Positions 1 through 64,000 of a DNA stretch of 64,000 bases are shown here, in pieces. The stretch comes from a virus, in the IMG/VR virus record IMGVR_UViG_3300008111_000018, positions 1-64,000 of that record; one strand, written 5' to 3'. The notes under the pieces were generated by a model. It did no database searches and was not told the DNA's origin. It worked only from the letters and a program-made list of their open reading frames with translations. The translations under genes and the position numbers were made by a program. Position 1 is the first letter of the stretch. Each line of letters starts with the position of its first letter.

Positions 1-186
1 ACAGACGGACACTCAACCAGATACTACCCACAACACAAAAGATTTGGATTGTTCTGGTATAATATATTTGTAGACGAATATAGGGATGGTGATTATTCTA
101 CATTTGAAGAAGCACAGTGGCACCTTTGTAACTTTTTGAGAGAACCTGTGGTAGAATACCTTGACTTTGAATGTGGGGAAAACTGA
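1..186 (+). CDS. Hypothetical phage protein, 3' part only
   Basis: The reading frame is open from the first base of the window to TGA at 184-186, so the start lies outside. The visible 61 residues have an aromatic-rich stretch, then a segment with FEEAQ, and end in an acidic tail. The layout resembles the next-but-one gene at 413-613 (LEEAQ followed by a charged tail), so the two may be paralogues. The stop overlaps the next start as TGATG, showing translational coupling. Function unknown. Confidence 0.6.
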   Translation, partial: TDGHSTRYYPQHKRFGLFWYNIFVDEYRDGDYSTFEEAQWHLCNFLREPVVEYLDFECGEN

Positions 187-413
187 TGACTGAACTTCTT
201 TTATGTAAGGATTGTAAGTGGTATCGCAAGGATTGGGTTTCCCATATTCTCAATGGAACTCATCATTATGATACTTGTGCCTCTCCAAATACAACACAAA
301 ATCCTGTGACTGGTAATGAAAATAGGTTTTGTGATATGTTGAGAGCAGAACGATGGAAAGAACTTGATTATTCTTGTGGTCCAGAGGGTCGTTATTGGGA
401 GGCACGGAAATAA
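186..413 (+). CDS. Small cysteine-rich hypothetical protein
   Basis: A 75-aa protein with a CxxC near the N-terminus (CKDCKW), further Cys residues at DTCASP, RFCDM and SCGPEG, and a short basic tail. The spacing suggests a small zinc-binding fold; CKxCKW...NPVTG...CGPEG is a pattern I associate with small phage proteins of unknown role. I chose ATG at 186 because it overlaps the previous stop (TGATG); an in-frame ATG at 171 is possible. It is coupled to the next gene through TAATG at 411-415. Confidence 0.65.
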   Translation: MTELLLCKDCKWYRKDWVSHILNGTHHYDTCASPNTTQNPVTGNENRFCDMLRAERWKELDYSCGPEGRYWEARK

Positions 414-613
414 TGAAAGTTTATGATTACCGAATTGTAGAAGACCTCAATTTGAAAACTTTGAAACCTTATTTTTATATTCAATATTATCATCTTACTG
501 AAAAAAAGTATTATCCCTACTCAAATGATACATTCCAAACACTTGAAGAAGCACAAGAAGCAATACGACTACTGAGAAAATACAACGAACCTGTATATCA
601 TTATGTGGAGTGA
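413..613 (+). CDS. Hypothetical phage protein
   Basis: A 66-aa protein starting on an ATG that overlaps the previous stop. It is Tyr-rich, with a segment TFQTLEEAQEAIRLLRKY likely to form a helix, and an acidic aromatic C-terminus. It resembles the partial gene at 1-186 and, more loosely, the paired genes at 24163 and 24294 (Phe-Ser-Thr...EAxRM). No function recognised. Confidence 0.65.
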   Translation: MKVYDYRIVEDLNLKTLKPYFYIQYYHLTEKKYYPYSNDTFQTLEEAQEAIRLLRKYNEPVYHYVE

Positions 614-616
614 GAA

Positions 617-820
617 ATGACTGAAGAATTGTATAAAACACAATACCCAGCAGTTAAAATTGGCAATCCAAAATTATCTAACTGGACTTGCTATATGTTC
701 GGCAATCGTCCTGGTGGTGTTGGAATAATGTATACTCCAGAAGAAGGAAGAGTGCCTAATAGGTTTGTGAGGTTTATGATGAAGATTTGTTTTGATTGTA
801 AATGGGTGAAGAATGACTGA
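617..820 (+). CDS. Conserved phage hypothetical protein
   Basis: A 67-aa protein with a CFDCKW motif at the C-terminus and a central Gly/Pro-rich part (FGNRPGGVGIMYTPEEG). The pattern looks like a small protein I associate with marine cyanophages, of unknown function. It overlaps the next gene by 8 nt (ATGACTGA), placing it in the same co-translated string. Confidence 0.65.
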   Translation: MTEELYKTQYPAVKIGNPKLSNWTCYMFGNRPGGVGIMYTPEEGRVPNRFVRFMMKICFDCKWVKND

Positions 821-1478
821 AATTGAAGAAGTAAAAGCACAAATCAAAATGCTTGAAAAGAAACTCTCATTCTTGGAGGAACTGGAAAAAACAAAATCAC
901 CAGTAGAAGAAGCATTTAAGGATAATTATGGGGTTTATCCAAATGAACTGAAAACTACTGATGATTTCAATTGCTGGAAATCTTTTAAGAGAGGTTATAA
1001 TGCTGCACAAGAGGATTATAAGGTAGGAGAGTATCAAGAAGAACAAAAATGGGATGCTGTCCGTGAGAGTGTGAAATGGTGTGAGGAAAATCCCGATAAA
1101 GACCCATTAGATTGGTTGAAACCACAAACACCAGAAGAAACAGAAAGAGGAATGAGGACAGCATTTAGAGAGGCACAACAAACAGAAAAGTGGAAAGAAC
1201 TTCAAAGAAAGATTGATGAAGAAGATAATGATAAGAACTTCAAGAACTCTCTTGACCTTATCAAAGAATGGGGAGAGAAGAACAAACCACTCACTCTAAA
1301 AGAACTCCTGTGGGAATGGTGGGAGGACATTTTTACTGTTGATAGTGATTTAGATGCTGATGCTTCTATTGATGTTCTTGTAGATAGGATTGCTAAAGAG
1401 TTTATTCCACCTTCAAGTGATAGAAACAGTTATGAGTGGGAAAAGTGTTTGAAAATGATGAGAGGTAATTTGAGGTAG
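813..1478 (+). CDS. Hypothetical protein with N-terminal coiled coil
   Basis: A 221-aa, strongly acidic protein. Residues 1-35 form a heptad-like helix (EIEEVKAQIKMLEKKLSFLEEL), followed by a Trp-rich charged body. The start at 813 is inside the end of the previous gene. It is the last gene before a GNRA-loop terminator at 1518-1540, so it probably closes the first operon of the window. Function not recognised. Confidence 0.65.
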   Translation: MTEIEEVKAQIKMLEKKLSFLEELEKTKSPVEEAFKDNYGVYPNELKTTDDFNCWKSFKRGYNAAQEDYKVGEYQEEQKWDAVRESVKWCEENPDKDPLDWLKPQTPEETERGMRTAFREAQQTEKWKELQRKIDEEDNDKNFKNSLDLIKEWGEKNKPLTLKELLWEWWEDIFTVDSDLDADASIDVLVDRIAKEFIPPSSDRNSYEWEKCLKMMRGNLR

Positions 1479-1517
1479 ATAAATAATAGTGCCTGTAGGT
1501 CGCATTATAGGTAGAGA

Positions 1518-1540
1518 GGGAGCAGAAATGCTCCTTTTCT
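1518..1540 (+). terminator. Rho-independent terminator with GAAA loop
   Basis: GGAGCA (1519-1524), a GAAA tetraloop, then TGCTCC (1529-1534), followed by TTTTCTT. It sits about 40 nt after the stop of the gene ending at 1478 and just before a late promoter. Confidence 0.85.
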
Positions 1541-1542
1541 TG

Positions 1543-1550
1543 TATAAATA
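1543..1550 (+). promoter_or_regulatory. T4-type late promoter TATAAATA
   Basis: An exact TATAAATA octamer 25 nt upstream of the ATG at 1576, immediately after a terminator. T4 late promoters carry this sequence at -10. A second, weaker GATAAATA is at 1478-1485. This gives the downstream endonuclease-like gene its own late transcription unit. Confidence 0.7.
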
Positions 1551-1575
1551 GTATTGCGACCTATAGAGTAGAACT

Positions 1576-2361
1576 ATGACTTCACAAAGTCCAAGAATAT
1601 ACTTGTATAAAATTACCTTTGAAGAAGTTCCATATTACTATTATGGAATTCATAAGGAAAAAGCATTTGGTGAAGAGTATTGGGGTTCTCCAAAAACAAA
1701 CAAGTGGTGTTGGGAACTTTATACTCCAAAGAAACAAATACTTCAACTTTTTGACTTTACAGATGAAGGGTGGTTGGAAGCAAAAAGAGTTGAGACAAAA
1801 GTAATAAAACCATTTCTCAATATGGATAAATGGTGTCTAAATGAAAATTGTGGTGGAATTGTTTCGTTAGAAGTTTTGAGAGGAAGTGGTAATAAATGTT
1901 ATGAACTTGGATTGGGAGTTCATTCATTAACCAAAGAGCAAAGAAGTGAAAATGGTAAAAGAACTGGTAAAATTTATGGAAAAATTGGAGGTAGAAGAGC
2001 ATATGAACTTGGAGTTGGTGCCCACGGAAGAACAAGAGAAAAAATGAGTGAAGATGGTAAAATAGGTGGTAAAATTACATATGAAAATAAAATAGGAATA
2101 CACGGAAGAACCAAAGAAGAAATGATTGAAAGTGGAAGGAAATGTGGATATAGAACTTATGAACTCGGTATTGGTATTCACGGGCAAAGTAAAGAACAAA
2201 TGACTGAAAATGGTAGAAAGGGTGGTAAAATTGGAGGTAAAAATGTAGCATCACAAAAATGGTTGTGTTTAGAAACAGGTCATATTACTAATGCTGGGGC
2301 ACTTACTAACTATCAAAGAAACAGAGGTATAGACACTTCCAAGAGAAAAAGAATATCATAA
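1576..2361 (+). CDS. Putative homing endonuclease (GIY-YIG-like with tandem repeats)
   Basis: A 261-aa protein. Residues 8-40 (IYLYKITFEEVPYYYYGIHK then EEYWGSP) resemble a diverged GIY-YIG nuclease core of free-standing phage homing endonucleases. From about residue 105 to 230 it carries four degenerate repeats of YELGxGxHGxTKEExxENGRKGGK type, probably a DNA-binding array like the NUMOD3-type repeats of such enzymes. It has its own late promoter and is preceded by a terminator, so it is a self-contained cassette between two operons. The C-terminus is basic. Assignment is by pattern only; catalytic residues beyond the tyrosines are not certain. Confidence 0.6.
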   Translation: MTSQSPRIYLYKITFEEVPYYYYGIHKEKAFGEEYWGSPKTNKWCWELYTPKKQILQLFDFTDEGWLEAKRVETKVIKPFLNMDKWCLNENCGGIVSLEVLRGSGNKCYELGLGVHSLTKEQRSENGKRTGKIYGKIGGRRAYELGVGAHGRTREKMSEDGKIGGKITYENKIGIHGRTKEEMIESGRKCGYRTYELGIGIHGQSKEQMTENGRKGGKIGGKNVASQKWLCLETGHITNAGALTNYQRNRGIDTSKRKRIS

Positions 2362-2390
2362 GGACACTTCGCAAACTGGAACAAGGGCAC

Positions 2391-2419
2391 TTGAACTCTG
2401 TGCCCTGATGCCTTATAAT
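2391..2419 (+). promoter_or_regulatory. Sigma70-like promoter TTGAAC-N17-TATAAT
   Basis: TTGAAC at 2391-2396 and TATAAT at 2414-2419 are separated by exactly 17 bp, 24 nt upstream of the ATG at 2443. A stem GGGCAC (2385-2390) / GTGCCC (2400-2405) overlaps the -35 region; it may act as a terminator for the preceding gene. This is probably an early promoter read by host polymerase for the operon to about 9.8 kb. Confidence 0.75.
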
Positions 2420-2442
2420 ACTCTCATACACACAGAAACCTG

Positions 2443-2766
2443 ATGACTGCCTTCACATACAAAGGATATGGTAGAATTTACACCAATCCCGAAAACATAG
2501 AAGAAGTTGAAACCATTATCAAAGAACTTAGTGAGTTTGAATGGAGTTATTATCCTGAAGGACTTGTAGTATCTTGGGACAGGTATCCAAATGTAGAGTA
2601 TGTTGGGAAATTTGAACTTGATGAAAATAAGTTCAAAGAAATCTGTAAAGAACGAAACATTCCTGTTTTTGTCTTTGATGCTGGTGAGGATTATAATACT
2701 TTTGGGTATTGTAAAACTTTGAATAAAGAAGAAATCAAAGAACTTTCTTATGGGAACTTACGATAA
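2443..2766 (+). CDS. Hypothetical protein, first gene of early-type operon
   Basis: A 107-aa acidic protein with alternating strands and helices (YKGYGRIYTNPENIEEVE). It follows the promoter at 2391-2419 directly. The stop overlaps the next start (TAATG at 2764-2768). No family recognised. Confidence 0.65.
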   Translation: MTAFTYKGYGRIYTNPENIEEVETIIKELSEFEWSYYPEGLVVSWDRYPNVEYVGKFELDENKFKEICKERNIPVFVFDAGEDYNTFGYCKTLNKEEIKELSYGNLR

Positions 2767-2960
2767 TGCCTTTCTTTCCTGACTGCTATGATGAGTGGGG
2801 ACTTTATAAGTTTACCTATGATGGAGACCACAAGATGTATGAAATGCTATTTGAGGGTACTGAAGAAGAGTGTCGTCAATATGCTTATGAGAATTATACT
2901 GATAAACAGCAAACTGATATGTGTTTGATGGATTGGGAAGCAAGGGAGTGGAGTGTATGA
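2766..2960 (+). CDS. Small hypothetical protein
   Basis: A 64-aa acidic, Tyr/Glu-rich protein with EGTEEECRQYAYENY in the middle. It overlaps both neighbours (TAATG upstream, ATGA downstream), so it belongs to the same operon. Function not recognised. Confidence 0.6.
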   Translation: MPFFPDCYDEWGLYKFTYDGDHKMYEMLFEGTEEECRQYAYENYTDKQQTDMCLMDWEAREWSV

Positions 2961-3139
2961 CTGAACGCAATTTTACCAAAGAACTCCTATACACATGCTA
3001 TGCTGATATGGAGAATGGAGATGATGTTGAGAGTATTGACTATCGTTCTCTAATTCACATTATCACCGAATTGTGTGATAGAATAGAGCAGTTGGAAAAG
3101 GACAACGAACTCCTGAAATCTTATGCTTGGGAACAATGA
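2957..3139 (+). CDS. Small hypothetical protein with C-terminal helix
   Basis: A 60-aa protein from ATG 2957, which overlaps the preceding stop as ATGA; an in-frame ATG at 2921 would give a longer overlap and is less likely. The C-terminal third (LCDRIEQLEKDNELLKSYAW) is a clear amphipathic, probably coiled-coil helix. Function unknown. Confidence 0.6.
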   Translation: MTERNFTKELLYTCYADMENGDDVESIDYRSLIHIITELCDRIEQLEKDNELLKSYAWEQ

Positions 3140-3489
3140 CTCTTGAAGAAATCCTAGAAGAATACGGACAGGAAGTATTAGACATCTACTACGAACTCTT
3201 CCCAGATAAAGACATTACAAAGTTTGGTGATAGGTTCTGTGGACCTGTTGGTGAATATTCTGATTTTGTGTTAGACTGCTACTACTCAACTGGTAGTGAT
3301 GAACTTGATGAAACAATTGAGTCATTTGAGAGTGGAGTCTTTCAAGAGTATTACTACTACGATCATAAAACCTCAACCGCATTCGTATTTTATGGTTTTA
3401 TGATAAAGGAAAAGAAACTCTCACAATTGATGATAGTTCTTGGGGAAAAGTCCAAACACCAGAAACACAATTGCACATCAAAGAAATGA
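3136..3489 (+). pseudogene. 5' fragment of a gene split by an 8-bp duplication
   Basis: The frame opens at 3136 (ATGA overlap) and reads an acidic protein as far as TSTAFVFYG. It then changes to an unlikely Lys-rich tail that ends at 3489. TTTTATGG at 3388-3395 is followed at once by TTTTATGA. Removing one 8-nt copy joins this frame cleanly to the frame of the next gene, reading FVFYDKGKETLTIDDSSWGK. I infer one ancestral protein of about 338 aa spanning 3136-4157, now frameshifted, or corrected by slippage on the TTTT run. The N-terminal 85 residues remain intact. Confidence 0.6.
3388..3403 (+). repeat. 8-bp tandem duplication causing a frameshift
   Basis: TTTTATGG then TTTTATGA. The two units are adjacent and differ only in the last base. 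The extra unit shifts the reading frame of the gene starting at 3136 into that of the 3486-4157 gene. Confidence 0.7.
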
Positions 3490-4157
3490 CTCACGAAGAA
3501 ATGCTTGAAGAAGCAGCAAAACGAGAAGCAGAAAACAAAGCACTTGAAGCATTGGAAAAACTACAGAATGAAAATGGTGATGCTCTTCAACAACTCGCTG
3601 ACATTGAAAAAGAGGAAAGAATGACTGAAGACGAAAGAATCAAAGCAATGCAGATTGCTTGTGGTGCTGTAGGAAAGTATTCTGATGCTCTCAAAGAGCT
3701 TGCTAAAACTGAAAAGGAAGAGTTGAAAGCAGAGTTGGAGGCAAAGAAGAAAGAAAACTTCCAACTGGTTGCTGATGCTTGCATGAAAGAATACGAGCAA
3801 AAGTATGGTCGTGATGTATTCCCAGTGGATGAACATTGGGTGTATATGATTGCTGAATACTTTGGCACAGGTGAAGGTCAAACTACCTGTATCATGATGA
3901 CACAGGCAAATGCAGGTGAAAAGGAAGATTTTGAAAAGGCCAAGAGCAAGTATGTTCCAGTCACAAGCAAACAATATCGTGCTGTAAGAAAGTTTCATAA
4001 ACAATTTGGCACTTGGATGCTGTATGGTCTAAAGTTTCTCAGTAAAGAAGATTTTCTAACTGAGTGTGCTTATTTCCTTCCTCCAGTGATGATGAAACTT
4101 TCTAATGCCAAGTGCTCCAAAGAGTTTTATACCGAAGTTCATTATAATTTCTCATAA
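3486..4157 (+). CDS. Hypothetical coiled-coil protein (3' part of split gene)
   Basis: A 223-aa protein from ATG 3486. Residues 1-110 are a long charged helix/coiled coil; the rest is a compact domain with YMIAEYFGTGEGQTTCIMM and a Trp-Tyr-rich end. The frame is open back to 3369, well upstream of the chosen start, which supports fusion with the preceding fragment. ATG 3486 could still work as a reinitiation start because it overlaps the fragment's stop (ATGA). Function unknown. Confidence 0.6.
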   Translation: MTHEEMLEEAAKREAENKALEALEKLQNENGDALQQLADIEKEERMTEDERIKAMQIACGAVGKYSDALKELAKTEKEELKAELEAKKKENFQLVADACMKEYEQKYGRDVFPVDEHWVYMIAEYFGTGEGQTTCIMMTQANAGEKEDFEKAKSKYVPVTSKQYRAVRKFHKQFGTWMLYGLKFLSKEDFLTECAYFLPPVMMKLSNAKCSKEFYTEVHYNFS

Positions 4158-4158
4158 T

Positions 4159-4473
4159 ATGGTAGAATCTTTAATTGCTGGACTTACTTGTGGAATTGCA
4201 ACTTTTTATGGGGTTGGTGACGGATTCCACGGTCAAATCACTGCAAATGGAGAAAGATTTGATGCTTATCGTTGGACTGCAGCTCACCCATATCTTCCGA
4301 TGGGAAGTAGGATTAGAGTTACAAATCAAGACAATGGAAAACAGGTAATCGTTCGCGTCAATGATAGGGGTCCATATTCTCATGCAGATATTGACTTAAG
4401 TTATTCTGCATTCGCTCACATTCAACCAACCCGTAAGGGTAATGCTACTGTTTGTTATCGTGTAATCGGATGA
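4159..4473 (+). CDS. RlpA-like double-psi beta-barrel protein (putative lytic transglycosylase)
   Basis: A 104-aa protein matching the RlpA/DPBB pattern: GIATFYG, ITANGERFDAYRWTAAHPYL, LPMGSRIRVTN, VIVRVNDRGPY, IDLSYSAF. In characterised RlpA enzymes a His in TAAH and an Asp in VNDRGP are needed for cleaving glycan strands; both are present (His43, Asp69). The N-terminus is short and hydrophobic (SLIAGLTCGIA), perhaps a weak export signal. The start at 4159 follows the previous stop; an in-frame ATG at 4105 lies inside the previous gene. It is coupled by ATGA to a secreted protein at 4470, so a role in peptidoglycan breakdown or lysis is plausible. Confidence 0.75.
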   Translation: MVESLIAGLTCGIATFYGVGDGFHGQITANGERFDAYRWTAAHPYLPMGSRIRVTNQDNGKQVIVRVNDRGPYSHADIDLSYSAFAHIQPTRKGNATVCYRVIG

Positions 4474-4841
4474 AAAAACTATTTGCTATTGTTTTTATTA
4501 TTTTCTCTTCTCCTGCTTTCGCACAAGAGACTAAAACTTATCGGCCATTCCGTTATGAAACTCCATGTTTGTTGGAGGCAGGTAATGAAACATATTCTGA
4601 CACCTGTGTAGTGATTGAAACTCGCGAAACCGGTGGAGCACTTCGTACTCGTAACATTTTTTCTAATAAATTTGCTCTGACAATTAAGGGGCGATTTGAT
4701 AGAGAAAGGGGTTATATGACCTGGGACAGTCATAACAAATATGAATATAAATGGAAATATAAAGTTGGTGGAGTTGGTGATGTAGGTGCATGGACTTATG
4801 TGATGCCTGGATTTCTTGTTCAAAATGTTTCTTGGGATTGA
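4470..4841 (+). CDS. Secreted hypothetical protein with Sec signal peptide
   Basis: A 123-aa protein. Residues 1-18 (MKKLFAIVFIIFSSPAFA) form a classical signal peptide with an AFA|Q cleavage site, so the mature part should be periplasmic. The mature domain is beta-rich, with two Cys (ETPCLL, SDTCVV) that could form a disulphide. The start at 4470 overlaps the RlpA-like gene stop (ATGA). It may assist cell-wall degradation or alter the envelope; no family recognised. Confidence 0.65.
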   Translation: MKKLFAIVFIIFSSPAFAQETKTYRPFRYETPCLLEAGNETYSDTCVVIETRETGGALRTRNIFSNKFALTIKGRFDRERGYMTWDSHNKYEYKWKYKVGGVGDVGAWTYVMPGFLVQNVSWD

Positions 4842-4844
4842 TAA

Positions 4845-5399
4845 ATGAAAATAATTAAAAATCTCTTATCGAAAGAATTCTGTAATTACTACTTGTGGGA
4901 AATCAAAAAAAAAGAACAAACTCCGGTTTGGCAGTCTAGTACTGTATTTTGGCCGGAGGGAATTAAAAATAATATTAATGGATCTTGTATTGTCACAAGC
5001 ACAGGTGAAGAAATTAAAAGTCAAATTGCCAATTTAATCGCTCCACATATTCCAGAGGTTGAATGTGATATCACTACTTGGTTTAATGTTTGGCAGTATA
5101 ATTCGGGTATTTCCAAACATACCGACCATGGATACGTTTTTGCAATGACAATTTACTTGAACGAATATTGGGATGTTGACTGGGGTGGAAATTTTCTTTA
5201 TTACGATAAAGAAATTGATTGGAATAATCGAGAAGAAAAATATTTGTCAGACCACAAAAATTGGAAAGTGGTAATACCCGAAATGGGAACCGCAGTTTTA
5301 AATGATAACAGAACCTTACATTTAGTTACTCCACTTTCTCCCCAATCCCCGCAGTTGAGATATACTGTTCAGATATGGGCTCATGAGAAAAAAAAATGA
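4845..5399 (+). CDS. 2OG-Fe(II) dioxygenase (prolyl-hydroxylase-like)
   Basis: A 184-aa protein with the jelly-roll dioxygenase signature: HTD at 92-94, a distal His at 159 (TLHLVTPL) and Arg172 (LRYTVQIW) for 2-oxoglutarate. Two His plus one Asp bind iron, and the Arg binds the cosubstrate. 2OG-Fe(II) oxygenases are frequent accessory genes of T4-like cyanophages; substrates are generally unknown and could be protein, nucleic acid or glycan. It overlaps the next gene by ATGA. Confidence 0.85.
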   Translation: MKIIKNLLSKEFCNYYLWEIKKKEQTPVWQSSTVFWPEGIKNNINGSCIVTSTGEEIKSQIANLIAPHIPEVECDITTWFNVWQYNSGISKHTDHGYVFAMTIYLNEYWDVDWGGNFLYYDKEIDWNNREEKYLSDHKNWKVVIPEMGTAVLNDNRTLHLVTPLSPQSPQLRYTVQIWAHEKKK

Positions 5400-5575
5400 A
5401 TCAAAATGAAAAGACAAAAATATACTACAACGTCTGGTGCTGTGCTTACCAACGCAGAGGACTATATAGAGGAACAGACAGGGAACACAGAGAGCATGAA
5501 ACCGTGCGTATGTGCCTTGACATGAAAGACGTAAAATTCTATCATTTTGATACAGAAAAACCGCATTATCTCTAA
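5396..5575 (+). CDS. Small basic hypothetical protein
   Basis: A 59-aa protein with WCCAYQRRG and a His/Arg/Glu-rich middle. It overlaps both the dioxygenase (ATGA) and the next gene (TAATG). Function unknown. Confidence 0.6.
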   Translation: MNQNEKTKIYYNVWCCAYQRRGLYRGTDREHREHETVRMCLDMKDVKFYHFDTEKPHYL

Positions 5576-5940
5576 TGATATTCTCTAGACCAATCCTAGG
5601 AACTAATACCAAGAAAACCAAACTATCTTGGTTTGAATACTACTGGCACTCTTGTTTCATTCAAGGATGGTACAATTGCTGGTATGCCTTTCAGAACTGG
5701 GCCGATTTAATATGCAATAACTATCAAGACTATGCACTTCTTGTCTCTGATGACCCATTAGAGCAGTGTATTCTTTATTTCTGGGACAGTCTTGAAGATG
5801 AGATTTATCCCAAACACTTCTTGGATAGTTTGCTCCAGATGGTGGATGATATTGAGACTGGTAAAGAAAAAGTATATCCTATGGATGAGGACTTTATGAA
5901 CCGATTGAAAGACCTTGTAGAAGATGTGGAGTTGGGTTAA
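5575..5940 (+). CDS. Hypothetical protein
   Basis: A 121-aa protein with a Trp-rich N-terminal half (SWFEYYWHSCF, WYNCWYAFQNW) and an acidic helical C-terminal half. It is translationally coupled on both sides. No family recognised. Confidence 0.6.
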   Translation: MIFSRPILGTNTKKTKLSWFEYYWHSCFIQGWYNCWYAFQNWADLICNNYQDYALLVSDDPLEQCILYFWDSLEDEIYPKHFLDSLLQMVDDIETGKEKVYPMDEDFMNRLKDLVEDVELG

Positions 5941-6332
5941 TGGGATTATTTGACTACGTTCGTTCTTCATATAACCTTGGAGAACACTTCACAAATGTAG
6001 AGTGTCAAACCAAAGAGATTGAAGACTGTTATAGTGGTACGATGTCTCACTTCTGGATAGACCCTGCCGGTTATTTGTGGTGTGGTGATTATAAAGGAAC
6101 ATCAACTTTTGAGACTATTGAGAAAGATGACCCACGACATAGCGATAAACATCTTTTCTTAAACTATGAATGGATTCCTACAGGACAGCACGGAAAGTAT
6201 AGAGTTCATCCCATCACAAAATACGTGGAGATTTATCCAGCAGAATGGAACGGACACTATGATGATTGGCCACGTTGCAGAATCCACTTTAAGTGTGGTA
6301 GAGTGGTTGAGTACGAACACATCACCCGATGA
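5940..6332 (+). CDS. Conserved phage hypothetical protein
   Basis: A 130-aa protein beginning MGLFDYV, with SHFWIDPAGYLWCGDYKGTS in the middle and many aromatic residues. MGLFDY starts recur in small T4-like phage proteins of unknown role. Coupled on both sides by 1-4 nt overlaps. Confidence 0.65.
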   Translation: MGLFDYVRSSYNLGEHFTNVECQTKEIEDCYSGTMSHFWIDPAGYLWCGDYKGTSTFETIEKDDPRHSDKHLFLNYEWIPTGQHGKYRVHPITKYVEIYPAEWNGHYDDWPRCRIHFKCGRVVEYEHITR

Positions 6333-6640
6333 TTTCCACTGAACTGTTTCCATATGAAACTTTTGGTGTAAGATTAGAACATATGAATGAAAAGAAAATC
6401 TGTTGGTTTAAGGACGACTATGACTTGCAAAAATACCTAGAAAGGTATAAACTAGATACTAGGAAAACAAAGATTGATTATCGTGATGCAAAACCCACTG
6501 AGCCCAATAAAAAACACAAGAGAAAAGTGGAGCAAAAACCTAAACCAAAAGGTGACGGAAGTGCAAGTCCAGTTCGCAAACGAAAATCCAGCGTGGATTC
6601 CACTAGAAACACTACTCGCAATTCAAAATCTAAAAAATGA
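6329..6640 (+). CDS. Small protein with highly basic disordered tail
   Basis: A 103-aa protein. Residues 1-50 appear folded (TELFPYETFGVRLEH, KKICWFKDDYDL). The C-terminal half is Lys/Arg/Ser-rich (KKHKRKVEQKPKPKG, VRKRKSS) and low complexity, which suggests nucleic-acid binding. Function unknown. Confidence 0.6.
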   Translation: MISTELFPYETFGVRLEHMNEKKICWFKDDYDLQKYLERYKLDTRKTKIDYRDAKPTEPNKKHKRKVEQKPKPKGDGSASPVRKRKSSVDSTRNTTRNSKSKK

Positions 6641-6948
6641 CTAATCCACTGAAACTCAACGAAGAAGCACCTGCGTTTTCTTATACGCCAGAGGAACTAT
6701 TCAACACTATTATGTGTATTGTGGCACACCCACATAAAACACTTACGGAGCACGATAAAGCACGAGCTATGGCAATCTTTGTCACATTCTCTGATTACCT
6801 TGACAACTATACTGAGAGCGACAATAATCATGGTCAAGTCATCTACGAATCAGACTCTACCGATTTTGAGGGATATGTGCTAGGATTGCTTGGCAAAAAC
6901 AAACCGATGGACTTTTATCGAGTTGATGTCGATGAGTTGCTGAAATGA
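6637..6948 (+). CDS. Hypothetical acidic protein
   Basis: A 103-aa, largely helical, acidic protein (YTPEELFNTIMCIVAHPH, HDKARAMAIF). ATGA overlaps link it to both neighbours. No family recognised. Confidence 0.6.
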   Translation: MTNPLKLNEEAPAFSYTPEELFNTIMCIVAHPHKTLTEHDKARAMAIFVTFSDYLDNYTESDNNHGQVIYESDSTDFEGYVLGLLGKNKPMDFYRVDVDELLK

Positions 6949-7127
6949 GTAGATTCGTTAAAAACCCAGACGAGATTGTGCTGGAGGATGTTCGTATGGT
7001 ACACTATGAAACGATGGAAGAAGGTCGTGCAGTGTGGTTGGGAATCTATCTCAACAATGGTAAAATGTATCATCTAAACATTGGTGGGGACAATCTCTAC
7101 GTTAATTATTCTGATGAAACAACTTAA
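6945..7127 (+). CDS. Small hypothetical protein
   Basis: A 60-aa protein with a strand-rich centre (AVWLGIYLNNGKMYHLNI). It overlaps the previous gene by ATGA and the next by 14 nt. Function unknown. Confidence 0.55.
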   Translation: MSRFVKNPDEIVLEDVRMVHYETMEEGRAVWLGIYLNNGKMYHLNIGGDNLYVNYSDETT

Positions 7128-7455
7128 AACTTGGTTTGAGAACTCTTGGTGGAATTGGGTCAATTCTATCAACTATAGGTTCGTACAATATAATGACAAC
7201 ATTGACCGTTGTGCATTTTTTGAGGAACTAAATTATGGGTGGTATCAGATGTATATCTATCCTTATGATGATTGGTATAACCTCACTATTAGTGAAGAAA
7301 GATTACTTCGTTTGGGTGAATTTCCGCAACAATATACATTTTATGTCTCAGAAGTAGATTATGATTATATTATGGAAAAAATTGAAAATCCAGACCCACC
7401 TACAGATGCTCTAAAAAAGTTATTTGACCGCAAAATACCTTGGAGTGAATTGTGA
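7114..7455 (+). CDS. Hypothetical aromatic-rich protein
   Basis: A 113-aa protein starting at ATG 7114; the longer frame from 7081 would overlap the previous gene more. It is rich in Trp and Tyr (FENSWWNWVN, YGWYQMYIYPYDDW). No family recognised. Confidence 0.55.
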   Translation: MKQLKTWFENSWWNWVNSINYRFVQYNDNIDRCAFFEELNYGWYQMYIYPYDDWYNLTISEERLLRLGEFPQQYTFYVSEVDYDYIMEKIENPDPPTDALKKLFDRKIPWSEL

Positions 7456-7703
7456 CACAAGATGATAAACAAGCACTAAAAGAATTTCTTCGTGGTGCTG
7501 CTGGCGTGATTAGTGCCGTTGTAGTTGTTATTATTTTTATTGGTTTTATCTCTTGGGGTGATAGTCCAACAGAACATTCGCAAGAAACAAAAGTTGTTGG
7601 CACATATAAGGGATGTGATATAATCCAATGGCATTATGGAGCACTTGCCGAATACAAATACTTCTTACATTGTAACAACACAAGACCAGTTTATGAAAAA
7701 TGA
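7452..7703 (+). CDS. Small membrane protein (GTG start)
   Basis: An 83-aa protein starting on GTG at 7452, overlapping the previous stop (GTGA). Residues 15-36 (GAAGVISAVVVVIIFIGFIS) are a clear transmembrane helix, followed by a short soluble domain with two Cys. Probably an inner-membrane protein of unknown role. Confidence 0.6.
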   Translation: MTQDDKQALKEFLRGAAGVISAVVVVIIFIGFISWGDSPTEHSQETKVVGTYKGCDIIQWHYGALAEYKYFLHCNNTRPVYEK

Positions 7704-7858
7704 TACAAGTAACTGAAAATGAAGACAAATCATTCACCATCACCTGGGATGAAACTTCTCCTACGGAAAGTATTCTCAACACCTGGACTGAAGAAGACTT
7801 TATCAAAGTCATTATGGACCGTGTGGAAGAACTGAAAAACAATGAACGACAAGACTAA
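7700..7858 (+). CDS. Small acidic hypothetical protein
   Basis: A 52-aa protein (starts MIQVTENEDKSFTITWDE) with a C-terminal helix. It overlaps the previous gene by ATGA and contains the next gene's start. Size, coupling and composition support it as real. Confidence 0.55.
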   Translation: MIQVTENEDKSFTITWDETSPTESILNTWTEEDFIKVIMDRVEELKNNERQD

Positions 7859-7991
7859 ACTCATTCTTGCACTAATACAGATTGATAATCTTACCAGTCT
7901 TTTAGAAGGTAATGAATATCAAGACTTTCTATACAGCAAACTGATTTCGACACAAGTAGAACTGAAGAGGCAATTAAGTCATTATGAGTAA
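7842..7991 (+). CDS. Small helical conserved phage protein
   Basis: A 49-aa protein, almost wholly helical (LILALIQIDNLTSLL, FLYSKLISTQVELKRQL). It overlaps the previous and next genes by 17 and 8 nt. It looks like a short protein widespread in T4-like cyanophages; function unknown. Confidence 0.6.
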   Translation: MNDKTKLILALIQIDNLTSLLEGNEYQDFLYSKLISTQVELKRQLSHYE

Positions 7992-8202
7992 ACAATTTTA
8001 TGACGACAATGCTTTCTATGTGGAGCAGAAAAAGTATGGATTATGGCAGTCACATTATCCTGACGGTGGTGGGATTATTACATCACTGACTGAAGAAGAA
8101 TGTGTGAGAGCAACCCGTTGGTATTTGAAAGCAAAGCAAGAGGGTGAGTTTGACAAATCACCCGATAAAACTTATGATTCAACTGTTGGAGGAAAACTAT
8201 GA
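7984..8202 (+). CDS. Small hypothetical protein
   Basis: A 72-aa protein with an N-terminal strand region and a helix at TEEECVRATRWYLKAKQEG. Coupled to both neighbours by overlaps. No family recognised. Confidence 0.6.
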   Translation: MSKQFYDDNAFYVEQKKYGLWQSHYPDGGGIITSLTEEECVRATRWYLKAKQEGEFDKSPDKTYDSTVGGKL

Positions 8203-8366
8203 CTATTCGCAATTTTGTAGATAAAAATGGAAACTCTTGGGAGTGGGAAGAGACAGAAGAAACAGTAAAAGCAGTTCAAGAACTTGCAAAGTTTGCTGGC
8301 AACTATCCTGGGCCTTTGTATGCACCACATCCCAATCTAAAGAATGATAATGCGTCTAACACCTAA
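8199..8366 (+). CDS. Small hypothetical protein
   Basis: A 55-aa protein (MTIRNFVDKNGNSWEW) with an acidic helix and a Pro-rich tail. It starts in an ATGA overlap and overlaps the next gene by 17 nt. Function unknown. Confidence 0.5.
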   Translation: MTIRNFVDKNGNSWEWEETEETVKAVQELAKFAGNYPGPLYAPHPNLKNDNASNT

Positions 8367-8517
8367 TCAACAATTTTGGGCTAACATCTTTCGCTGTGCT
8401 GTTGAAAGGTCTAACATTTACTTCCAAGATAAAGACCTTGATAGACACGCACGAGAACACACAACTGTTGTATTAGCACTACAAAAAGGAGAGCAATTTT
8501 GGAAAGAACTACTGTAG
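8350..8517 (+). CDS. Small hypothetical protein
   Basis: A 55-aa protein (MRLTPNQQFWANIFRCAVER), helical and rich in His/Arg. Starts inside the preceding gene; its 3' end contains a strong AGGAG that would serve the next short frame. Function unknown. Confidence 0.5.
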   Translation: MRLTPNQQFWANIFRCAVERSNIYFQDKDLDRHAREHTTVVLALQKGEQFWKELL

Positions 8518-8606
8518 AATATCCTTATCACGTTCTTGATAAAACTACTCCTTGGTATGAGTGGTTATGTTATTGTGAGATTTGTCACCAGACCTATTCC
8601 CGATGA
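8499..8606 (+). CDS. Very short CxxC protein with TTG start
   Basis: A 35-aa frame from TTG at 8499, with an AGGAG ribosome site about 7 nt upstream. It reads ERTTVEYPYHVLDKTTPW and ends with CYCEICHQTYSR, which looks protein-like with a possible metal-binding pair. It overlaps the next gene in another frame. Real status is uncertain. Confidence 0.4.
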   Translation: MERTTVEYPYHVLDKTTPWYEWLCYCEICHQTYSR

Positions 8607-8769
8607 TGTATATTCCAAACTGATTGAGTTGCAAGAACGTGTTGAATTACTTGAATTAGAAAATGTAGAAACCAGTAATTGTCTCTATGAACTTTCGAAT
8701 TCTATTGATGCAGTTGATGCTCGTATAGATATTCTGACTCTTGATAACTGGAAAAATGGGGATGTATGA
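8557..8769 (+). CDS. Small coiled-coil protein with hydrophobic N-terminus
   Basis: A 70-aa protein from ATG 8557 (a TTG at 8536 is also in frame). N-terminal strand MSGYVIVRFVTRPIP, then a heptad-like helix (LIELQERVELLELENVE). It overlaps the short CxxC frame by about 50 nt, so one of the two starts may be wrong. Function unknown. Confidence 0.5.
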   Translation: MSGYVIVRFVTRPIPDDVYSKLIELQERVELLELENVETSNCLYELSNSIDAVDARIDILTLDNWKNGDV

Positions 8770-8941
8770 ATTAGATTCATTTGAAACTGCTCTTGCACAT
8801 TTTGGAACGAGAGTGGATATTATTATAGCAATGGAAATGGGAGGCAAATTAGATGCTGACGCTGCTTACAAAAATATTAAAATGGAACTCAAAGAACTCA
8901 AGCGAGTTCGAAAGTCCATCAAGAAAGACAAGGATATGTGA
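8756..8941 (+). CDS. Small helical hypothetical protein
   Basis: A 61-aa protein with a helical core and a strongly basic end (ELKELKRVRKSIKKDKDM). Starts at 8756 or 8762 are both possible. It overlaps the previous gene and, in another frame, the next. Function unknown. Confidence 0.5.
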   Translation: MGMYELDSFETALAHFGTRVDIIIAMEMGGKLDADAAYKNIKMELKELKRVRKSIKKDKDM

Positions 8942-9056
8942 TAAGTGTGGAGTGGAAAAACCACTTGACAAGGACCACTATCAAGTTGTAAAATACTTTC
9001 GTGATGGTTTCTCTTACTACTGCCACGAGTGCTCTAAACCCAAACCCAAAGATTGA
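8853..9056 (+). CDS. Zinc-ribbon-like small protein
   Basis: The open frame gives 67 aa, but the N-terminal 25 residues lie within the previous gene and may not be translated. The rest has two CxxC pairs (ICDKCGVEK and YCHECSKPK) about 26 residues apart, with DHYQVVKYFRDG between. This matches small phage zinc-ribbon proteins, including the protein at 63410 here. The start is uncertain. Confidence 0.5.
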   Translation: MLTLLTKILKWNSKNSSEFESPSRKTRICDKCGVEKPLDKDHYQVVKYFRDGFSYYCHECSKPKPKD

Positions 9057-9058
9057 TT

Positions 9059-9604
9059 ATGGATTATAAAAAGTATTCATTGGAGCAATTATCTAACTGG
9101 GTTCACGATGCAATGTCTGCAAGTGAAGCAACACCACAGGAGATTTATGATGTGATTGTTGGTGTAGTAAAAGAAAACTATTACACTTACAAGCATCAAA
9201 CATCTCAAGCATATGAACTTCTTGCACTTTTGAATAGTGGTGTTGACAATAACAAATATCAGGATTATCTAAATGAAATTTTGAGTTGTGATAAAGATGA
9301 CCCTTCACCAGAATGTAAGGGTGCTTGGAGGGATTTTTGGGAAGATGTTAATAATTTGTCAGAAGAATCCAAACTTCATATAACTGAAGACGGAGACATT
9401 TATCCAGTAAAAGATAAAGTAGTAAAGTGGCAACTCCCTGTTCAGGTTGATGGTCTTACTGGCGATTGTTTCGTGCAGTTTCCTGATGATTTACTTGAGA
9501 GAGCTGAACTTAAGGAAGGTGATATAGTAGAATGGATTGACCGTGGTGATGGTAGTTTTGAATTAAGAAAAGTAACTAAACCTTTAGGAATGGATGAGTG
9601 TTAA
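9059..9604 (+). CDS. Protein with C-terminal AbrB/MazE-like DNA-binding domain
   Basis: A 181-aa protein from ATG 9059 (a TTG at 9053 is in frame). The last 45 residues (FVQFPDDLLERAELKEGDIV then EWIDRGDGSFELRK) have the swapped-hairpin AbrB/SpoVT layout: strand, P-DLL helix, GD-V-W strand, and a final strand. Such domains bind DNA as dimers. The N-terminal 120 residues are helical and unrecognised. A transcription-regulatory role is plausible for a gene in an early-type operon. Confidence 0.6.
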   Translation: MDYKKYSLEQLSNWVHDAMSASEATPQEIYDVIVGVVKENYYTYKHQTSQAYELLALLNSGVDNNKYQDYLNEILSCDKDDPSPECKGAWRDFWEDVNNLSEESKLHITEDGDIYPVKDKVVKWQLPVQVDGLTGDCFVQFPDDLLERAELKEGDIVEWIDRGDGSFELRKVTKPLGMDEC

Positions 9605-9606
9605 TT

Positions 9607-9831
9607 ATGGCATTAAGTAAGCAAACTTTAGAACATATTTTGGAAGCAGAATCACATCTTCGTGCTGCTATTCGTGTTGCATCGACATCAGAAAAACCAT
9701 TAGTTGTGAAACAATTATCACAACTTCTCCTTGACATGGAGAATTGTAAAAAAATTGAAGAACTGATGGATATGCTGGAAGATAGAAAACCTGGGAGTCG
9801 CGGTAATTTTGGTACATTCTTTAATGATTAA
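9607..9831 (+). CDS. Small helical conserved phage protein
   Basis: A 74-aa protein, two helices (LEHILEAESHLRAAIRVA, LVVKQLSQLLLDMENCKK) plus a Gly-rich tail ending FGTFFND. An AAGAGT/ACTCTT hairpin at 9833-9850, without a T-run, follows the stop. Probably the last gene of the operon from 2391. Function unknown. Confidence 0.65.
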   Translation: MALSKQTLEHILEAESHLRAAIRVASTSEKPLVVKQLSQLLLDMENCKKIEELMDMLEDRKPGSRGNFGTFFND

Positions 9832-9889
9832 GAAGAGTTACAACACTCTTAAGACAACATTAAGAAATCGCATATCTCTCTTAAATACT

Positions 9890-9897
9890 GTTAGGAT
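9890..9897 (+). promoter_or_regulatory. Possible late promoter CTTAAATA
   Basis: CTTAAATA lies 26 nt upstream of ATG 9924, the spacing seen for the better late promoters of this window, but it departs from TATAAATA at two positions. Confidence 0.3.
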
Positions 9898-9923
9898 ATG
9901 AACATAATCGCGGGAGCAAAAGT

Positions 9924-10088
9924 ATGACCCTTTCATCAGGAAAACAAGCAAAACTTACTGATGAAGAATGGAAAGAAATGGCAGCACTTAAAAATGCCAT
10001 CAATGAAAGACCTCAGGCAGTTCATCCAGAGAAGATGGAACAGTTTACTGAGTATCTTGTGCGAAGTATGAGAGAGATGGGTGGTTGA
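9924..10088 (+). CDS. Small conserved phage protein
   Basis: A 54-aa helical protein (MTLSSGKQAKLTDEEWKEMA), with a good ribosome site GGGAG 8-12 nt upstream. The sequence style matches a short protein I associate with cyanophages. Function unknown. Confidence 0.65.
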   Translation: MTLSSGKQAKLTDEEWKEMAALKNAINERPQAVHPEKMEQFTEYLVRSMREMGG

Positions 10089-10094
10089 TGGTTA

Positions 10095-10123
10095 TTGGGC
10101 CCCTGAGAGTGTCCTAGTAATGT
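10095..10123 (+). promoter_or_regulatory. 29-bp GGGCCC element, copy 1
   Basis: TTGGGC, 17-bp spacer, TAATGT; the spacer contains CCCTGAGAGTGTCC. It precedes ATG 10140 by 16 nt. The promoter interpretation rests on the invariant 17-bp spacing across 14 copies. Confidence 0.65.
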
Positions 10124-10139
10124 AAGCAACAACTCTCAA

Positions 10140-10553
10140 ATGAGCACCCGAGCACGAATCGGTATTGAACTTAAGAATGGTTCTATCCTCTCTGTGTATC
10201 ACCACTGGGACGGTTATGAGTCCTGGTTGGGTCGTATTCTCAAGACTCACTACAATACCAGACAACTTGCTGCCGAACTGATTGACGGTGGTGATATGTC
10301 TTGTGCTTGGACTGATGAGCGTTGGAATGATAGTGGTGTGAAGGGTTCTTATGGTCCCAACTATTATTCCTATCGCGGTGAAGATTCTCCCCCTCGTCTT
10401 GATGCTGACCTGTGTGAGTATTTGCTGCCTGATGGTGCAGAAGAGTATCACTATCTCTTCACAAATGGTGAGTGGGTGTGCTATAGTATGAACGCCTTTG
10501 AAGAGAAACTCCCTGAAGTTGTTGAAATCCCCTCTGCTGCTCTTCACGTTTGA
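10140..10553 (+). CDS. Conserved phage hypothetical protein
   Basis: A 137-aa protein beginning STRARIGIELKNGSILSVYH, then HHWDGYESWLGRIL and a Tyr/Gly-rich centre. The RIGIEL...SVYHHWDGYP-type start is a conserved pattern in cyanophage genomes, function unknown. Placed directly after element copy 1, with no Shine-Dalgarno sequence and an A/C-rich leader. Confidence 0.7.
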   Translation: MSTRARIGIELKNGSILSVYHHWDGYESWLGRILKTHYNTRQLAAELIDGGDMSCAWTDERWNDSGVKGSYGPNYYSYRGEDSPPRLDADLCEYLLPDGAEEYHYLFTNGEWVCYSMNAFEEKLPEVVEIPSAALHV

Positions 10554-10556
10554 CCT

Positions 10557-10748
10557 ATGAAAACTTCTACTACTCTTGCTGCTGCCTTTGTTGTTATTGT
10601 CCTTGCTACTGCTGGACTTCTCTTTGAAGCGTGGTTGCTTGGACTCATTCTGTCTTGGTTCAATGTATCTTTGACCTTCTGGCAGAACTTTGCTATCATT
10701 GCTCTTGCTAATTTGATTTTTAAAAATACTGGAGTTTCTTCTAAATGA
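10557..10748 (+). CDS. Small two-helix membrane protein
   Basis: A 63-aa protein dominated by two hydrophobic helices (AAAFVVIVLATAGLLFEAWL and LTFWQNFAIIALANLIF). It overlaps the following membrane gene by ATGA, starting a run of five small membrane-associated or helical genes. Confidence 0.65.
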   Translation: MKTSTTLAAAFVVIVLATAGLLFEAWLLGLILSWFNVSLTFWQNFAIIALANLIFKNTGVSSK

Positions 10749-11164
10749 ACAAACAAAGCGGATTTATTGACCCTCCTGCTGTTCTTTTTATTGCTGGTGT
10801 GTTCTTAGTTGGTGGTCTCATCTTTATTGGTGGTCCCCAATATAATGTGTGGCAACAATCTCTTGCTGGTAAAGCAGAACTACAAAAGGCAGAATATACC
10901 CGACAGGTAGCAGTTCTGGAAGCACAAGCAAAGAAAGATTCGGCACAACAACTCGCTGATGCTGAAATTATCCGTGCTCAAGGTGTCGCAAAAGCAAACT
11001 CCATTATTGGGGATAGTTTGAAAGGTAATCCTGCTTATCTTCAGTATCTTTGGATTACTCAAGGTGAAGAGAACACCAGTCGAACTGTTTATATGGTTCC
11101 CAGTAATGGTGGCGCTCCTGTTCCTACTTTTGACATTCAACAAGCACCTGCTGTTAAAAAATGA
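10745..11164 (+). CDS. SPFH/prohibitin-like membrane protein
   Basis: A 139-aa protein with a transmembrane helix at 12-30 (PAVLFIAGVFLVGGLIFIGG) and a long helix with the Ala/Glu/Lys-rich stretch and EIIRAQGVAKANSIIGDSL, ending LQYLWI. This matches the C-terminal helical part of band-7/SPFH proteins, which scaffold membrane complexes and regulate membrane proteases. It lacks the full SPFH domain, so it is a short phage version. Overlaps its neighbours by ATGA. Confidence 0.65.
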   Translation: MNKQSGFIDPPAVLFIAGVFLVGGLIFIGGPQYNVWQQSLAGKAELQKAEYTRQVAVLEAQAKKDSAQQLADAEIIRAQGVAKANSIIGDSLKGNPAYLQYLWITQGEENTSRTVYMVPSNGGAPVPTFDIQQAPAVKK

Positions 11165-11334
11165 ACCGCAAGTACGTCGTCGCTGGATTGATTGGTTTTG
11201 CAGTCATTCTTGGTTGGAATGTCTTTCTAATCCAGCGTGATGAAAAACTATTCAAAGCATACTATAAAGAGACTGCTAAGCAAGAATATTGTAAGCAACA
11301 AGCAGGATGGCATCCAGATTGTAACGTAGAATGA
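11161..11334 (+). CDS. Small membrane-anchored protein
   Basis: A 57-aa protein: transmembrane helix at 5-24 (YVVAGLIGFAVILGWNVFLI), then a charged tail with two Cys (EYCKQQ, HPDCNVE). ATGA overlaps on both sides. Function unknown. Confidence 0.6.
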   Translation: MNRKYVVAGLIGFAVILGWNVFLIQRDEKLFKAYYKETAKQEYCKQQAGWHPDCNVE

Positions 11335-11456
11335 GTATTGGACTTGGTATAGCAATCTATGCAGCACTGGTTGCATTTGTATCGTCGATTATGATATATT
11401 ACTATAAGGTAATGTATCCTACTGAAGAAGCACAACTTAAGGAGAAATCCAAATGA
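11331..11456 (+). CDS. Very small membrane protein
   Basis: A 41-aa protein with one transmembrane helix (LGIAIYAALVAFVSSIMIYY) and a charged tail. It overlaps both neighbours by 4 nt. Size and coupling indicate a real gene in the membrane cluster. Confidence 0.55.
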   Translation: MSIGLGIAIYAALVAFVSSIMIYYYKVMYPTEEAQLKEKSK

Positions 11457-11590
11457 TTCCTAAACGACTCCGCGACCTTATTAAACAAGCAGAAATGGAC
11501 AAAGTAGCAGAAGAGTTCTGGAAAGAAGTTGAGATTGAAGCAGCAAAACTTGAGGTAACCGTTGACTACTATCTCGCGGAGTTTTATTGA
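11453..11590 (+). CDS. Small soluble helical protein
   Basis: A 45-aa amphipathic, charged protein (LRDLIKQAEMDKVAEEFW). It overlaps the previous gene by ATGA and the next by one base (TGATG). Function unknown. Confidence 0.55.
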   Translation: MIPKRLRDLIKQAEMDKVAEEFWKEVEIEAAKLEVTVDYYLAEFY

Positions 11591-11682
11591 TGACTTTTAT
11601 TCTTGGTATGGGACTTGGTATCCTTTTGACTATTGGAACTTCACTTATTGTCGCTGCAGATGTTGACAACGACGACAACTAA
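11590..11682 (+). CDS. Mini membrane peptide
   Basis: A 30-aa peptide: a hydrophobic helix (ILGMGLGILLTIGTSLIVAA) followed by an acidic tail (DVDNDDN). It is the last member of the coupled membrane gene run. Short, but the coupling and clear helix support it. Confidence 0.5.
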   Translation: MTFILGMGLGILLTIGTSLIVAADVDNDDN

Positions 11683-11714
11683 TCCTAAACTTAAGAGGTA
11701 ATTTACACAAACAA

Positions 11715-11954
11715 ATGGCACAAAAGTTTCTTTACATTCTTGACTACTTCGTACCAGTTTGGCAATCGGAGTACGGTGGTTTGCTTAATGTTATTGCAGA
11801 AAATGACGATGAATGTTTTGATATTGTTGTAGAATGGGATAACGAATGTTGGACAGAACATTATAGTAAACTGCGCGAGAATGTGATTAAGGCACCACGA
11901 TTCGCTCTCGTAGAAAATGAACAATCTCGAATGGTGGAGGCATTTACAACCTGA
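11715..11954 (+). CDS. Small conserved phage hypothetical protein
   Basis: A 79-aa protein (AQKFLYILDYFVPVWQSEYG, then an acidic DECFDIVVEWDNECW). It follows a short A-rich leader containing AAGAGG. The stop overlaps the next start (TGATG). Function unknown. Confidence 0.65.
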   Translation: MAQKFLYILDYFVPVWQSEYGGLLNVIAENDDECFDIVVEWDNECWTEHYSKLRENVIKAPRFALVENEQSRMVEAFTT

Positions 11955-12121
11955 TGACTCACCACGTTGCTCACACTAATAAAATGGTGTTTGATTTGAA
12001 GACACAGTATCAAGAACGTATTGAACAACTGCAAAATAAAATTGTAGAACAAGAACACGAAATCTCACAACTGCAGAAGCAAATTGAGTATATGTCGCGA
12101 GACAAGTTCTATGATTGTTGA
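11954..12121 (+). CDS. Small coiled-coil protein
   Basis: A 55-aa protein with a continuous heptad-like helix (QERIEQLQNKIVEQEHEISQ). Coupled on both sides. Function unknown. Confidence 0.55.
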   Translation: MTHHVAHTNKMVFDLKTQYQERIEQLQNKIVEQEHEISQLQKQIEYMSRDKFYDC

Positions 12122-12404
12122 ACTTCCAACATCTTTCTTTCATTCTCCACCAAACGGATACTATTATGAGTGTGAAGACTTCAAGCGAAATGTGGTTAGT
12201 ATTTGGTTATGCAACACTTACAAGTTTGTCTATAATGGCGGTGTTCCAACTAGGACTATTCACTCCTTCTACAACACCAAGACCAGAGAATACTTCGCCC
12301 CCATCAATAGTAAAACCATCGGTGCTTGTGTAAATATCAAGGAAACGCGAAACTATACCGCGATGCCAATTAAACAATCTCCACTAGATGCGTTCTTTGT
12401 ATGA
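12111..12404 (+). CDS. Hypothetical protein
   Basis: A 97-aa protein from ATG 12111 (an upstream in-frame start at 12084 would overlap more). It is beta-rich and aromatic: FFHSPPNGYYYECEDFKRN, SIWLCNTYKFVYNGG. It overlaps the next gene by ATGA. No family recognised. Confidence 0.55.
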   Translation: MIVELPTSFFHSPPNGYYYECEDFKRNVVSIWLCNTYKFVYNGGVPTRTIHSFYNTKTREYFAPINSKTIGACVNIKETRNYTAMPIKQSPLDAFFV

Positions 12405-12670
12405 CCTATGAACCACAAGTCAATGATTATGTTGTGTGGAATAATGGAAAAGATGTAGAAGGTTGGGTGTACTTCAAGTGTGATGAATATATCACGATTG
12501 AGCGCAGTGTTCGTCCAAAAGATGAAGTCAATCTTGTATGCTGCCCTATTCACAGAAATGAAAGATTACTTGTGATTTGTTATAATAACCAGTGGGAACA
12601 ACTTGAATACATTCAATCGCGCACATCAATCTATGAAGAAGAGCAAAACCTTTTGGCGGTTGCTAGCTAA
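12401..12670 (+). CDS. Hypothetical protein, SH3-like barrel appearance
   Basis: An 89-aa, strand-rich protein (NDYVVWNNGKDVEGWVYFK, EYITIERSVRPK, NLVCCPIHRNERLLVICY). The alternating strand layout suggests a small beta-barrel, by inference only. The following gene starts inside it in another frame. Confidence 0.55.
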   Translation: MTYEPQVNDYVVWNNGKDVEGWVYFKCDEYITIERSVRPKDEVNLVCCPIHRNERLLVICYNNQWEQLEYIQSRTSIYEEEQNLLAVAS

Positions 12671-12899
12671 ATCACTAGGAGAAAAGGCAAGTAAATGTGA
12701 TAAGGAGGCGGATAAGGTAGCACTTATTCGCCTTGTGATGTTTCTGTCTATTTTTATTACTAACTGCTTTATTGTAGCAAATGCTGTGAGGCATTGGAAT
12801 GATAAAACAACAGTGCAGGTTGTGATTGATGGTTCTATGTTGCCTGATTACCAAACACCACCCCCCAGACCACTTAACAAACCACTTGAGTTTGAATAA
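12633..12899 (+). CDS. Small membrane protein
   Basis: An 88-aa protein from ATG 12633. A basic N-terminus precedes one transmembrane helix (LIRLVMFLSIFITNCFIVAN); the tail is Pro-rich. It overlaps the preceding gene by 38 nt in another frame. Function unknown. Confidence 0.55.
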   Translation: MKKSKTFWRLLAKSLGEKASKCDKEADKVALIRLVMFLSIFITNCFIVANAVRHWNDKTTVQVVIDGSMLPDYQTPPPRPLNKPLEFE

Positions 12900-12900
12900 T

Positions 12901-12908
12901 ACTAAATA
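12901..12908 (+). promoter_or_regulatory. Late-promoter-like ACTAAATA
   Basis: ACTAAATA is 21 nt upstream of ATG 12930. The spacing and the TAAATA core match the clearer NATAAATA sites. It would give late expression to the virion-type gene pair at 12930-13752 within an otherwise early-type region. Confidence 0.45.
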
Positions 12909-12929
12909 CCTAAAAAAGTATTTGTAACA

Positions 12930-13364
12930 ATGGACTCCCAAGAACTTCGAAATCTTCAAGAAGCATATAACCAAGTTCATCAAGTTGAAGAAAATAATGA
13001 TTTGTTTGACCACATTCTTGAATATCTGGTTGCAGAAGGATATGCTGACACAAATGAAGCAGCAATTGCTATTATGGCAAATATGAGTGAAGAGTGGAGA
13101 GATAGTATTGTTGAGTCGCCAAGATCTGTGGTTGGATCTACACCATCAGATGTTGTTAGAGATAGATTGGATGATAGAAGAGCATATCGTTCAAGAGTAA
13201 CAGATGCTATGGCACAAGGAACGAGTCCAGTTGGATTGAGAAGGAGAGAACTTGCTCAACAAAGAGAAAAAGAATTTAATACGTATAGAAAGAAGCAGGA
13301 CCAAGACCCTTACTACAAAATAAAAACATTTAAAGATATTCCTGGAACATTCCCTAAAAAATGA
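12930..13364 (+). CDS. Late-type protein, possible prohead/internal component
   Basis: A 144-aa protein. Residues 4-60 (LRNLQEAYNQVHQ, then FDHILEYLVAEGYADTNEAA, IAIMANMSEEWRDSIVE) form a helical domain that I associate with prohead-related or scaffold-like cyanophage proteins. The rest is Arg-rich and probably disordered. LQE|A near the N-terminus fits the (L/I)-x-E cleavage rule of T4 prohead proteases, and the gene has a late-promoter-like site. Suggested role: capsid-internal or core-associated protein; unproven. Confidence 0.5.
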   Translation: MDSQELRNLQEAYNQVHQVEENNDLFDHILEYLVAEGYADTNEAAIAIMANMSEEWRDSIVESPRSVVGSTPSDVVRDRLDDRRAYRSRVTDAMAQGTSPVGLRRRELAQQREKEFNTYRKKQDQDPYYKIKTFKDIPGTFPKK

Positions 13365-13371
13365 GTAATCT

Positions 13372-13752
13372 ATGAAAACCTTTAAACAGTTTATAGAACA
13401 AACGCAAAAACCATCTCTTGTCCAGGCATTTTATTCGCTTGGAAAAGATCCTGGTGTTCCTGATAATCGTCAACCAAGGTTCAATCCTGGATTTAAGACT
13501 ATAGATAAGGGTTCATATAAAGAACGCATGAATATGCCTTTAAAAAAGATAAGAGAGGCTGTTGGTGATCCAATCAGTCCTAATAGTGTGTTTAAGTTGA
13601 GTGATCCTGTTCATCAGAAAAACCTTAAATCTGCAGCAACTCCAGCTGGTCCTTCTCCAATGAAGCCAACAGCACCAAAACCGAAACATCAGAGTAATAC
13701 TGATAGATTTGTGAAGAGAATGGTTGGAAGTACGATGCTATCTCCTCTTTGA
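13372..13752 (+). CDS. Basic protein with MKTFKQF N-terminus, putative internal head protein
   Basis: A 126-aa protein starting MKTFKQFIEQ, similar to the capsid-targeting sequence of T4 internal proteins (MKTYQEF type). The rest is Pro/Lys/Ser-rich and likely disordered, with net positive charge. It follows the 12930 gene by 7 nt, so it shares its late-promoter-like site. A DNA-binding protein packaged in the head is a reasonable guess, but no (L/I)-x-E cleavage site follows the motif directly. Confidence 0.5.
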   Translation: MKTFKQFIEQTQKPSLVQAFYSLGKDPGVPDNRQPRFNPGFKTIDKGSYKERMNMPLKKIREAVGDPISPNSVFKLSDPVHQKNLKSAATPAGPSPMKPTAPKPKHQSNTDRFVKRMVGSTMLSPL

Positions 13753-13758
13753 TTTTAA

Positions 13759-13787
13759 TTGGGCCCCTGGGATTGTCTCTATAGTGT
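13759..13787 (+). promoter_or_regulatory. 29-bp GGGCCC element, copy 2
   Basis: TTGGGC, 17 bp including CCCTGGGATTGTCTC, TAGTGT. It lies between the 13372 gene and ATG 13803 (15 nt leader). It has two substitutions in the spacer relative to the majority sequence. Confidence 0.65.
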
Positions 13788-13802
13788 AATCACCCAAGCA
13801 TT

Positions 13803-13937
13803 ATGGACTGGTTCGACGACAATCAAATTGAGGAACTTGAAAATTTTGATTTTATTGAAGAGGATCTCTCCGAATTGATTGAAGAGAAAAACAACTTTAA
13901 TATGAATGAGTATCTTAACTCTAACATTGACTACTGA
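13803..13937 (+). CDS. Very acidic small protein
   Basis: A 44-aa protein with about a third Asp/Glu (DWFDDNQIEELENFDFIEED). Strongly acidic small phage proteins often act as DNA mimics or inhibitors of host DNA-binding proteins; that is speculation here. It is the only gene after element copy 2. Confidence 0.6.
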   Translation: MDWFDDNQIEELENFDFIEEDLSELIEEKNNFNMNEYLNSNIDY

Positions 13938-13997
13938 CAGATTTTAAACTGTCCACCAAATATCCCATACTGACCCTTCATTCTTTATTATACTCAA

Positions 13998-14198
13998 ATG
14001 ACTGAACACATCCCTAACGTGCTTCCCCACATCCAAGAACTGAAAGATACTTGGAGGCGGCAAGATTTCACGTTCACTAAGCAACAACAAGAAGAATATG
14101 ATTTGCTTCTTGCTACTCGCCGCGAACGTGTGAAGCAATTCTATGCAGAAGGACGTGTATTCAAAGGTTCATATAAAGCAAAGGAAGTGGAGTTCTAA
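13998..14198 (+). CDS. Small conserved phage protein
   Basis: A 66-aa protein (TEHIPNVLPHIQELKDTWRR, helical, basic end VFKGSYKAKEVEF). A TATACT hexamer lies about 8 nt upstream without a clear -35. The sequence pattern looks familiar from T4-like cyanophages; function unknown. Confidence 0.6.
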   Translation: MTEHIPNVLPHIQELKDTWRRQDFTFTKQQQEEYDLLLATRRERVKQFYAEGRVFKGSYKAKEVEF

Positions 14199-14201
14199 AT
14201 A
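14194..14201 (+). promoter_or_regulatory. Late-promoter-like TCTAAATA
   Basis: TCTAAATA is 24 nt upstream of ATG 14226, overlapping the previous stop. Spacing and TAAATA core match the other late sites here; it serves a gene whose N-terminus resembles T4 packaged proteins. Confidence 0.45.
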
Positions 14202-14225
14202 CTAAAAAGTAGTGTTTAGATAGCA

Positions 14226-14852
14226 ATGAAAACCTTTCAGGAGTTTATGTCTATTTGCGAAGCAACTGGTGACACCTATGATGCAGAGTTTCGCTCTGGT
14301 GCTCAAGTCATTAAGACTGGAGAAGGTGGAAGAACTGGAAGACTTCGCAGAAAGACAACTCCTGAGATTCGTAGAACAAAGAGAGTTGGTGGTGGAAAGA
14401 CTGCACCTGTAGTTCAGAAACCACGCAAAGATATTGGCAAGAAGCGTGAGTCTACGATTGAAGCACCAAAGCAAGAACGTGGGTCCGCAAGAGAAGCACA
14501 ACTAGCAGCTGCAAAGGAAGAGAGAAGAAAAGCTGCACAGGCAAGAATTGCTGCGAAAAAGGCAGGAGCAAAACCAGAAGCAGCAAAACCAAAAGAGAAA
14601 GAATTAAAAGCAAAAGCAACTGAACTGCTGAGAAAGAAAGCAGCACCTAAATCATCGGCAGCACCCAAAGATTCTAGATTCTCAAGCTCAAGAAAACCTG
14701 AAGAGCACATGATTAAAGGCAAATATACCAAAGCAGAAAAGAAACAAATGGTAAGAGCAGGTAAGCAAAAACTGCGCGATTTGGTTCTCAAAGCGACAGG
14801 TAAGAAGAAGGAAAGTGAATTGAAGCACAAGTACACTGGTCCTGATACTTGA
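14226..14852 (+). CDS. Putative packaged internal head protein (basic, MKTFQEF start)
   Basis: A 208-aa protein starting MKTFQEFMSICEA. In T4, internal head proteins carry an N-terminal capsid-targeting sequence beginning MKTYQEF and are cut after (L/I)-x-E by the prohead protease; here ICE|A fits that rule. The remaining 195 residues are extremely Lys/Arg/Ala-rich and low complexity, as expected for a DNA-associated protein packed with the genome and injected. It has a late-promoter-like site. Function on injection is unknown. Confidence 0.6.
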   Translation: MKTFQEFMSICEATGDTYDAEFRSGAQVIKTGEGGRTGRLRRKTTPEIRRTKRVGGGKTAPVVQKPRKDIGKKRESTIEAPKQERGSAREAQLAAAKEERRKAAQARIAAKKAGAKPEAAKPKEKELKAKATELLRKKAAPKSSAAPKDSRFSSSRKPEEHMIKGKYTKAEKKQMVRAGKQKLRDLVLKATGKKKESELKHKYTGPDT

Positions 14853-14853
14853 A

Positions 14854-14882
14854 TCGGGCCCCTGAGATTGTCCTTGTAATAT
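14854..14882 (+). promoter_or_regulatory. 29-bp GGGCCC element, copy 3
   Basis: TCGGGC, 17 bp with CCCTGAGATTGTCC, TAATAT. Begins right after the stop of the 14226 gene; the leader to ATG 14906 is 23 nt and A/C-rich with no Shine-Dalgarno sequence near the start. Confidence 0.65.
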
Positions 14883-14905
14883 AAGGACAACACTCAAACG
14901 ACACT

Positions 14906-15061
14906 ATGCTCTGGCAAGACCGCAACGGTAACTGGTTCAGCACCAAATCTACCCTCGATATTCAAATCGAACGGGCAATGATTGAAGCAAACGCTAACAA
15001 AGTCTGGGAAGAAAAAGAACGTTCTGGTGATTGGTTGTTTGATGAAATGTTTGGTGGTTGA
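14906..15061 (+). CDS. Small hypothetical protein
   Basis: A 51-aa protein (MLWQDRNGNWFSTKSTLDIQ, then a helix and GDWLFDEMFGG). It is the sole gene between element copy 3 and the helicase promoter. Function unknown. Confidence 0.6.
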   Translation: MLWQDRNGNWFSTKSTLDIQIERAMIEANANKVWEEKERSGDWLFDEMFGG

Positions 15062-15073
15062 TTAACTGCCATC

Positions 15074-15109
15074 AGCACCCTTCACAAGCGTCAGGAAGGG
15101 TGCTATAAT
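15074..15109 (+). promoter_or_regulatory. Promoter TTCACA-N17-TATAAT overlapping a hairpin
   Basis: TTCACA (15081-15086) and TATAAT (15104-15109) are 17 bp apart. A perfect 10-bp inverted repeat AGCACCCTTC (15074-15083) / GAAGGGTGCT (15095-15104) overlaps both boxes. The hairpin could terminate transcription from the preceding gene, with TTTTT slightly downstream. The promoter would drive the helicase gene. The overlap may allow regulation. Confidence 0.7.
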
Positions 15110-15150
15110 GCTTTTTAGATACCAAACCACCCGAAACTCTGTAATTCGTA

Positions 15151-16398
15151 ATGATTCCTCATCTGATCAATCTTCGCCCTCATCAAGAACGTGGTGTTGC
15201 TGCTATGCAGAAGCACGACAAAGGGCAAATCATTGTTCCTACTGGCGGTGGTAAGACTCTCAAAATGATTTACGATTGTCTGCGTGAGTTGCAGTCTGAA
15301 ACTCCCCAGACCATTGTTGTTGTTGCTCCCCGCATCTTGCTTGCTGAGCAACTCTCTGCTGAGTTTCTGGAGTTTATCACCAACGCTGAAGTTCTTCACG
15401 TTCACAGTGGCGAGACTCATCACGTTAGCACTACCAAACCTGCTGACATTCTTGTTCATGCTGGTATGTGTGCTGCTGCTAATCGTCACCAACTGATCTT
15501 CACTACCTACAACTCTCTGTCGCGTCTTCAAGTGGCAGGAATTGATGTGGATACGATCTACTTTGATGAGGCACATAATTCTGTTCAGCGTCACTTCTTT
15601 CCTGCAACTGAGCACTTTGCTGCTAATGCACGTCGTTGCTACTTCTTCACTGCAACTCCCAAACATTCTCTGGCAGTTGGCAAACCTGGCATGAATGATG
15701 CTGCTGTTTATGGTCAGGTAATCTGCAAAGTTCCTGCTCCTGAGTTGGTTGAAGGTGGTTACATTGTGCCTCCCAAAGTTATTGTCAAGCAACTGGCTAT
15801 GGTGACTGGCAAGCAGACCAACTTCGACCGCGATTCGGAGAATCTGCTGGAAACGATTGATGAGAACAAGGTTGGTAAGATTCTGATTTGTGCTAAGGCA
15901 ACCAAGCAAATCGTGTCTCTGGTGACTGAAACTGATTTCTGCTTCCAGTTGGAGTGTCGCGGTTATTCCTGGATGTATATTACTGCTAAGACTGGCGCAG
16001 TTATTGACGGCAAGAAGGTCAATCGTGAGGTGTTCTTTGACACTCTGAGCGCATGGGGTAAGGATAACGATAAGAAGTTTGTTGTTCTGCACCATAGCAT
16101 CCTAGCTGAAGGCATCAATGTCTCTGGACTTGAGGCAGTTCTGTTCCTTCGCAACATGGACTTTATCGGTATCAGCCAAACTATTGGTCGCTGCATCCGT
16201 CTACATCATGACGATGCAAAAGGTCTCCGTGATGGTAGCATCCAACCTGGCAACCTGTCGCAATACACCAAGAGCTTTGGTCTTGTGTGTATTCCTGTCT
16301 ACAGCAAGGTTGGTATCAGCACTGCCAAAGCTGTGCAGTCGGTTGTTGATACCATCTTTGAAAAAGGTGAACCTGCCGTGTCGGTGGTGAGGCGGTGA
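15151..16398 (+). CDS. SF2 helicase (DEAH box, ResIII-like)
   Basis: A 415-aa ATP-dependent helicase. Walker A PTGGGKT at 30-36, DEAH at 139-142, motif III FTATP at 166-170, and motif VI QTIGRCIR at 343-350 are all intact, with the two RecA-like domains expected of superfamily 2. The LRPHQERGV start is the Q-motif-like region of ResIII/type III restriction helicases and of T4 UvsW-like enzymes; I do not assign UvsW because length and motifs do not decide it. It is followed by a terminator-like hairpin, an unknown gene and a Dam methylase. Likely roles: branch migration, replication restart, or part of a DNA-modification cassette. Confidence 0.85.
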   Translation: MIPHLINLRPHQERGVAAMQKHDKGQIIVPTGGGKTLKMIYDCLRELQSETPQTIVVVAPRILLAEQLSAEFLEFITNAEVLHVHSGETHHVSTTKPADILVHAGMCAAANRHQLIFTTYNSLSRLQVAGIDVDTIYFDEAHNSVQRHFFPATEHFAANARRCYFFTATPKHSLAVGKPGMNDAAVYGQVICKVPAPELVEGGYIVPPKVIVKQLAMVTGKQTNFDRDSENLLETIDENKVGKILICAKATKQIVSLVTETDFCFQLECRGYSWMYITAKTGAVIDGKKVNREVFFDTLSAWGKDNDKKFVVLHHSILAEGINVSGLEAVLFLRNMDFIGISQTIGRCIRLHHDDAKGLRDGSIQPGNLSQYTKSFGLVCIPVYSKVGISTAKAVQSVVDTIFEKGEPAVSVVRR

Positions 16399-16422
16399 GT
16401 CTCACTCAAGACTCAAGTGGCC

Positions 16423-16447
16423 ATCAGGTGTAAAAACCTGATTTTTC
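16423..16447 (+). terminator. Hairpin terminator after the helicase
   Basis: ATCAGGT (16423-16429), 6-nt loop, ACCTGAT (16436-16442), then TTTTCTG. It is 25 nt after the helicase stop. The T-run is short, so termination may be partial. Confidence 0.6.
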
Positions 16448-16511
16448 TGCAATTTCACTGCAACCGACCTAGAACCCATCAACCGCAACAAAATCACCGA
16501 TTTTTCTCAAA

Positions 16512-17042
16512 ATGAACCCGAAGAACTGGAAAGCCTACTGCAAAACAACATTCAACTCATTGCAGGCAAATGTAGACAACTGGGGTGAACCTGATTTCTT
16601 CCGACCCATCACACGCATTTACTACATTGGTGTGTTTGATTGTGCTCAGGTAAATCATCTTGGATTGATAAGTGAAGGAGCGAAGAATAATCGAAAAGAG
16701 CGAACTTATGACCACTGTTTGTCACCACAATTCATTGGTCGAATGATTATGGATAACCCAGACAAATACCTGACAGATTATGATATATTTGAGAACCTGT
16801 TTTGGTTATCTTGCTCCACAATCACAGTCACAAAGGATGAGAACAAGCGGTTGAGTATGCTCACAGAGAATAATGGTATCGACTATAAAGTACACGTTCC
16901 AACTAATCTCAAGTACCAGCATCTTGACATCAAGTTGTATCGAAAGAGTGGTGCAAGATGGGAAAATGCTGTAGAATATGATGACAACATTATTCCAGCT
17001 CCATCAGATTTGTTGGAGTATGAAAAGAAATTTCTTGTCTGA
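16512..17042 (+). CDS. Unknown protein between helicase and Dam methylase
   Basis: A 176-aa soluble protein (WKAYCKTTFNSLQANVDNWG, FFRPITRIYYIGVFDCAQVN, DKYLTDYDIFENLFWLSC). It contains several Asp/Glu residues but no motif I can tie to a nuclease. It is 6 nt before the Dam gene, so the two are almost certainly co-transcribed. Position alone suggests a DNA-processing partner; function not recognised. Confidence 0.65.
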   Translation: MNPKNWKAYCKTTFNSLQANVDNWGEPDFFRPITRIYYIGVFDCAQVNHLGLISEGAKNNRKERTYDHCLSPQFIGRMIMDNPDKYLTDYDIFENLFWLSCSTITVTKDENKRLSMLTENNGIDYKVHVPTNLKYQHLDIKLYRKSGARWENAVEYDDNIIPAPSDLLEYEKKFLV

Positions 17043-17048
17043 GGTTAA

Positions 17049-17867
17049 ATGAACAAAACTTTTCTGAAATGGGCAGGAAACAAAACGAGAGTTCTGCCAC
17101 ATCTTATTCCTCACATCGGAAGTCCAAAGCGTTATTGTGAACCATTTGGTGGTAGTCTTGCTGTTGCTTTAAATACACCAGCAGAACAATACATTCTCAA
17201 CGATGTGAATAAAGATTTGGTAGCAATCTATCAGAATCTGGTGAATCCAAATGATGATAACTTCATCAAGTATTGTGAGGAACTATTCACTTCAGAGAAT
17301 AACACCAAAGAAGCATATCTAGAGTTGCGAGAGCATTTTAATCAAGCAACAGATACTGTAGAGAGAGCACGACTGTTCATTTACTTGAATCGTCACTGCT
17401 TTAATGGTTTGTCAAGATATAATAGTAAAGGTGGATTTAATGTCCCCTTTGGTAAGTATGACAAACCATCTTGTCCATCGGAGGAAATGATGAACTTCAG
17501 GATGTATTTCTTATCCAAACAACTTGTGAGATTCACATCACTTTCTTTTGAAGATTCATCTCTCTATGAAGACTTGGAAGCAGGTGATGTTGTCTACTTC
17601 GACCCACCATATGTTCCTGCATCAGCCACTGCAAACTTCACAAGTTATGCTACTGATGGATTCACCTCCGACCAGCAGGTTCAATTAGCACAACTTACAG
17701 AATCTCTTGCAGCGAAGGGTATCAAAGTGATTGTGTCTAATCATGATGTTCCTATCACACGAGAACTCTACAAAAATGCTACAATCTACCCGATTCAAGT
17801 AACAAGAACTATTGCTGCAAAAAGTGGCAGTAGGAAGAAAGCAAGCGAACTCATTGCGGTGTATTGA
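17049..17867 (+). CDS. dam: Dam-type adenine-N6 DNA methyltransferase
   Basis: A 272-aa protein with the D12-class Dam layout: FLKWAGNK at 5-12 and EPFGGS at 31-36 (AdoMet binding), a central NRHCFNGLSRYNSKGGFNVP target-recognition-like region, and the catalytic DPPY at 185-188. The length equals typical Dam/T4 Dam. It transfers a methyl group to adenine N6; D12 enzymes of this kind usually target GATC, but specificity is inferred. A MutH-like nuclease is encoded 4 kb downstream. Confidence 0.9.
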   Translation: MNKTFLKWAGNKTRVLPHLIPHIGSPKRYCEPFGGSLAVALNTPAEQYILNDVNKDLVAIYQNLVNPNDDNFIKYCEELFTSENNTKEAYLELREHFNQATDTVERARLFIYLNRHCFNGLSRYNSKGGFNVPFGKYDKPSCPSEEMMNFRMYFLSKQLVRFTSLSFEDSSLYEDLEAGDVVYFDPPYVPASATANFTSYATDGFTSDQQVQLAQLTESLAAKGIKVIVSNHDVPITRELYKNATIYPIQVTRTIAAKSGSRKKASELIAVY

Positions 17868-18047
17868 ATGAAAGAAGGATTTACGATGTTCAACGATACT
17901 TATGCTGCTATTCCTTATGGCAAGCAGTATCTTATCATTCATAATGGCCAACAACTTGAGAAAGTCTGTAGAACAGAAGCTTCTGCGCGAAAATACATTA
18001 CAGACCATAAGAGGGGTAAAAGTGTGGCACAACTACCAATAGACTAA
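17868..18047 (+). CDS. Small hypothetical protein
   Basis: A 59-aa basic protein (AAIPYGKQYLIIHNGQQLEK, then TEASARKYITDHKRG) starting immediately after the Dam stop. Preceded by element copy 4 only downstream, so it belongs to the Dam operon. Function unknown. Confidence 0.6.
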   Translation: MKEGFTMFNDTYAAIPYGKQYLIIHNGQQLEKVCRTEASARKYITDHKRGKSVAQLPID

Positions 18048-18048
18048 A

Positions 18049-18077
18049 TTGGGCCCTTGGGATTGTCCTAGTAGTAT
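18049..18077 (+). promoter_or_regulatory. 29-bp GGGCCC element, copy 4
   Basis: TTGGGC, 17 bp with CCTTGGGATTGTCC, TAGTAT. The ATG at 18076 overlaps the -10-like hexamer; another in-frame ATG is 15 nt further on at 18091. Confidence 0.65.
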
Positions 18078-18993
18078 GAGTAAGCAACCAATGCAAAACA
18101 AGCACCTAGAGCATCCTGAAGACGAAATCCTAACGGGTAATCTATCTGTTCTTGACTGGTTTTCTGAGGTAGATTCTACCATCAGCACCAAGATGGATGG
18201 TGCTCCTGCTATTGTTTGGGGCACTAATCCTGAGAATGGTAAGTTCTTTGTCTGCACCAAAGCAGCATTTAACAAGAAAAAGATTCGCCTTTGCTATACC
18301 GAAGACGACATCTTTACGCACTTTGGTGGTCAACCTCGCGTAACGCAAATTCTTATCTTCTGCCTGGATTTTCTTCCTCGCACTAAGAACGTGTATCAGG
18401 GGGATTGGATTGGTTTTGGTAGTGGATTGGATACATTCAAACCCAATACAATTACCTATCGCTTCCCTGAGATTGTTCGTCAGGAGATTATCATTGCCCC
18501 TCACACATATTACACTGGTGAGCGTCTGCCTGAGATGGTAGCTCATCCTATCGTGGGTAAGTTTGCAAGCACTAAAAAATGCTTGTTTGTGCAACCTAGT
18601 GTGTCTATTTGTCCCTTCCGTGATGATATTGAAGACTTCTGCAAGTTTGCCAAGCAAATGAGCACACTTTGTGAGTTCGTGAATGTAAAGCAAGCAGCAG
18701 AACTCAAAAAAATCATCAATTCCTACGTTCGTGAGGGTAAGGAGGTGGATGAGCATGAAATTGCAGAAAATTATGATGTTGACATCAACCTGATGCGGCT
18801 TTGGAAGTTGGTTGAGTCTATCAAGATGGATTTGTTCTGCTTCATTGAGTCTGACACTGACATTACTTGTGAGATTGATGGTGAACTCAGCGATCACGAA
18901 GGATTCGTAATGCACAACAAGTTTGGGTCTTACAAGATTGTGAATCGTGAAGAGTTTAGCAGGTTGAACTTCACTCTTGCAAAGAGTTGGTAA
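18076..18993 (+). CDS. DUF6267-like protein with ligase-type nucleotidyltransferase motifs
   Basis: A 305-aa protein (291 aa if it starts at 18091). The start HLEHPEDEILTGN and body resemble the phage DUF6267 family. I also see covalent-nucleotidyltransferase motifs: KMDGAP at 39-44 (motif I, the Lys that accepts AMP in DNA/RNA ligases), EGFVM at 275-279 (motif IV) and YKIV at 286-289 (motif V). Together these suggest an ATP-dependent nucleic-acid ligase or a related adenylyl-transferring enzyme. Start choice: ATG 18076 lies in the promoter-like element, so 18091 may be the true start. Confidence 0.6.
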   Translation: MSKQPMQNKHLEHPEDEILTGNLSVLDWFSEVDSTISTKMDGAPAIVWGTNPENGKFFVCTKAAFNKKKIRLCYTEDDIFTHFGGQPRVTQILIFCLDFLPRTKNVYQGDWIGFGSGLDTFKPNTITYRFPEIVRQEIIIAPHTYYTGERLPEMVAHPIVGKFASTKKCLFVQPSVSICPFRDDIEDFCKFAKQMSTLCEFVNVKQAAELKKIINSYVREGKEVDEHEIAENYDVDINLMRLWKLVESIKMDLFCFIESDTDITCEIDGELSDHEGFVMHNKFGSYKIVNREEFSRLNFTLAKSW

Positions 18994-19022
18994 CTGGGCC
19001 CTTGAGATTGTCCCTATAGTAT
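18994..19022 (+). promoter_or_regulatory. 29-bp GGGCCC element, copy 5
   Basis: CTGGGC, 17 bp with CCTTGAGATTGTCC, TAGTAT. Overlaps ATG 19021; an in-frame ATG at 19036 follows. The element starts 2 nt after the preceding gene's stop (TAA at 18991-18993). Confidence 0.65.
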
Positions 19023-19452
19023 GAGCACTCCTACGATGCAAGCACAAGCACAACAAACTATCGCAGAAAGCGTCCTTAAGAATACTCTGCTGCTGATTGA
19101 AGCACTGAAAGACAATTATCGTCAGTACGCTATTCGTGGGCATCAGCGTTCTGCGGAGCGTGGTGAAAGTGTAGAGTATCATCTGCGCTGTATTGATGAA
19201 CTCAAGAGTGGATTTTGTCCTATTGAGTATGAGATTGAAACTGGTAAAAAGTATCATAAAGTGATTATGATTACCAGTGGTATGTCTCGCTCTGTTCATT
19301 GCTTCATTGATAAGAACACTGGTGAAATGTATAAGTCTGCCTCCTGGAAATCTCCTGCGAAAGGTGTTCGTTATGATTTGCGATTGATAAAGGATCGTGA
19401 ATATCTGCTGGAAAATGCTGATTGGTCTGGTGGTTATCTGTACGCAAAATGA
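19021..19452 (+). CDS. Conserved phage hypothetical protein
   Basis: A 143-aa protein (138 aa from 19036). Helical N-terminal half (TIAESVLKNTLLLIEALKDN), then a strand-rich half (YHKVIMITSGMSRSVHCFID, GEMYKSASWKSPAKGVRYDL). The C-terminal part has the look of a domain recurrent in cyanophage proteins; function unknown. Overlaps the next gene by ATGA. Confidence 0.6.
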   Translation: MSTPTMQAQAQQTIAESVLKNTLLLIEALKDNYRQYAIRGHQRSAERGESVEYHLRCIDELKSGFCPIEYEIETGKKYHKVIMITSGMSRSVHCFIDKNTGEMYKSASWKSPAKGVRYDLRLIKDREYLLENADWSGGYLYAK

Positions 19453-19631
19453 GTAACATGAATTACCTTTGTTTTGTTGATGGTCTGCTAGAGTTTGCTA
19501 GTTCTGACCCTTCTTCTTTCGCACATTATCAGTTGGTGTATGCTGAAGAGCACAAAAATGCTAACGTTCAGTATCTTACTCTCACAGACGAAGAGTATGA
19601 CGAAATGTTCCCTTATGAGGAAGATGAATGA
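19449..19631 (+). CDS. Small acidic protein
   Basis: A 60-aa acidic protein (MNYLCFVDGLLEFASSDPSS, ending YDEMFPYEEDE). Start 19449 overlaps the previous stop. Coupled to the next gene by ATGA. Function unknown. Confidence 0.55.
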   Translation: MSNMNYLCFVDGLLEFASSDPSSFAHYQLVYAEEHKNANVQYLTLTDEEYDEMFPYEEDE

Positions 19632-19882
19632 CTTACTCTAACCTCTCAAAGATTCGTCCCAAACTGAGGACATCTGGCAACGTCACAGGTAACTTTGGAC
19701 GCCCCAAAGCTAAAGCAGGTTCATCACTCAATGAGATTGGTGGTGATGGTAACATAGGTCTTACGCAGAATGAGTATCTGAATCGACTGTATTATGCTCT
19801 TGATAACACCACAGACGCTAAACTTCGTCAGTTCATTTATACTGAGATAAAAAAGATTCTCATTCAACAAGGCCGCTGGTGA
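19628..19882 (+). CDS. Small hypothetical protein
   Basis: An 84-aa protein: a basic, Gly-rich first half (RPKLRTSGNVTGNFGRPKAK) and a helical second half (YLNRLYYALDNTTDAKLRQF). ATGA-coupled. Function unknown. Confidence 0.6.
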   Translation: MTYSNLSKIRPKLRTSGNVTGNFGRPKAKAGSSLNEIGGDGNIGLTQNEYLNRLYYALDNTTDAKLRQFIYTEIKKILIQQGRW

Positions 19883-19888
19883 TTGAAA

Positions 19889-19917
19889 CTGGGCCCTTGA
19901 GATTGTCCCTATAGTAT
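19889..19917 (+). promoter_or_regulatory. 29-bp GGGCCC element, copy 6
   Basis: CTGGGC, 17 bp with CCTTGAGATTGTCC, TAGTAT; preceded by GATTGAAA. ATG 19916 overlaps the hexamer, and the next in-frame ATG is far downstream at 19985. Confidence 0.65.
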
Positions 19918-20155
19918 GAGCAACACCATCGTTTCCGAAGTCTACTCCTACCACACAAATTGGAAGGAAGGTAAAGTCAATCAAATGTGGATTGAGCAAA
20001 TCACTGATAAAGAGTGCGACAATCTCTATGTCGCTGTTGCATACAATCCTAGCAACGGTTCCAAGATGGAGATGAGCAATCCTCGCACATCTTACCATGA
20101 AACTCTAAACTGGGTTCGCGGTTGGTGTGGCACTTTCTGTATCCTTCCTGCTTGA
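19916..20155 (+). CDS. Small hypothetical protein
   Basis: A 79-aa, Trp-rich protein (YSYHTNWKEGKVNQMWIEQI, YHETLNWVRGWCGTFC). The start codon overlaps the TAGTAT of copy 6, so translation must rely on a transcript from upstream or on a start not visible to me. Function unknown. Confidence 0.55.
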   Translation: MSNTIVSEVYSYHTNWKEGKVNQMWIEQITDKECDNLYVAVAYNPSNGSKMEMSNPRTSYHETLNWVRGWCGTFCILPA

Positions 20156-20157
20156 TT

Positions 20158-20322
20158 ATGCTTTACAACATTCGCGTTGAGTTTAGAGATGGAACTGTTG
20201 AGAAGTTCCAACGCAAAAGTAACATCAAACCTCTCAACTGTGTCAAACTGAACGAAAAAATTGCCAACGAAATCTTCCCACGAGAGTGGAAAGAAATCAC
20301 CTCTATTCCTGTTTATTCCTGA
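20158..20322 (+). CDS. Small hypothetical protein
   Basis: A 54-aa basic protein starting ATG 20158 (MLYNIRVEFRDGTVEKFQRK). It sits 2 nt after the previous stop as TGATTATG, a junction repeated at the next genes. Function unknown. Confidence 0.55.
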   Translation: MLYNIRVEFRDGTVEKFQRKSNIKPLNCVKLNEKIANEIFPREWKEITSIPVYS

Positions 20323-20324
20323 TT

Positions 20325-20600
20325 ATGTTCCGCACACTTTCCCAACTCCGTGATTCAATCAACCAACTGATTGAGCAACAAGGTGAAGACGCAGGTTGTG
20401 CTGCGTTTATATACACTCAAGAGGATGTCTTTGAGTTTGATGCTAATGATAAGGAAGTGCGTTTCTCTAAACAACTCACTGAAGATGTGCTCTGTGATGT
20501 AGGAGGTTCTTCCTACGTTTATGAACAGATTGGTGAGATGATTGATGACTACATTTCTATGCGTAAGGGTATGTCAATCTACCAAGAATCGGTGAACTGA
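20325..20600 (+). CDS. Small hypothetical protein
   Basis: A 91-aa acidic protein (FRTLSQLRDSINQLIEQQGE, then ACAAFIYTQEDVFEFDANDK). Starts after TGATT like its neighbours. Function unknown. Confidence 0.6.
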   Translation: MFRTLSQLRDSINQLIEQQGEDAGCAAFIYTQEDVFEFDANDKEVRFSKQLTEDVLCDVGGSSYVYEQIGEMIDDYISMRKGMSIYQESVN

Positions 20601-20602
20601 TT

Positions 20603-20797
20603 ATGACTGACGGTTACACTTTCAATCGCGTTGAGTTCACTGCTAATGAGGAAACTTGCATCTTAAAGTTTCTCAATCAAGCACGAGAATGTGGATACCC
20701 AAGTGGTAACGAAGAATGGTATCCTGTGATTGATTCCATCTTCCAAAAGTTTTTCAATTCTAACATCAAAGAAGCACAGGAGTTTCAAACACTATGA
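20603..20797 (+). CDS. Small hypothetical protein
   Basis: A 64-aa protein (RVEFTANEETCILKFLNQAR), mostly helical. It starts after TGATT and overlaps the next gene by ATGA. Function unknown. Confidence 0.55.
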   Translation: MTDGYTFNRVEFTANEETCILKFLNQARECGYPSGNEEWYPVIDSIFQKFFNSNIKEAQEFQTL

Positions 20798-20937
20798 AAT
20801 ACGAAGTTCAACTCTACGTTGGTGGTAAAGTCTTCAAAGAGGAAGTGTATGCTAACTCCCCAAAAGATGCCCGCGAAACAGCAACAGCACGAAATCCTAC
20901 AGCAAAGGTGATTGGTGTCAATGCAACGTTTAAGTAA
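20794..20937 (+). CDS. Small conserved phage protein
   Basis: A 47-aa protein with two strands and a helix (MKYEVQLYVGGKVFKEEVYA, then DARETATARNPTAKV). The pattern is like a short protein I associate with cyanophages. Function unknown. Confidence 0.6.
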   Translation: MKYEVQLYVGGKVFKEEVYANSPKDARETATARNPTAKVIGVNATFK

Positions 20938-20966
20938 TTGGGCCCTTGAGATTGTCCCTATAGTAT
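20938..20966 (+). promoter_or_regulatory. 29-bp GGGCCC element, copy 7
   Basis: TTGGGC, 17 bp with CCTTGAGATTGTCC, TAGTAT. It begins on the base after the previous stop. ATG 20965 overlaps the hexamer and no close in-frame ATG follows. Confidence 0.65.
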
Positions 20967-21138
20967 GAACACTAACTACAACGCCAATCCTTACAAGCAA
21001 CAGGTTCTCGATAAGTGTCGTGACCTGCCTAAAGCTTCTGCTTCAAAGCGTACCTTTCCTTGCACGATTGGTTATCGTACCTTTGAGACTGAAGCTGAGT
21101 ATCAGGAAGCACTTGCTGACTTTCTGAACGGTTATTGA
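20965..21138 (+). CDS. Small conserved phage protein
   Basis: A 57-aa protein (NPYKQQVLDKCRDLPKASAS, then CTIGYRTFETEAEYQEALAD). Single gene between copies 7 and 8. Function unknown; the start overlaps the element. Confidence 0.55.
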   Translation: MNTNYNANPYKQQVLDKCRDLPKASASKRTFPCTIGYRTFETEAEYQEALADFLNGY

Positions 21139-21140
21139 AA

Positions 21141-21169
21141 CTGGGCCCCTGAGATTGTCCCTGTAGTAT
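21141..21169 (+). promoter_or_regulatory. 29-bp GGGCCC element, copy 8
   Basis: CTGGGC, 17 bp with CCCTGAGATTGTCC, TAGTAT; ATG 21168 overlaps. It starts 3 nt after the previous stop. With copy 7 it frames a single 57-aa gene. Confidence 0.65.
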
Positions 21170-21341
21170 GACACAAACCACTTTCACAGTTCGATTCGAT
21201 TCCAATGCACTCAATTCTCCTGAGTATGTTGGACCTTTCTACAGTGAAGATGATGCCCAAGAGTATTGCGACGACCGCAACGGTTCTTTAGCACTTTCGG
21301 GTATTCCTTCCTGGGTTGCCTGTTACTCTGTTGTTGATTGA
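21168..21341 (+). CDS. Small hypothetical protein
   Basis: A 57-aa protein (FTVRFDSNALNSPEYVGPFY, EDDAQEYCDDRNG) that looks like a one-strand, one-helix domain. Followed by a TGATT-ATG junction. Function unknown. Confidence 0.55.
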   Translation: MTQTTFTVRFDSNALNSPEYVGPFYSEDDAQEYCDDRNGSLALSGIPSWVACYSVVD

Positions 21342-21343
21342 TT

Positions 21344-21565
21344 ATGACTTTTACTGACGCACTGATTGCATCTGGTTATGTATTTGATGATGAAAATTAT
21401 GATGGTTGTTATGTAAAACAAGATGATGACGGTTTCATTCACCTTTATCAGGAAAATGTGGATGATGAGACTGACACTCTCTGGAATTATGTCAAGATGA
21501 GTGATGATTTTGATGTGCTCCATGAGGTTACTTTCAATCCTGATGTGAACACTGTTATTCAATGA
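21344..21565 (+). CDS. Small acidic hypothetical protein
   Basis: A 73-aa protein, strongly acidic (YVFDDENYDGCYVKQDDDGF, DDETDTLWNYVKMSDDFD). A TTG at 21338 is in frame, but ATG 21344 follows the recurring TGATT junction. Function unknown. Confidence 0.55.
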   Translation: MTFTDALIASGYVFDDENYDGCYVKQDDDGFIHLYQENVDDETDTLWNYVKMSDDFDVLHEVTFNPDVNTVIQ

Positions 21566-21801
21566 TTTCCCTTCCTAATCCCACAAACAAAATGACTGAA
21601 ATGACTCCTGATTTTAGCACTGTTGTTGAGAACTATGCTCAGATGATTTTGGATGGTATGGATTACAAATCTCTCGAACAGTTTGCACTTGATACTCTCA
21701 TTGATAACCTCACGAAACAGTTTGAAACTGTAGATGAGTTGATTGAAGAAATCCGCGAAATCTATGATGATGAAGTTGCAAACGATCTTGTTGGGCAATA
21801 G
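21562..21801 (+). CDS. Small acidic helical protein
   Basis: A 79-aa protein from 21562 (ATGA overlap), or 69 aa from ATG 21592. The core (MTPDFSTVVENYAQMILDGM, LEQFALDTLIDNL, VDELIEEIREIYDDE) is helical. Function unknown. Confidence 0.6.
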   Translation: MISLPNPTNKMTEMTPDFSTVVENYAQMILDGMDYKSLEQFALDTLIDNLTKQFETVDELIEEIREIYDDEVANDLVGQ

Positions 21802-21804
21802 AAA

Positions 21805-21833
21805 CTGGGCCCCTGAGATTGTCCTTGTAGTAT
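21805..21833 (+). promoter_or_regulatory. 29-bp GGGCCC element, copy 9
   Basis: CTGGGC, 17 bp with CCCTGAGATTGTCC, TAGTAT; preceded by ATAGAAA as in copies 10 and 12. ATG 21849 is 15 nt further, leader A/C-rich. Confidence 0.7.
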
Positions 21834-21848
21834 AAGAGCACAACCACG

Positions 21849-22439
21849 ATGCCAAAACTGACAACGAACGAAGTATTTGCGAAACTGAATGTTACTGACT
21901 TCAGTGCATTTGATAAACCAGGAAAGAACAAAGGTGCTCGTGGGCAACTGTTAGAAATTGCACTGGGAGTTCCTAACTCTTCTGACCTGCAAGATCTGGA
22001 AGATGGGGAAATTAAGACTTTCACAGTTGGAGAGTCGATTGCTGCCACACAGTTGAAGCATTGTCTATCTGAAATCATCGAAGATTCTGTCTCGTTTGAT
22101 GATAGCAAAGTCGGGCAGAAACTAAAGCAAACTCTGTATGTTGGATTCACTCGTGAGAACGATTATATGGGTTCCGCTATTCTGAATGAGGAAACTCATG
22201 CGGAGCACTATCAAGAATTGCGTGAGGATTATGAGTTCATTTGTAACAGCATTCGCACACTTTTCGATGCTGGTAAACAACTAGGAACCATCACTGGACC
22301 TAACGGATTGCTGCAGATTCGCACGAAAGCATCTAAAACCAACGGCCGCTATGTACCTCTGACATTTGCAGGTGTGACGCTTAAGGATAAGGGAATGGCG
22401 TTTTATTTGTGTGGATCTTTTGGTCGCAATCTGTTCTGA
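21849..22439 (+). CDS. MutH/Sau3AI-like GATC endonuclease (putative)
   Basis: A 196-aa protein. Residues 28-36 (KGARGQLLE) match the KGxxGQLLE signature of MutH and Sau3AI, and residues 46-57 (DLQDLEDGEIKT) give the following Asp...Glu-x-Lys catalytic pattern (Glu54, Lys56), with length close to MutH (about 230 aa). These enzymes nick or cut DNA at GATC, usually when it is unmethylated. Alone under element copy 9, in the same region as the Dam methylase (17049), so the pair could mark and destroy DNA by GATC methylation state. No MutS or MutL is visible here. Distinguishing a MutH from a Sau3AI-type enzyme needs a structure-based comparison. Confidence 0.6.
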   Translation: MPKLTTNEVFAKLNVTDFSAFDKPGKNKGARGQLLEIALGVPNSSDLQDLEDGEIKTFTVGESIAATQLKHCLSEIIEDSVSFDDSKVGQKLKQTLYVGFTRENDYMGSAILNEETHAEHYQELREDYEFICNSIRTLFDAGKQLGTITGPNGLLQIRTKASKTNGRYVPLTFAGVTLKDKGMAFYLCGSFGRNLF

Positions 22440-22445
22440 TAGAAA

Positions 22446-22474
22446 CTGGGCCCCTGAGATTGTCCTAGTAGTAT
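22446..22474 (+). promoter_or_regulatory. 29-bp GGGCCC element, copy 10
   Basis: CTGGGC, 17 bp with CCCTGAGATTGTCC, TAGTAT; preceded by ATAGAAA. ATG 22493 is 18 nt beyond. Confidence 0.7.
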
Positions 22475-22492
22475 AAGCACTGAGAAACCACA

Positions 22493-22690
22493 ATGAACTT
22501 CTACAAAGTAACTGAAATTGAGTTTGATTTTGACTACGAAGATCTCACTGAAGAAGAGAAAGATGAGATTGTAAATGATGCAAAGAATTGTCTGTGGGAT
22601 TCACCTGATGGTGAGGATTGTCTTGCAGATGTTATCACAAACAATACAGGATGGTGCATAAAATCACTTCGCTACGACGTAGTAAATTGA
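22493..22690 (+). CDS. Small acidic hypothetical protein
   Basis: A 65-aa protein with about 20 Asp/Glu (EIEFDFDYEDLTEEEKDEIV). Begins a four-gene overlapping run. Function unknown. Confidence 0.6.
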   Translation: MNFYKVTEIEFDFDYEDLTEEEKDEIVNDAKNCLWDSPDGEDCLADVITNNTGWCIKSLRYDVVN

Positions 22691-22797
22691 AGACAATTCT
22701 GTTAATCTTCATCGTTGCGAGTATTTTATCACCTGGAGTTCGCAACACTACTGCAAGCGCATTGCACACTGTAGCAGACATTATTTCGCCACAATGA
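22687..22797 (+). CDS. Mini membrane protein (TTG start)
   Basis: A 36-aa protein from TTG 22687, overlapping the previous stop (TTGA). A hydrophobic helix (TILLIFIVASILSPGVRN) looks like a signal anchor. An ATG at 22651 in the same frame would add 12 basic residues. Function unknown. Confidence 0.5.
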   Translation: MKTILLIFIVASILSPGVRNTTASALHTVADIISPQ

Positions 22798-22943
22798 TTG
22801 AACTTCTGATTGCATCAACCATTATCGGAGCGACTGAAATTGCACCGAATGTTTTACAAGTTCAGTATCTTACCCCAAACAATTCTATCGTCACTATTCT
22901 TGAAAATGTTGAAATCAAAGGAGGAGAAATTGACCATGATTGA
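22794..22943 (+). CDS. Small hypothetical protein
   Basis: A 49-aa protein (MIELLIASTIIGATEIAPNV, then strand-rich). Coupled by ATGA upstream and an 8-nt overlap downstream. Function unknown. Confidence 0.5.
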   Translation: MIELLIASTIIGATEIAPNVLQVQYLTPNNSIVTILENVEIKGGEIDHD

Positions 22944-23061
22944 GACTGAATATCATACAATTCCTGAAAACATTTACGAGGAAATCAAAGACGAAGCAAT
23001 CGAACTTGGCATCAGTATTGATTACTATTTGATGGAGTTTTGTCATATATCTGAAGAATAA
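22936..23061 (+). CDS. Small acidic helical protein
   Basis: A 41-aa protein (ETEYHTIPENIYEEIKDEAI) preceded by AAAGGAGGAG, one of the strongest ribosome sites in the window, which supports the start at 22936. Function unknown. Confidence 0.55.
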   Translation: MIETEYHTIPENIYEEIKDEAIELGISIDYYLMEFCHISEE

Positions 23062-23079
23062 ATCAAAAGTTGATAAAAA

Positions 23080-23108
23080 CTGGGCCCCTGAGATTGTCCC
23101 TATAGTAT
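23080..23108 (+). promoter_or_regulatory. 29-bp GGGCCC element, copy 11
   Basis: CTGGGC, 17 bp with CCCTGAGATTGTCC, TAGTAT. ATG 23107 overlaps; an in-frame ATG follows at 23128, the distance seen in copies with a free leader. Confidence 0.7.
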
Positions 23109-23307
23109 GAACACCAACGCTTTCCAAATGTCTAAAGTTTATGCTGTAATTGGTGGCATTGATTATGAAGGTGAAGACTTCAAATCTCTCCGCTTGTTTG
23201 ATTGCTTCTCCGCTGCAGATGCTTACCTGAAGCAGTTAGAATCTGAGTTCGATTATGTACTTCTCGAAACCCGTGAGGTATGTCTGGAGTCTGCAATCGC
23301 TGCCTGA
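23107..23307 (+). CDS. Small hypothetical protein
   Basis: A 66-aa protein, or 59 aa from ATG 23128, which I think more likely because the first ATG lies within the -10-like hexamer. The body is MSKVYAVIGGIDYEGEDFKS then a helix. Function unknown. Confidence 0.6.
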   Translation: MNTNAFQMSKVYAVIGGIDYEGEDFKSLRLFDCFSAADAYLKQLESEFDYVLLETREVCLESAIAA

Positions 23308-23313
23308 TAGAAA

Positions 23314-23342
23314 CTGGGCCCCTGAGATTGTCCCTGTAGTAT
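23314..23342 (+). promoter_or_regulatory. 29-bp GGGCCC element, copy 12
   Basis: CTGGGC, 17 bp with CCCTGAGATTGTCC, TAGTAT; preceded by GATAGAAA. ATG 23362 is 19 nt beyond, with an A/C-rich leader. Confidence 0.7.
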
Positions 23343-23361
23343 AACCACTGAACTTCCAACC

Positions 23362-23679
23362 ATGCGTAAGATTGAACTCCAAATGAACAAAGCAATCTGT
23401 GATTGCAAAGACTGGAAAAATGACAACACTGAGGTAACTTATTCGCCCGAACGTGATGCTTCATATGTTATGCTTCATGGCAATCATATCGCAACGATTG
23501 GTGATACCTTCCTTGAACTTTACACCTGTGGGTATAAGACTGTTACCACCAAATCACGTCTCAATGCTATTCTGAAAGTTCACGGAAATGATGCCCGTAT
23601 CTTTCAACGTGACTTTGAATGGTTTGTGATTGATAATGGCAACACAGTTCCTTTCACTGAAGGTATGGTGCTTAACTAA
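23362..23679 (+). CDS. Conserved phage hypothetical protein
   Basis: A 105-aa protein (IELQMNKAICDCKDWKNDNT, then ASYVMLHGNHIATIGDTFLE, and KSRLNAILKVHG). The strand-helix layout recurs in cyanophage early proteins; function unknown. The stop overlaps the next start (TAATG). Confidence 0.65.
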   Translation: MRKIELQMNKAICDCKDWKNDNTEVTYSPERDASYVMLHGNHIATIGDTFLELYTCGYKTVTTKSRLNAILKVHGNDARIFQRDFEWFVIDNGNTVPFTEGMVLN

Positions 23680-23852
23680 TGACTGAAGCACAAAAGATTG
23701 AAGCACTGACTGATCTTCTAGAAAGCGTTATTCATCGTCTTAATATGAAACAATATGAGATTGAAGATGCAAACGAATCTCATCAATGTGAGGTAGAAGC
23801 AGACAACTATTACCAAAAGATGATCTCCATTCTTCACACTTCAAACGACTGA
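23679..23852 (+). CDS. Small coiled-coil protein
   Basis: A 57-aa helical protein (MTEAQKIEALTDLLESVIHR) coupled to the previous gene by one base. Function unknown. Confidence 0.55.
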   Translation: MTEAQKIEALTDLLESVIHRLNMKQYEIEDANESHQCEVEADNYYQKMISILHTSND

Positions 23853-23863
23853 CCTAACAAATA

Positions 23864-23892
23864 CTGGGCCCCTGAGATTGTCCTAGTAGTAT
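23864..23892 (+). promoter_or_regulatory. 29-bp GGGCCC element, copy 13
   Basis: CTGGGC, 17 bp with CCCTGAGATTGTCC, TAGTAT. ATG 23891 overlaps, and an in-frame ATG follows at 23906. Confidence 0.7.
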
Positions 23893-24163
23893 GAGCACTT
23901 CCCAAATGTCTTTCCCTTATCTCCACATCGACAATAGCACTCTTGCTAATCACACTTCGATCTTTTTTAAGGTCAGTGCTGATACTCAAGATTCCTGGAT
24001 TAACAACATTTTCCATAACTCACGATATGGAATCTTCTGTCTTGCTGATGGCAAACTGGAACTGATTTCAAAAGGTTTGAATACAACCAAGTTCCGCAAG
24101 TGTAAGTGCAATGATGAGCCAACTGCACTGCAAAAGATTCAACAATGGATGGATAAGTTCTGA
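23891..24163 (+). CDS. Hypothetical protein
   Basis: A 90-aa protein, or 85 aa from ATG 23906. The beta-rich body (YLHIDNSTLANHTSIFFKVS, RYGIFCLADGKLELISKG) ends in a basic helix. The stop overlaps the next start (TGATG). Function unknown. Confidence 0.6.
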   Translation: MSTSQMSFPYLHIDNSTLANHTSIFFKVSADTQDSWINNIFHNSRYGIFCLADGKLELISKGLNTTKFRKCKCNDEPTALQKIQQWMDKF

Positions 24164-24297
24164 TGTTCACCATTCGCTACTTTACGCCTTATCAACAACA
24201 ATGGAGAACGCAATCATTCTCTACACTTGATGAAGCACAACGCATGATAGAGTTCTATAAATCGTGTGGTAGTCCTGCTGAATTAGTAACACAATGA
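24163..24297 (+). CDS. Small protein, tandem paralogue 1
   Basis: A 44-aa protein (MFTIRYFTPYQQQWRTQSFS then DEAQRMIEFYKSCG). It aligns along its length with the next gene: I-R-(Y/W)-F-x-P-Y-x-Q-x-W, F-S-T, EA-x-RM-(I/V), FY. A short sensor-like strand-helix fold; function unknown. Overlaps both neighbours. Confidence 0.6.
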   Translation: MFTIRYFTPYQQQWRTQSFSTLDEAQRMIEFYKSCGSPAELVTQ

Positions 24298-24431
24298 GAA
24301 CAACGATTCGCTGGTTTTGTCCTTACTCTCAAGGATGGAAGTTTCAAGGTTTCAGTACCTACAATGAAGCAGAAAGAATGGTTGATTTCTATACACGAGC
24401 AGGAACGATTGCAACCATTATGACATACTGA
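24294..24431 (+). CDS. Small protein, tandem paralogue 2
   Basis: A 45-aa protein (MRTTIRWFCPYSQGWKFQGF then STYNEAERMVDFYTRAG), homologous to the preceding 44-aa protein. Duplication within a coupled pair suggests the two products pair or diverged recently. Function unknown. Confidence 0.6.
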   Translation: MRTTIRWFCPYSQGWKFQGFSTYNEAERMVDFYTRAGTIATIMTY

Positions 24432-24462
24432 TTCACTCCAGTTCATTATACTTTTTTCCAAA

Positions 24463-24699
24463 ATGTTACTCTCCAAAGCATCATTCAACGATCAACAAGT
24501 TCTCCCCTTCATTGTAAAGAAAGAGAAGGAAAGAAGTGAGGATGGTAGTTACTCACTGCACCTATTCTCCCGAATTGTTATGACGAAGGAAGGCAAGAAG
24601 TATAGGTATTTGCCTCTACGATTTGAAGGTGAAGAAGCACGATTCCGCAAACGTAGCGATGCAGAGGATTATGCTCGTTACCGATTAGCACTTGATTGA
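24463..24699 (+). CDS. Basic small hypothetical protein
   Basis: A 78-aa protein, Lys/Arg/Glu-rich (LPFIVKKEKERSEDGSYSLH, then RKRSDAEDYARYRLALD). It ends the operon before a strong terminator. TATACT lies about 13 nt upstream with no clear -35. Function unknown. Confidence 0.6.
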   Translation: MLLSKASFNDQQVLPFIVKKEKERSEDGSYSLHLFSRIVMTKEGKKYRYLPLRFEGEEARFRKRSDAEDYARYRLALD

Positions 24700-24709
24700 A
24701 TACACATAG

Positions 24710-24735
24710 AGAGGGGATCTAACCCCTCTTTTTTA
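24710..24735 (+). terminator. Strong rho-independent terminator
   Basis: AGAGGGG (24710-24716), 6-nt loop, CCCCTCT (24723-24729), followed by six T. Ends the region carrying copies 4-13 of the element. Confidence 0.9.
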
Positions 24736-24821
24736 ATGCCTAAAAACGTGATTTAGTGTCAAAAATGTATTAAAACGTTTAATAAAGCCTTTTTTAAATA
24801 TAGCTGAGTTTTCAACAGCCT

Positions 24822-24848
24822 TGTGGAAAAGCTTGTGGAATCTGTGGA
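24822..24848 (+). repeat. Three TGTGGAA iterations
   Basis: TGTGGAA occurs at 24822, 24834 and 24843 (TGTGGAAAA, TGTGGAATC, TGTGGAATA). The last is one base from TGTGGATAA, the complement of the DnaA-box TTATCCACA. Confidence 0.55.
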
Positions 24849-24855
24849 ATAAAGC

Positions 24856-24906
24856 CCTTTTAAATCCTTCTAGACCCCGTAACTTATGCCTTTTAAATCC
24901 TTCTAG
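24856..24906 (+). repeat. 18-bp direct repeat pair
   Basis: CCTTTTAAATCCTTCTAG occurs exactly at 24856-24873 and 24889-24906, 33 bp apart, in the non-coding segment. Confidence 0.85.
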
Positions 24907-25029
24907 GTCTTGTGATCTTTGCGTGCAAGCTATCACACACTCTCCAAAATGTCAAGCACCCCGACGTTTCCAAATCCCCACAATCACCCTCATAAAATAT
25001 CAACACCCCTCATAAATACACCCAAGGTC

Positions 25030-25058
25030 TTGACACATTGCCCCCAGCATCTTATAGT
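25030..25058 (+). promoter_or_regulatory. Near-consensus early promoter TTGACA-N17-TATAGT
   Basis: TTGACA at 25030-25035, 17-bp spacer, TATAGT at 25053-25058; 29 nt upstream of ATG 25088, which has a GGAG ribosome site. The best sigma70-type promoter of the window and probably an immediate-early one. Confidence 0.85.
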
Positions 25059-25087
25059 AGCCACAGTAACACTCACGGAGCACACTT

Positions 25088-25261
25088 ATGTCGGTTGCGT
25101 ATCGCCAAGCCCAGAAGCAGCGTTATAGGGTCACTCTAGAGCTTGAGGTCTTCGAAGACTTCGACCCGCATCAACTTGACTGGGATAAAGTATTCAAATT
25201 GGAACCAGCTGAGCGTGTGTCAGCTTATGTGGAAGACCTCAGCCGTCCTGATAAGTGGTAA
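25088..25261 (+). CDS. Conserved early cyanophage protein
   Basis: A 57-aa protein (MSVAYRQAQKQRYRVTLELE, then VFEDFDPHQLDWDKVFKLEP). The pattern resembles a short early protein shared by T4-like cyanophages. It is expressed from the strongest promoter seen here, fitting a host-takeover role; the target is unknown. Confidence 0.7.
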   Translation: MSVAYRQAQKQRYRVTLELEVFEDFDPHQLDWDKVFKLEPAERVSAYVEDLSRPDKW

Positions 25262-25285
25262 CTCATACCGACTGAGTGAGTATTA

Positions 25286-25314
25286 TTGGGCCCCTGAGAT
25301 TGTCCCCATAGTGT
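25286..25314 (+). promoter_or_regulatory. 29-bp GGGCCC element, copy 14
   Basis: TTGGGC, 17 bp with CCCTGAGATTGTCC, TAGTGT. ATG 25333 is 18 nt beyond. This is the last copy in the window. Confidence 0.65.
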
Positions 25315-25332
25315 AAGGACAACCACTCACAG

Positions 25333-25590
25333 ATGACTACCACTTATCAACGCAACATTCTCTCCACTGAGTATAATGGTTGGGAGAATTATGAGACCTG
25401 GAATGTTGCTCTCTGGATTAACAATGATGAGGGTTTGTATCACCTTGCGATGGAAGCAGGTAACTATGAAGACTTCGTAGATGCACTAGAGGCGTGTTCT
25501 TTCAACTCACTAAAGACGCCTGATGGAGTATCATTCAAGGACCCGAAAGTTAACGTGATTCAGATTAACTCTGACGTGTTTGATTTCTAG
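25333..25590 (+). CDS. DUF7249-like small phage protein
   Basis: An 85-aa protein with the hallmark GWENYETWNVALWINNDEG and an acidic C-terminal half. The NYETWNVALW motif is typical of a small phage family (DUF7249 by my recollection) with no known activity. Controlled by element copy 14. Confidence 0.65.
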   Translation: MTTTYQRNILSTEYNGWENYETWNVALWINNDEGLYHLAMEAGNYEDFVDALEACSFNSLKTPDGVSFKDPKVNVIQINSDVFDF

Positions 25591-25722
25591 TCTTAAGTAA
25601 CACTCACTCCTGTCGCATGAGTATAAACTAGGCACGTTCCAGGAAGTAGCACAACTGCTACAATGAGAGGACTAGGGACACTCTCACCCAACACACAGTT
25701 CACAACACTTTTCTTCTTTATT

Positions 25723-25893
25723 ATGTCCAAGCAAGTTCTTCTTTCTCTGCTGGCACAAGGTAACACTGGCAGCGAGATTCTGTCCATTCTGGATGCACTC
25801 ACTGCTGATAATGTGAGTGGTTTTGATTATATCGAGTCGCCGCAACTTGAGTCTGCTCTGGGTATTCCTACTCTGGAGGAAATCGCGTTCTGA
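25723..25893 (+). CDS. Small conserved phage protein
   Basis: A 56-aa protein (MSKQVLLSLLAQGNTGSEIL, then SILDALTADNVSGFD). The start at 25723 fits; the longer frame from 25663 has an unlikely leader. A TACAAT lies about 58 nt upstream in the 130-nt gap. Pattern familiar from cyanophages; function unknown. Confidence 0.65.
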   Translation: MSKQVLLSLLAQGNTGSEILSILDALTADNVSGFDYIESPQLESALGIPTLEEIAF

Positions 25894-25907
25894 TATAGTC
25901 TAACTGT

Positions 25908-25935
25908 GTGCCCCTTGGTTGACACTGAGGGGCAC
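25908..25935 (+). terminator. Hairpin after the early gene block
   Basis: GTGCCCCT (25908-25915) pairs with AGGGGCAC (25928-25935), 12-nt loop. No T-run follows, so it may be a transcript 3'-end stabiliser more than a terminator. The GC-rich 160 nt after it show nothing I can identify. Confidence 0.5.
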
Positions 25936-26096
25936 TTATGTTATGCTTGGTGATGACAGTGGTTCGGCAGTGTTTTGCGCCGTTCGTTTATATCGTCGCG
26001 GCGGCGTTGCGGTTATAAAAAACCCAAACTACCCTAACCTACAGAGGTGACAAATCGACCGAGCTATATCAATCTCTTAAAAATTTTCCGGAAGGT

Positions 26097-26243
26097 ATGA
26101 GAAGACAAAAAACCCCCTATTGGAATTTTTGGAAGGTTGTCTTTGAGGGGTGGTTAATACGGTATCCGGGGAAGGTATTCCGAATCATTGGAGTGCCCCT
26201 TGGAGTACTGATAGTAATGATATATAATGCGATGGTTAAATAA
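26097..26243 (+). CDS. Small membrane protein
   Basis: A 48-aa protein (MRRQKTPYWNFWKVVFEGWL, then RYPGKVFRIIGVPLGVLIVM). It has a basic-aromatic amphipathic N-terminus and a hydrophobic C-terminal helix, with a GGAAGG ribosome site. Inner-membrane localisation likely; function unknown. Confidence 0.6.
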   Translation: MRRQKTPYWNFWKVVFEGWLIRYPGKVFRIIGVPLGVLIVMIYNAMVK

Positions 26244-26263
26244 AAATTCCGGAAAATTTTTTT

Positions 26264-26464
26264 ATGAGAAAAGAAGAGAAGGTATATCACATATATGCAA
26301 AGGACAGGTGCATCTATCACAGTTTATCAGAGGAAAAATTTTCTGAGACCTGGGAGATGTTGCACAGAATGGTTGAGTTTCTTGATATGAATATTTGTAG
26401 GGAAGATTTGCAGTATGAAGAGCTAGTTCTGAGCAAAGAAGTTGTATTGAATTCTTCGCATTAG
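26264..26464 (+). CDS. Conserved phage hypothetical protein
   Basis: A 66-aa protein (MRKEEKVYHIYAKDRCIYHS, then TWEMLHRMVEFLDM, ending NSSH). The YHIYAKD...CIYHSLSEEKF pattern is one I associate with T4-like cyanophages. Function unknown. Confidence 0.7.
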   Translation: MRKEEKVYHIYAKDRCIYHSLSEEKFSETWEMLHRMVEFLDMNICREDLQYEELVLSKEVVLNSSH

Positions 26465-26469
26465 GTAAA

Positions 26470-26498
26470 TTGACAAAAGCATATATAGACTGTTAAAA
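26470..26498 (+). promoter_or_regulatory. Promoter TTGACA-N17-TTAAAA
   Basis: TTGACA at 26470-26475 with TTAAAA(T) at 26493-26499, 17 bp apart, 25 nt upstream of ATG 26524. The -10 is imperfect; the -35 is consensus. Confidence 0.65.
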
Positions 26499-26523
26499 TT
26501 GATGTTGAAGGTTATTTTAACTT

Positions 26524-26613
26524 ATGGCAAAAGGATTCACTGTTAAAGCTACTGCACCTAAACCCAAAGAACAAGAATGGGATTATGATGCAATTTGTAC
26601 AACTTTGCTTTGA
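26524..26613 (+). pseudogene. 5' fragment of the glycosyltransferase-like gene
   Basis: ATG 26524 sits correctly behind a promoter and reads MAKGFTVKATAPKPKEQEWD, then stops at 26613. The GT-like body continues in a different frame from FVQLCFDLVQNG. In related proteins, as I recall them, an N-terminus of this kind leads into the same body through about 20-25 further residues. A deletion with frameshift is therefore likely. Confidence 0.5.
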
Positions 26614-27214
26614 TTTAGTACAAAATGGAATGAGTATTCAAATTTCTCAAGATTACTCATCAATGGTAAACTTTGCACGTTGTAAGGTACTTGGAGCAAA
26701 TGTTCTAAGGGGACCAAAGCAAATTCCTTGGGATGGAAAACTACAATATGATTATCAACTATGGATTGATAGTGATATTGTTTTTACAACTGAAAAATTC
26801 TGGCAACTCTGTGATGTTGCTCTTCCTGCTGAAGGAGAAGAGCGTGAAATTGTCGCTGGTTGGTATGCAACTGAAGATGGTCACACAACTTCTGTCGCAC
26901 ACTGGTTAGAGGAAGATGATTTCCGTAAGAATGGTGGAGTGATGAATCATGAAACTGTAGAATCTATCAGCAAGCGTCGTAAGCCATTCACTGTTGATTA
27001 TACAGGTTTTGGATGGGTTATGATTAAGAATGGTGTCTTTGAAAATCTAGAATATCCTTGGTTTGCACCTAAGATGCAAGTCTTTGAATCTGGAGCAGTT
27101 CAAGATATGTGTGGAGAAGATGTTTCATTCTGTCTTGATGCAAAGGAAGAGGGATTTGAAATCTGGTGCGATCCTCGTATTAGAGTTGGACACGAAAAAA
27201 CTCGCGTAATCTAA
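26585..27214 (+). CDS. Glycosyltransferase-like protein (5' end damaged)
   Basis: A 209-aa GT-A-like protein. It has a typical LWIDSDIVFTTEKF (the DxD-type motif that binds the nucleotide-sugar and metal), ARCKVLGANVLRGP upstream, and a conserved end MCGEDVSFCLDAKEEGFEIW, followed by RVGHEKT, with a His likely in metal binding. Cyanophages carry such a protein ahead of the late genes. The first 10-25 residues of the fold appear missing, and the original start at 26524 is in another frame, so activity is doubtful unless the start at 26585 is used. The stop overlaps the next start (TAATG). Confidence 0.65.
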   Translation: MMQFVQLCFDLVQNGMSIQISQDYSSMVNFARCKVLGANVLRGPKQIPWDGKLQYDYQLWIDSDIVFTTEKFWQLCDVALPAEGEEREIVAGWYATEDGHTTSVAHWLEEDDFRKNGGVMNHETVESISKRRKPFTVDYTGFGWVMIKNGVFENLEYPWFAPKMQVFESGAVQDMCGEDVSFCLDAKEEGFEIWCDPRIRVGHEKTRVI

Positions 27215-27369
27215 TGAAATACAACGTACTTTACAAAGGACGTAAAATTTATACAGACCTCAGTGCAGAAGAATGTACTGAGGTTATTCAAGACTTATCT
27301 GAGCGTTTTTACTCGGATGAAGATGTTGATCCTAATTTAATTGAACTGGAGGAAATTAACGATGGCTAA
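27214..27369 (+). CDS. Small conserved phage protein
   Basis: A 51-aa protein (MKYNVLYKGRKIYTDLSAEE, then CTEVIQDLSERFYSDEDVDP). A strand-strand-helix fold with an acidic end, overlapping both neighbours. It looks like a short protein conserved next to this glycosyltransferase in cyanophages; function unknown. Confidence 0.65.
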   Translation: MKYNVLYKGRKIYTDLSAEECTEVIQDLSERFYSDEDVDPNLIELEEINDG

Positions 27370-27502
27370 AGGTGGAAGTAATAAGACTGTGTTCGAAGCC
27401 GGAGCACCGAAGAAGACTCGTCAAGGTCGTTCTTCTCGTACACTACTCAGTGCAACCTCTCGTAATGGACGTAAGAAAAGGTATCGCGGACAAGGAAAAT
27501 AA
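27362..27502 (+). CDS. Small very basic protein
   Basis: A 46-aa protein with 14 Lys/Arg (GAPKKTRQGRSSRTLLSATS, RNGRKKRYRGQGK), likely disordered and nucleic-acid binding. Good ribosome site GGAGG upstream, overlaps the previous gene by 8 nt. Last gene before a strong terminator. Function unknown. Confidence 0.65.
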   Translation: MAKGGSNKTVFEAGAPKKTRQGRSSRTLLSATSRNGRKKRYRGQGK

Positions 27503-27511
27503 TATAGATAG

Positions 27512-27537
27512 AGCAGGAAGAAATTCCTGCTTTTTTA
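27512..27537 (+). terminator. Strong rho-independent terminator
   Basis: AGCAGGAA, GAAA loop, TTCCTGCT, then a T-run. It separates the glycosyltransferase operon from the late region. Confidence 0.9.
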
Positions 27538-27547
27538 TTATAAATTT

Positions 27548-28231
27548 ATGGCATATTTAAATCACAATCTTCCCACAATTACTTGTTACATTCGTAATGA
27601 ATTTCTTTATAATCATAAAAAAGGTTATGGGGAGGTAACTTTATGCGACATGCATTCCGTAGCGTCCTTAGAGAAGCACGTACCCCTCTTTGAGGCATTT
27701 TTAGAGAATGGGGTGAACTGGACTCGAAGACCTATTCATGCATTTTGTTGGAAGCCAGACGCACCAGTTCCAAAATTGGAAGAATGTATGTGGTGGGATT
27801 GCTTTTCTCCTTATATTGATGTTCAAGTACGTTCAAGACTTGCTAACTTACGTGCGGAACTTATTAATTATAGAGGAGAAAAGAATGAAGGAACGTATAT
27901 GTTCACTCTTGATTGGTCATGGGAATCAAAATCAACTCTGAACACTAACTTTAGTGAGACTCCAGAGCATAAATGCGCTCATTTTTTTAAGATGGACGAT
28001 GGTAATTTTTATGCATACCCAAATAATAAAATTTTATGGTATGATGATGCATGGACTAAGAACAGAATTACCAAAAATCCAGGATACGAAATTGATTTAA
28101 CCGAATATTCAGTCGAAAATCGTCGCAAAATTGAAACTTCAGACGATTTTATGTACGAAATTACAAAAATTCGGGATAGCAACCCCGTAAAAAGTTCTGA
28201 TTTTAACGAATCAGGAGCAAAAAATGACTAA
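27548..28231 (+). CDS. Conserved phage hypothetical protein upstream of gp25
   Basis: A 227-aa protein (LNHNLPTITCYIRNEFLYNH, then a Trp-rich body RPIHAFCWKPDAP, FTLDWSWESKSTLNTNFSE, FKMDDGNFYAYPNNKILWYD). The arrangement of Trp and charged residues suggests a compact enzyme or structural domain, but I do not recognise it. A TATAAATT near 27539 could serve as a weak late promoter. It ends with an 8-nt overlap with the next gene. Confidence 0.65.
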   Translation: MAYLNHNLPTITCYIRNEFLYNHKKGYGEVTLCDMHSVASLEKHVPLFEAFLENGVNWTRRPIHAFCWKPDAPVPKLEECMWWDCFSPYIDVQVRSRLANLRAELINYRGEKNEGTYMFTLDWSWESKSTLNTNFSETPEHKCAHFFKMDDGNFYAYPNNKILWYDDAWTKNRITKNPGYEIDLTEYSVENRRKIETSDDFMYEITKIRDSNPVKSSDFNESGAKND

Positions 28232-28475
28232 AAAAGTTGATAAAGACCAAAATTTCATGAAAAATGAGTGGGGAACTCAATTTTTAGCTAGTGAATATGG
28301 TTGGGAGACCAAAATAGAGAAGCAAAAAATGCTTCGTGAGATTGCAAACGACGAAATAACTCCCAAAAAGCATGATTTTTTCTACCAAAATGAAATTCAC
28401 TCAAAAATACGAAATGATGAAGATTATGATGACTGGAGTTATGGTACAGAACCCGTATATGAAGTAAAACCTTAA
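28224..28475 (+). CDS. Small conserved phage protein
   Basis: An 83-aa acidic, helical protein (NFMKNEWGTQFLASEYGWET, ending SYGTEPVYEVKP). Coupled to the previous gene. Function unknown. Confidence 0.6.
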   Translation: MTKKVDKDQNFMKNEWGTQFLASEYGWETKIEKQKMLREIANDEITPKKHDFFYQNEIHSKIRNDEDYDDWSYGTEPVYEVKP

Positions 28476-28481
28476 TAAATA
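28474..28481 (+). promoter_or_regulatory. Late promoter AATAAATA
   Basis: AATAAATA, 23 nt before ATG 28505, overlapping the previous stop. It would launch the gp25-gp6-gp7 transcript. Confidence 0.65.
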
Positions 28482-28504
28482 AGATAGATTTATTTTTTAT
28501 TCTT

Positions 28505-28906
28505 ATGCCTTTAGAAAGGACAAGTCAAGGCTTTAAGGATTTGAGTATGTCTTTTCTTACAAATCCATTGAATTATGATCTAATTGCACTTAATAATGAA
28601 ACAGCGATTTCTCGTTCCATAAGAAATTTGATTTTTACAGTAAATGGAGAGAGAATTTATAATCAAAATCTTGGTTCCAGAGTATCTAGATTTTTATTTG
28701 AAAATATTGATGAAAATACTGCAATTGCATTGAAGGATGAAATTGAATACACTATCGTAAACTTTGAACCAAGAGTTGAGTTGCTCGATACCATTATTGT
28801 TCCCAATTATGACAATAATGAATTCAATGTCACTATTATATACAACATTATAGGCATTGATGTGCCATCACAACAACTAACGTTCGCTCTAGAACCTACA
28901 CGATAA
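28505..28906 (+). CDS. 25: Baseplate wedge subunit gp25
   Basis: A 133-aa protein of the gp25/W lysozyme-like fold: NETAISRSIRNLIFTVNGER, LGSRVSRFLFENIDENTAI, and a C-terminal strand pair. In T4 gp25 belongs to the baseplate wedge core with gp6 and gp7, and its length here equals T4's. The stop overlaps gp6's start (TAATG). Confidence 0.9.
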   Translation: MPLERTSQGFKDLSMSFLTNPLNYDLIALNNETAISRSIRNLIFTVNGERIYNQNLGSRVSRFLFENIDENTAIALKDEIEYTIVNFEPRVELLDTIIVPNYDNNEFNVTIIYNIIGIDVPSQQLTFALEPTR

Positions 28907-30813
28907 TGCCATTAGCAAACTTTACAAATTTAGATTTTGATCAGATAAAAACTTCGATTAAAGATTATCTAAGATCGAACTCAAATTTTACTGATTATAA
29001 TTTTGAGGGTTCAAATTTATCAGTATTAATTGATACTTTAGCATATAATACATACATATCCTCATATAATGCTAACATGCTTAGCAATGAGGTTTTTATT
29101 GATAGTGCAACATTAAGAGAAAATGTTGTTTCTCTTGCAAGAAACGTTGGTTATGTGCCAAAGTCAAGAACTGCTTCTAGAGCTAATATTTCATTTTTCG
29201 TAGATACCACGGATTTTAACACAAATCCTCTAACATTAACTTTAAAAAAAGGGGTAGTTGCAACTACTCCAACAATAGGAGACCAAGGATACTCTTTTTG
29301 TATTTTAAATGATGTTACAGTCCCTGTGATAAATGGGATTGCTTTATTTGAAGATATTGAAATTTATGAAGGGAATTATGTAGTAGATACATTTACGGTT
29401 TCGGCCGACATTGCAAATCAAAGATTTATCTTGTCAAACCCAAATGTTGATACATCTTTAATATCAGTATCAGTAAGAAATAATCAAACTAGCACCGTCT
29501 CAAGAAAATTTGTCCAATCCAATAATTTATTTTCAGTTTCTTCATCATCAAGAATATTCTTTGTTCAAGAAGTTGAAGATGAGAGATATGAACTAATTTT
29601 TGGTGATGGAATTTTTGGCGAAAAATTAGAAAATTCAAATTATATTGAAGTTTCTTGCATAATAACTAATGCAGAATCTGCAAATGGGGTATCTTCATTT
29701 ACATTTAATGGAAGAATACTCGATAATTCTGGGTTATCCGTTACTTCAGGAATTTCTTTAATAACCACTAACACCGCATCTAGTGGTGGGCAAGAAATAG
29801 AATCAGTAAACTCAATTAAAAAATATGCATCTCGATTTTATGCATCGCAAAATAGAGCTGTTACTGCATCTGATTATGAGGTTATAGTTCCAAGATTATA
29901 TCCAGAAACTCAATCAATATCAGTGTATGGTGGAGAAACCTTAGACCCTCCAGAATTTGGAAAAATATTTATTAGCATAAAACCATATAATGGTACTTTT
30001 GTACCACAATCTATAAAAAATAATTTAAAGGTGAAATTACGCGATTATAGTGTTGCTGGAATTGTTGTTGAATTTATAGATTTAAAATACGTTTATGTTG
30101 AAGCAGATATTACAGCAAATTACAATGCAAACTTAGCACCCGATGCAAATTTTGTTAGTTCTATTATATCAAACAATATAAATTTATATGCAAATTCAAC
30201 AGAATTAAATAGGTATGGTGCCAAGTTCAAATACAGTAAATTTCAAAAAATTATAGATGATAGTCACCAGTCAATAACCTCAAACATTACTCTAATTAAT
30301 ATTAGAAGAGATTTGAATGTTCTCACAAACCAGTTAGCTGAGTATGAAATTTGTTTTGGTAATAGTTTTTACATAAAAAATCCACAAGGATATAACATTA
30401 AGTCTTCGGGATTTAATGTTTTGGGAATTCAAGATTTAGTTTATCTTGGAGATTTTCCAAATGCGGACAATCAAACTGGTACTATTTTTCTTTTTGCTAC
30501 TATAAATGGAACAGATTCTATCATTGCAAAAAGATCTGTTGGTACGATTGATTATGTCAAAGGAGAAATTAATTTATCACCAATAAACATACTATCTACT
30601 GCAAAAAAAGTAAATCAAAAACCAGTAATTGAAATTTCTGCAATACCTCTTTCAAATGATGTTATTGGAAAACAGGATCTTTATTTGCAACTAGATATTA
30701 GTAAGGTAAACTTAAAAATGAAGTTGGATGAAATTGAAACTGGATATGATAGTTCTGCTTCTTTATACACCCCATCTACAAGTTACACTAACGGAAGTCT
30801 CATAAGAAAATAA
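28906..30813 (+). CDS. 6: Baseplate wedge subunit gp6
   Basis: A 635-aa protein. The N-terminal helical part (YLRSNSNFTDYNFEGSNLSV, then LIDTLAYNTYI, SATLRENVVSLARNVGYVP) is the conserved gp6/baseplate J-like signature; T4 gp6 has DYDFEGSRLNVL at the equivalent place. gp6 dimers link neighbouring wedges in the baseplate ring. The length is close to T4's 660. It is flanked by gp25 and the gp7-like giant, as expected. Confidence 0.9.
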   Translation: MPLANFTNLDFDQIKTSIKDYLRSNSNFTDYNFEGSNLSVLIDTLAYNTYISSYNANMLSNEVFIDSATLRENVVSLARNVGYVPKSRTASRANISFFVDTTDFNTNPLTLTLKKGVVATTPTIGDQGYSFCILNDVTVPVINGIALFEDIEIYEGNYVVDTFTVSADIANQRFILSNPNVDTSLISVSVRNNQTSTVSRKFVQSNNLFSVSSSSRIFFVQEVEDERYELIFGDGIFGEKLENSNYIEVSCIITNAESANGVSSFTFNGRILDNSGLSVTSGISLITTNTASSGGQEIESVNSIKKYASRFYASQNRAVTASDYEVIVPRLYPETQSISVYGGETLDPPEFGKIFISIKPYNGTFVPQSIKNNLKVKLRDYSVAGIVVEFIDLKYVYVEADITANYNANLAPDANFVSSIISNNINLYANSTELNRYGAKFKYSKFQKIIDDSHQSITSNITLINIRRDLNVLTNQLAEYEICFGNSFYIKNPQGYNIKSSGFNVLGIQDLVYLGDFPNADNQTGTIFLFATINGTDSIIAKRSVGTIDYVKGEINLSPINILSTAKKVNQKPVIEISAIPLSNDVIGKQDLYLQLDISKVNLKMKLDEIETGYDSSASLYTPSTSYTNGSLIRK

Positions 30814-30814
30814 A

Positions 30815-33800
30815 ATGGTAAAGACAAGAGTTAAAATTAGTTCTGTAATCGAAAATCAATTACCAGATTTTATTAAGGAAGAATTTCCTCTGGTTGAAGA
30901 GTTTTTATCTACATATTACCTTTCACAAGAAAATAAAGGTGAGGCATTTGACATACTTAATAATATAGATCAATATATAAAACTTGATAATTTAACTAAT
31001 TTAACAACAAGTACCGTTACAACATCAAAAACCACTCTGATTGATACTAGTATCGAAGTTGTATCAACCAAAGGATTTCCGGATTCGTATGGACTTTTAA
31101 AAATTGATGACGAAATAATCACATATAAGTCAAAAACTAATACAACTTTTGAAGAGTGTGTCAGAGGATTTAGTGGAGTTTCATCTTATGATTCAGGAAA
31201 TCTAATTTTTTCATCAACAAATATAACTGAGCATTTAGAGCAATCTAAAGTTGTAAATCTCAGTTCTTTACTTTTGGGTGAATTTTTTAATAAGGTAAAA
31301 TCTCAATTCACACCAGGATTTGAAAATAGAACTTTATATTCGGGTTTAAATGAAAATCTTTTCATTAAACAAGCCAAAGATTTCTATTCATCGAAAGGAA
31401 CAGACCAGTCTTTTAAAATTTTATTTAAAGCACTTTATGGCGACGAAATAAAAGTAATTAAGCCAAGAGACTATCTTTTTATACCATCAAACTCTGATTA
31501 TAGAGTTGTAAAAAGATTAGTTGTTGAGGTATTAGAAAATGAGGAATTTGTCAATGATGTTTTAAATAGAACAATATATCAAGATGAAACTCAAACATCC
31601 CAAAAAGCATTTGGTTCAATAAACAATATTGAAAAAATTCTTCGTGGTGAAAAAGAATACTATTCTATTAGTTTAGACTATACTCCAGATTCAGAAACAT
31701 CTGAACAAGGAGAATTTTCAATACACCCAATAACAAAAGTAACCTCCCAAGTATCTATAGGTTCAAGCGTAATAGATGTCGATTCCACTATAGGATTTCC
31801 TGATCAAGGAACTTTAGTTGCAAAATTAAAAAATGGTAGTTCTCTAGTTATCACTTATAAATCAAAATCTCTTACTCAATTCTATGAATGTAGTGGAATT
31901 TCGCAAACTATTCCACCAAAACAGGATATAAGAATAGATTCTTATGCATATTCCTATGCAGGTGTTGGGACGAGTAATATCGTAAAATTTAGAGTAACTG
32001 GTGTTTTATCTGATTTAAATATTAACTCAAACACAAAACTTTTTTCCGAAAATGACATTATAAAAATAGATACTCTCGGTGAAGATGAAACCCAATTTGC
32101 TGCAAATAATTGGTTTTTTAATATTCCAATAAATTATGATGTGGAATCAGTATCTTTAGTTGATATTTCTTCATTTTCTTATACATTTAAGACTTTTGAA
32201 GATAATTTTTTAAGAATAGGGGATAAAATTGTCATACATTTAACGAATGGTCCTTCTATAAATTCTTCAGTTATATCGATTATAAATTCAAAATCATTTA
32301 ACGTGAGTGGTCAGGGGCAAATAGATGCTTCTAGAGTATACAGTGTCGAAAAGATTTTATCTAAAAGTAAATTTAAAAATTTTCCAAATTCTAAAATTTA
32401 CACTTCAGATGTTCAAAATGTTTATGGAGACAGAAAAGGTACATATTTAATATCTGCATCATCTCTTCCAAATTACTTTGATTTGGATTTAGAAACAACT
32501 AATGGAAAAAATGTTTTCAGTGGAAGTTACAAACAACAAGAAGAATTGGAAATAGGAACACATTATTTTTTAACAGGAAATTCTGTTATATATGTCCCAA
32601 ATTCAGAGCTTATCGAAAATAATTTATTTGATGCAGACTTTAATAAAGAACTGGAAGAAAGAATTTATTTTGTAAGAAAGATTAGTTCTACAAAAATAAA
32701 ATTAGCGAGAAGTAGAGAAAATTTATATAAAAATAGTTATATAAAAGTTTCTGGTACAGCGATAGATAATGTAATTATAGATTCTGAGTTTTATAATAAA
32801 GATTTACAATCTCAGAAGTTATTAAAAACTATTAAAGAACCACAAGATACTGTAGAAAAATATGAAACTAAACCAGGAACTACAGGAATACTGATAAATG
32901 GTGTTGAAATTTTAAATTACAAATCAAAAAATAATATTTTTTATGGACCTATAGAAAAAATAAACGTATTGTCATCAGAAAATGATTACGATATTATTTC
33001 TCCACCAGTTCTGTCCATTGAGGATTCGGTTGGAGTGGGTGCTAATGGTTATTGTGGTATTGAGGGGGATTTAGATAGTATTCAGATTATTAATGGTGGA
33101 TTTAATTATTTACAACCACCAACAATAACAATATCTGGTGGCGGAGGAAGTGGAGCAAAAGTAGAATCTGAATTAATTTCTTACGAATATAAAATACCTT
33201 TTGATTCTACCGATTTTTCAGGTTTAGTCAACTTAACTAATAATACCATAGGATTTTCAACATTCCACAATTTCCAAGATTCTGAAGCGATTGTTTATAA
33301 AACAAAAAATCAACAGGCAATAGGTGGACTAACTACAGAATCAACATATTATGCTTCTATCTTAGATGACAGTACAATAAAGTTACATACCACCTCAGAT
33401 GATGCTTTTGCGGGGATTAATACGGTTACTTTAACTTCTTATGGAGTAGGTATTCATGAATTCTCTTCAGCAATCTTCAAGAAAAAAATAGGTCTGGTAA
33501 AAGTTATTGATAAAGGAACTGGATATAAGAATAGAAAAATTTCTGTATTCCCAACAGGTATTATTACTAGTTCCAACACGGTTTATGCACCAGAGCATGG
33601 ATATAAAACTGGGGAGATTGTAGTATATAACGCAACAGAACAAGAGATAGTAGGTCTTTCCTCAGGAAAATCATATTACGTTACAGAAGTAGATGAAAAT
33701 TCTTTTAAGTTATCTAGAGTTGGAACTTCTTCAACTATAGGTATAGGATCAGCTGTAGTTGGATTATCTACAAATAATGACTTTTATTTTGCTACTAATC

Positions 33801-36800
33801 AGTATGAAAATTTCAAAACAACTGGGTCTGGAAAACATACTTTTAATTATGAACCAATTACAGTAAACATAACTGGAGTTATTGGAGTATCGACATTAAC
33901 TTCGCACAAATTAGATGCCACTTTACAACCAATTTTTAAAGGAGAAATTAAGTCAGTATTCATAGAAACTGGAGGATTTAATTATGGTTCAGAAGATATT
34001 ATAAACTTTAATAGGCAACCCAATTTTACTTTAAAAACTGGAAAAAATGCACAGTTATTCCCTATTGTTTCTTCTGGTAAAATTAGCCAGGTTCTAGTTT
34101 TTAACGGAGGCACAGAATACAATTCTCCACCTTCATTGGAAATTGTAAGTGATGGAAAAGGATCTGGAGCAATATTAACCCCTATTGTTTCTGATGGCCA
34201 AATTAAGGAAGTAAAAGTTATTGATGGAGGAACAGGATTTTCGACTTCAATAACAATAAATGTTATTCCATCTGGTTCTGGATGTAACCTACAATCTGTT
34301 ACCAAAACTTGGAAAATAAATTTAGTAGAAAGAGATATTACTTTAAATTCTATCTCAGATGATGACGGTATTATTATTGATTCGGATAATGGATTGCAGT
34401 ATACTCACACATATCCGCCAAGGAGTTTGAGAAGAATTGTTGGAAGAGGAAGTAATATAAACTCGGTAGAATCCTTTATCCCAGACCTAATATTAAATTC
34501 TGGACAAGAAATATTATCAAATATACACTCTCCAATAATAGGATGGGCTTATGATGGAAATCCAATTTATGGCCCATATGGTTACTCTTCGAATGAGGGT
34601 GGTCCAATAAAGTTATTAAAATCTGGATATTCACTGATAGAAAAATCTAATAGACCCAATAAATCAGATTATCCGCTTGGATTTTTCTGCGAAGATTATG
34701 AGTATACAAACTCAGGAGATTTGGATCAATTCAATGGTAGATTCTGTATTACTCCAGAATATCCTAATGGAGTTTATGCATATTTTTCAACTATAAATGA
34801 TTCTTCTATTGAATTTTTTGACAATTTACGAAATTATAGAAAACCAATTTTCCCATATTTTATTGGAAATGAGTTCAAATCATTACCAATAGAAGATAAT
34901 TTCTCCAAAAAAATAAATCAAGATACTTTTGATTTAAATACTGGGAAATATTTAAGAAATACTTACCCATATAAGTTGAAAAGTTCTCGCAGTAGATACG
35001 ATTTCATATTAGATAGTAATAAAATAAAACCCCAAAATTCTTCAGTAAAAAGAATAAAGAGGGGAGAGATAGATTTTATTGGAATTAACTCTTCAGGAAT
35101 TGACTATAGAGTAGGTGATAGAATAATCTTTGATAACACACTAACTGGAGGTGGGCAAGGGGCATCTTATGAAGTTTCATTATTAAAAGGAAAAGAAATT
35201 AATCAAGTTTCTTCCAGTACAACTTCAATTACAAATGTAGAATTTATTCCCAGCAATTTTATAGAGAGAGGTTTGATTGTAGGATTTTCTGAAAATCCAC
35301 ATGGTCTTTCCGATTTTGACATAATTAACGTTACGGGTATAAACACTTTCGGTAGTTTTTTAAATGGTTCATATCGAGTAGGAGTGAGAACTGATATTCT
35401 AACTCTTATTTCTTCAGTTGATACTCCATCTTCTACCGGAATAGTAACTTATTTTGATGTTGGTGGAGCTATATTCTACCCATATCTAAGAGAAAATGAT
35501 ATTTTAGGAATTGGTTCCGAAAAAGTAAAGGTATTGAATATAGAACCAGAATTAACTAGAATAAGAGTTCTTAGGGAATATGACAATTCTGTTGGTTCTG
35601 CTCATACAATATCTTCTCTTATCAAGCAAGAATCTAGAAAATTCGAATTCCGAGTTGGAATAATATCTTCCATATACAGTCCATCATATAACAGACAAAT
35701 TTATTTTAACCCCAATGATTCCATAGGATTGGGGACAGTTGCCGGAGTTGGTATAGGTTATACATTATCTTTTAGTAATCCGGGAACAGGAAGAACATCA
35801 CTCTTTATTCCAACAAAAACAATTTTTCTCCCAGACCACAATTTATATACAGGAGATTCTCTAATATATTCTAATGGTGGTGATACATCTATTTCAATTT
35901 CAACAGATGGTACATCTTCATTTCAATTAGAAAATAATCAAGTAGTATATGCAGCCGTAGTGAATGATAATTTAATAGGTATTGCAACTAATCCTATTGG
36001 TATTGGTTCTAATGGAAATTTTGTAGGAATAAACAGTGAAGTTACAACAAGTACTTTATATTTTACTGGAATTGGAACCGGAGTATTACATAGTTTTAAA
36101 ACAAATTATAATGATATTATTTTGGGTAAGATTGAAAAAAATTTAGTAACAGTATCAACTTCATCCACTCATGGGCTAGAAACTAATAATAGTATTTCGC
36201 TAACATGTCTTTCCAAAAATACAGTAACTCATATTATAAAATATAATTCTTACAATAAGAGATTAGTTGCAAATCCTAAGGAATTTTTGTCTTCTGATGT
36301 AGATATAGCAACAGATACGATTACAATTCTATCCCATGGATACGAAAACGGCCAGAAACTTATTTACACTTCAAATGCACCTGTTGGTGGTTTGGTGGAT
36401 AATGAAATATATTATGCGGTTGTTATTGATGGTAATAATATCAAATTATCAAAAACGTTTTACGATTCCAAACTATCGGAACCTATTTGTATAGACTTAA
36501 CGAGTCAAAGTTTTGGTGTTTTGTCGGCAGTAAATCCCAAAATTTCCGTATTTAGAAATCAAGTAGTTGAATTCGATCTTTCTGACAGTTCTTTAAGCCA
36601 TTTAATCAATTCAATCCCCTCATCTTCATTTGACTTTGATTTCTATACAGATTCTGATTTTAAAAATATTTTCAATACCTCAAAATTTACAAATTCATTT
36701 GAAATTAAAAAAAGTGGAAGAATTGGAATATCCACAGATGCAAAAGTCACTTTATATGTTTCTGACAACATTCCAAAATCATTATATTATACACTAAAAC

Positions 36801-39800
36801 CAGTATCATCGAATACGAACATTGAAAATAATATAAAAATTATAGCAGATTCGGTAAATATATTATCAAATAATCATATTTCAGTTGAAGAAAGCGGTTT
36901 TTCTGGAAATAATATTATTTCAGGAATAACTTCTACCACTTTCTCATTCAATATAGCAAAAAGACCAGAAGTTTCGTCCTATCTATCTTCAGAAGCAGTA
37001 TTATCATATGTAACTAATTCTTTTACAGCAAAAGGTCCAATAGATTCTTTTAGAGCATTGTCCAGAGGAAGTCAGTATAAAAGTCTGCCAAAAATAGTTT
37101 CAATTTCATCATCAGAGGGTAAGCAGGCAATTATAAGTCCATATTCGGATAATATTGGAAAAATAGTTGTTTCTGAAATTGAAGATGTTGGTTTTGATTA
37201 TTCTGCGGATAAAACAATAAGACCCACTGTAAAACTACCTCAAGTTTTAAAAGTAGATACTTTACTTTCGTTTAATTTTATAGGCATATCTTCTTTTGGA
37301 AAGAATTATACAAAGTCTCCAGACTTAATAGTAATAGATTCTGTTAGAGGTGAAGTAATAGATGATGTAGATTTGAGATATAATTTAGAAGATAAGAGTA
37401 TCACCGTAGTTAGAGATACTGCAAAATTAAGCGATAGTTACCCAATAATATTGCCAATTAATAATTCAAATGGAATAGGGATTAATTCAATAACATTTAA
37501 CGAGACTACTAAGGATGTCACCGTTTCTTTGGCAACAACTTATACTAGTTTATCAGATTATCCATTTGAAGTTGGCGATGAAGTTTTAATAGAAGGTACT
37601 AATGTAGGAACCGCATCGACATTAAAGGGCTATAATTCGTCGGCATATAACTATTCATTATTTAAGTTGACTTCAGTTAATCCAAATCTAGGAGGAACTT
37701 CGACGGTAACTTACAATTTGGCAGATAAGTTATCTTCAAATGAATTGCCCGGAATTTTTGATGCATCGACTTCTTATGGAAATATCGTTCCTAAAAAGTT
37801 TTTCCCAACCTTTAATATGGATTTACTATATAATAATTTCTTCACTAATGAAGAAATAACATCGGATAGTGTAAAGGCTACTATTTTTGATTGGAATTTT
37901 AGTTCTAAAATTTTAAAAGTTTATGGGAATGGAAATTTTAAAGTTGGGGATATTATAAAAGGATCTTCATCAAATACGCATGGAATTATTAAATCAGTAG
38001 ACAATTATGTTGGCGACTACACTATAGGAGCATCATCAATAGTAAAAGAAGGTTCTAAAAATGAAACTGGATTCTTAAATAATAATTATCAAAAAATACA
38101 TGATAGTGACTATTATCAATTTTTCTCATATTCAATTAAAACAAAAATTGACTATAACCAATGGGATGACGTAGTAACTAGTCAAAATCACACTTTAGGA
38201 TTTAAAAAATTTGGAGATTTGATAGTAGAATCTTCAACAGATTCTTTTTCTGGGATTTCTACAGAACAAGATTTTGGAGACTTTGTAGGTATTTCTGATT
38301 ATAGTGAAACAATAGATTTTGAAACTGTTAATGACTTTGATTTTGCTAAGGAAAAAACTATAAAAATAAATTCACAAGTTCTATCGAGTGAATTGATATT
38401 GAAAAATGTTGAAGCTTCAAATTATCTTCAATCAGTTAATAATAGAGTATTGGCGGTTGATAATATTAGCGATCAATTCAATAGTGAAGAAAGAAGTACT
38501 GTCTTCTCTGTAACAAATACTTTTAAAAGGAACTCAAATAGAAGTAAAAAATATATTGTTAATGCATATGATAGGAGATTTTCTGGAGAAAAGCAAACTT
38601 CATTGGTAACAATTTTGCATGATGATAATTTTGCACTGTTAAATCAATATGCAAAAGTTGCAACGGTGAGTGACTTGGGTTCTTTTGATATCTCTTTTAT
38701 AGGTGACGAGGCGAATCTACTATTTTACCCAAATCAATATCAAACGAATGATTTTAATATAAACTTTGTTTCTTACGATCTAATTGATTCGTCATTAGGC
38801 ATCTCAACACTTTCTTTTGGAGATTCTGTTAAGATTGAATCGGTAGAATCGACTATTTTACCAACTACAATTGGAGAAACTGAAATAGTATCTATTTCAA
38901 CCTCATATTCTTTTGCAAAAATTCTGCTGCAAATCTCATCAAAGACTGATAATTACTACGAATACAATGAAATAAGTTTAATAAACAATGGCAATCAATT
39001 TGAATTCTTAGAATATGGTCAATTTAATAATAGTGCAGAAGCAGAGTCTTCTGTTGGATTAGGAACTTATGGAATTTCATATTCTGGTTCTACTTTAATA
39101 TTATCATTTACGCCAAATAATGATTTAAATTCCGAGTATATCACAAATGCTTTGGTATTTTCATTGTCGGATTCTGTTACTAGTACTGATTCTATAAAAT
39201 TAAATACAAATCTACTTAAATCATCATCAGTTTCAATTGCATCCACCCCTTCGCCTCAAGAAAAAGTAGTTTCTAGTTACGACAAAAGAGATTTTGATTC
39301 ATCATATTATATCGTTTGCGTTTCTGATAGAAATAATAATAGAAAGCAGATGTCTGAAGTTATTGTAGTAAGTAACACTACAGATTCTCATATTCTAGAA
39401 TATGGAAGAATTATAACTGATGAAAATTTATGTCAAATAAGTAGCAAAATTACTGGAGATAATGTTGAACTTTGTGCAACTCCATTAGCAAATACTTCTT
39501 TAGAAATAAGAGTTTTTGAAACTACTTTGGGTTTGGGAATTACGAACCCAGGAAGTTCTTCTCCAATAAATCTCGGTGCTGCTTCACTAAATGTAGGAAG
39601 TTCAATATATAATTCGACATCATCTACTGTAAAAAGACAATTTAACCTCGAATACAATCGTCTACCAATATTCCAAAGAGAGTTTGAAGCGGATAACCCA
39701 AATATAGTAAATTTATTAGATAATACAATTAAAATACCAAATCACTTTTTTGTTACTGGCGAAAAAGTCAATTATACCTACGAAGGAGAATTATCAAGTC

Positions 39801-42800
39801 CCATAGGAATAGCAGAAACTTCTTTTGTTGGTGTTGGAGCTACAGATAAACTAAGTACCGAACTTTATATCATAAAAATTAATGATTCTACAATTAAATT
39901 AGCGTCTTCAGCAGAGAATGCATTAAAAGAAGTTCCAAATCCAATAAACATATTATCAGTTGGAGTTGGTTCTGCACACAAATTGACTTCTACAAATCAA
40001 AATACAAAATCTCTAATAACTTTAGATAATGTCATCCAATCTCCGGTTGTTTCTACTGCAATTACTGCAAGTACTACTGCACAGATATTAATATCCGATG
40101 ATATTATTAGACTTTCTGGGGTATCTTCAATATTTGCAGGGGACATTCTAAAAATAGATAATGAAATAGTAAAGATTAAAACCGTTGGATATGGACAAAC
40201 AAACTCTGTTCTAGTAAACAGAGCTTGGATGGGTACGGGCATTTCATCCCACTCACAAGGAACTCTGGCAACTAAACTTTTTGGTTCTTATAATATAGTT
40301 AATAATACTATTAATTTTATAGATCCTCCATTTGGCCCAACACCTTTTACTAGCAATAAACCAAATGAAGTTGATTGGGTTGGTATAACAACATATTCTT
40401 CTTTCGGTGGAAGAATATTCCTCAGGTCTGGGTTCCAAGGAACATCTGAGGAAGCATATTCTACTAACTATATTTTGGATGACATCTCAAGTGGATTTAA
40501 TGGGATTAAAACTGATTTTATTTTAAAATCCAATGGAAATGATGTATCGGGAATTGTTACAAGTAATGGAATTTTATTAATTAACCAAGTTTTCCAAACT
40601 CCACAAAGATTAACATTCCCAAATCCAATAGTCGGAAACTATTTGTTGGAAGAGAGTGCTGGAATAACTACCATTAAATTTAATGATGGAGAACTCAATT
40701 CAACTTATGATATTAACTCATCAAATGTTCCCAAAGGTGGAATAATAGTTTCTGTAGGCTCAACCAAAGGATTTGGTTATCAACCTCTAGTTTCTGCAGG
40801 AGGAACACCTATAATTTCTGTGGGAGGAACTATACAATCTATATCAATCGGAAATTCTGGTTCGGGTTATAGAGCAAAATCTTATTACAATATAGAATCC
40901 TTTACTAATTCAAATATTAGTATTGGAAGTACATTGATTTATATTGAAAATAAAAATAGCATATTTAAAATCCTTGAAAAGTTAAGCAATCAATCAAATT
41001 TTGAGATAGGGATTGGAACATATATTACAAATGCAAATATAGTTTCTATAGGTTCTTCTTTTGTTACTATAGGTATTGGCAGCACCTCACAATATCAAAT
41101 ACCACAAGAAACCCAAGTATCAATAAAAGTTAATAATCCATCTATTGGGTTTGTTAATGTTGGAATTGCAAGCAGTTCTAGTGGAATTTCTACAGTTACA
41201 CATATTGGATTTGCAACTATAAGTAATGGAAGTATTGTTGGTCCAATAGAGATAACAAATGTGGGATTTGGATATACCACATCAAACTTACCTACTGTCA
41301 TTTTTGATAATCCTATTTCATATTCAAACATTCCATTAGTTTACAGTAACGCATCATCTCTAGGATTTGGCACTGGAGCAACGATTGATATTGTTGTAGG
41401 TCAGGGTTCAAGTATAATAGATTTTGAAATCAAAAACTTTGGTTATGGATATGGTCAAGGAGAAATTTTAACTGTAGATACAAATAACATTACAGGTATA
41501 CCCACAAGTAATCAATTTTCAGAATTTAATATCACAATTGAAAAAACACTTTCTGACACTTTTTCTGGATGGAGTTTTGGAGATTTAAAACTTTTTGATT
41601 CTATAGATGATTTATTTAATGGTAGCAGAAGAATTTTCTCTCTAAAAGTTAACAATTCTATTGTTTCTATAAAATCAAAACTAGGTTCTCCTATTGACAT
41701 TCAATCATGCCTATTGGTATTTTTAAATAATGTCTTACAAGTTCCAGGAAATAGTTATACATTTGATGGAGGAAGTTCAATTTCTTTCAGTGAGCCCCCT
41801 AAAGTTGGCGACATTTGTACCATACTATTCTACGAAGGAACCTCTAGTGTTGATGTTGTCCCAGTGACTCCGATACAAAAAATAAAGATTGGAGATTCTG
41901 TTCAAATAAATGATGATACTTTTAATTTCTTATCTCAAGATTCAAGAACCGTAACTGACATATTATCAGTAGATTCGATAAGAACAAATAATTATGGTGG
42001 ACCCGGAATAACTGAAAATGAGTCTTTATTAAGACCAATGACGTTATATAGGCAGAGGGAGGATATATTTGTCAATGGAAAAGAGGTTACAAAAGATAGA
42101 ATTCAAATTGAACCGTTAATACAACCAACTACAAATATAATTCAAACCGTCAGTTTAGCATCTACAGAAATACATGTAGAATCTGTAAGGACATTTTTTG
42201 ATAGCAAAAAAGAATATATAACTGGTTCTGAACCACAAAATAAAATTATAATAGTATCTCAAGACAATATAATTTCTGCTGCCGCCACAGCTATTATTTC
42301 TCCAGTTGGTATTGTTTCTTCAATATTAATAACTGAGGGTGGTTCTGGATATGATCCACAAGCAGTTCCTGATATCACAATTCAAAATCCAATAGGTTTT
42401 GGTTCTGAATTTGCACCAAGAGTCAGAACTATTGTTTCTGCCGCAGGAACTGTTTCTTCAGTAAATATTGATTTTGTTGGTAGTGGGTATACGACCACAA
42501 AACCTCCAATAGTTTTAATTGAACCACCATCACCAGTAACAGAGGTTATTGATAACATCACATATAAAGGAGATTTTGGAACTATTGTTGGATATGGACA
42601 AACTATGGTTGGTATTCAAAAGTATAAAATATTTGATTTGTATATCCCAGATGATTCCACTTTACGAGACCAATCAATTGTAGGAATAGCAATAACAATC
42701 AGTCAAATTGAAGTTGGAGATTATTTTGTAATAAAAGACTCTGTTGTGAGTATTTCCACAGATTCTTATCCATCTTACAGGAATGATGGTTCTTTAATTG

Positions 42801-43183
42801 GCATTTCAACTCAATTTATAGATTCAATATATCAAGTTAGCAACATTCAAATACTAAATTCAAATATTATTGGAATTGGAACAACATATATTAAGAGAGT
42901 CTTTGTAAAATCAGATGATTCATCTAGTGTAGGATTGAGTACAATTGGATTAGGTTCTTCAACTATAACATTTGATTCCACATATTATACTTGGGACTAT
43001 TTTGACACTAGTTCATTAACTTCGTATAGTACAATATATTATGGTGGCGAATACACTTGGGGTAAACTGACAGATATTAATAGAATAAATCCAAAGCAGT
43101 TTAATTCTTATGGAATTAATGGAATCACCACATCCGCGAGTGTTATTAGAGTTAATCCATTAAAATATAATAACTATAGTTAG
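30815..43183 (+). CDS. 7: Giant gp7-like baseplate wedge protein
   Basis: A 4122-aa protein, four times the size of T4 gp7. The N-terminal 210 residues carry the gp7 core: DFYSSKGTDQSFKILFKALY from 189 matches T4 gp7's DFYSTKG...YKFLFKVLYNEE, which with the position between gp6 and gp8 gives the identity. The rest is beta-rich. Many repeats have a G(S/T/F)GY motif followed by two strands. A YHYH-like domain lies at 1243-1330 (GWAYDGNPIYGPYGY, later NGRFCITPEYPNG). There are also stretches such as TIKL segments and ITSS/GIGT repeats. No frameshift is visible over 12.4 kb. It probably forms elaborate baseplate-peripheral structures that contact host cells. Confidence 0.8.
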   Translation: MVKTRVKISSVIENQLPDFIKEEFPLVEEFLSTYYLSQENKGEAFDILNNIDQYIKLDNLTNLTTSTVTTSKTTLIDTSIEVVSTKGFPDSYGLLKIDDEIITYKSKTNTTFEECVRGFSGVSSYDSGNLIFSSTNITEHLEQSKVVNLSSLLLGEFFNKVKSQFTPGFENRTLYSGLNENLFIKQAKDFYSSKGTDQSFKILFKALYGDEIKVIKPRDYLFIPSNSDYRVVKRLVVEVLENEEFVNDVLNRTIYQDETQTSQKAFGSINNIEKILRGEKEYYSISLDYTPDSETSEQGEFSIHPITKVTSQVSIGSSVIDVDSTIGFPDQGTLVAKLKNGSSLVITYKSKSLTQFYECSGISQTIPPKQDIRIDSYAYSYAGVGTSNIVKFRVTGVLSDLNINSNTKLFSENDIIKIDTLGEDETQFAANNWFFNIPINYDVESVSLVDISSFSYTFKTFEDNFLRIGDKIVIHLTNGPSINSSVISIINSKSFNVSGQGQIDASRVYSVEKILSKSKFKNFPNSKIYTSDVQNVYGDRKGTYLISASSLPNYFDLDLETTNGKNVFSGSYKQQEELEIGTHYFLTGNSVIYVPNSELIENNLFDADFNKELEERIYFVRKISSTKIKLARSRENLYKNSYIKVSGTAIDNVIIDSEFYNKDLQSQKLLKTIKEPQDTVEKYETKPGTTGILINGVEILNYKSKNNIFYGPIEKINVLSSENDYDIISPPVLSIEDSVGVGANGYCGIEGDLDSIQIINGGFNYLQPPTITISGGGGSGAKVESELISYEYKIPFDSTDFSGLVNLTNNTIGFSTFHNFQDSEAIVYKTKNQQAIGGLTTESTYYASILDDSTIKLHTTSDDAFAGINTVTLTSYGVGIHEFSSAIFKKKIGLVKVIDKGTGYKNRKISVFPTGIITSSNTVYAPEHGYKTGEIVVYNATEQEIVGLSSGKSYYVTEVDENSFKLSRVGTSSTIGIGSAVVGLSTNNDFYFATNQYENFKTTGSGKHTFNYEPITVNITGVIGVSTLTSHKLDATLQPIFKGEIKSVFIETGGFNYGSEDIINFNRQPNFTLKTGKNAQLFPIVSSGKISQVLVFNGGTEYNSPPSLEIVSDGKGSGAILTPIVSDGQIKEVKVIDGGTGFSTSITINVIPSGSGCNLQSVTKTWKINLVERDITLNSISDDDGIIIDSDNGLQYTHTYPPRSLRRIVGRGSNINSVESFIPDLILNSGQEILSNIHSPIIGWAYDGNPIYGPYGYSSNEGGPIKLLKSGYSLIEKSNRPNKSDYPLGFFCEDYEYTNSGDLDQFNGRFCITPEYPNGVYAYFSTINDSSIEFFDNLRNYRKPIFPYFIGNEFKSLPIEDNFSKKINQDTFDLNTGKYLRNTYPYKLKSSRSRYDFILDSNKIKPQNSSVKRIKRGEIDFIGINSSGIDYRVGDRIIFDNTLTGGGQGASYEVSLLKGKEINQVSSSTTSITNVEFIPSNFIERGLIVGFSENPHGLSDFDIINVTGINTFGSFLNGSYRVGVRTDILTLISSVDTPSSTGIVTYFDVGGAIFYPYLRENDILGIGSEKVKVLNIEPELTRIRVLREYDNSVGSAHTISSLIKQESRKFEFRVGIISSIYSPSYNRQIYFNPNDSIGLGTVAGVGIGYTLSFSNPGTGRTSLFIPTKTIFLPDHNLYTGDSLIYSNGGDTSISISTDGTSSFQLENNQVVYAAVVNDNLIGIATNPIGIGSNGNFVGINSEVTTSTLYFTGIGTGVLHSFKTNYNDIILGKIEKNLVTVSTSSTHGLETNNSISLTCLSKNTVTHIIKYNSYNKRLVANPKEFLSSDVDIATDTITILSHGYENGQKLIYTSNAPVGGLVDNEIYYAVVIDGNNIKLSKTFYDSKLSEPICIDLTSQSFGVLSAVNPKISVFRNQVVEFDLSDSSLSHLINSIPSSSFDFDFYTDSDFKNIFNTSKFTNSFEIKKSGRIGISTDAKVTLYVSDNIPKSLYYTLKPVSSNTNIENNIKIIADSVNILSNNHISVEESGFSGNNIISGITSTTFSFNIAKRPEVSSYLSSEAVLSYVTNSFTAKGPIDSFRALSRGSQYKSLPKIVSISSSEGKQAIISPYSDNIGKIVVSEIEDVGFDYSADKTIRPTVKLPQVLKVDTLLSFNFIGISSFGKNYTKSPDLIVIDSVRGEVIDDVDLRYNLEDKSITVVRDTAKLSDSYPIILPINNSNGIGINSITFNETTKDVTVSLATTYTSLSDYPFEVGDEVLIEGTNVGTASTLKGYNSSAYNYSLFKLTSVNPNLGGTSTVTYNLADKLSSNELPGIFDASTSYGNIVPKKFFPTFNMDLLYNNFFTNEEITSDSVKATIFDWNFSSKILKVYGNGNFKVGDIIKGSSSNTHGIIKSVDNYVGDYTIGASSIVKEGSKNETGFLNNNYQKIHDSDYYQFFSYSIKTKIDYNQWDDVVTSQNHTLGFKKFGDLIVESSTDSFSGISTEQDFGDFVGISDYSETIDFETVNDFDFAKEKTIKINSQVLSSELILKNVEASNYLQSVNNRVLAVDNISDQFNSEERSTVFSVTNTFKRNSNRSKKYIVNAYDRRFSGEKQTSLVTILHDDNFALLNQYAKVATVSDLGSFDISFIGDEANLLFYPNQYQTNDFNINFVSYDLIDSSLGISTLSFGDSVKIESVESTILPTTIGETEIVSISTSYSFAKILLQISSKTDNYYEYNEISLINNGNQFEFLEYGQFNNSAEAESSVGLGTYGISYSGSTLILSFTPNNDLNSEYITNALVFSLSDSVTSTDSIKLNTNLLKSSSVSIASTPSPQEKVVSSYDKRDFDSSYYIVCVSDRNNNRKQMSEVIVVSNTTDSHILEYGRIITDENLCQISSKITGDNVELCATPLANTSLEIRVFETTLGLGITNPGSSSPINLGAASLNVGSSIYNSTSSTVKRQFNLEYNRLPIFQREFEADNPNIVNLLDNTIKIPNHFFVTGEKVNYTYEGELSSPIGIAETSFVGVGATDKLSTELYIIKINDSTIKLASSAENALKEVPNPINILSVGVGSAHKLTSTNQNTKSLITLDNVIQSPVVSTAITASTTAQILISDDIIRLSGVSSIFAGDILKIDNEIVKIKTVGYGQTNSVLVNRAWMGTGISSHSQGTLATKLFGSYNIVNNTINFIDPPFGPTPFTSNKPNEVDWVGITTYSSFGGRIFLRSGFQGTSEEAYSTNYILDDISSGFNGIKTDFILKSNGNDVSGIVTSNGILLINQVFQTPQRLTFPNPIVGNYLLEESAGITTIKFNDGELNSTYDINSSNVPKGGIIVSVGSTKGFGYQPLVSAGGTPIISVGGTIQSISIGNSGSGYRAKSYYNIESFTNSNISIGSTLIYIENKNSIFKILEKLSNQSNFEIGIGTYITNANIVSIGSSFVTIGIGSTSQYQIPQETQVSIKVNNPSIGFVNVGIASSSSGISTVTHIGFATISNGSIVGPIEITNVGFGYTTSNLPTVIFDNPISYSNIPLVYSNASSLGFGTGATIDIVVGQGSSIIDFEIKNFGYGYGQGEILTVDTNNITGIPTSNQFSEFNITIEKTLSDTFSGWSFGDLKLFDSIDDLFNGSRRIFSLKVNNSIVSIKSKLGSPIDIQSCLLVFLNNVLQVPGNSYTFDGGSSISFSEPPKVGDICTILFYEGTSSVDVVPVTPIQKIKIGDSVQINDDTFNFLSQDSRTVTDILSVDSIRTNNYGGPGITENESLLRPMTLYRQREDIFVNGKEVTKDRIQIEPLIQPTTNIIQTVSLASTEIHVESVRTFFDSKKEYITGSEPQNKIIIVSQDNIISAAATAIISPVGIVSSILITEGGSGYDPQAVPDITIQNPIGFGSEFAPRVRTIVSAAGTVSSVNIDFVGSGYTTTKPPIVLIEPPSPVTEVIDNITYKGDFGTIVGYGQTMVGIQKYKIFDLYIPDDSTLRDQSIVGIAITISQIEVGDYFVIKDSVVSISTDSYPSYRNDGSLIGISTQFIDSIYQVSNIQILNSNIIGIGTTYIKRVFVKSDDSSSVGLSTIGLGSSTITFDSTYYTWDYFDTSSLTSYSTIYYGGEYTWGKLTDINRINPKQFNSYGINGITTSASVIRVNPLKYNNYS

Positions 43184-43185
43184 TT

Positions 43186-43193
43186 CATAAATA
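43186..43193 (+). promoter_or_regulatory. Late promoter CATAAATA
   Basis: CATAAATA 22 nt before ATG 43216, just after the giant gene stop. Confidence 0.65.
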
Positions 43194-43215
43194 TGTAAAA
43201 AGGTAATATCTATCA

Positions 43216-45054
43216 ATGTCTAAATTAGGAATAAATACTGGTTCAACTCCTAATGCCGGTGATGGCGATACATTGCTGGTTGGTGCAATTAAAATTAATG
43301 AAAACTTTGATGAAATATATAACTTTTTGGGTGATGGCGTAAATCTTGATGTTGCAATATGGGATAAACGTAGTACTGGAATTACTACAACGTTAAGTGT
43401 TGGTATAGGTACAACAAATGTAACTAGCAGACTTACTGTTTCTGGGGATGGCAAATTTACAGGAATAGTCACAGCTACAACTTTTAATGGCCAGATTAAT
43501 TCTGGTTTTGGTACAATAAGTGATTTTACAAATACTAATAGTAATATTACAAATTTGACTGGTACTGCAGCAACAATTACAACTTATTTTGGAACAGATC
43601 TAACGGTAACAAATACAACTACAACGAATTTAAATGCAATTTCTATCATAGGTTCTGCCAGTACTATTACAAATTCAAATAATACAAATTCCAATATTAC
43701 TAATGCAAATATTACTAATATTGTGGGTTCTTCTGCAACTATTAGTTCAGTATCTTCTAATATTATCACTACAGATACTTTAACTGGCACATCTTGCACA
43801 ATAACAAATTTAACTGTAACAAATTCGAATGTTAATGATTTAATTTCATCAAATATTAATTGCTCCGGAATTTCAACTCTCCCCAATATTATTAATGATA
43901 ATATTTTCTCTACGGGGATTATAACTGCAACAAGTTTCTCTACAGGAGCAACAGGAACCGCAATTAATATTACTGCAAATTCTATTACAGGTCCATCAAC
44001 AATTATTATTGATCCAGAAACTATAGGTGATAATGTTGGAATTATAAGAATAAAAGGAGATTTATATGTTGATGGAGATCAATTTATTGTCAGTTCATCA
44101 AATATTGAGTTAGCGGATTTTAATGTCGGAATAGCAACTTCAGTTGGTACTAACTTATTACTAGACGGTGCTGGTATTGGCATAGGTTCGACAAATATTA
44201 CAAAAACAATACTTTATCATTTTTCAAGCGATTCTTGGAAATTGAGTGAGAATCTGAATTTAAACTCAGGTAAAAGTTATAAAATTGGTGATTCTGAAAT
44301 ATTAAGTTCGGACCAATTGACGATTACAAATATTTCATCTATTGGAATTGGTACAATTTCAACACTAAACAGCACAGATTTAACTACTCAAAATGCAAAT
44401 ATTGCAAGTCTTACAGGAACATCTTCAACCATAACATCTTTAAATTGTTCAAGTGTAACGACAGATAATTTAGTAGGTACTCTAAGCACAATCACTACCC
44501 TAAACTCGACAGATTGTATAGTTTCTACTTTAAATTCAAATTCATTAAATGTAATTGGTGTTTCTACTTTAAGTGGTATTACTACAGTGAGTAATGGAAC
44601 ATTATTTGCACAAGAAGTTAGTATATCCGGTATTTCTACATTTGAAAGTACTGTAACTTTTAAAGATAATATAAATTTTGATGATGATAAGTATATTAAT
44701 TTAGGTTCTCCAAATTCATTCAGAGTTTATCACGCATCTAGTGAATTTGCTGGAGGCCAAAGTAGTCAAGTTAGAGATATTTCTGGTAGTTTCCCATTAA
44801 TTCTTGGGGCTAAAGAAGTTAAGTTGACTGATGAAACTGGACTAATAGAGTACTCTGTTGCAAGCACTGGGGGGTTATCAGTTAGTGGAACTGTATCTTC
44901 AAATCAGTTAAATGTCTCAGGAATTTCAACATATTCGAGTGATGTAAATGTTGGTGTAGACACCTCTGTTGGTATAATTTTAAGTTCTCCCAATGGAACT
45001 AGATATAGAATAATCGTTATGGATGATGGAACTCTAGATACAATTGCAATTTAA
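43216..45054 (+). CDS. Fibre-like virion protein
   Basis: A 612-aa protein. The N-terminus (SKLGINTGSTPNAGDGDTLL, then KINENFDEIY) is a motif found at the start of many phage tail-fibre and baseplate proteins. It is followed by about 500 residues rich in Thr/Ser/Asn/Ile with short repeats of the type (I/L)TNLTGTxxTIT, as expected of a trimeric beta-helical shaft. C-terminal (VKLTDETGLIEYSVASTGGL) segment resembles fibre tips. It lies between gp7 and gp8 where T4 has no counterpart. I assign fibre or baseplate-attached structural role only. Confidence 0.65.
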   Translation: MSKLGINTGSTPNAGDGDTLLVGAIKINENFDEIYNFLGDGVNLDVAIWDKRSTGITTTLSVGIGTTNVTSRLTVSGDGKFTGIVTATTFNGQINSGFGTISDFTNTNSNITNLTGTAATITTYFGTDLTVTNTTTTNLNAISIIGSASTITNSNNTNSNITNANITNIVGSSATISSVSSNIITTDTLTGTSCTITNLTVTNSNVNDLISSNINCSGISTLPNIINDNIFSTGIITATSFSTGATGTAINITANSITGPSTIIIDPETIGDNVGIIRIKGDLYVDGDQFIVSSSNIELADFNVGIATSVGTNLLLDGAGIGIGSTNITKTILYHFSSDSWKLSENLNLNSGKSYKIGDSEILSSDQLTITNISSIGIGTISTLNSTDLTTQNANIASLTGTSSTITSLNCSSVTTDNLVGTLSTITTLNSTDCIVSTLNSNSLNVIGVSTLSGITTVSNGTLFAQEVSISGISTFESTVTFKDNINFDDDKYINLGSPNSFRVYHASSEFAGGQSSQVRDISGSFPLILGAKEVKLTDETGLIEYSVASTGGLSVSGTVSSNQLNVSGISTYSSDVNVGVDTSVGIILSSPNGTRYRIIVMDDGTLDTIAI

Positions 45055-45056
45055 CA

Positions 45057-45064
45057 GATAAATA
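45057..45064 (+). promoter_or_regulatory. Late promoter GATAAATA
   Basis: GATAAATA 17 nt before ATG 45082, followed by another AATAAA; within the 27-nt gap. Confidence 0.6.
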
Positions 45065-45081
45065 AATAAAAAACTATAAAA

Positions 45082-46638
45082 ATGTCTGCAATTATAACTA
45101 ATCAATTCAGAATTTTAAATGCTAACTCCTTTATATCTGATGTAGAATCGGAAGAAAATAGTTATTATGCTTTTGTTGGCCTACCAAATCCTACAAATTA
45201 TAATGAAAATTGGGATTTTAGTCCTCCATCTCCAAAAGATAGTTTTGAGCAAGAAGATGATTATTGGGACACAATGATAGCATTAAAAAGAATTTTTAGT
45301 GATGATGTTAGGCAAGTCATAAAAAGAAATACTTGGACCTCCGGCACTACTTATGACATGTATAGGCATGATATAAGTAGGACAAATTTATCAAAACCAT
45401 CAGAAGCTACAAATTTATATAATGCAAATTACTACGTAGTAAATGATGATTATAAAGTTTATATTTGCTTATACAATGGTGTTGACCCAGAAAATCCTGT
45501 AGGAAAACCATCTATTGACCAACCAATTTTTACTGATTTAGAACCAAGAACTGCGGGAGATAGTGGAGATGGATATATATGGAAATATTTGTTTACTATT
45601 AAACCAAGTGATATTATAAAATTCGAATCTACTAATTATATACCTGTTCCAAAAAACTGGTTAACAAACACAGAAAATTCTGCAGTAAGAAATAATGCAG
45701 CAACAAGTGGACAAATAAAGATTGCAACAATAAAAAATAGGGGAGTGGGGGTTGGAACTGCAAATGCAGTTTACTCAAATGTACCAATTAAAGGAGATGG
45801 TAGTGATGCAAAGGCTACTATTGTTATTAATGGAGACTCAAAGGTTTCTTCAATAACCATATCTAACGGTGGTTCTGGATATACTTATGGTACGGTGGAT
45901 TTAAAATCCGGAGGTGTTCCTGATGCTACGATTTCACCAACGTTTGATGTCATTATTCCTCCCGATGGTGGTCATGGAGCAAATGTTTATAAAGAACTTG
46001 GAGCAACTAACGTATTACTTTACTCTAGGTTAGAAAATAGTATTCAAAACACAATTTTTACTACAGGAAATCAAATTGCTAGAGTTGGGATAGTTAGAAA
46101 TCCAAAAAATGCAAATTCAGATACAAATTTAATTGTAGACAAGGCCAGCGCAGTATACGCATTAAAATTAGTTGGGGTTGGATATAGTAACGCAATTTTT
46201 CTTCCAGATTCTACAATTAAACAGACAGTTGGTTTAGGATCAACTGCAGTTGGTAGAGTTGTTTCCTATGATAAAATAACAGGTGTTTTAAAGTATTGGC
46301 AGGATAAATCTTTAGTTGGGTTTAATTCGGACGGAACTTCAAATCCATCATCTGCCATATATGGATTTGGAATGAATAGGTTTACGTCAAACCCATCAAG
46401 TGGTGGTTCTTTACTCATCGAAGGTGGAAACACAAATTTGGGTATAGACACAAGTTTTAGCGGTATTTCCACTATCCTAAATAGTAAGACATATTATCTT
46501 GGTCAAGTTTTTGTCAATGGAGTATCAAATCCAGACGTTAAAAAATACTCTGGAGATATACTTTATGTTGACAATAGACCCTCAATAACGAGGTCATCTA
46601 ATCAAAAAGAAGACATTAAGATTATTTTGCAGTTTTAA
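45082..46638 (+). CDS. 8: Baseplate wedge subunit gp8
   Basis: A 518-aa protein. Its N-terminal third is clearly gp8-like: SSYYAFVGLP-type start, NENWDFSPPSPKDSFEQ, DVRQVIKRNTWTSGTTYDMY, and GDGYIWKYLFTIKPSD near residue 161 (T4 gp8 has GDGYVWEYLFEI). It is longer than T4 gp8 (334 aa). The extra C-terminal part contains the ISNGGSGYTYG repeat shared with gp7, gp14 and the 53085 protein. gp8 dimers extend the wedge periphery. Confidence 0.85.
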   Translation: MSAIITNQFRILNANSFISDVESEENSYYAFVGLPNPTNYNENWDFSPPSPKDSFEQEDDYWDTMIALKRIFSDDVRQVIKRNTWTSGTTYDMYRHDISRTNLSKPSEATNLYNANYYVVNDDYKVYICLYNGVDPENPVGKPSIDQPIFTDLEPRTAGDSGDGYIWKYLFTIKPSDIIKFESTNYIPVPKNWLTNTENSAVRNNAATSGQIKIATIKNRGVGVGTANAVYSNVPIKGDGSDAKATIVINGDSKVSSITISNGGSGYTYGTVDLKSGGVPDATISPTFDVIIPPDGGHGANVYKELGATNVLLYSRLENSIQNTIFTTGNQIARVGIVRNPKNANSDTNLIVDKASAVYALKLVGVGYSNAIFLPDSTIKQTVGLGSTAVGRVVSYDKITGVLKYWQDKSLVGFNSDGTSNPSSAIYGFGMNRFTSNPSSGGSLLIEGGNTNLGIDTSFSGISTILNSKTYYLGQVFVNGVSNPDVKKYSGDILYVDNRPSITRSSNQKEDIKIILQF

Positions 46639-46644
46639 AGAATT

Positions 46645-49600
46645 ATGGCACAAGAACTTAATCTCAATATATCCCCATATTATGATGACTATGACCGAGA
46701 TAAAAACTTTTTCAGAGTACTGTTTAAACCAGGATTTCCGGTACAAGCTAGGGAATTAACTACTTTGCAGTCTATGCTGCAAAATCAAATTGAGCAGTTT
46801 GGAAATCATTTTTTTAAAGAGGGTTCTGTAGTAATCCCAGGCAACTTAACATATAAAAATGATTTAAATGCCGTAATCTTAGAAAATCAATTTCAAGGCA
46901 AACCATCATCATATTACTTAGATACTCTAATTGGTTCGGAGATAAAAGGACAAACCAGTGGAGTAACTGCAACTATTCAAGCATTCTTACCTCAGGGTAG
47001 CGGCGTAGAGAATACTACATTATATGTAAAATATTTGGCTTCTGGTACAGGCAATGAGCAGTTAACATTTTTAAACGGAGAAACTTTACTAGTAAATGAT
47101 GACGATACTATTGTTGTAGACAAACAATCTCTAGAGTCAGCTGGAGAAGATAATGATGATGATATTAAAGAATTGAGTTTGTTGCGAGGTCAGTCTTTTG
47201 CAACAACAATAACAGGAAAAAGCACTTTTAAAGGTTCTGCAGTATATTTGGAAGAGGGAGTATATTTTATAAGAGGATTTTTTGTAACAGTTCCTACAAG
47301 TGTTTTATATCTTTCGCCATATTCAGCAACACCAAGTGCAAAAGTTGGTCTTAGAATATTTGAAAGAATAGTAGATTCTTTTGATGACGAAACTCTAAAC
47401 GATAATTCTCAGGGATTTAATAATTTTGCCGCACCTGGAGCAGATAGATTATCTATTTTTGCAAAACTAGACCAAATTCCATTAGACGCTACTGATTTAG
47501 ATAATTTTGTCGTTTTGATGGAAATAGAAGATGGTGTATTAAGAAAGTTTAATAAAAAACCAGAATATAATGTATTTGCCCAAGAACTGGCAAGAAGAAC
47601 TTACGATGAATCTGGAGATTATTACGTCAATTCTCCCGTTATTACTGCTAGAGAAACTTTAAATAATCTAAAGGGAAATAATGGTATTTTTACAGAAGAG
47701 CAGTTAACTTATGATAACAATCAACCAAGCGAAGATTTAGGAACTTATAGCATTTCTCCAACTAAAGCATATGTAAAGGGGTTTGAAATTGAATCTATTA
47801 GTCCAGGATTTTTTGATTTTCAAAAGCCAAGAACAACAAAAACACTAGCAGACCAAAGTGTAAATTACACTACTGGGTATTCTCTTTCTCTGAATAGAGT
47901 TTATGGTTCGCCAATAATTGGATTTGGCACTAGTTATTATGTAACTCTTAGAGATTCTAGAGTAGGAACTTCTTCCCTAGTCCCTGCAGGAAATGAAATT
48001 GGAGTTGCAAGAGTATATGACTTTGCTTTAGAATCTGGTTCCTATACAACTTCATCTCCACAAGAAAATGTATGGGATATTTCTTTATATGACATACAAA
48101 CATATACAAATTTAACCCTTAACACACCAATAACACTAAATACCCCAACTCACATTAAGGGTAGACAAAGTGGTGCTTCTGGATTCTTGAGATATCCAGT
48201 TTCTGCAGGAGTTGCTTTAACTGTTTATGATGTACAGGGGGCATTTTCTTTAGGTGAAAAATTAATTTTTGATGGTGTAGATAATAACAGAATTGTTAAA
48301 AAAACACGTCAATACTCAATGAGTGACGTTGAATCTTTATATGGAATTGTAGGAACCGCCTTCACTTTTTCTGCAGACACTATACAGTCAGTTTCTGTTC
48401 CAATAGGTCAGGTAACAATTGGTGCTAGAAGTGGAAATATTTCGGTTGTTACTTCTGTTGAGAATTTCTTTACCGGAGTTGTAACTACCGGGAATTTAGT
48501 TGCATTTACCAATCCAGGAGTTTCTACGGTTACTTTCGCATCTGTTGAGTCAGTTTCTGGAAAAACTTTAACTATCAGCGGAGTAACAACCGTCCATGGA
48601 ATATGTGATGGAGCTTTGCCCACATCATCAATAAATCCAACTGACTTTAGGATTCTATCAACTCCTGTACCAACTTCTTCAGATAATACTTTATACACAG
48701 TATTGCCCAAGAGAAACTTAGAAAGTGTAGATTTAAATGAAACAAATTTAACAATAAAAAAACAATATGATGTAACAATTGTATTGGGTTCAACCGAAAT
48801 TATAAGTGCGGGTGCAAATGAGACGTTTTTACCCTATGATGAAGAAAGATATACTTTAATAACTGAAGACGGTAACACTCAACCATTAAGTTCAAATAAT
48901 TTAGTATTTTCAAATGGTTCGTTATCATTACAGATAAAAGGATTGTCTGGAAGTGGTAGAGCAAAATTAATAACCACATTAAGAAAAATAAATATAAAAT
49001 CTAAAATAAAAACAAAGAATAGGGCAAATGTATTAATAGTAAATAAATCATCTTTACCCTCCTCAGGAATTGGTGGAACCACTCTTAATGATGGTTTAGT
49101 ATATGGAAATTATCCATATGGCACCAGAGTTCAAGATGAAGAAATTTGCTTATTGGAACCAGAAGTAACAAGAGTTTATGGAATTTTTGAATCTAATGAT
49201 ATAAATGATCCAGACCTACCATCTCTAGTTCTCACATCTCTAAGTGGCCCAACAAATAGAGTTGGCGACTTATTGATTGGCGAAGAATTTGTTGGAAGAA
49301 CTAGTAAAGCAATAGGATTATACTCTGAAAAAATTAACGACCTAAAGATAGGGTTTGTATATGTAAATTCAAATAAATTTATCGAGGGGGAGGAAATAGT
49401 ATTCAAAGAAAGTGGTATAACTGCAAACATTTCTTTGGTTGACGTTGGAGATAGGGACGTAACATCTTTGTTCCTATTAGATACAAATCAAAAATCAACA
49501 ATTTATGACTATTCGAAAATAATAAAACAAAGTAAAGCAAAAACTTTATCGAGAAAATTAAAAATAGTTTACGAATCGGCAAGTTTCTTACCGTCAGATA

Positions 49601-51312
49601 CCGGGGATATAACTACAGTAAATTCATATGAACAATTCGATTATTGTGAAGTAGATGCCGTTGATGACGATGTTCGTTCTACAGATATTATTGATATTAG
49701 ACCTAGAGTTTCTTCAATAGAAGTTACTGCCGGTTCAAGATCTCCTTTTGAATTTTTTGGTAGAAACTTTACTTCAGCAGGAAATTCTGCACCTAATATT
49801 TTAGCTTCAGATGAGTCTATTATCTTAACATATTCCTTCTATTTACCTAGAATAGATAAAATTTTGTTGGATAAAACTGGTTTATTTTACATTAAGTACG
49901 GTATTTCTGCAGAAATACCACAGGTTCCACTCACAAATGATGATGCTATAGAACTAGCAACTGTATATCTCCCCCCATATCTTTGCAATATTGATGATGC
50001 TGAGATTGAAATTAAAGAGCACAGAAGATATACTATGGCAGATATTGGCAGACTTGAAGATAGGATAGAAAACTTAGAATACTACACTTCTCTCTCTGCT
50101 TTAGAAATTGATACTTCTAATTTCACTGTAACTGATGAAAATGGACTGAATCGTTTTAAATCTGGATTTTTTGTCGATAATTTTTCTACAACAATTGCAC
50201 AAAATAAATCAACTACTGTTAAAAATAGTATTGATACCCAAAATTTAGAACTAAGACCAACCCACTATACAACATCATTAGATTTACAATTAGGAACAAC
50301 CTCTAAAATAAGTCTATCAAGAAATTCTGGACCATTAAGACCAAACGCAGATTCTAGAGTTGATAGATCATTGATAGGAAGTGGAGTAAGAAGAACTGGC
50401 CAACTTATTACTTTAGACTACAATGAAGTAAGATTAATTAATCAACCATATGCAACTAGATCTGTTAATGTCAATCCATTTGCAGAAGAGTTCTATACAG
50501 GAACTATAGAACTATATCCATCATCTGATGTTTGGGTCGATCAGGTAAGAGTAAAACCAAACACTGTAGAAATTGGAGATGCATTTACTGAGACAAGTTT
50601 ACAAACAAGAACTACTCAAAATGATCAACAGACAGGTTTAGCGCCAGTGACATGGAATTCTCATGAAACTTGGTCTCCACCTACAACAAATGCACCAAAA
50701 GCAGAAACTAAACCCACTGCAACAACCACTTCAACACCTAATGCAGCTCAAACTGCCGCTAGTTCTGCTCCACCAAAAACTGTTCCAAAAGTTAATAAAC
50801 CTAAAGTATCAAGTCCAGGTGTTTCAGCTTGCGCTCTTCCTTCAAAACTTAAAGGTGGTATCAACGCCAACATGGGTGGCGGTGGCGGCGGTGGTGGAAT
50901 GGGCGGTGGCGGCGGTGGTGGAATGGGCGGTGGTGGAATGGGCATGGGTTCACACTCCGTTGCTCCAAGAATACCAAAAGATGGGGCAAATAGTTCTTTT
51001 GTAATGCCACCGATGAAAACATTGCCAGCAACCAGACCAGAAGATAGAACTAAAAAAGAAGGTCAACTAATAAAAGACAATAACAAATATGTTAAGCAGG
51101 TCCTTAAAGGTAAAATGGGAACTGTTGATAAACTCTTAGATATTAGGACAGGTCAGGTAAAACGAGATGACAAGGGTAAACCAAGAATTAAAGATCCAAA
51201 TATCTTAAGTAAACCCACAAATAATACAGGCTCTATTATGGGGGCAGGTATGGGTCAAAATAGGGCTCCAAAAATACCAGGAACTAATTTAAGGATGGGA
51301 AAACGTTCTTAA
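46645..51312 (+). CDS. DUF4815 virion structural protein
   Basis: A 1555-aa protein. The start (LNISPYYDDYDRDKNFFRVL, FKPGFPVQARELTTLQSMLQ, HFFKEGSVVIPG) is the DUF4815 signature, a structural protein family common in cyanophages. The middle is beta-rich; near residue 1140 a helix region (HRRYTMADIGRLEDRIENLE) occurs. The C-terminus has a Pro/Thr-rich linker and a Gly-Met low-complexity stretch (residues about 1410-1433) before a basic end. It probably belongs to the baseplate periphery or to tail fibre attachments. Confidence 0.75.
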   Translation: MAQELNLNISPYYDDYDRDKNFFRVLFKPGFPVQARELTTLQSMLQNQIEQFGNHFFKEGSVVIPGNLTYKNDLNAVILENQFQGKPSSYYLDTLIGSEIKGQTSGVTATIQAFLPQGSGVENTTLYVKYLASGTGNEQLTFLNGETLLVNDDDTIVVDKQSLESAGEDNDDDIKELSLLRGQSFATTITGKSTFKGSAVYLEEGVYFIRGFFVTVPTSVLYLSPYSATPSAKVGLRIFERIVDSFDDETLNDNSQGFNNFAAPGADRLSIFAKLDQIPLDATDLDNFVVLMEIEDGVLRKFNKKPEYNVFAQELARRTYDESGDYYVNSPVITARETLNNLKGNNGIFTEEQLTYDNNQPSEDLGTYSISPTKAYVKGFEIESISPGFFDFQKPRTTKTLADQSVNYTTGYSLSLNRVYGSPIIGFGTSYYVTLRDSRVGTSSLVPAGNEIGVARVYDFALESGSYTTSSPQENVWDISLYDIQTYTNLTLNTPITLNTPTHIKGRQSGASGFLRYPVSAGVALTVYDVQGAFSLGEKLIFDGVDNNRIVKKTRQYSMSDVESLYGIVGTAFTFSADTIQSVSVPIGQVTIGARSGNISVVTSVENFFTGVVTTGNLVAFTNPGVSTVTFASVESVSGKTLTISGVTTVHGICDGALPTSSINPTDFRILSTPVPTSSDNTLYTVLPKRNLESVDLNETNLTIKKQYDVTIVLGSTEIISAGANETFLPYDEERYTLITEDGNTQPLSSNNLVFSNGSLSLQIKGLSGSGRAKLITTLRKINIKSKIKTKNRANVLIVNKSSLPSSGIGGTTLNDGLVYGNYPYGTRVQDEEICLLEPEVTRVYGIFESNDINDPDLPSLVLTSLSGPTNRVGDLLIGEEFVGRTSKAIGLYSEKINDLKIGFVYVNSNKFIEGEEIVFKESGITANISLVDVGDRDVTSLFLLDTNQKSTIYDYSKIIKQSKAKTLSRKLKIVYESASFLPSDTGDITTVNSYEQFDYCEVDAVDDDVRSTDIIDIRPRVSSIEVTAGSRSPFEFFGRNFTSAGNSAPNILASDESIILTYSFYLPRIDKILLDKTGLFYIKYGISAEIPQVPLTNDDAIELATVYLPPYLCNIDDAEIEIKEHRRYTMADIGRLEDRIENLEYYTSLSALEIDTSNFTVTDENGLNRFKSGFFVDNFSTTIAQNKSTTVKNSIDTQNLELRPTHYTTSLDLQLGTTSKISLSRNSGPLRPNADSRVDRSLIGSGVRRTGQLITLDYNEVRLINQPYATRSVNVNPFAEEFYTGTIELYPSSDVWVDQVRVKPNTVEIGDAFTETSLQTRTTQNDQQTGLAPVTWNSHETWSPPTTNAPKAETKPTATTTSTPNAAQTAASSAPPKTVPKVNKPKVSSPGVSACALPSKLKGGINANMGGGGGGGGMGGGGGGGMGGGGMGMGSHSVAPRIPKDGANSSFVMPPMKTLPATRPEDRTKKEGQLIKDNNKYVKQVLKGKMGTVDKLLDIRTGQVKRDDKGKPRIKDPNILSKPTNNTGSIMGAGMGQNRAPKIPGTNLRMGKRS

Positions 51313-51325
51313 CATTGATGCAGTT

Positions 51326-51355
51326 TTGTCCTAAATAATAACTTAGATAGGACAA
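51326..51355 (+). terminator. Hairpin between DUF4815 gene and next gene
   Basis: TTGTCCTA (51326-51333) pairs with TAGGACAA (51348-51355), then TTCAATAAAA. Possible terminator or processing site, without a good T-run. Confidence 0.5.
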
Positions 51356-51393
51356 TTCAATAAAAATATCAACAATATAAAATAAGGAAAAAA

Positions 51394-52809
51394 ATGACTA
51401 CTTTAGCTCCACCATCAATGACCGCACCAAAAGAACCGCAGTCAAAAACGGTATCTTTTGGCGATAGAGTTCTAGCATCTAAAGTATTACCTTATATGAG
51501 GTCTAGAAACATTGAATTTACTGCAAAAAGGATGAAACCTCTTACTAGAGTTTATCCTTTTTTTGGTGGAGTTGATGTTAGCAAATTTGTTGTTCCAAAA
51601 CTAATTGAGATTAGAATGACATCTGGAGTTTTCCAGGTCGGAGAAACTGTTGTTGGTTCTTTTGATAATCCACAATTACCAAGTTGCAGATTTAGAGTTG
51701 CTGTACAAAATCATAAGTATGGCGATTATACAAATCCAGAAGATATTTTTGATATTAATCCATACAATCAAAATCAAACAATTCCTGTTAACTATTCAGC
51801 AACTTCAACCATTTTGAATGTTGACACATATAGTTTATCCGATAAGGCGTCGGATTTTTTAGGTTATATTGCTGTTGGAATGAAACTTAGGGGGTCAACA
51901 ACCAAAGCGGAGGCAACAGTCACCGATTTAAGACTAGTGACAAATGATGATGGGGTTGTTATTGGATCATTTTTTATTCCAAACCCAAATGTAGATGCAA
52001 ATCCCACATTTGAAGCGGGTGTTAGAGCTTTCAGACTTACAAGTAGTAGAGTCAATTCTCTAGTTGTTGGAACTTTTACAACGGCAGCAGAAGAAAATTA
52101 TCATGCCGAAGGTAAAATAAATACCGTACAAGAAAATGTCATAGTCACTAGACCAGTTCGAGTAGAAACCAATATTACTCAAGTAATCAATGTCATAGGT
52201 GGACCTGGAAACGAAGATGTATTTATTGATTTCCCAATAGATTACCCAACACCAGTTCCAACACCGGGACCAGGACCAACACCAGGACCAACACCAGGAC
52301 CAACACCAGGACCAACACCAACACCAACACCAACACCAACACCAACACCAACACCAACACCCAAACCAGCACCAACAACAATTTACTACAACTATGGCAC
52401 AAAGCAACTTTATGATGGTGGTGCTGGTAGATTGAAAGAATTAGCTAAGGATGCAGGACTTTCTAAGAAGGAAATTAAAAATATTGATAAAGATATGAGC
52501 GCAAAGGCTCAAAATAGAATTGTTAACAAGATAAACAACAGTGATTTTGCATCGGCGGCAAATATACAAGTTGGAACTGGCAATATTAAGCATGGACAAA
52601 AAACAGTAACAAATCCAGGAAATAATTTGGCAAAAGTGGCAGTTGAAGGAAGTAGAGTTGGTGGAGGAACTGCAGGCCAAATGGGCGGCGGCGGTGGTGG
52701 CGGCGGTGGTGGCGGTGGCGGCGGCGGAAAAATGAGCGATATACGCCTTAAGAAGAATATTATTTCTATAAATAATGCATTACAAAGATTAATGAATATA
52801 AACTTTTAA
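51394..52809 (+). CDS. Virion protein with repeat linker and split S74-like C-terminus
   Basis: A 471-aa protein. The N-terminal part ([20 protein letters not shown], then [12 protein letters not shown]) is a conserved phage structural signature that, as I recall, is joined in other cyanophages to a large protein also containing the 53085 gene's sequence. From about residue 284 there is a Pro/Thr/Gly repeat encoded by tandem CCAACA units (52245-52377). Then follow a helical segment, a poly-Gly run (52682-52730) and, at the end, [19 protein letters not shown], the start of a peptidase-S74 chaperone domain. A TAA at 52807 cuts this domain; the rest is in frame in the next gene. Confidence 0.7.
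52245..52377 (+). repeat. CCAACA/CCAGGA tandem repeat
   Basis: About twenty 6-bp units encode alternating Pro-Thr and Pro-Gly. Such an array is prone to length variation by slippage, and would change a linker length in the protein. Confidence 0.8.
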
Positions 52810-52812
52810 AAA

Positions 52813-53067
52813 ATGAAATATCTTGATAGATTATCAAATATAAATGGAAAATATTATGAGTGGAACGATAAAATGAAAGATTTGAGTGGAAAAAGTGGAT
52901 TTGACTATGGAGTAATAGCTCAGGAAATTCAAAGAGAATTTCCTGAGATGGTAATGGTGGATGACTCTGGATATTTTTCCGTGGACTATATACAGTTAAT
53001 CCCGGTTTTAATAGAAGCTGTTAAAGAGTTAAAATTAGAAATAGATCTATTAAAGGAAAATAAATAG
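52813..53067 (+). CDS. C-terminal half of a peptidase-S74-like chaperone domain
   Basis: An 84-aa frame (YLDRLSNINGKYYEWNDKMK, then KSGFDYGVIAQEIQREFPEM, ending in a helix LIEAVKELKLEIDLLKE). This is the second half of an S74 intramolecular chaperone: NGKYYEWND, GVIAQEIQ(RE)FPE and the C-terminal trimerising helix are typical. It is in the same frame as the upstream gene, separated only by TAA-AAA. It may be made as a separate polypeptide from ATG 52813 or by stop readthrough. Confidence 0.65.
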   Translation: MKYLDRLSNINGKYYEWNDKMKDLSGKSGFDYGVIAQEIQREFPEMVMVDDSGYFSVDYIQLIPVLIEAVKELKLEIDLLKENK

Positions 53068-53084
53068 TAAAAAGTCTCAATAAA

Positions 53085-55592
53085 ATGAAAGTTGTAAATC
53101 CATTAGCTCAATCCTTTTATATTGATAACGACTCTGGAGTTTTTATAACTTCGGTAGATTTATATTTTTCAGCAAAAGATAAGTCTTTGCCAGTAGCAGT
53201 TCAACTGAGACCAATGGAATTGGGAGTTCCTACCCCAAAAGTATATCCATTCAGTGAGGTTGTATTAAATCCAAAACAAATACAAGTATCGGATGATGCA
53301 TCTTTACCGACGAGGGTTGTTTTTCCATCTCCAGTATACTTAAGTGGTAAAAAATTTCATGCCATAGTTGTTATGGCAAACTTACCAACATATAGTCTTT
53401 GGGTTTCTAGATTAAATGAAGTAGATGTTACCACACTTGCTGGGTTAGAATCAAAGCAATTATTGGTAACAAAGCAACCACTATCTGGTGGATTATTTAA
53501 ATCTCAAAATGGAGAAACTTGGACAGAAAGTGGATTTGAAGATTTAAAGTTTACACTTTACAGAGCAAACTTTACATCTTCTTTTGGTGATTTTAATTTT
53601 TATAATCCAGATTTAACCGTAGCGAATAATCAGATTGCAGAATTAGTACCCAATCCCTTAGAATTTAATTCTAAGAGAATTCGTGTTGGTTTAGGTACAA
53701 CAATTCAAGACAATATTTTAAAATTAGGAAATACAATAGTACAGCAGGGAAGTAATGCTTCTGGCAATTATGTTGATTCTGCGGGTATTGCTACAGGTAG
53801 TTTAACAATCGTAAATCCCGGAATAGGATACACACCATCATCGGGTAGTCTAACATATACGGGAATAGCATTAACCAGTATCACCGGTGAGGGTAAGAAT
53901 GGGACAGTTGATGTAACAATTACTGATGGGGTTGCAGTAGCAGCAACAATAAACAGTGGCGGAACTGGTTATAGTGATGGAGATATTGTCACAATATCGC
54001 AGTTAGGTAATGATGATATTGGTATTAATTTACTAATGTCTGTACAAAATCTTTTTGGAATAAATGAATTAATTTTAGATAATGTTCAGGGAGACTTTGT
54101 AACTGGAATTGGAAATACTCTACAGTATATCAATAGTTCAGGTATCCGAACAGATATAAATGGCGGAGGTGTTTTGATTGTAGATGGAGAAATTGATACT
54201 GAAACTGATGGATTGCATATAAAGGTAAACCACAGGAACCATGCAATGCACGCCGAAGAAAATAATGTCGTAATAAGAGATGTATTGCCGGATATCAAAC
54301 CAGTTAAGTTAACTCAAAATTATAGTGCATCATCAACGGGAAATATTGTTGTTGATTCTGTAGCAAAATTTGATACATTTGAAAACGTAGGAATTAGTAG
54401 CACTAATCCGGGTTATATACGAATTGGTAGAGAAATTATTGCATATCAGGGGATTTCAGGAAACACTCTTACAGGAATAACAAGACAAATAGATCAAACT
54501 AGAAATTTCACATATTCTGCAGGAGCTCCCGTTTATAAGTATGAACTCAATGGAATTTCTTTAAGAAGAATCAATAAAACACATACTCTACAGGATTCTA
54601 CAATTACAGATTCCATAGACTTTGATTATTATCATATTAAAGTTGACACTTCATCGGGAGGAAATACGAGTCCATTACCTCAAGGACAAGTAGATAGAAG
54701 TGTTGGTACATCCTTTCCAAAGTTATACATTAATGAAACAAAAATAACCGGTGGAGATAAAATTACAGCGACTCAAAATATACAATTTGAATCAGCAAAA
54801 CCAGTTATTCAGACATTAACACTCAACGGAACTGATATTTCTGCAAGAGTAAGAACTGTATCTGGAACAAGTGTAGATGGTTTGGAATTTTCTTTTTATG
54901 ATCAGGGATTTGACGAAATAAACTTAAATAAAACTAACTATTTTGAATCTCCAAGATTGATATGCTCAAAAGAAAATGAGCAGCAATTTTTATCATCCAA
55001 TAATGAATTCTTTGGCAATAAATCATTAACAGTGAACATGTTTTTGGAAACTACTAATAGGTTTATTTCGCCGGTAGTTGACTTAGATAGGGCATCGATG
55101 ATTTTTGTTACCAACAGAATTAATAATCCCATCCAAAATTATGCCGCAGATGATAGAGTTTCCACTTTAAAAGATGACCCATCATCCTTTGTTTATGCAA
55201 CAAACCCAATACAATTAGAAATTCCAGCAACCTCTATAAAGGTAATTGTAGCTGCATATATTAATGAATATAGTGATTTAAGATGCTTATATGCAATAAA
55301 AAATGATCCAAATCAAGAATTGATTTACTATCCTTTCCCTGGTTATTCGAATGAATCCAGTGCAGATGACCCAGATTTGTATAGAGCATTAAGTGATGGA
55401 ACTTCCGATAATAAGATAGAAAAAAGTAAATCTTTAGCATTCAAAAGTAATGAACTGTCTTTTACAGATCATGAATTTACTATTTCAAATCTTCCAGCAT
55501 TTAAATATCTTAGTATTAAATTAATTGGTGCGGGAACAAATCAGGCGTATCCACCAAGATTAAAAGACTTAAGAGTTATTTGTTTAGCATGA
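53085..55592 (+). CDS. Virion structural protein (DPLAQSF-type)
   Basis: An 835-aa protein. Its start (NPLAQSFYIDNDSGVFITSV, DLYFSAKDKSLPVAVQLRPM) is a structural signature frequently found downstream of the VLPYMRSR motif in large cyanophage baseplate/fibre proteins. The middle has the NPGIGY and GGTGYSDG repeats shared with gp7, gp8 and gp14, and the rest is beta-rich. It probably assembles with the 51394 and 46645 products in the baseplate/tail-fibre complex. Confidence 0.7.
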   Translation: MKVVNPLAQSFYIDNDSGVFITSVDLYFSAKDKSLPVAVQLRPMELGVPTPKVYPFSEVVLNPKQIQVSDDASLPTRVVFPSPVYLSGKKFHAIVVMANLPTYSLWVSRLNEVDVTTLAGLESKQLLVTKQPLSGGLFKSQNGETWTESGFEDLKFTLYRANFTSSFGDFNFYNPDLTVANNQIAELVPNPLEFNSKRIRVGLGTTIQDNILKLGNTIVQQGSNASGNYVDSAGIATGSLTIVNPGIGYTPSSGSLTYTGIALTSITGEGKNGTVDVTITDGVAVAATINSGGTGYSDGDIVTISQLGNDDIGINLLMSVQNLFGINELILDNVQGDFVTGIGNTLQYINSSGIRTDINGGGVLIVDGEIDTETDGLHIKVNHRNHAMHAEENNVVIRDVLPDIKPVKLTQNYSASSTGNIVVDSVAKFDTFENVGISSTNPGYIRIGREIIAYQGISGNTLTGITRQIDQTRNFTYSAGAPVYKYELNGISLRRINKTHTLQDSTITDSIDFDYYHIKVDTSSGGNTSPLPQGQVDRSVGTSFPKLYINETKITGGDKITATQNIQFESAKPVIQTLTLNGTDISARVRTVSGTSVDGLEFSFYDQGFDEINLNKTNYFESPRLICSKENEQQFLSSNNEFFGNKSLTVNMFLETTNRFISPVVDLDRASMIFVTNRINNPIQNYAADDRVSTLKDDPSSFVYATNPIQLEIPATSIKVIVAAYINEYSDLRCLYAIKNDPNQELIYYPFPGYSNESSADDPDLYRALSDGTSDNKIEKSKSLAFKSNELSFTDHEFTISNLPAFKYLSIKLIGAGTNQAYPPRLKDLRVICLA

Positions 55593-55593
55593 T

Positions 55594-55821
55594 ATGGATT
55601 ACATAAAAGTAAAGGATCATAACAATTTAATAAGGGATCCAAACAGCCAAGCTATTTTAAATTTAGATATGAATGAATATAATAACTACATGAAATTAAA
55701 AAAGATAAAAGAAAATGAATCAAATAGAGTAAAAAAATTAGAAAATGATGTTGGAGATATAAAAAATGATTTAGATGATATCAAAAATTTACTTAGGAGT
55801 TTGATTGATGGATCCAAATAA
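55594..55821 (+). CDS. Small coiled-coil phage protein
   Basis: A 75-aa protein ending in a heptad-like helix (VKKLENDVGDIKNDLDDIKN). It starts 1 nt after the previous stop and overlaps the next gene. Function unknown; the location among baseplate and neck genes suggests a virion or assembly role. Confidence 0.65.
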   Translation: MDYIKVKDHNNLIRDPNSQAILNLDMNEYNNYMKLKKIKENESNRVKKLENDVGDIKNDLDDIKNLLRSLIDGSK

Positions 55822-55975
55822 AATAGTTTTAGACGATATTAACAAGATGTTTGAATATGAAAAGTTGGCAAGGGATATTGATACTATTCAAGATTTAGAA
55901 ACCCTAAGACAATACTCAAAAGCGTACATAAAATTATATTTGAAACAACAAGAAGTTGTATCTAAGTGGGGTTAA
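55808..55975 (+). CDS. Small conserved phage protein upstream of gp13
   Basis: A 55-aa helical, acidic protein (MDPNKIVLDDINKMFEYEKL, ARDIDTIQDLETLRQYSKAY). This kind of short protein recurs just upstream of gp13 in T4-like cyanophages. Function unknown. Confidence 0.65.
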   Translation: MDPNKIVLDDINKMFEYEKLARDIDTIQDLETLRQYSKAYIKLYLKQQEVVSKWG

Positions 55976-55981
55976 GACATT

Positions 55982-55989
55982 CATAAATA
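55982..55989 (+). promoter_or_regulatory. Late promoter CATAAATA
   Basis: CATAAATA 18 nt before ATG 56008, just after the preceding stop. Confidence 0.65.
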
Positions 55990-56007
55990 TTTAAAAAAGA
56001 TTGAATA

Positions 56008-56862
56008 ATGGCGCAACCATCTACCAGACAAGAATTGATAGATTATTGTAAAAGAAAACTGGGAGCGCCAGTTTTAGAGATTAATGTTGCTGATGAGCAA
56101 ATTGAAGATTTAGTTGATGATGCAATTCAGTTTTTTCAAGAAAGACATTTTGATGGAGTATATCCAACTTTTTACAAATACAAATTAACTCAAAATGACA
56201 TAGATAGAGGAAGGGCAGGTCACTCTGGTGGAATAGAAAATGGTGTTGGTATAGCAAGCACTAGTGTAACAACAAATATTTCGGGAACTTCAGCAACTTT
56301 CAATTATTATGAAAATAGCAATTATCTTCAAGTTCCACCCAATGTAATTGGTATTAATAAAATTTTTACTTTTGATGGTGCAAACACTATAACTAACAAT
56401 ATGTTTAGTGTGAAATATCAATTATTTTTAAACGATGTTTATTATTGGGGTGCAGTTGAGTTATTAAGTTATGCAATGGTTAAAACTTACTTGGAAGACT
56501 TGGATTTTTTACTAAACACTCAGAAGCAAATAAGATTCAACAAAAGGCAAGATAGATTATATTTAGATATTGATTGGTCATCGGTTAGAGAAGGTGAGTT
56601 TATCATTATTGATTGTTACTCAACTTTAGATCCAAATGATTATTCAAGAGTTTGGAATGATTCTTTCTTAAAACCATACCTAACCTCATTAATTAAAAAA
56701 CAGTGGGGTCAAAATATGATGAAATTTACTGGCGTTAAGCTCCCAGGTGGAGTCGAATTGAATGGAAGACAGATGTATGAAGATGCCCAAAGAGAAATTG
56801 ATATTTTGATGGAAAAAATGTCGAATACATACGAACTTCCCCCATTTGATATGATTGGATAA
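56008..56862 (+). CDS. 13: Neck protein gp13
   Basis: A 284-aa protein with the N-terminus MAQPSTRQELIDYCKRKLGA and DEQIEDLVDDAIQFFQERHF seen in cyanophage gp13. gp13 and gp14 form the neck that closes the filled head before tail joining. Position before gp14 and gp15 and a length near T4's 309 support this. Confidence 0.85.
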   Translation: MAQPSTRQELIDYCKRKLGAPVLEINVADEQIEDLVDDAIQFFQERHFDGVYPTFYKYKLTQNDIDRGRAGHSGGIENGVGIASTSVTTNISGTSATFNYYENSNYLQVPPNVIGINKIFTFDGANTITNNMFSVKYQLFLNDVYYWGAVELLSYAMVKTYLEDLDFLLNTQKQIRFNKRQDRLYLDIDWSSVREGEFIIIDCYSTLDPNDYSRVWNDSFLKPYLTSLIKKQWGQNMMKFTGVKLPGGVELNGRQMYEDAQREIDILMEKMSNTYELPPFDMIG

Positions 56863-56865
56863 GAT

Positions 56866-58281
56866 ATGTTAAACCCATTTTTTCAACAAGGCTCAAAATC
56901 GGAGCAAGGACTTATTCAAGATTTGATTAACGAACAACTTAGAATGTATGGAATTGACGTTCACTATATTCCAAGAAGTTTTATCACAGAAAAAACTGTC
57001 ATTAGAGAAGTTATAGAATCAGAATTTAATAATGCATATCCAATAGAGGCTTACATAGACAACTATGAAGGATATGGTGATAATACGACTATTCTTTCAA
57101 AGTTTGGAATTCAATCTCTAAACGAGATTAATTTAATTATATCTAGAGAAAGATTTAAAAACTATATTTCGCCACTTATTCAAAACCAAACAAATATCAA
57201 ATTATCATCAAGACCAAAAGAGGGTGATTTAATTTATTTTCCTCTTGGTAATAGATTATTTGAAATTAAATTTGTAGAGCACGAAAAACCATTTTATCAA
57301 CTTCAAGGTCTTTATACATATCAACTTAAGTGCGAACTGTTTAGATATGAGGATGAACTTATTGACACTGATATTGATGAAATAGACGATCTTGTTAGTG
57401 GCACTGATTCAGTTGATGGTGATAAAAATCCTATTGGAAATGTGTTTAATTTAACAATGGTTGGTGCAGGAGCCACTGCAACCGCATTGGCATCAGTAGT
57501 TAATGGTGGAGTTAGATATATTCAAGTTACTAACAGAGGGGGGGGATATACTAGTACCCCAACTGTTGGAATATCATCATCACCATCAGGAAGAACTGCA
57601 TCGGCAATTGCAATAATGATTGATAATATTGTTGTGTGCAATCAGAATGTTTCCCCAAATACATCATCAGTTCAAAGTGTTGAAATTACAAACCCAGGAT
57701 TTGGGTATACAGTTGCACCCGGAGTTAGATTTATTGGTGGGGGAGGTAAAGGATCTACTGGTATTGCATCCATAGGAAATGGTGTAGTTGGAGTAATTAC
57801 TGTAACTAATAGTGGTTCTGGATATGTAACCCCACCGACTATTACTTTTACGGGGGTTTCTACAGTATCTGCAGCAGCAACAGCCGTTGTTTCGGCAGGT
57901 GGTTCAATTACTTCAATTCGTATTACTAATGCGGGAGCTGGATATACTGTTGCACCCACAATCACGATAGGTAATCCAATTTTAACATCTTCCGGAAACT
58001 TTGTTTTAAACGAAGTTGTTGTTGGTTCATCAAGCAGCACAACTGCAAGAGTGAAATCGTGGAACTCAATTACTAGAGTTCTTCAAGTATCTCAGATTAC
58101 TGGTAAATTTGTAGTTGGAGAAAATATAGTTGGGGCCGCATCCAGCGCATCATACTACTTAAAAACCGTTGATGATTATGTCAGAATTGCAGATGATGGT
58201 TACGCTGCAAATAATGAAATTGAAGATGAAGCAGATCAAATAATAGATTTTAGCGAAGTAAATCCATTTGGTATGCCATAA
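56866..58281 (+). CDS. 14: Neck protein gp14 with inserted GSGY repeats
   Basis: A 471-aa protein. Its N-terminus (LNPFFQQGSKSEQGLIQDLI, then MYGIDVHYIPRSFI) is gp14-like, as is the C-terminal part. T4 gp14 has 256 aa; the extra is about 180 residues of repeats (NRGGGYTSTP, NPGFGYTVAP, NSGSGYVTPP, NAGAGYTVAP) inserted from about residue 195. The same repeat type occurs in gp7, gp8 and the 53085 protein, suggesting a shared exposed module. Confidence 0.8.
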   Translation: MLNPFFQQGSKSEQGLIQDLINEQLRMYGIDVHYIPRSFITEKTVIREVIESEFNNAYPIEAYIDNYEGYGDNTTILSKFGIQSLNEINLIISRERFKNYISPLIQNQTNIKLSSRPKEGDLIYFPLGNRLFEIKFVEHEKPFYQLQGLYTYQLKCELFRYEDELIDTDIDEIDDLVSGTDSVDGDKNPIGNVFNLTMVGAGATATALASVVNGGVRYIQVTNRGGGYTSTPTVGISSSPSGRTASAIAIMIDNIVVCNQNVSPNTSSVQSVEITNPGFGYTVAPGVRFIGGGGKGSTGIASIGNGVVGVITVTNSGSGYVTPPTITFTGVSTVSAAATAVVSAGGSITSIRITNAGAGYTVAPTITIGNPILTSSGNFVLNEVVVGSSSSTTARVKSWNSITRVLQVSQITGKFVVGENIVGAASSASYYLKTVDDYVRIADDGYAANNEIEDEADQIIDFSEVNPFGMP

Positions 58282-58284
58282 ATA
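58277..58284 (+). promoter_or_regulatory. Late promoter CATAAATA
   Basis: CATAAATA overlaps the gp14 stop, 44 nt before ATG 58329. Confidence 0.6.
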
Positions 58285-58328
58285 GTCTTCAATAGAATTG
58301 TTAAATAGTAATACAATAAATTAGTGTC

Positions 58329-59330
58329 ATGTTTGAATACTTTTACCACGAAATATTAAGAAGAACTGTTGTTTCTTTTGGTTCTTTATTTAATAATATA
58401 GAAATCAGGCATACAAATAATTCGGATCAAGTAGTCAGTATAATTAAAGTTCCTCTGGCATATGGCCCAACCCAAAAGTTTCTAGCAAGATTAAATCAAT
58501 CGCCAAATTTAAATAAACCGGTTCAAATTACATTACCCAGAATGTCTTTTGAATTTACTGGCCTGACATACGATTCAAGTAGAAAATCAACAACAACTCA
58601 ATATTTTACAGAGAAGTCTACACAGGATGGTAGTGAAATTAAAAAGGGATATTTACCAGTTCCATATAATATGCAATTTGAATTGAGTATTATGTCAAAA
58701 CTTAATGATGATGCTCTTCAAATTGTAGAACAAATTCTACCATACTTTCAACCAGCATATACTATGACAGTTAATTTGGTTGATACTATTAATGAAAAGA
58801 GGGATATTCCAGTAGTTCTTGAGAATATCACAATGCAAGATGATTATGAGGGAGATTTTAATACAAGAAGAGTTTTAATTTATACTCTAAGATTCACCGC
58901 AAAAACTTATCTCTTCGGACCACTTTCTTCTGCAACCAGGGATATTATCAAAAAATCTTCGGTTGGATATGTTGCTGGAGGATATACAACAACTCCATCT
59001 AGAGATGTGGTGTATTCTGCCGAACCTAGAGCGATCAAAAATTATACTGGAATTGTTCTAACAAACATAACCAACGATATTGGAGTTGAGGACCTTGTTA
59101 TTGAAGTAAATAATGCATCTACAATTACCGTCGATACTTATATCGATCTTGAGGGTGAGGAGTTATACATTAAGTCTAAGTCCGGTAACACAATAACTGT
59201 TGAAAGGGGTAAGGATAATACAACCATAACTTCTCACTTGGCAGGTGCTCCAGTAAAATCAATTACTGCCGCAGATGATGATCTAATAGAGCAAGGTGAT
59301 GATTTTGGATTTAGTGGTAGTATAGCATGA
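58329..59330 (+). CDS. 15: Tail sheath stabiliser and completion protein gp15
   Basis: A 333-aa protein. FEYFYHEILRRTVVSFGSLF, then NIEIRH and PYNMQFELSIMSKLNDDALQ, IVEQILPYFQPAYTMTV, match T4 gp15 (YFYNSSFRRY, MGDLFSNIQIKR, IVEQILPYFQPHFNTTM). It caps the tail and joins it to the head. It overlaps gp16 by ATGA. Confidence 0.9.
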   Translation: MFEYFYHEILRRTVVSFGSLFNNIEIRHTNNSDQVVSIIKVPLAYGPTQKFLARLNQSPNLNKPVQITLPRMSFEFTGLTYDSSRKSTTTQYFTEKSTQDGSEIKKGYLPVPYNMQFELSIMSKLNDDALQIVEQILPYFQPAYTMTVNLVDTINEKRDIPVVLENITMQDDYEGDFNTRRVLIYTLRFTAKTYLFGPLSSATRDIIKKSSVGYVAGGYTTTPSRDVVYSAEPRAIKNYTGIVLTNITNDIGVEDLVIEVNNASTITVDTYIDLEGEELYIKSKSGNTITVERGKDNTTITSHLAGAPVKSITAADDDLIEQGDDFGFSGSIA

Positions 59331-59761
59331 AAATGACAAAAAAATTCGATAAGTTAAATGATGCTTTTAATGTAGATGGGGAAATAGTTCCTATCGACAA
59401 TAAATCCGAAATTGAAAAATTTGAGAAGATATCCTCAGCAATGGATGATGTTAAAAAAGATTATGAATATACAAGAGGAAATCTTTATTCTATTATAGAA
59501 AAAGGTCAAGAGGCAATTAACGGAATTTTAGAATTGGCTCAAGAAAGTGAAATGCCAAGAGCTTATGAGGTTGCCGGACAACTGATTAAGAATGTCGCGG
59601 ATGCTACGGATAAGTTAATGGATCTTCAAAAGAAACTCAAAGATATTGAAGAAGAAAAGGTTGGTAAAGGACCCACTACAGTTAACAACGCTCTTTTTGT
59701 TGGATCTACTGCCGAGTTAGCAAAACTTTTAAAGCAGCAAACTCAAAATGAAGACATTTAA
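59327..59761 (+). CDS. 16: Small terminase subunit gp16
   Basis: A 144-aa protein. DYEYTRGNLYSIIEKGQEAI and the final NNALFVGSTAELAKLLKQQ match T4 gp16 (DYGVVRRNMHF, NATVFMGSPTELM). It recognises DNA and stimulates gp17 during packaging. In T4 the gp17 gene follows directly; here two genes intervene. Confidence 0.85.
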   Translation: MKMTKKFDKLNDAFNVDGEIVPIDNKSEIEKFEKISSAMDDVKKDYEYTRGNLYSIIEKGQEAINGILELAQESEMPRAYEVAGQLIKNVADATDKLMDLQKKLKDIEEEKVGKGPTTVNNALFVGSTAELAKLLKQQTQNEDI

Positions 59762-59903
59762 ACAGTTTCAAGAAGACTGGAGCGATAAATATAAAAAGAG
59801 TATTGATTGCTCTAGTCCAAAAGGATTTTCTCAACGTGCTCACTGTGCGGCGAGAAAGAAAAGAGCAAAAGGTGAGGAGACTAAATCAAAACCAGTTGAA
59901 TGA
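59748..59903 (+). CDS. Small MKTFKQF protein
   Basis: A 51-aa basic protein (MKTFKQFQEDWSDKYKKSID, CSSPKGFSQRAHCAARKKRA). The N-terminus is like the internal-protein targeting motif; the SPKGFSQRAHCAARKK part is a repeated cyanophage motif of unknown role with two Cys. It overlaps gp16 by 14 nt and the next gene by 4. Confidence 0.6.
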   Translation: MKTFKQFQEDWSDKYKKSIDCSSPKGFSQRAHCAARKKRAKGEETKSKPVE

Positions 59904-61747
59904 AATATCCAAAATTTTCCCACAAAACGCCACATTTAAAGGCAAAACAACATCAGTTAGATCCTAATCTTGATCTTAAACAGTTAGTGCATCACGCTGC
60001 TGTTCAATATGTTGATCGTGATGCTGATGGTGATGTCGATGTTTTCGACAATCCCAAAAAGAGAATGCCAGATGAAAATCCAAAAGATATTAATGTTGGC
60101 GCTTGGTCAAGGAAATTGATTGCTAAGCAAAAAGGAGAAATTGAACATAGCAAAAAAAGAATTGCATATGAAGATACTGTAAAAGAAGAGGGTCTTCGCG
60201 ATTGGTTTGGTAAATCAAAATCAAAGGATGGTAAATCTGGTTGGGTAAATGTAGTTACAGGTGGAACATGTGCAAGTGATGAACAGGGAGAAGGAGTTCC
60301 AAAATGTGTGTCTTCTTCTAAAAGAGCAAGCATGACTCCTGCAGAAAGACGTTCCGCATCAAGAAGAAAAAAGGTAGCAGATTCTGGTCAACAAGAGAAA
60401 TCAGGTGCTGCAAAACCAACTTATGTTTCTACAGATTCACCTAGAAAGAAAATCAAAGAAGAAATGGATATACAAGAAGCAAAAGATAAAAAAGGTAAAG
60501 GTAGCGGAACTAAAGATGCTTGCTACCATAAAGTAAAGTCTAGATATAGTGTTTGGCCAAGTGCGTATGCATCAGGTGCTTTGGTTAAATGCCGTAAGGT
60601 TGGTGCTGACAACTGGGGAACTAAATCAGAAAGTACGGATGCTTTAAATTATGAGTGGGATGGACCAATTAGAGAAAATCCAGGAAGATATTGTCCTAAA
60701 TGCGAAAAAGTTGAGTCTAGAGATGAGTGTAAATACGGACAAAAATACTGGGATATGTTTTCATTACCTTCAGAAGTGGTTTCTGGAAAAAAAGACTATA
60801 ATATAACTATGCCTACTATACCCGAATCAAAAGATGAAGAATATTCAATGGTTCGCGGCGAACTTCAAACTATCGAAAATGCCGTAAAAAGATTGCGAGC
60901 AAAAGTTGGAAAAGGTGAAGGTAATTTAGAGGCATGGGTTCAGTCAAAAATCACTAAAGCAGCAGACTATATTGATACTGCAGCAGACTATCTTGATGGC
61001 GGAGAAAGTGAAGTTGATGAGGCGTGTTGGTCCGGATATAAGCAAGTTGGAATGAAGAAAAAGGGCAAAAAAACAGTTCCAAATTGTGTGCCAGAACAAA
61101 CAATAGAAGACTTAAACGGAAATACTTTTGCGGAAGTAGTTGACGTAATCAAACCAGAACCAATCAAAGGTTTTAAATCTCAAATGAGCGAAGCAACAAG
61201 ACTGCAAGCACAGACTGGAAATGTCATCGCGGTAACTCTTTCATGGAGAGGAAAATATTATTCTCTCAAGATGTTCTTCCCACAAGTAAAGACACCTTCC
61301 AGAAAAGAAATCAACGATGAGATTCAAAAAGTTTATCCAGGTTCAATAGTCGTATACCATTCGGTTTCTGAAATTCAACCAGGACAACCACTTATTCAAA
61401 CTTTTAGTTCCCAGGGCGGCAGTTCCGCAAAGTTAGGTTCAAATAAGAATTATGTAAAGACAATGGGAGAAGAAGTTGAAATTGGTGAAGATTGGCAATC
61501 AGTCAACCGTAAAGATAAAACTGATGGATTAAGTTCAGCGGCAGTTAAAGCATATCGTAGAGAGAACCCCGGTTCAAAACTTCAAACTGCAGTAACTGAA
61601 AAAAATCCAGAAGGAAAAAGAGCGAAACGTCGTGCTTCATTTTGTCGTCGAATGAAAGGAATGAAATCAAAACTAACTTCTGCAGAAACTGCAAGAGATC
61701 CAGATAGCAATATTAATAAAGCACTTCGCCGTTGGAATTGTAACTAA
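59900..61747 (+). CDS. Multi-module protein inserted between terminase genes
   Basis: A 615-aa modular protein. Residues 39-49 (DRDADGDVDVFD) form a dockerin/EF-hand-like calcium loop. A DUF5872-like cysteine segment is at 206-240 (DACYHKVKSRYSVWPSAYAS). A second Cys cluster follows (CPKCEKVESRDECK). Next come helical linkers and a small motif (ACWSGYKQVGMKKKGKKTVP, NCVPE), and a DUF6321-like C-terminus (SFCRRMKGMKSKLTS, then NKALRRWNC). These modules are known from phage proteins but not usually between the two terminase genes. Might be packaged in or displayed on the capsid. Function unknown. Confidence 0.65.
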   Translation: MKYPKFSHKTPHLKAKQHQLDPNLDLKQLVHHAAVQYVDRDADGDVDVFDNPKKRMPDENPKDINVGAWSRKLIAKQKGEIEHSKKRIAYEDTVKEEGLRDWFGKSKSKDGKSGWVNVVTGGTCASDEQGEGVPKCVSSSKRASMTPAERRSASRRKKVADSGQQEKSGAAKPTYVSTDSPRKKIKEEMDIQEAKDKKGKGSGTKDACYHKVKSRYSVWPSAYASGALVKCRKVGADNWGTKSESTDALNYEWDGPIRENPGRYCPKCEKVESRDECKYGQKYWDMFSLPSEVVSGKKDYNITMPTIPESKDEEYSMVRGELQTIENAVKRLRAKVGKGEGNLEAWVQSKITKAADYIDTAADYLDGGESEVDEACWSGYKQVGMKKKGKKTVPNCVPEQTIEDLNGNTFAEVVDVIKPEPIKGFKSQMSEATRLQAQTGNVIAVTLSWRGKYYSLKMFFPQVKTPSRKEINDEIQKVYPGSIVVYHSVSEIQPGQPLIQTFSSQGGSSAKLGSNKNYVKTMGEEVEIGEDWQSVNRKDKTDGLSSAAVKAYRRENPGSKLQTAVTEKNPEGKRAKRRASFCRRMKGMKSKLTSAETARDPDSNINKALRRWNCN

Positions 61748-61763
61748 TAAGTAGGTTTTTATT

Positions 61764-63410
61764 ATGTCTGATGTTTATCTTGGCAATCCACTTTTAAAAA
61801 AAGCAAATACCCCAATTGAGTTTACTCAAGAACAAATTCTTGAGTTTATGAGATGTAAGGATGATCCCGTTTACTTTGCAAATAATTATGTAAAGATTGT
61901 AACTCTGGATCATGGTCTTCAAACATTTAAACCATATCATTTCCAAGAAAAGTTAATCAATAACTTTCACAATCATAGATTCAATATATGCAAGATGCCT
62001 CGCCAGACGGGCAAATCTACAACTGTAGTATCATTTTTACTACATTATGCAGTATTTAATGATAATGTTAATATTGGTATTCTTGCAAACAAAGCAGCAA
62101 CGGCACGGGAACTATTAGATAGATTACAAACCGCTTATGAAAATCTACCAAAATGGATGCAGCAAGGAATTATATCTTGGAACAAAGGTTCTTTGGAATT
62201 GGAAAATGGAAGTAAAATCTTGGCTGCTTCTACTTCTGCTTCTGCAGTTCGTGGTATGTCATTCAATATCCTATTTTTGGACGAATTTGCTTTCGTTCCA
62301 AATCATATCGCAGACTCATTCTTTGCGTCAGTTTATCCAACAATTACTTCAGGTAAACAAACTAAAGTTATAATTGTTTCTACTCCACATGGTATGAATC
62401 ATTTTTACCGAATGTGGCATGATGCGGAAAAGGGTAAGAACGAATATGTCTTTACAGACGTTCATTGGAGTGAAGTTCCCGGAAGAGATGAGGAATGGAA
62501 AAAGCAAACAATTGCAAACACATCAGAACAACAGTTTAAGGTTGAGTTTGAATGCGAATTCTTAGGTTCTGTCGATACTCTAATTGCACCATCTAAACTT
62601 AGAACCCTTGTTTACGATGCCCCCAAGACCCGTAGTGCTGGTCTAGATGTTTATGTAGACCCAGAGGAGAATCATGATTATCTCATTACTGTAGACGTTG
62701 CTAGAGGTGTTGGAAATGATTACTCTGCGTTTACCATTATTGATATTACACAATTCCCCCACAAAGTAGTTGCAAAATATAGAAATAATGAAATTAAACC
62801 TATGCTTTTCCCCAGTATAATTCACGAAGCGGCGACAGCATATAATAATGCATATATTTTATGTGAGGTAAATGACGTTGGAGATCAGGTAGCAAGCATT
62901 CTTCAATATGACTTAGAATACAATAATCTTCTCATGTGTTCTATGAGAGGTAGAGCAGGTCAAATTGTTGGTCAAGGATTTTCTGGAAAGAAAACTCAAC
63001 TTGGAGTTAAAATGTCCAAAACTGTAAAAAAAGTTGGATGTCTAAACCTAAAGACAATGATTGAGGAGAGTAAACTTTTTCTTAACGACTATGAAATAAT
63101 TTCGGAGTTGACAACATTTATCCAGAAGCACAACTCTTTCGAGGCTGAAGAAGGATGTAACGATGACTTGGCAATGTGCTTAGTAATTTATGCTTGGTTA
63201 GTAGCTCAAGATTATTTTAAAGAACTTACAGACCAAGATGTAAGAAAGAGACTATATGAGGAGCAAAAAAATCAGATAGAGCAGGATATGTCACCATTTG
63301 GTTTTATTAATGACGGACTAGATGAAACAAGTTTTACAGACAGTGATGGTGATAGATGGTATGTGGATGAATATGGCGATCGTGCGTATATGTGGGAATA
63401 TCTATCATAA
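61764..63410 (+). CDS. 17: Large terminase subunit gp17
   Basis: A 548-aa packaging motor. Walker A RQTGKST at 80-86, Walker B ILFLDEFAFV near residue 169, and the nuclease TVDVARGVGNDYS near 310 (Asp binding metal) are in order, with a final NDDLAMCLVIY carrying further nuclease acidic residues. It translocates DNA into the prohead and cuts the concatemer. Its length is slightly under T4's 610. Confidence 0.95.
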   Translation: MSDVYLGNPLLKKANTPIEFTQEQILEFMRCKDDPVYFANNYVKIVTLDHGLQTFKPYHFQEKLINNFHNHRFNICKMPRQTGKSTTVVSFLLHYAVFNDNVNIGILANKAATARELLDRLQTAYENLPKWMQQGIISWNKGSLELENGSKILAASTSASAVRGMSFNILFLDEFAFVPNHIADSFFASVYPTITSGKQTKVIIVSTPHGMNHFYRMWHDAEKGKNEYVFTDVHWSEVPGRDEEWKKQTIANTSEQQFKVEFECEFLGSVDTLIAPSKLRTLVYDAPKTRSAGLDVYVDPEENHDYLITVDVARGVGNDYSAFTIIDITQFPHKVVAKYRNNEIKPMLFPSIIHEAATAYNNAYILCEVNDVGDQVASILQYDLEYNNLLMCSMRGRAGQIVGQGFSGKKTQLGVKMSKTVKKVGCLNLKTMIEESKLFLNDYEIISELTTFIQKHNSFEAEEGCNDDLAMCLVIYAWLVAQDYFKELTDQDVRKRLYEEQKNQIEQDMSPFGFINDGLDETSFTDSDGDRWYVDEYGDRAYMWEYLS

Positions 63411-63640
63411 TGGAACTAGATAAGCAGATAAGATTAGGTCATCTTTTACTAACAGATAGAAAATGTAGAGTTTGTGGCGAAATTAAAAATTTAATTGGAG
63501 AATTTTATAGAACTCGTAAAGATAGGGGCCCAGTTGCATCCTCATATTCGTATGAATGCAAAGAATGTACCATAAAAAGAATATCTGAAGGTAGAAAATC
63601 GATAAAGAATTCATCTGAGTTTGATTATCCTGACTGGTGA
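63410..63640 (+). CDS. Zinc-ribbon protein, possible HNH-like endonuclease relative
   Basis: A 76-aa protein with CRVC and CKEC pairs 31 residues apart and the KDRGPVASSYSYE insert. Such a small protein often follows gp17 or gp18 genes and looks like an HNH/zinc-ribbon endonuclease fragment, or a stand-alone regulator. It starts in a TAATG overlap with gp17. It resembles the protein at 8853. Confidence 0.6.
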   Translation: MELDKQIRLGHLLLTDRKCRVCGEIKNLIGEFYRTRKDRGPVASSYSYECKECTIKRISEGRKSIKNSSEFDYPDW

Positions 63641-63683
63641 TTGCTATTCACGTCGTGTTTCCTCCCACGTAAAGTAAGTTTTT

Positions 63684-63691
63684 AATAAATA
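63684..63691 (+). promoter_or_regulatory. Late promoter AATAAATA
   Basis: AATAAATA, 32 nt before the gp18 start, in the 83-nt gap. A ribosome site GGAG is at 63714-63717. Confidence 0.6.
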
Positions 63692-63723
63692 ATTTTTAGT
63701 TAACTGAGATTACGGAGAAAAAC

Positions 63724-64000
63724 ATGGCGACTCCTCAATTATCTCCCGGCGTACTTGTAAGGGAGGTTGATCTAACTGTAGGAAGAGCTGATAATGTATT
63801 AGATAATATCGGAGCAATTGCTGGTCCTTTTGCAATTGGTCCAGTTGAAGAAGCAATTGATATTACAACAGAGAATGAATTAATTCAAACCTTTGGAAAA
63901 CCAATTTCAACCGATGCCCAATATGAATATTGGATGAGTGCATCATCATTCCTTTCATATGGTGGTGTTCTTAAGGTAGCAAGAGTGGATGGTGCAAACC
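63724..64000 (+). CDS. 18: Tail sheath protein gp18, 5' part
   Basis: 92 codons before the window end. MATPQLSPGVLVREVDLTVG is the T4-type sheath start (SPGV...REVDL), followed by GPFAIGPVEEAIDITTENEL and SYGGVLKVARVDGAN. It forms the contractile outer tail tube. Truncated by the window edge only. Confidence 0.9.
   Translation, partial: MATPQLSPGVLVREVDLTVGRADNVLDNIGAIAGPFAIGPVEEAIDITTENELIQTFGKPISTDAQYEYWMSASSFLSYGGVLKVARVDGAN

What the first reader, a model, noticed from the sequence alone, without database searches (positions are those of the whole stretch)
10095..25314. Fourteen copies of one 29-bp promoter-like element define a phage regulon
Copies begin at 10095, 13759, 14854, 18049, 18994, 19889, 20938, 21141, 21805, 22446, 23080, 23314, 23864 and 25286. 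Each is (T/C)(T/C)GGGC, exactly 17 bp, then TA(G/A)T(A/G)T, always on the plus strand and just upstream of a gene. The 17-bp spacer, normally free to vary in a promoter, is nearly invariant (GGGCCCYTGAGATTGTCC overlapping it). I saw no copy in 1-10 kb or in the late region. Invariant spacing fits sigma70-type -35/-10 geometry, but the -35 is poor, so an activator or a phage sigma-modifying protein binding the conserved spacer is a reasonable model. A translational-control RNA motif is the alternative.
Basis: partly seen in the sequence, partly recalled or inferred. Interest (0 to 1): 0.9.

Follow-up and report, generated by a model that had tools for sequence, protein, structure and literature searches.

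The report
Phage-specific tags on gene-start elements
A T4-like virus of cyanobacteria puts the same short DNA element at the start of fourteen neighbouring genes, and related viruses carry the same element with a different but equally uniform front part, as if each virus used its own password to switch on a shared, swappable set of genes.

Summary
In detail: 14 copies, exact geometry, 0 expected by chance, and no fifteenth in the 121,902-b record, a T4-like cyanophage. Relatives show that the "29-bp element" has two parts. A core, AAAGTGTCC-N3-TARTRT-RA, recurs in 782 distinct copies in 190 loci. Upstream lies a tag of about 12 bp over the -35 position, the same in nearly all copies of one phage and different in most others (1.1 of 11 variable positions differ within a locus, 6.3 between). 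Beyond the closest relatives tags hardly follow gene phylogeny. Unrelated genes are often joined at the element, yet tags also differ where both neighbouring genes match. In 475 of 782 copies the core carries an ATG, in an open frame in 95%. Best explanation: a composite promoter and start element for one gene block, whose tag is read by an unidentified phage-specific DNA-binding protein. It fails a consensus sigma-70 scan; MotA and AsiA are not detected; an RNA hairpin is possible in only 302 of 782 copies. Closest known kinds: Syn9's early element (recalled; paper not held), T4 PeSLs, mycobacteriophage SAS/ESAS and stoperators.

The parts
10094..10129 (+). element 1 (tag 10094-10105, core 10106-10129); next ATG 10140 opens a 137-aa ORF (phrog_1987, unknown)
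13758..13793 (+). element 2; next ATG 13803 (44 aa)
14853..14888 (+). element 3; next ATG 14906 (51 aa), followed by a UvsW-like helicase ORF 15151-16398
18048..18083 (+). element 4; ATG inside the element at 18076 (305 aa), second in-frame ATG 18091 (phrog_455, DUF6267)
18993..19028 (+). element 5; ATG inside at 19021 (143 aa), second in-frame ATG 19036 (phrog_818, DUF7717)
19888..19923 (+). element 6; ATG inside at 19916 (79 aa), no other start listed close by
20937..20972 (+). element 7; ATG inside at 20965 (57 aa), no other start listed close by
21140..21175 (+). element 8; ATG inside at 21168 (57 aa), no other in-frame start listed close by
21804..21839 (+). element 9; next ATG 21849 (196 aa, phrog_15364)
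22445..22480 (+). element 10; next ATG 22493 (65 aa)
23079..23114 (+). element 11; ATG inside at 23107 (66 aa), second in-frame ATG 23128
23313..23348 (+). element 12; next ATG 23362 (105 aa)
23863..23898 (+). element 13; ATG inside at 23891 (90 aa), second in-frame ATG 23906
25285..25320 (+). element 14; next ATG 25333 (85 aa)

Best explanation
Each copy is a composite promoter and start element for one gene, or a short run of genes, in the block between the tail-fibre genes and gp25. The downstream core (AAAGTGTCC-N3-TARTRT-RA, in this phage mostly AGATTGTCC-N3-TARTRT-RA) is the common part. Its TARTRT is most likely where RNA polymerase opens the DNA. The upstream tag (here ACTGGGCCCYTG, over the -35 position) is bound by a phage-specific DNA-binding protein that takes the place of the sigma -35 contact, so that one protein switches on the whole block. 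When the protein's specificity changes, all tags of the genome change with it; genes that enter by recombination at the shared core come under the resident tag. Shown: the anatomy, the uniformity of the tag within phages and its change between phages, the one-block one-strand distribution, the module joints, and the embedded in-frame ATG. Inferred: that it is a promoter, that the tag is read by a protein, that this protein is phage-encoded, and that timing is early (at least before the T4-type late promoters). Not resolved: whether transcripts start about 7 nt after TARTRT, which would leave the embedded ATG to read-through transcripts, or at about the ATG itself, which would make half of the mRNAs leaderless.
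For: 14 of 14 copies with fixed geometry, none elsewhere in the record. The core recurs in 782 distinct copies in 190 loci, with T, A, T and T of TARTRT at 98-99.7%. In 67 loci that were fetched by the core alone (389 copies), tags differ at 1.12 of 11 positions within a locus and 6.31 of 11 between loci; shuffled locus labels give 6.11 (lowest of 200: 5.86). Positions downstream of the hexamer are no more alike within a phage than between phages (within/between mismatch ratio 0.9-1.1 from idx 16 on, where it could be computed, against 0.03-0.05 at the heart of the tag), so copying of whole elements does not explain it. Tags differ although both neighbouring genes match in 39 pairs of copies. 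Whole records hold the copies in one block on one strand: 12 in SynMITS9220M01 (36.3-50.0 kb), 12 in S-SM2 (42.7-58.5 kb). In the own record none of the 11 TATAAATA late-promoter octamers lies in 10-25.4 kb. Precedent that genome-wide uniform, phage-specific sites follow a phage-encoded DNA-binding protein: stoperators of cluster A mycobacteriophages (PMC6550527, passages).
Against: No transcript data. TAGTAT matches TATAAT at 4 of 6 and the -35 position at about 2 of 6; the conserved T at the fourth place of TARTRT is not what sigma-70 prefers; no copy passes the sigma-70 scan. The embedded ATG is in an open frame in 94.7% of 475 copies, and 149 of the 475 have no second ATG with an open frame nearby: if transcription started 7 nt after the hexamer, those genes could not be translated from their own element. 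No reader was found: no gene in the block covaries with the tag in a convincing way, no sigma-70 region 4, MotA or AsiA was detected. An early activator would have to be carried in the virion or made from another promoter, and neither is shown. Close relatives do tend to share tags (39 of 80 pairs at 90-100% identity).
Confidence: 0.55

Rival explanations
1. The element acts in RNA: a start-associated sequence that a phage or host factor recognises, or that is cut, to control translation.
For: It touches the start codon. The embedded ATG is in an open frame in 94.7% of 475 copies, against 39% (ATA, 107) and 48% (GTA, 169) for the same frame in other copies; with one copy per locus 93% against 45%. 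Stop triplets crowd before the tag (703 of 753 against 387 in control windows), as at coupled genes. Mycobacteriophage SAS are a precedent for start-adjacent repeats (PMC3203893, passages).
Against: The distance to the start codon takes two values classes (0, or 15 nt and more), not one. The only stem that I saw in the window copies (GGGC with GTCC) can form in 302 of 782 copies; several tag classes cannot form it at all. Rfam has no match in the window. RAGCAC is kept also in copies without the embedded ATG.
Confidence: 0.2
2. The tag is the operator of a phage-encoded repressor or terminator protein, as with mycobacteriophage stoperators, and the core is a promoter or joint that it silences.
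For: Many uniform, one-orientation, phage-specific sites are exactly what stoperators look like (PMC6550527, passages). A repressor does not have to be present at the first minute.
Against: T4-like cyanophages are lytic as known (established knowledge), so a lysogenic repressor is not expected. The tag keeps a fixed distance to TARTRT and covers the -35 place, which suits an activator at least as well.
Confidence: 0.12
3. An ordinary sigma-70 promoter that host RNA polymerase reads alone; the repeats are recent copies.
For: TARTRT keeps T, A and T at the three places that matter most in a -10 box, at -35-like spacing. An early review of cyanomyoviruses expects unmodified host polymerase at early genes (PMC2984593, passages).
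Against: The -35 place is the most phage-specific part. None of 14 copies is among the 32 sigma-70-like sites in the region, which itself are no more than expected (34.1). Recent copying would have made the downstream half uniform too, and it is not.
Confidence: 0.08
4. A recombination joint without regulatory function, kept alike by gene conversion.
For: Unrelated genes meet at the element: of 218 pairs of copies with different tags and matching downstream genes, 131 have no upstream similarity above the null.
Against: Conversion would not stop between tag and core, and the free positions of the core are not homogenised. Copies are confined to one block and one strand and placed at gene starts.
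Confidence: 0.05

Closest known systems
Early-gene regulatory element of cyanophage Syn9 (Doron et al. 2016, ISME J; paper not held; known to me from recall of its abstract only)
   Same: A repeated, non-T4 element said to control early genes of a T4-like cyanophage; Syn9 shows its own repeat in the matching block (five copies of TCGTGTATTCTATAAGAGTCAAAG or close to it).
   Different: The sequence differs: no true copy of our core in Syn9, Syn1 or P-SSM2. Whether the Syn9 repeat I saw is the published element could not be checked. Phage-specific tags on a shared core are not something I recall from that abstract.
PeSLs, promoter early stem loops of T4-like phages (Arbiol 2010, Comeau 2014; not held; described in passages of PMC4503421)
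   Same: Promoter-bearing intergenic elements of T4-like phages at which genes are shuffled.
   Different: No stem-loop next to any of the 14 copies; a phage-specific tag; an embedded start codon in half of the copies.
SAS and ESAS of cluster K mycobacteriophages (PMC3203893 and PMC12699233, passages)
   Same: A conserved sequence at start codons of non-structural genes, with an adjoining upstream part whose consensus differs between subclusters and is thought to be a protein-binding site.
   Different: SAS holds a Shine-Dalgarno core and stands 3-7 bp before the start; ESAS is a pair of inverted repeats with modest differences. Here the tag is not a repeat pair and changes almost completely, and the start codon may lie inside the element.
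Stoperators of cluster A mycobacteriophages (PMC6550527, passages)
   Same: 20-30 uniform, one-orientation sites per genome whose sequence is phage-specific and follows a phage-encoded DNA-binding protein.
   Different: Repressor sites of temperate phages, mostly away from promoters; here every copy in the window is at a gene start and keeps a fixed distance to TARTRT.
T4 middle promoters (MotA box plus -10 box)
   Same: A phage activator replaces the sigma -35 contact; this is what the best explanation works like.
   Different: MotA and AsiA are not detected in eight element-bearing records, while both ring in T4.

Membership tests
sigma-70 consensus promoter | -35 and -10 hexamers near TTGACA and TATAAT | tested here: not met
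   none of the 14 copies among the 32 sites of the scan; the -35 place differs from phage to phage
sigma-70 consensus promoter | T, A and T at the first, second and sixth place of the -10 box | tested here: met
   99.1, 98.1 and 99.4% of 782 copies
T4 middle promoter | phage encodes MotA and AsiA | tested here: not met
   0 of 8 element-bearing records and not Syn9; T4 control rings; six of the eight records are unnamed and may be fragments
T4-type late promoter | TATAAATA before the gene | tested here: not met
   none of 11 TATAAATA octamers lies in 10-25.4 kb
single-subunit phage RNA polymerase promoter | phage encodes a T7-like RNA polymerase | tested here: inconclusive
   PF00940 in 0 of 11 records, but no control genome rang
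PeSL | stem-loop terminator joined to an early promoter | tested here: not met
   no terminator-like site next to any copy
PeSL | joint between exchanged genes | tested here: met
   131 of 218 different-tag pairs and 36 of 113 same-tag pairs with matching downstream genes have no upstream similarity above the null
SAS of cluster K mycobacteriophages | GGGATAGGAGCCC with a Shine-Dalgarno core 3-7 bp before the start codon | tested here: not met
   sequence and spacing differ in all 14 copies; SAS features from passages
stoperator | bound by a phage repressor that stops transcription | not testable with these tools
   no protein known to bind the tag
Syn9 early element | published sequence and mapped transcript starts | not testable with these tools
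   paper not held

The most novel reading that the evidence does not exclude
T4-like cyanophages use a transcription password: a whole gene block is addressed by a tag that only the own phage's reader recognises, the tag being exchangeable as a set over evolution. The shared core lets relatives trade genes, which then obey the recipient's tag, while tags keep the block of one phage from being run by a co-infecting relative. Half of the genes may moreover be read from leaderless mRNAs that start inside the element.
Probability: 0.3. Interest if true: 0.88.

Novelty: new variant of a known kind. Interest (0 to 1): 0.7.

Why it matters
How T4-like cyanophages, among the commonest viruses of the ocean, start their programme without MotA, AsiA or Alt is an open question in the literature (PMC2984593, passages). 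A shared core with phage-specific tags turns it into a testable one: find the protein that reads the tag. It would give a natural set of orthogonal transcription signals in lytic phages, and a way to tell from sequence alone which uncultured phages share a regulator.

Tried and rejected
Plain motif search in annotated phages found only short matches; the core finds four records, for SynMITS9220M01, S-SM2 (twice) and a single-cell marine virus.

RNA hairpin GGGC/GTCC: possible in 302 of 782 copies, impossible for tag classes such as GGGG, CTCA, GGGA. Rejected as a conserved stem.

Tag reader by covariation: 41 window ORFs, of which 32 had at least 12 loci. Raw correlation with the tag was at most 0.30 except for the ORF at 16512 (0.55). 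That ORF is missing from 56 of 75 loci that hold both flanks and nearly the same in loci with other tags, so it was rejected, although its partial correlation is 0.54-0.71 with p 0.003 of 300 permutations. Small partial correlations with uncorrected p of 0.01 or less in at least one test were also seen for 12401, 14226 and 17868. The basic protein at 14226 (46-56 K+R in 168-202 aa in six relatives) is in 7 of 8 element-bearing records and in none of Syn9, Syn1 and P-SSM2, but looks disordered and has no family match; kept only as a lead. Two records that share a tag (G001, G004) are not each other's closest relatives for most genes (6 of 24 and 4 of 28) and no single gene stood out as reader.

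A first junction test without gaps (113 of 119 pairs with unrelated upstream) was biased by small length differences before the tag; one search replaced it.

The window's own copies count under near-identical loci such as L005.

Papers: Doron 2016, Comeau 2014 and Arbiol 2010 are not held.
Full report
Observation. Eleven carry the 18-mer GGGCCCYTGAGATTGTCC exactly. The window is the first 64,000 b of a virus record of 121,902 b, and a weight matrix of the 14 finds no further copy in it. An ORF of at least 40 aa ends 0-24 nt before each copy.

What the record is. Protein families include T4-type baseplate wedge proteins, a tail sheath stabilizer, head closure and terminase large subunit proteins, and a helicase that matches UvsW genes of Synechococcus phages. 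The phrog_455 protein behind element 4 has relatives in 467 phage records, nearly all of Synechococcus or Prochlorococcus phages or cyanophages. The block with the elements lies upstream of gp25, as in the annotated relatives SynMITS9220M01 and S-SM2. The fourteen genes behind the elements are mostly small and of unknown function.

Two parts. Relatives fetched first by the exact 18-mer (17 stretches), then by GGGCCCN7TGTCCN3TARTRT (119, capped), then by the downstream half alone (120, capped) gave 782 distinct copies above a score of 14 in 190 loci. In these, AAA (idx 0-2), TGT (4-6) and TARTRT (12-17) are nearly invariant, the fixed letters at 94-100%, and so is one C at idx -5. The rest of idx -12 to -1 is a tag. 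SynMITS9220M01 has TTACTCACCTCT, S-SM2 GGGGGGTCGCCT, the window ACTGGGCCCYTG; others are listed. The window's lineage is odd in one respect: its core mostly reads AGATTGTCC where most phages have AAAGTGTCC.

The tag belongs to the phage. In the 67 loci that were fetched first and have three or more copies (389 copies), tags differ at 1.12 of 11 positions within a locus (1114 pairs) and at 6.31 between loci (6633 sampled pairs); the first 18 core positions differ at 1.71 and 2.18. Shuffling the locus labels gives 6.11, lowest 5.86 in 200. Site by site, the within/between ratio of mismatch is 0.03-0.05 at idx -9 to -6, 0.13-0.27 at most other tag sites, 0.52 at idx -1, 0.6-1.1 at the variable sites between AAA and TARTRT, and 0.9-1.1 from idx 16 on. 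Whole elements are therefore not simply copies of each other; it is the tag that is held uniform. The 67 tags fall into 10 groups by single linkage at two differences.

Exceptions and phylogeny. Four of 67 loci have one copy with a foreign tag. Record G004 has 13 copies with one tag and two with another; G002 has one foreign copy. Among pairs of phrog_455 proteins, tags agree (at most 1 of 11 different) in 39 of 80 pairs at 90-100% identity, 35 of 222 at 80-90%, and 129 of 2289 at 50-60%. Close relatives thus share tags more often, but 19 of the 80 closest pairs differ at 5 or more positions. G001 and G004 share a tag but are each other's best relative for only 6 of 24 and 4 of 28 genes compared.

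Module joints. I compared 300 bp on both sides with gapped local alignment. Of 218 pairs of copies with different tags and matching downstream genes, 131 have no upstream similarity above the null and 39 have clear similarity. For same-tag pairs it is 36 and 53 of 113. So genes are joined at the element, more so between phages of different tag; and in 39 pairs the tag differs although both neighbours match. In one pair (L168 at 5600, L164 at 6677) both flanks are about 90% identical and the tags GGGGGGACATGC and CAGGGAGCTCTT. Pairs are not independent, so these are counts, not tests.

Where copies lie. In whole or long records the copies are on one strand in one block: 12 at 36.3-50.0 kb of 190 kb in SynMITS9220M01, 12 at 42.7-58.5 kb of 191 kb in S-SM2, 15 at 37.7-54.4 kb in G004, with a few isolated low scores elsewhere; Syn9, Syn1 and P-SSM2 give one or two low scores each and no true copy. 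In the own record the T4-type late octamer TATAAATA occurs 11 times on + and not at all on -, and not in 10-25.4 kb; of 31 other NATAAATA on +, one lies in that stretch. No exact AAAGTGTCCCTATAGTATRA occurs in the GTDB genome contigs.

The start codon. In 475 of 782 copies idx 16-18 is ATG, and its frame is open for at least 30 codons in 94.7%; for ATA (107) and GTA (169) the same frame is open in 39% and 48%. With one copy per locus the figures are 93% and 45%. In the 307 copies without that ATG the first ATG with an open frame of 22 codons lies at idx 31 or later in 274 (most often 33-34), at idx 18-30 in 13, and is not found in 20. Of the 475, 149 have no second such ATG. For phrog_455 genes, 72 copies have the ATG and 43 of these have no second in-frame ATG in the next 12 codons. 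Two readings remain. If transcripts start about 7 nt after TARTRT, the gap before idx 31 is the minimum leader and the embedded ATG serves transcripts from upstream. If they start at about the ATG, half of the genes have leaderless mRNAs and the others leaders of 15 nt or more. I lean to neither strongly; the many genes whose only start is the embedded ATG favour the second.

Mechanism. The tag lies where sigma would touch -35, at a fixed distance from TARTRT. No copy passes a sigma-70 scan, and the scan finds no more sites in the region than shuffles do (32, mean 34.1). MotA and AsiA are found in T4 but in none of eight element-bearing records. Sigma-70 region 4 is in none of 11 records, with controls ringing. 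A T7-like polymerase was not found either, but without a ringing control. A phage-specific DNA-binding protein that reads the tag is therefore the best explanation, and it works like MotA without being MotA. I did not find it.

RNA alternative. The stem GGGC/GTCC can form in 302 of 782 copies and in none of several tag classes; Rfam gives nothing in the window.

What is known. A review says cyanomyoviruses lack alt, modA, modB, motA and asiA homologues and that control of early and middle transcription is unclear (PMC2984593, passages). Sullivan 2010, which describes S-SM2, predicted promoters with BPROM and a T4 late octamer; in the passages I saw no such element is mentioned (PMC3037559). 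From memory, the abstract of Doron 2016 reports a novel regulatory element for early genes of Syn9; the paper is not held. Syn9 does have its own repeat in the block, and P-SSM2 another. I found no description of phage-specific tags on a shared core in my searches of the open library, which misses most subscription papers. Analogues are PeSLs (passages of PMC4503421), SAS/ESAS and stoperators.

Verdict. A real, well delimited feature; a new variant of known kinds (phage block promoters that also serve as gene joints), with an unusual property, the exchangeable tag, that deserves experiments.

Noticed in passing
window 14226-14852: A 208-aa protein very rich in K and R, beginning MKTFQEF, which resembles (from recall) the capsid-targeting leader of T4 internal proteins; relatives in 7 of 8 element-bearing records and none in Syn9, Syn1, P-SSM2.
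   Followed up: partly
window 16512-17867: A 176-aa protein without family match next to a D12-class adenine DNA methyltransferase; the 176-aa gene is present in 19 of 75 loci that hold both flanks, mostly with GGGCCC tags.
   Followed up: partly
L138 (Syn9), 14836-21543: Five copies of another repeat, about TCGTGTATTCTATAAGAGTCAAAG, before small genes in the block that matches ours.
   Followed up: partly
L140 (P-SSM2), 11387-22866: Seven copies of AACTGGCACA or close to it, about 30 nt before TATAATAAG-like sequences; another phage-specific repeat.
   Followed up: no
L141 (freshwater phage DSL-LC03), 9967-18006: Repeats of AATCTAGTT(C/G)A in the same kind of block.
   Followed up: no
G004 49298 and 51021; G002 179435: Copies with a foreign tag inside a phage that otherwise uses one tag; possible recent arrivals.
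   Followed up: partly
window 30815-43183: A 4122-aa ORF in the place of the baseplate wedge initiator; not analysed.
   Followed up: no
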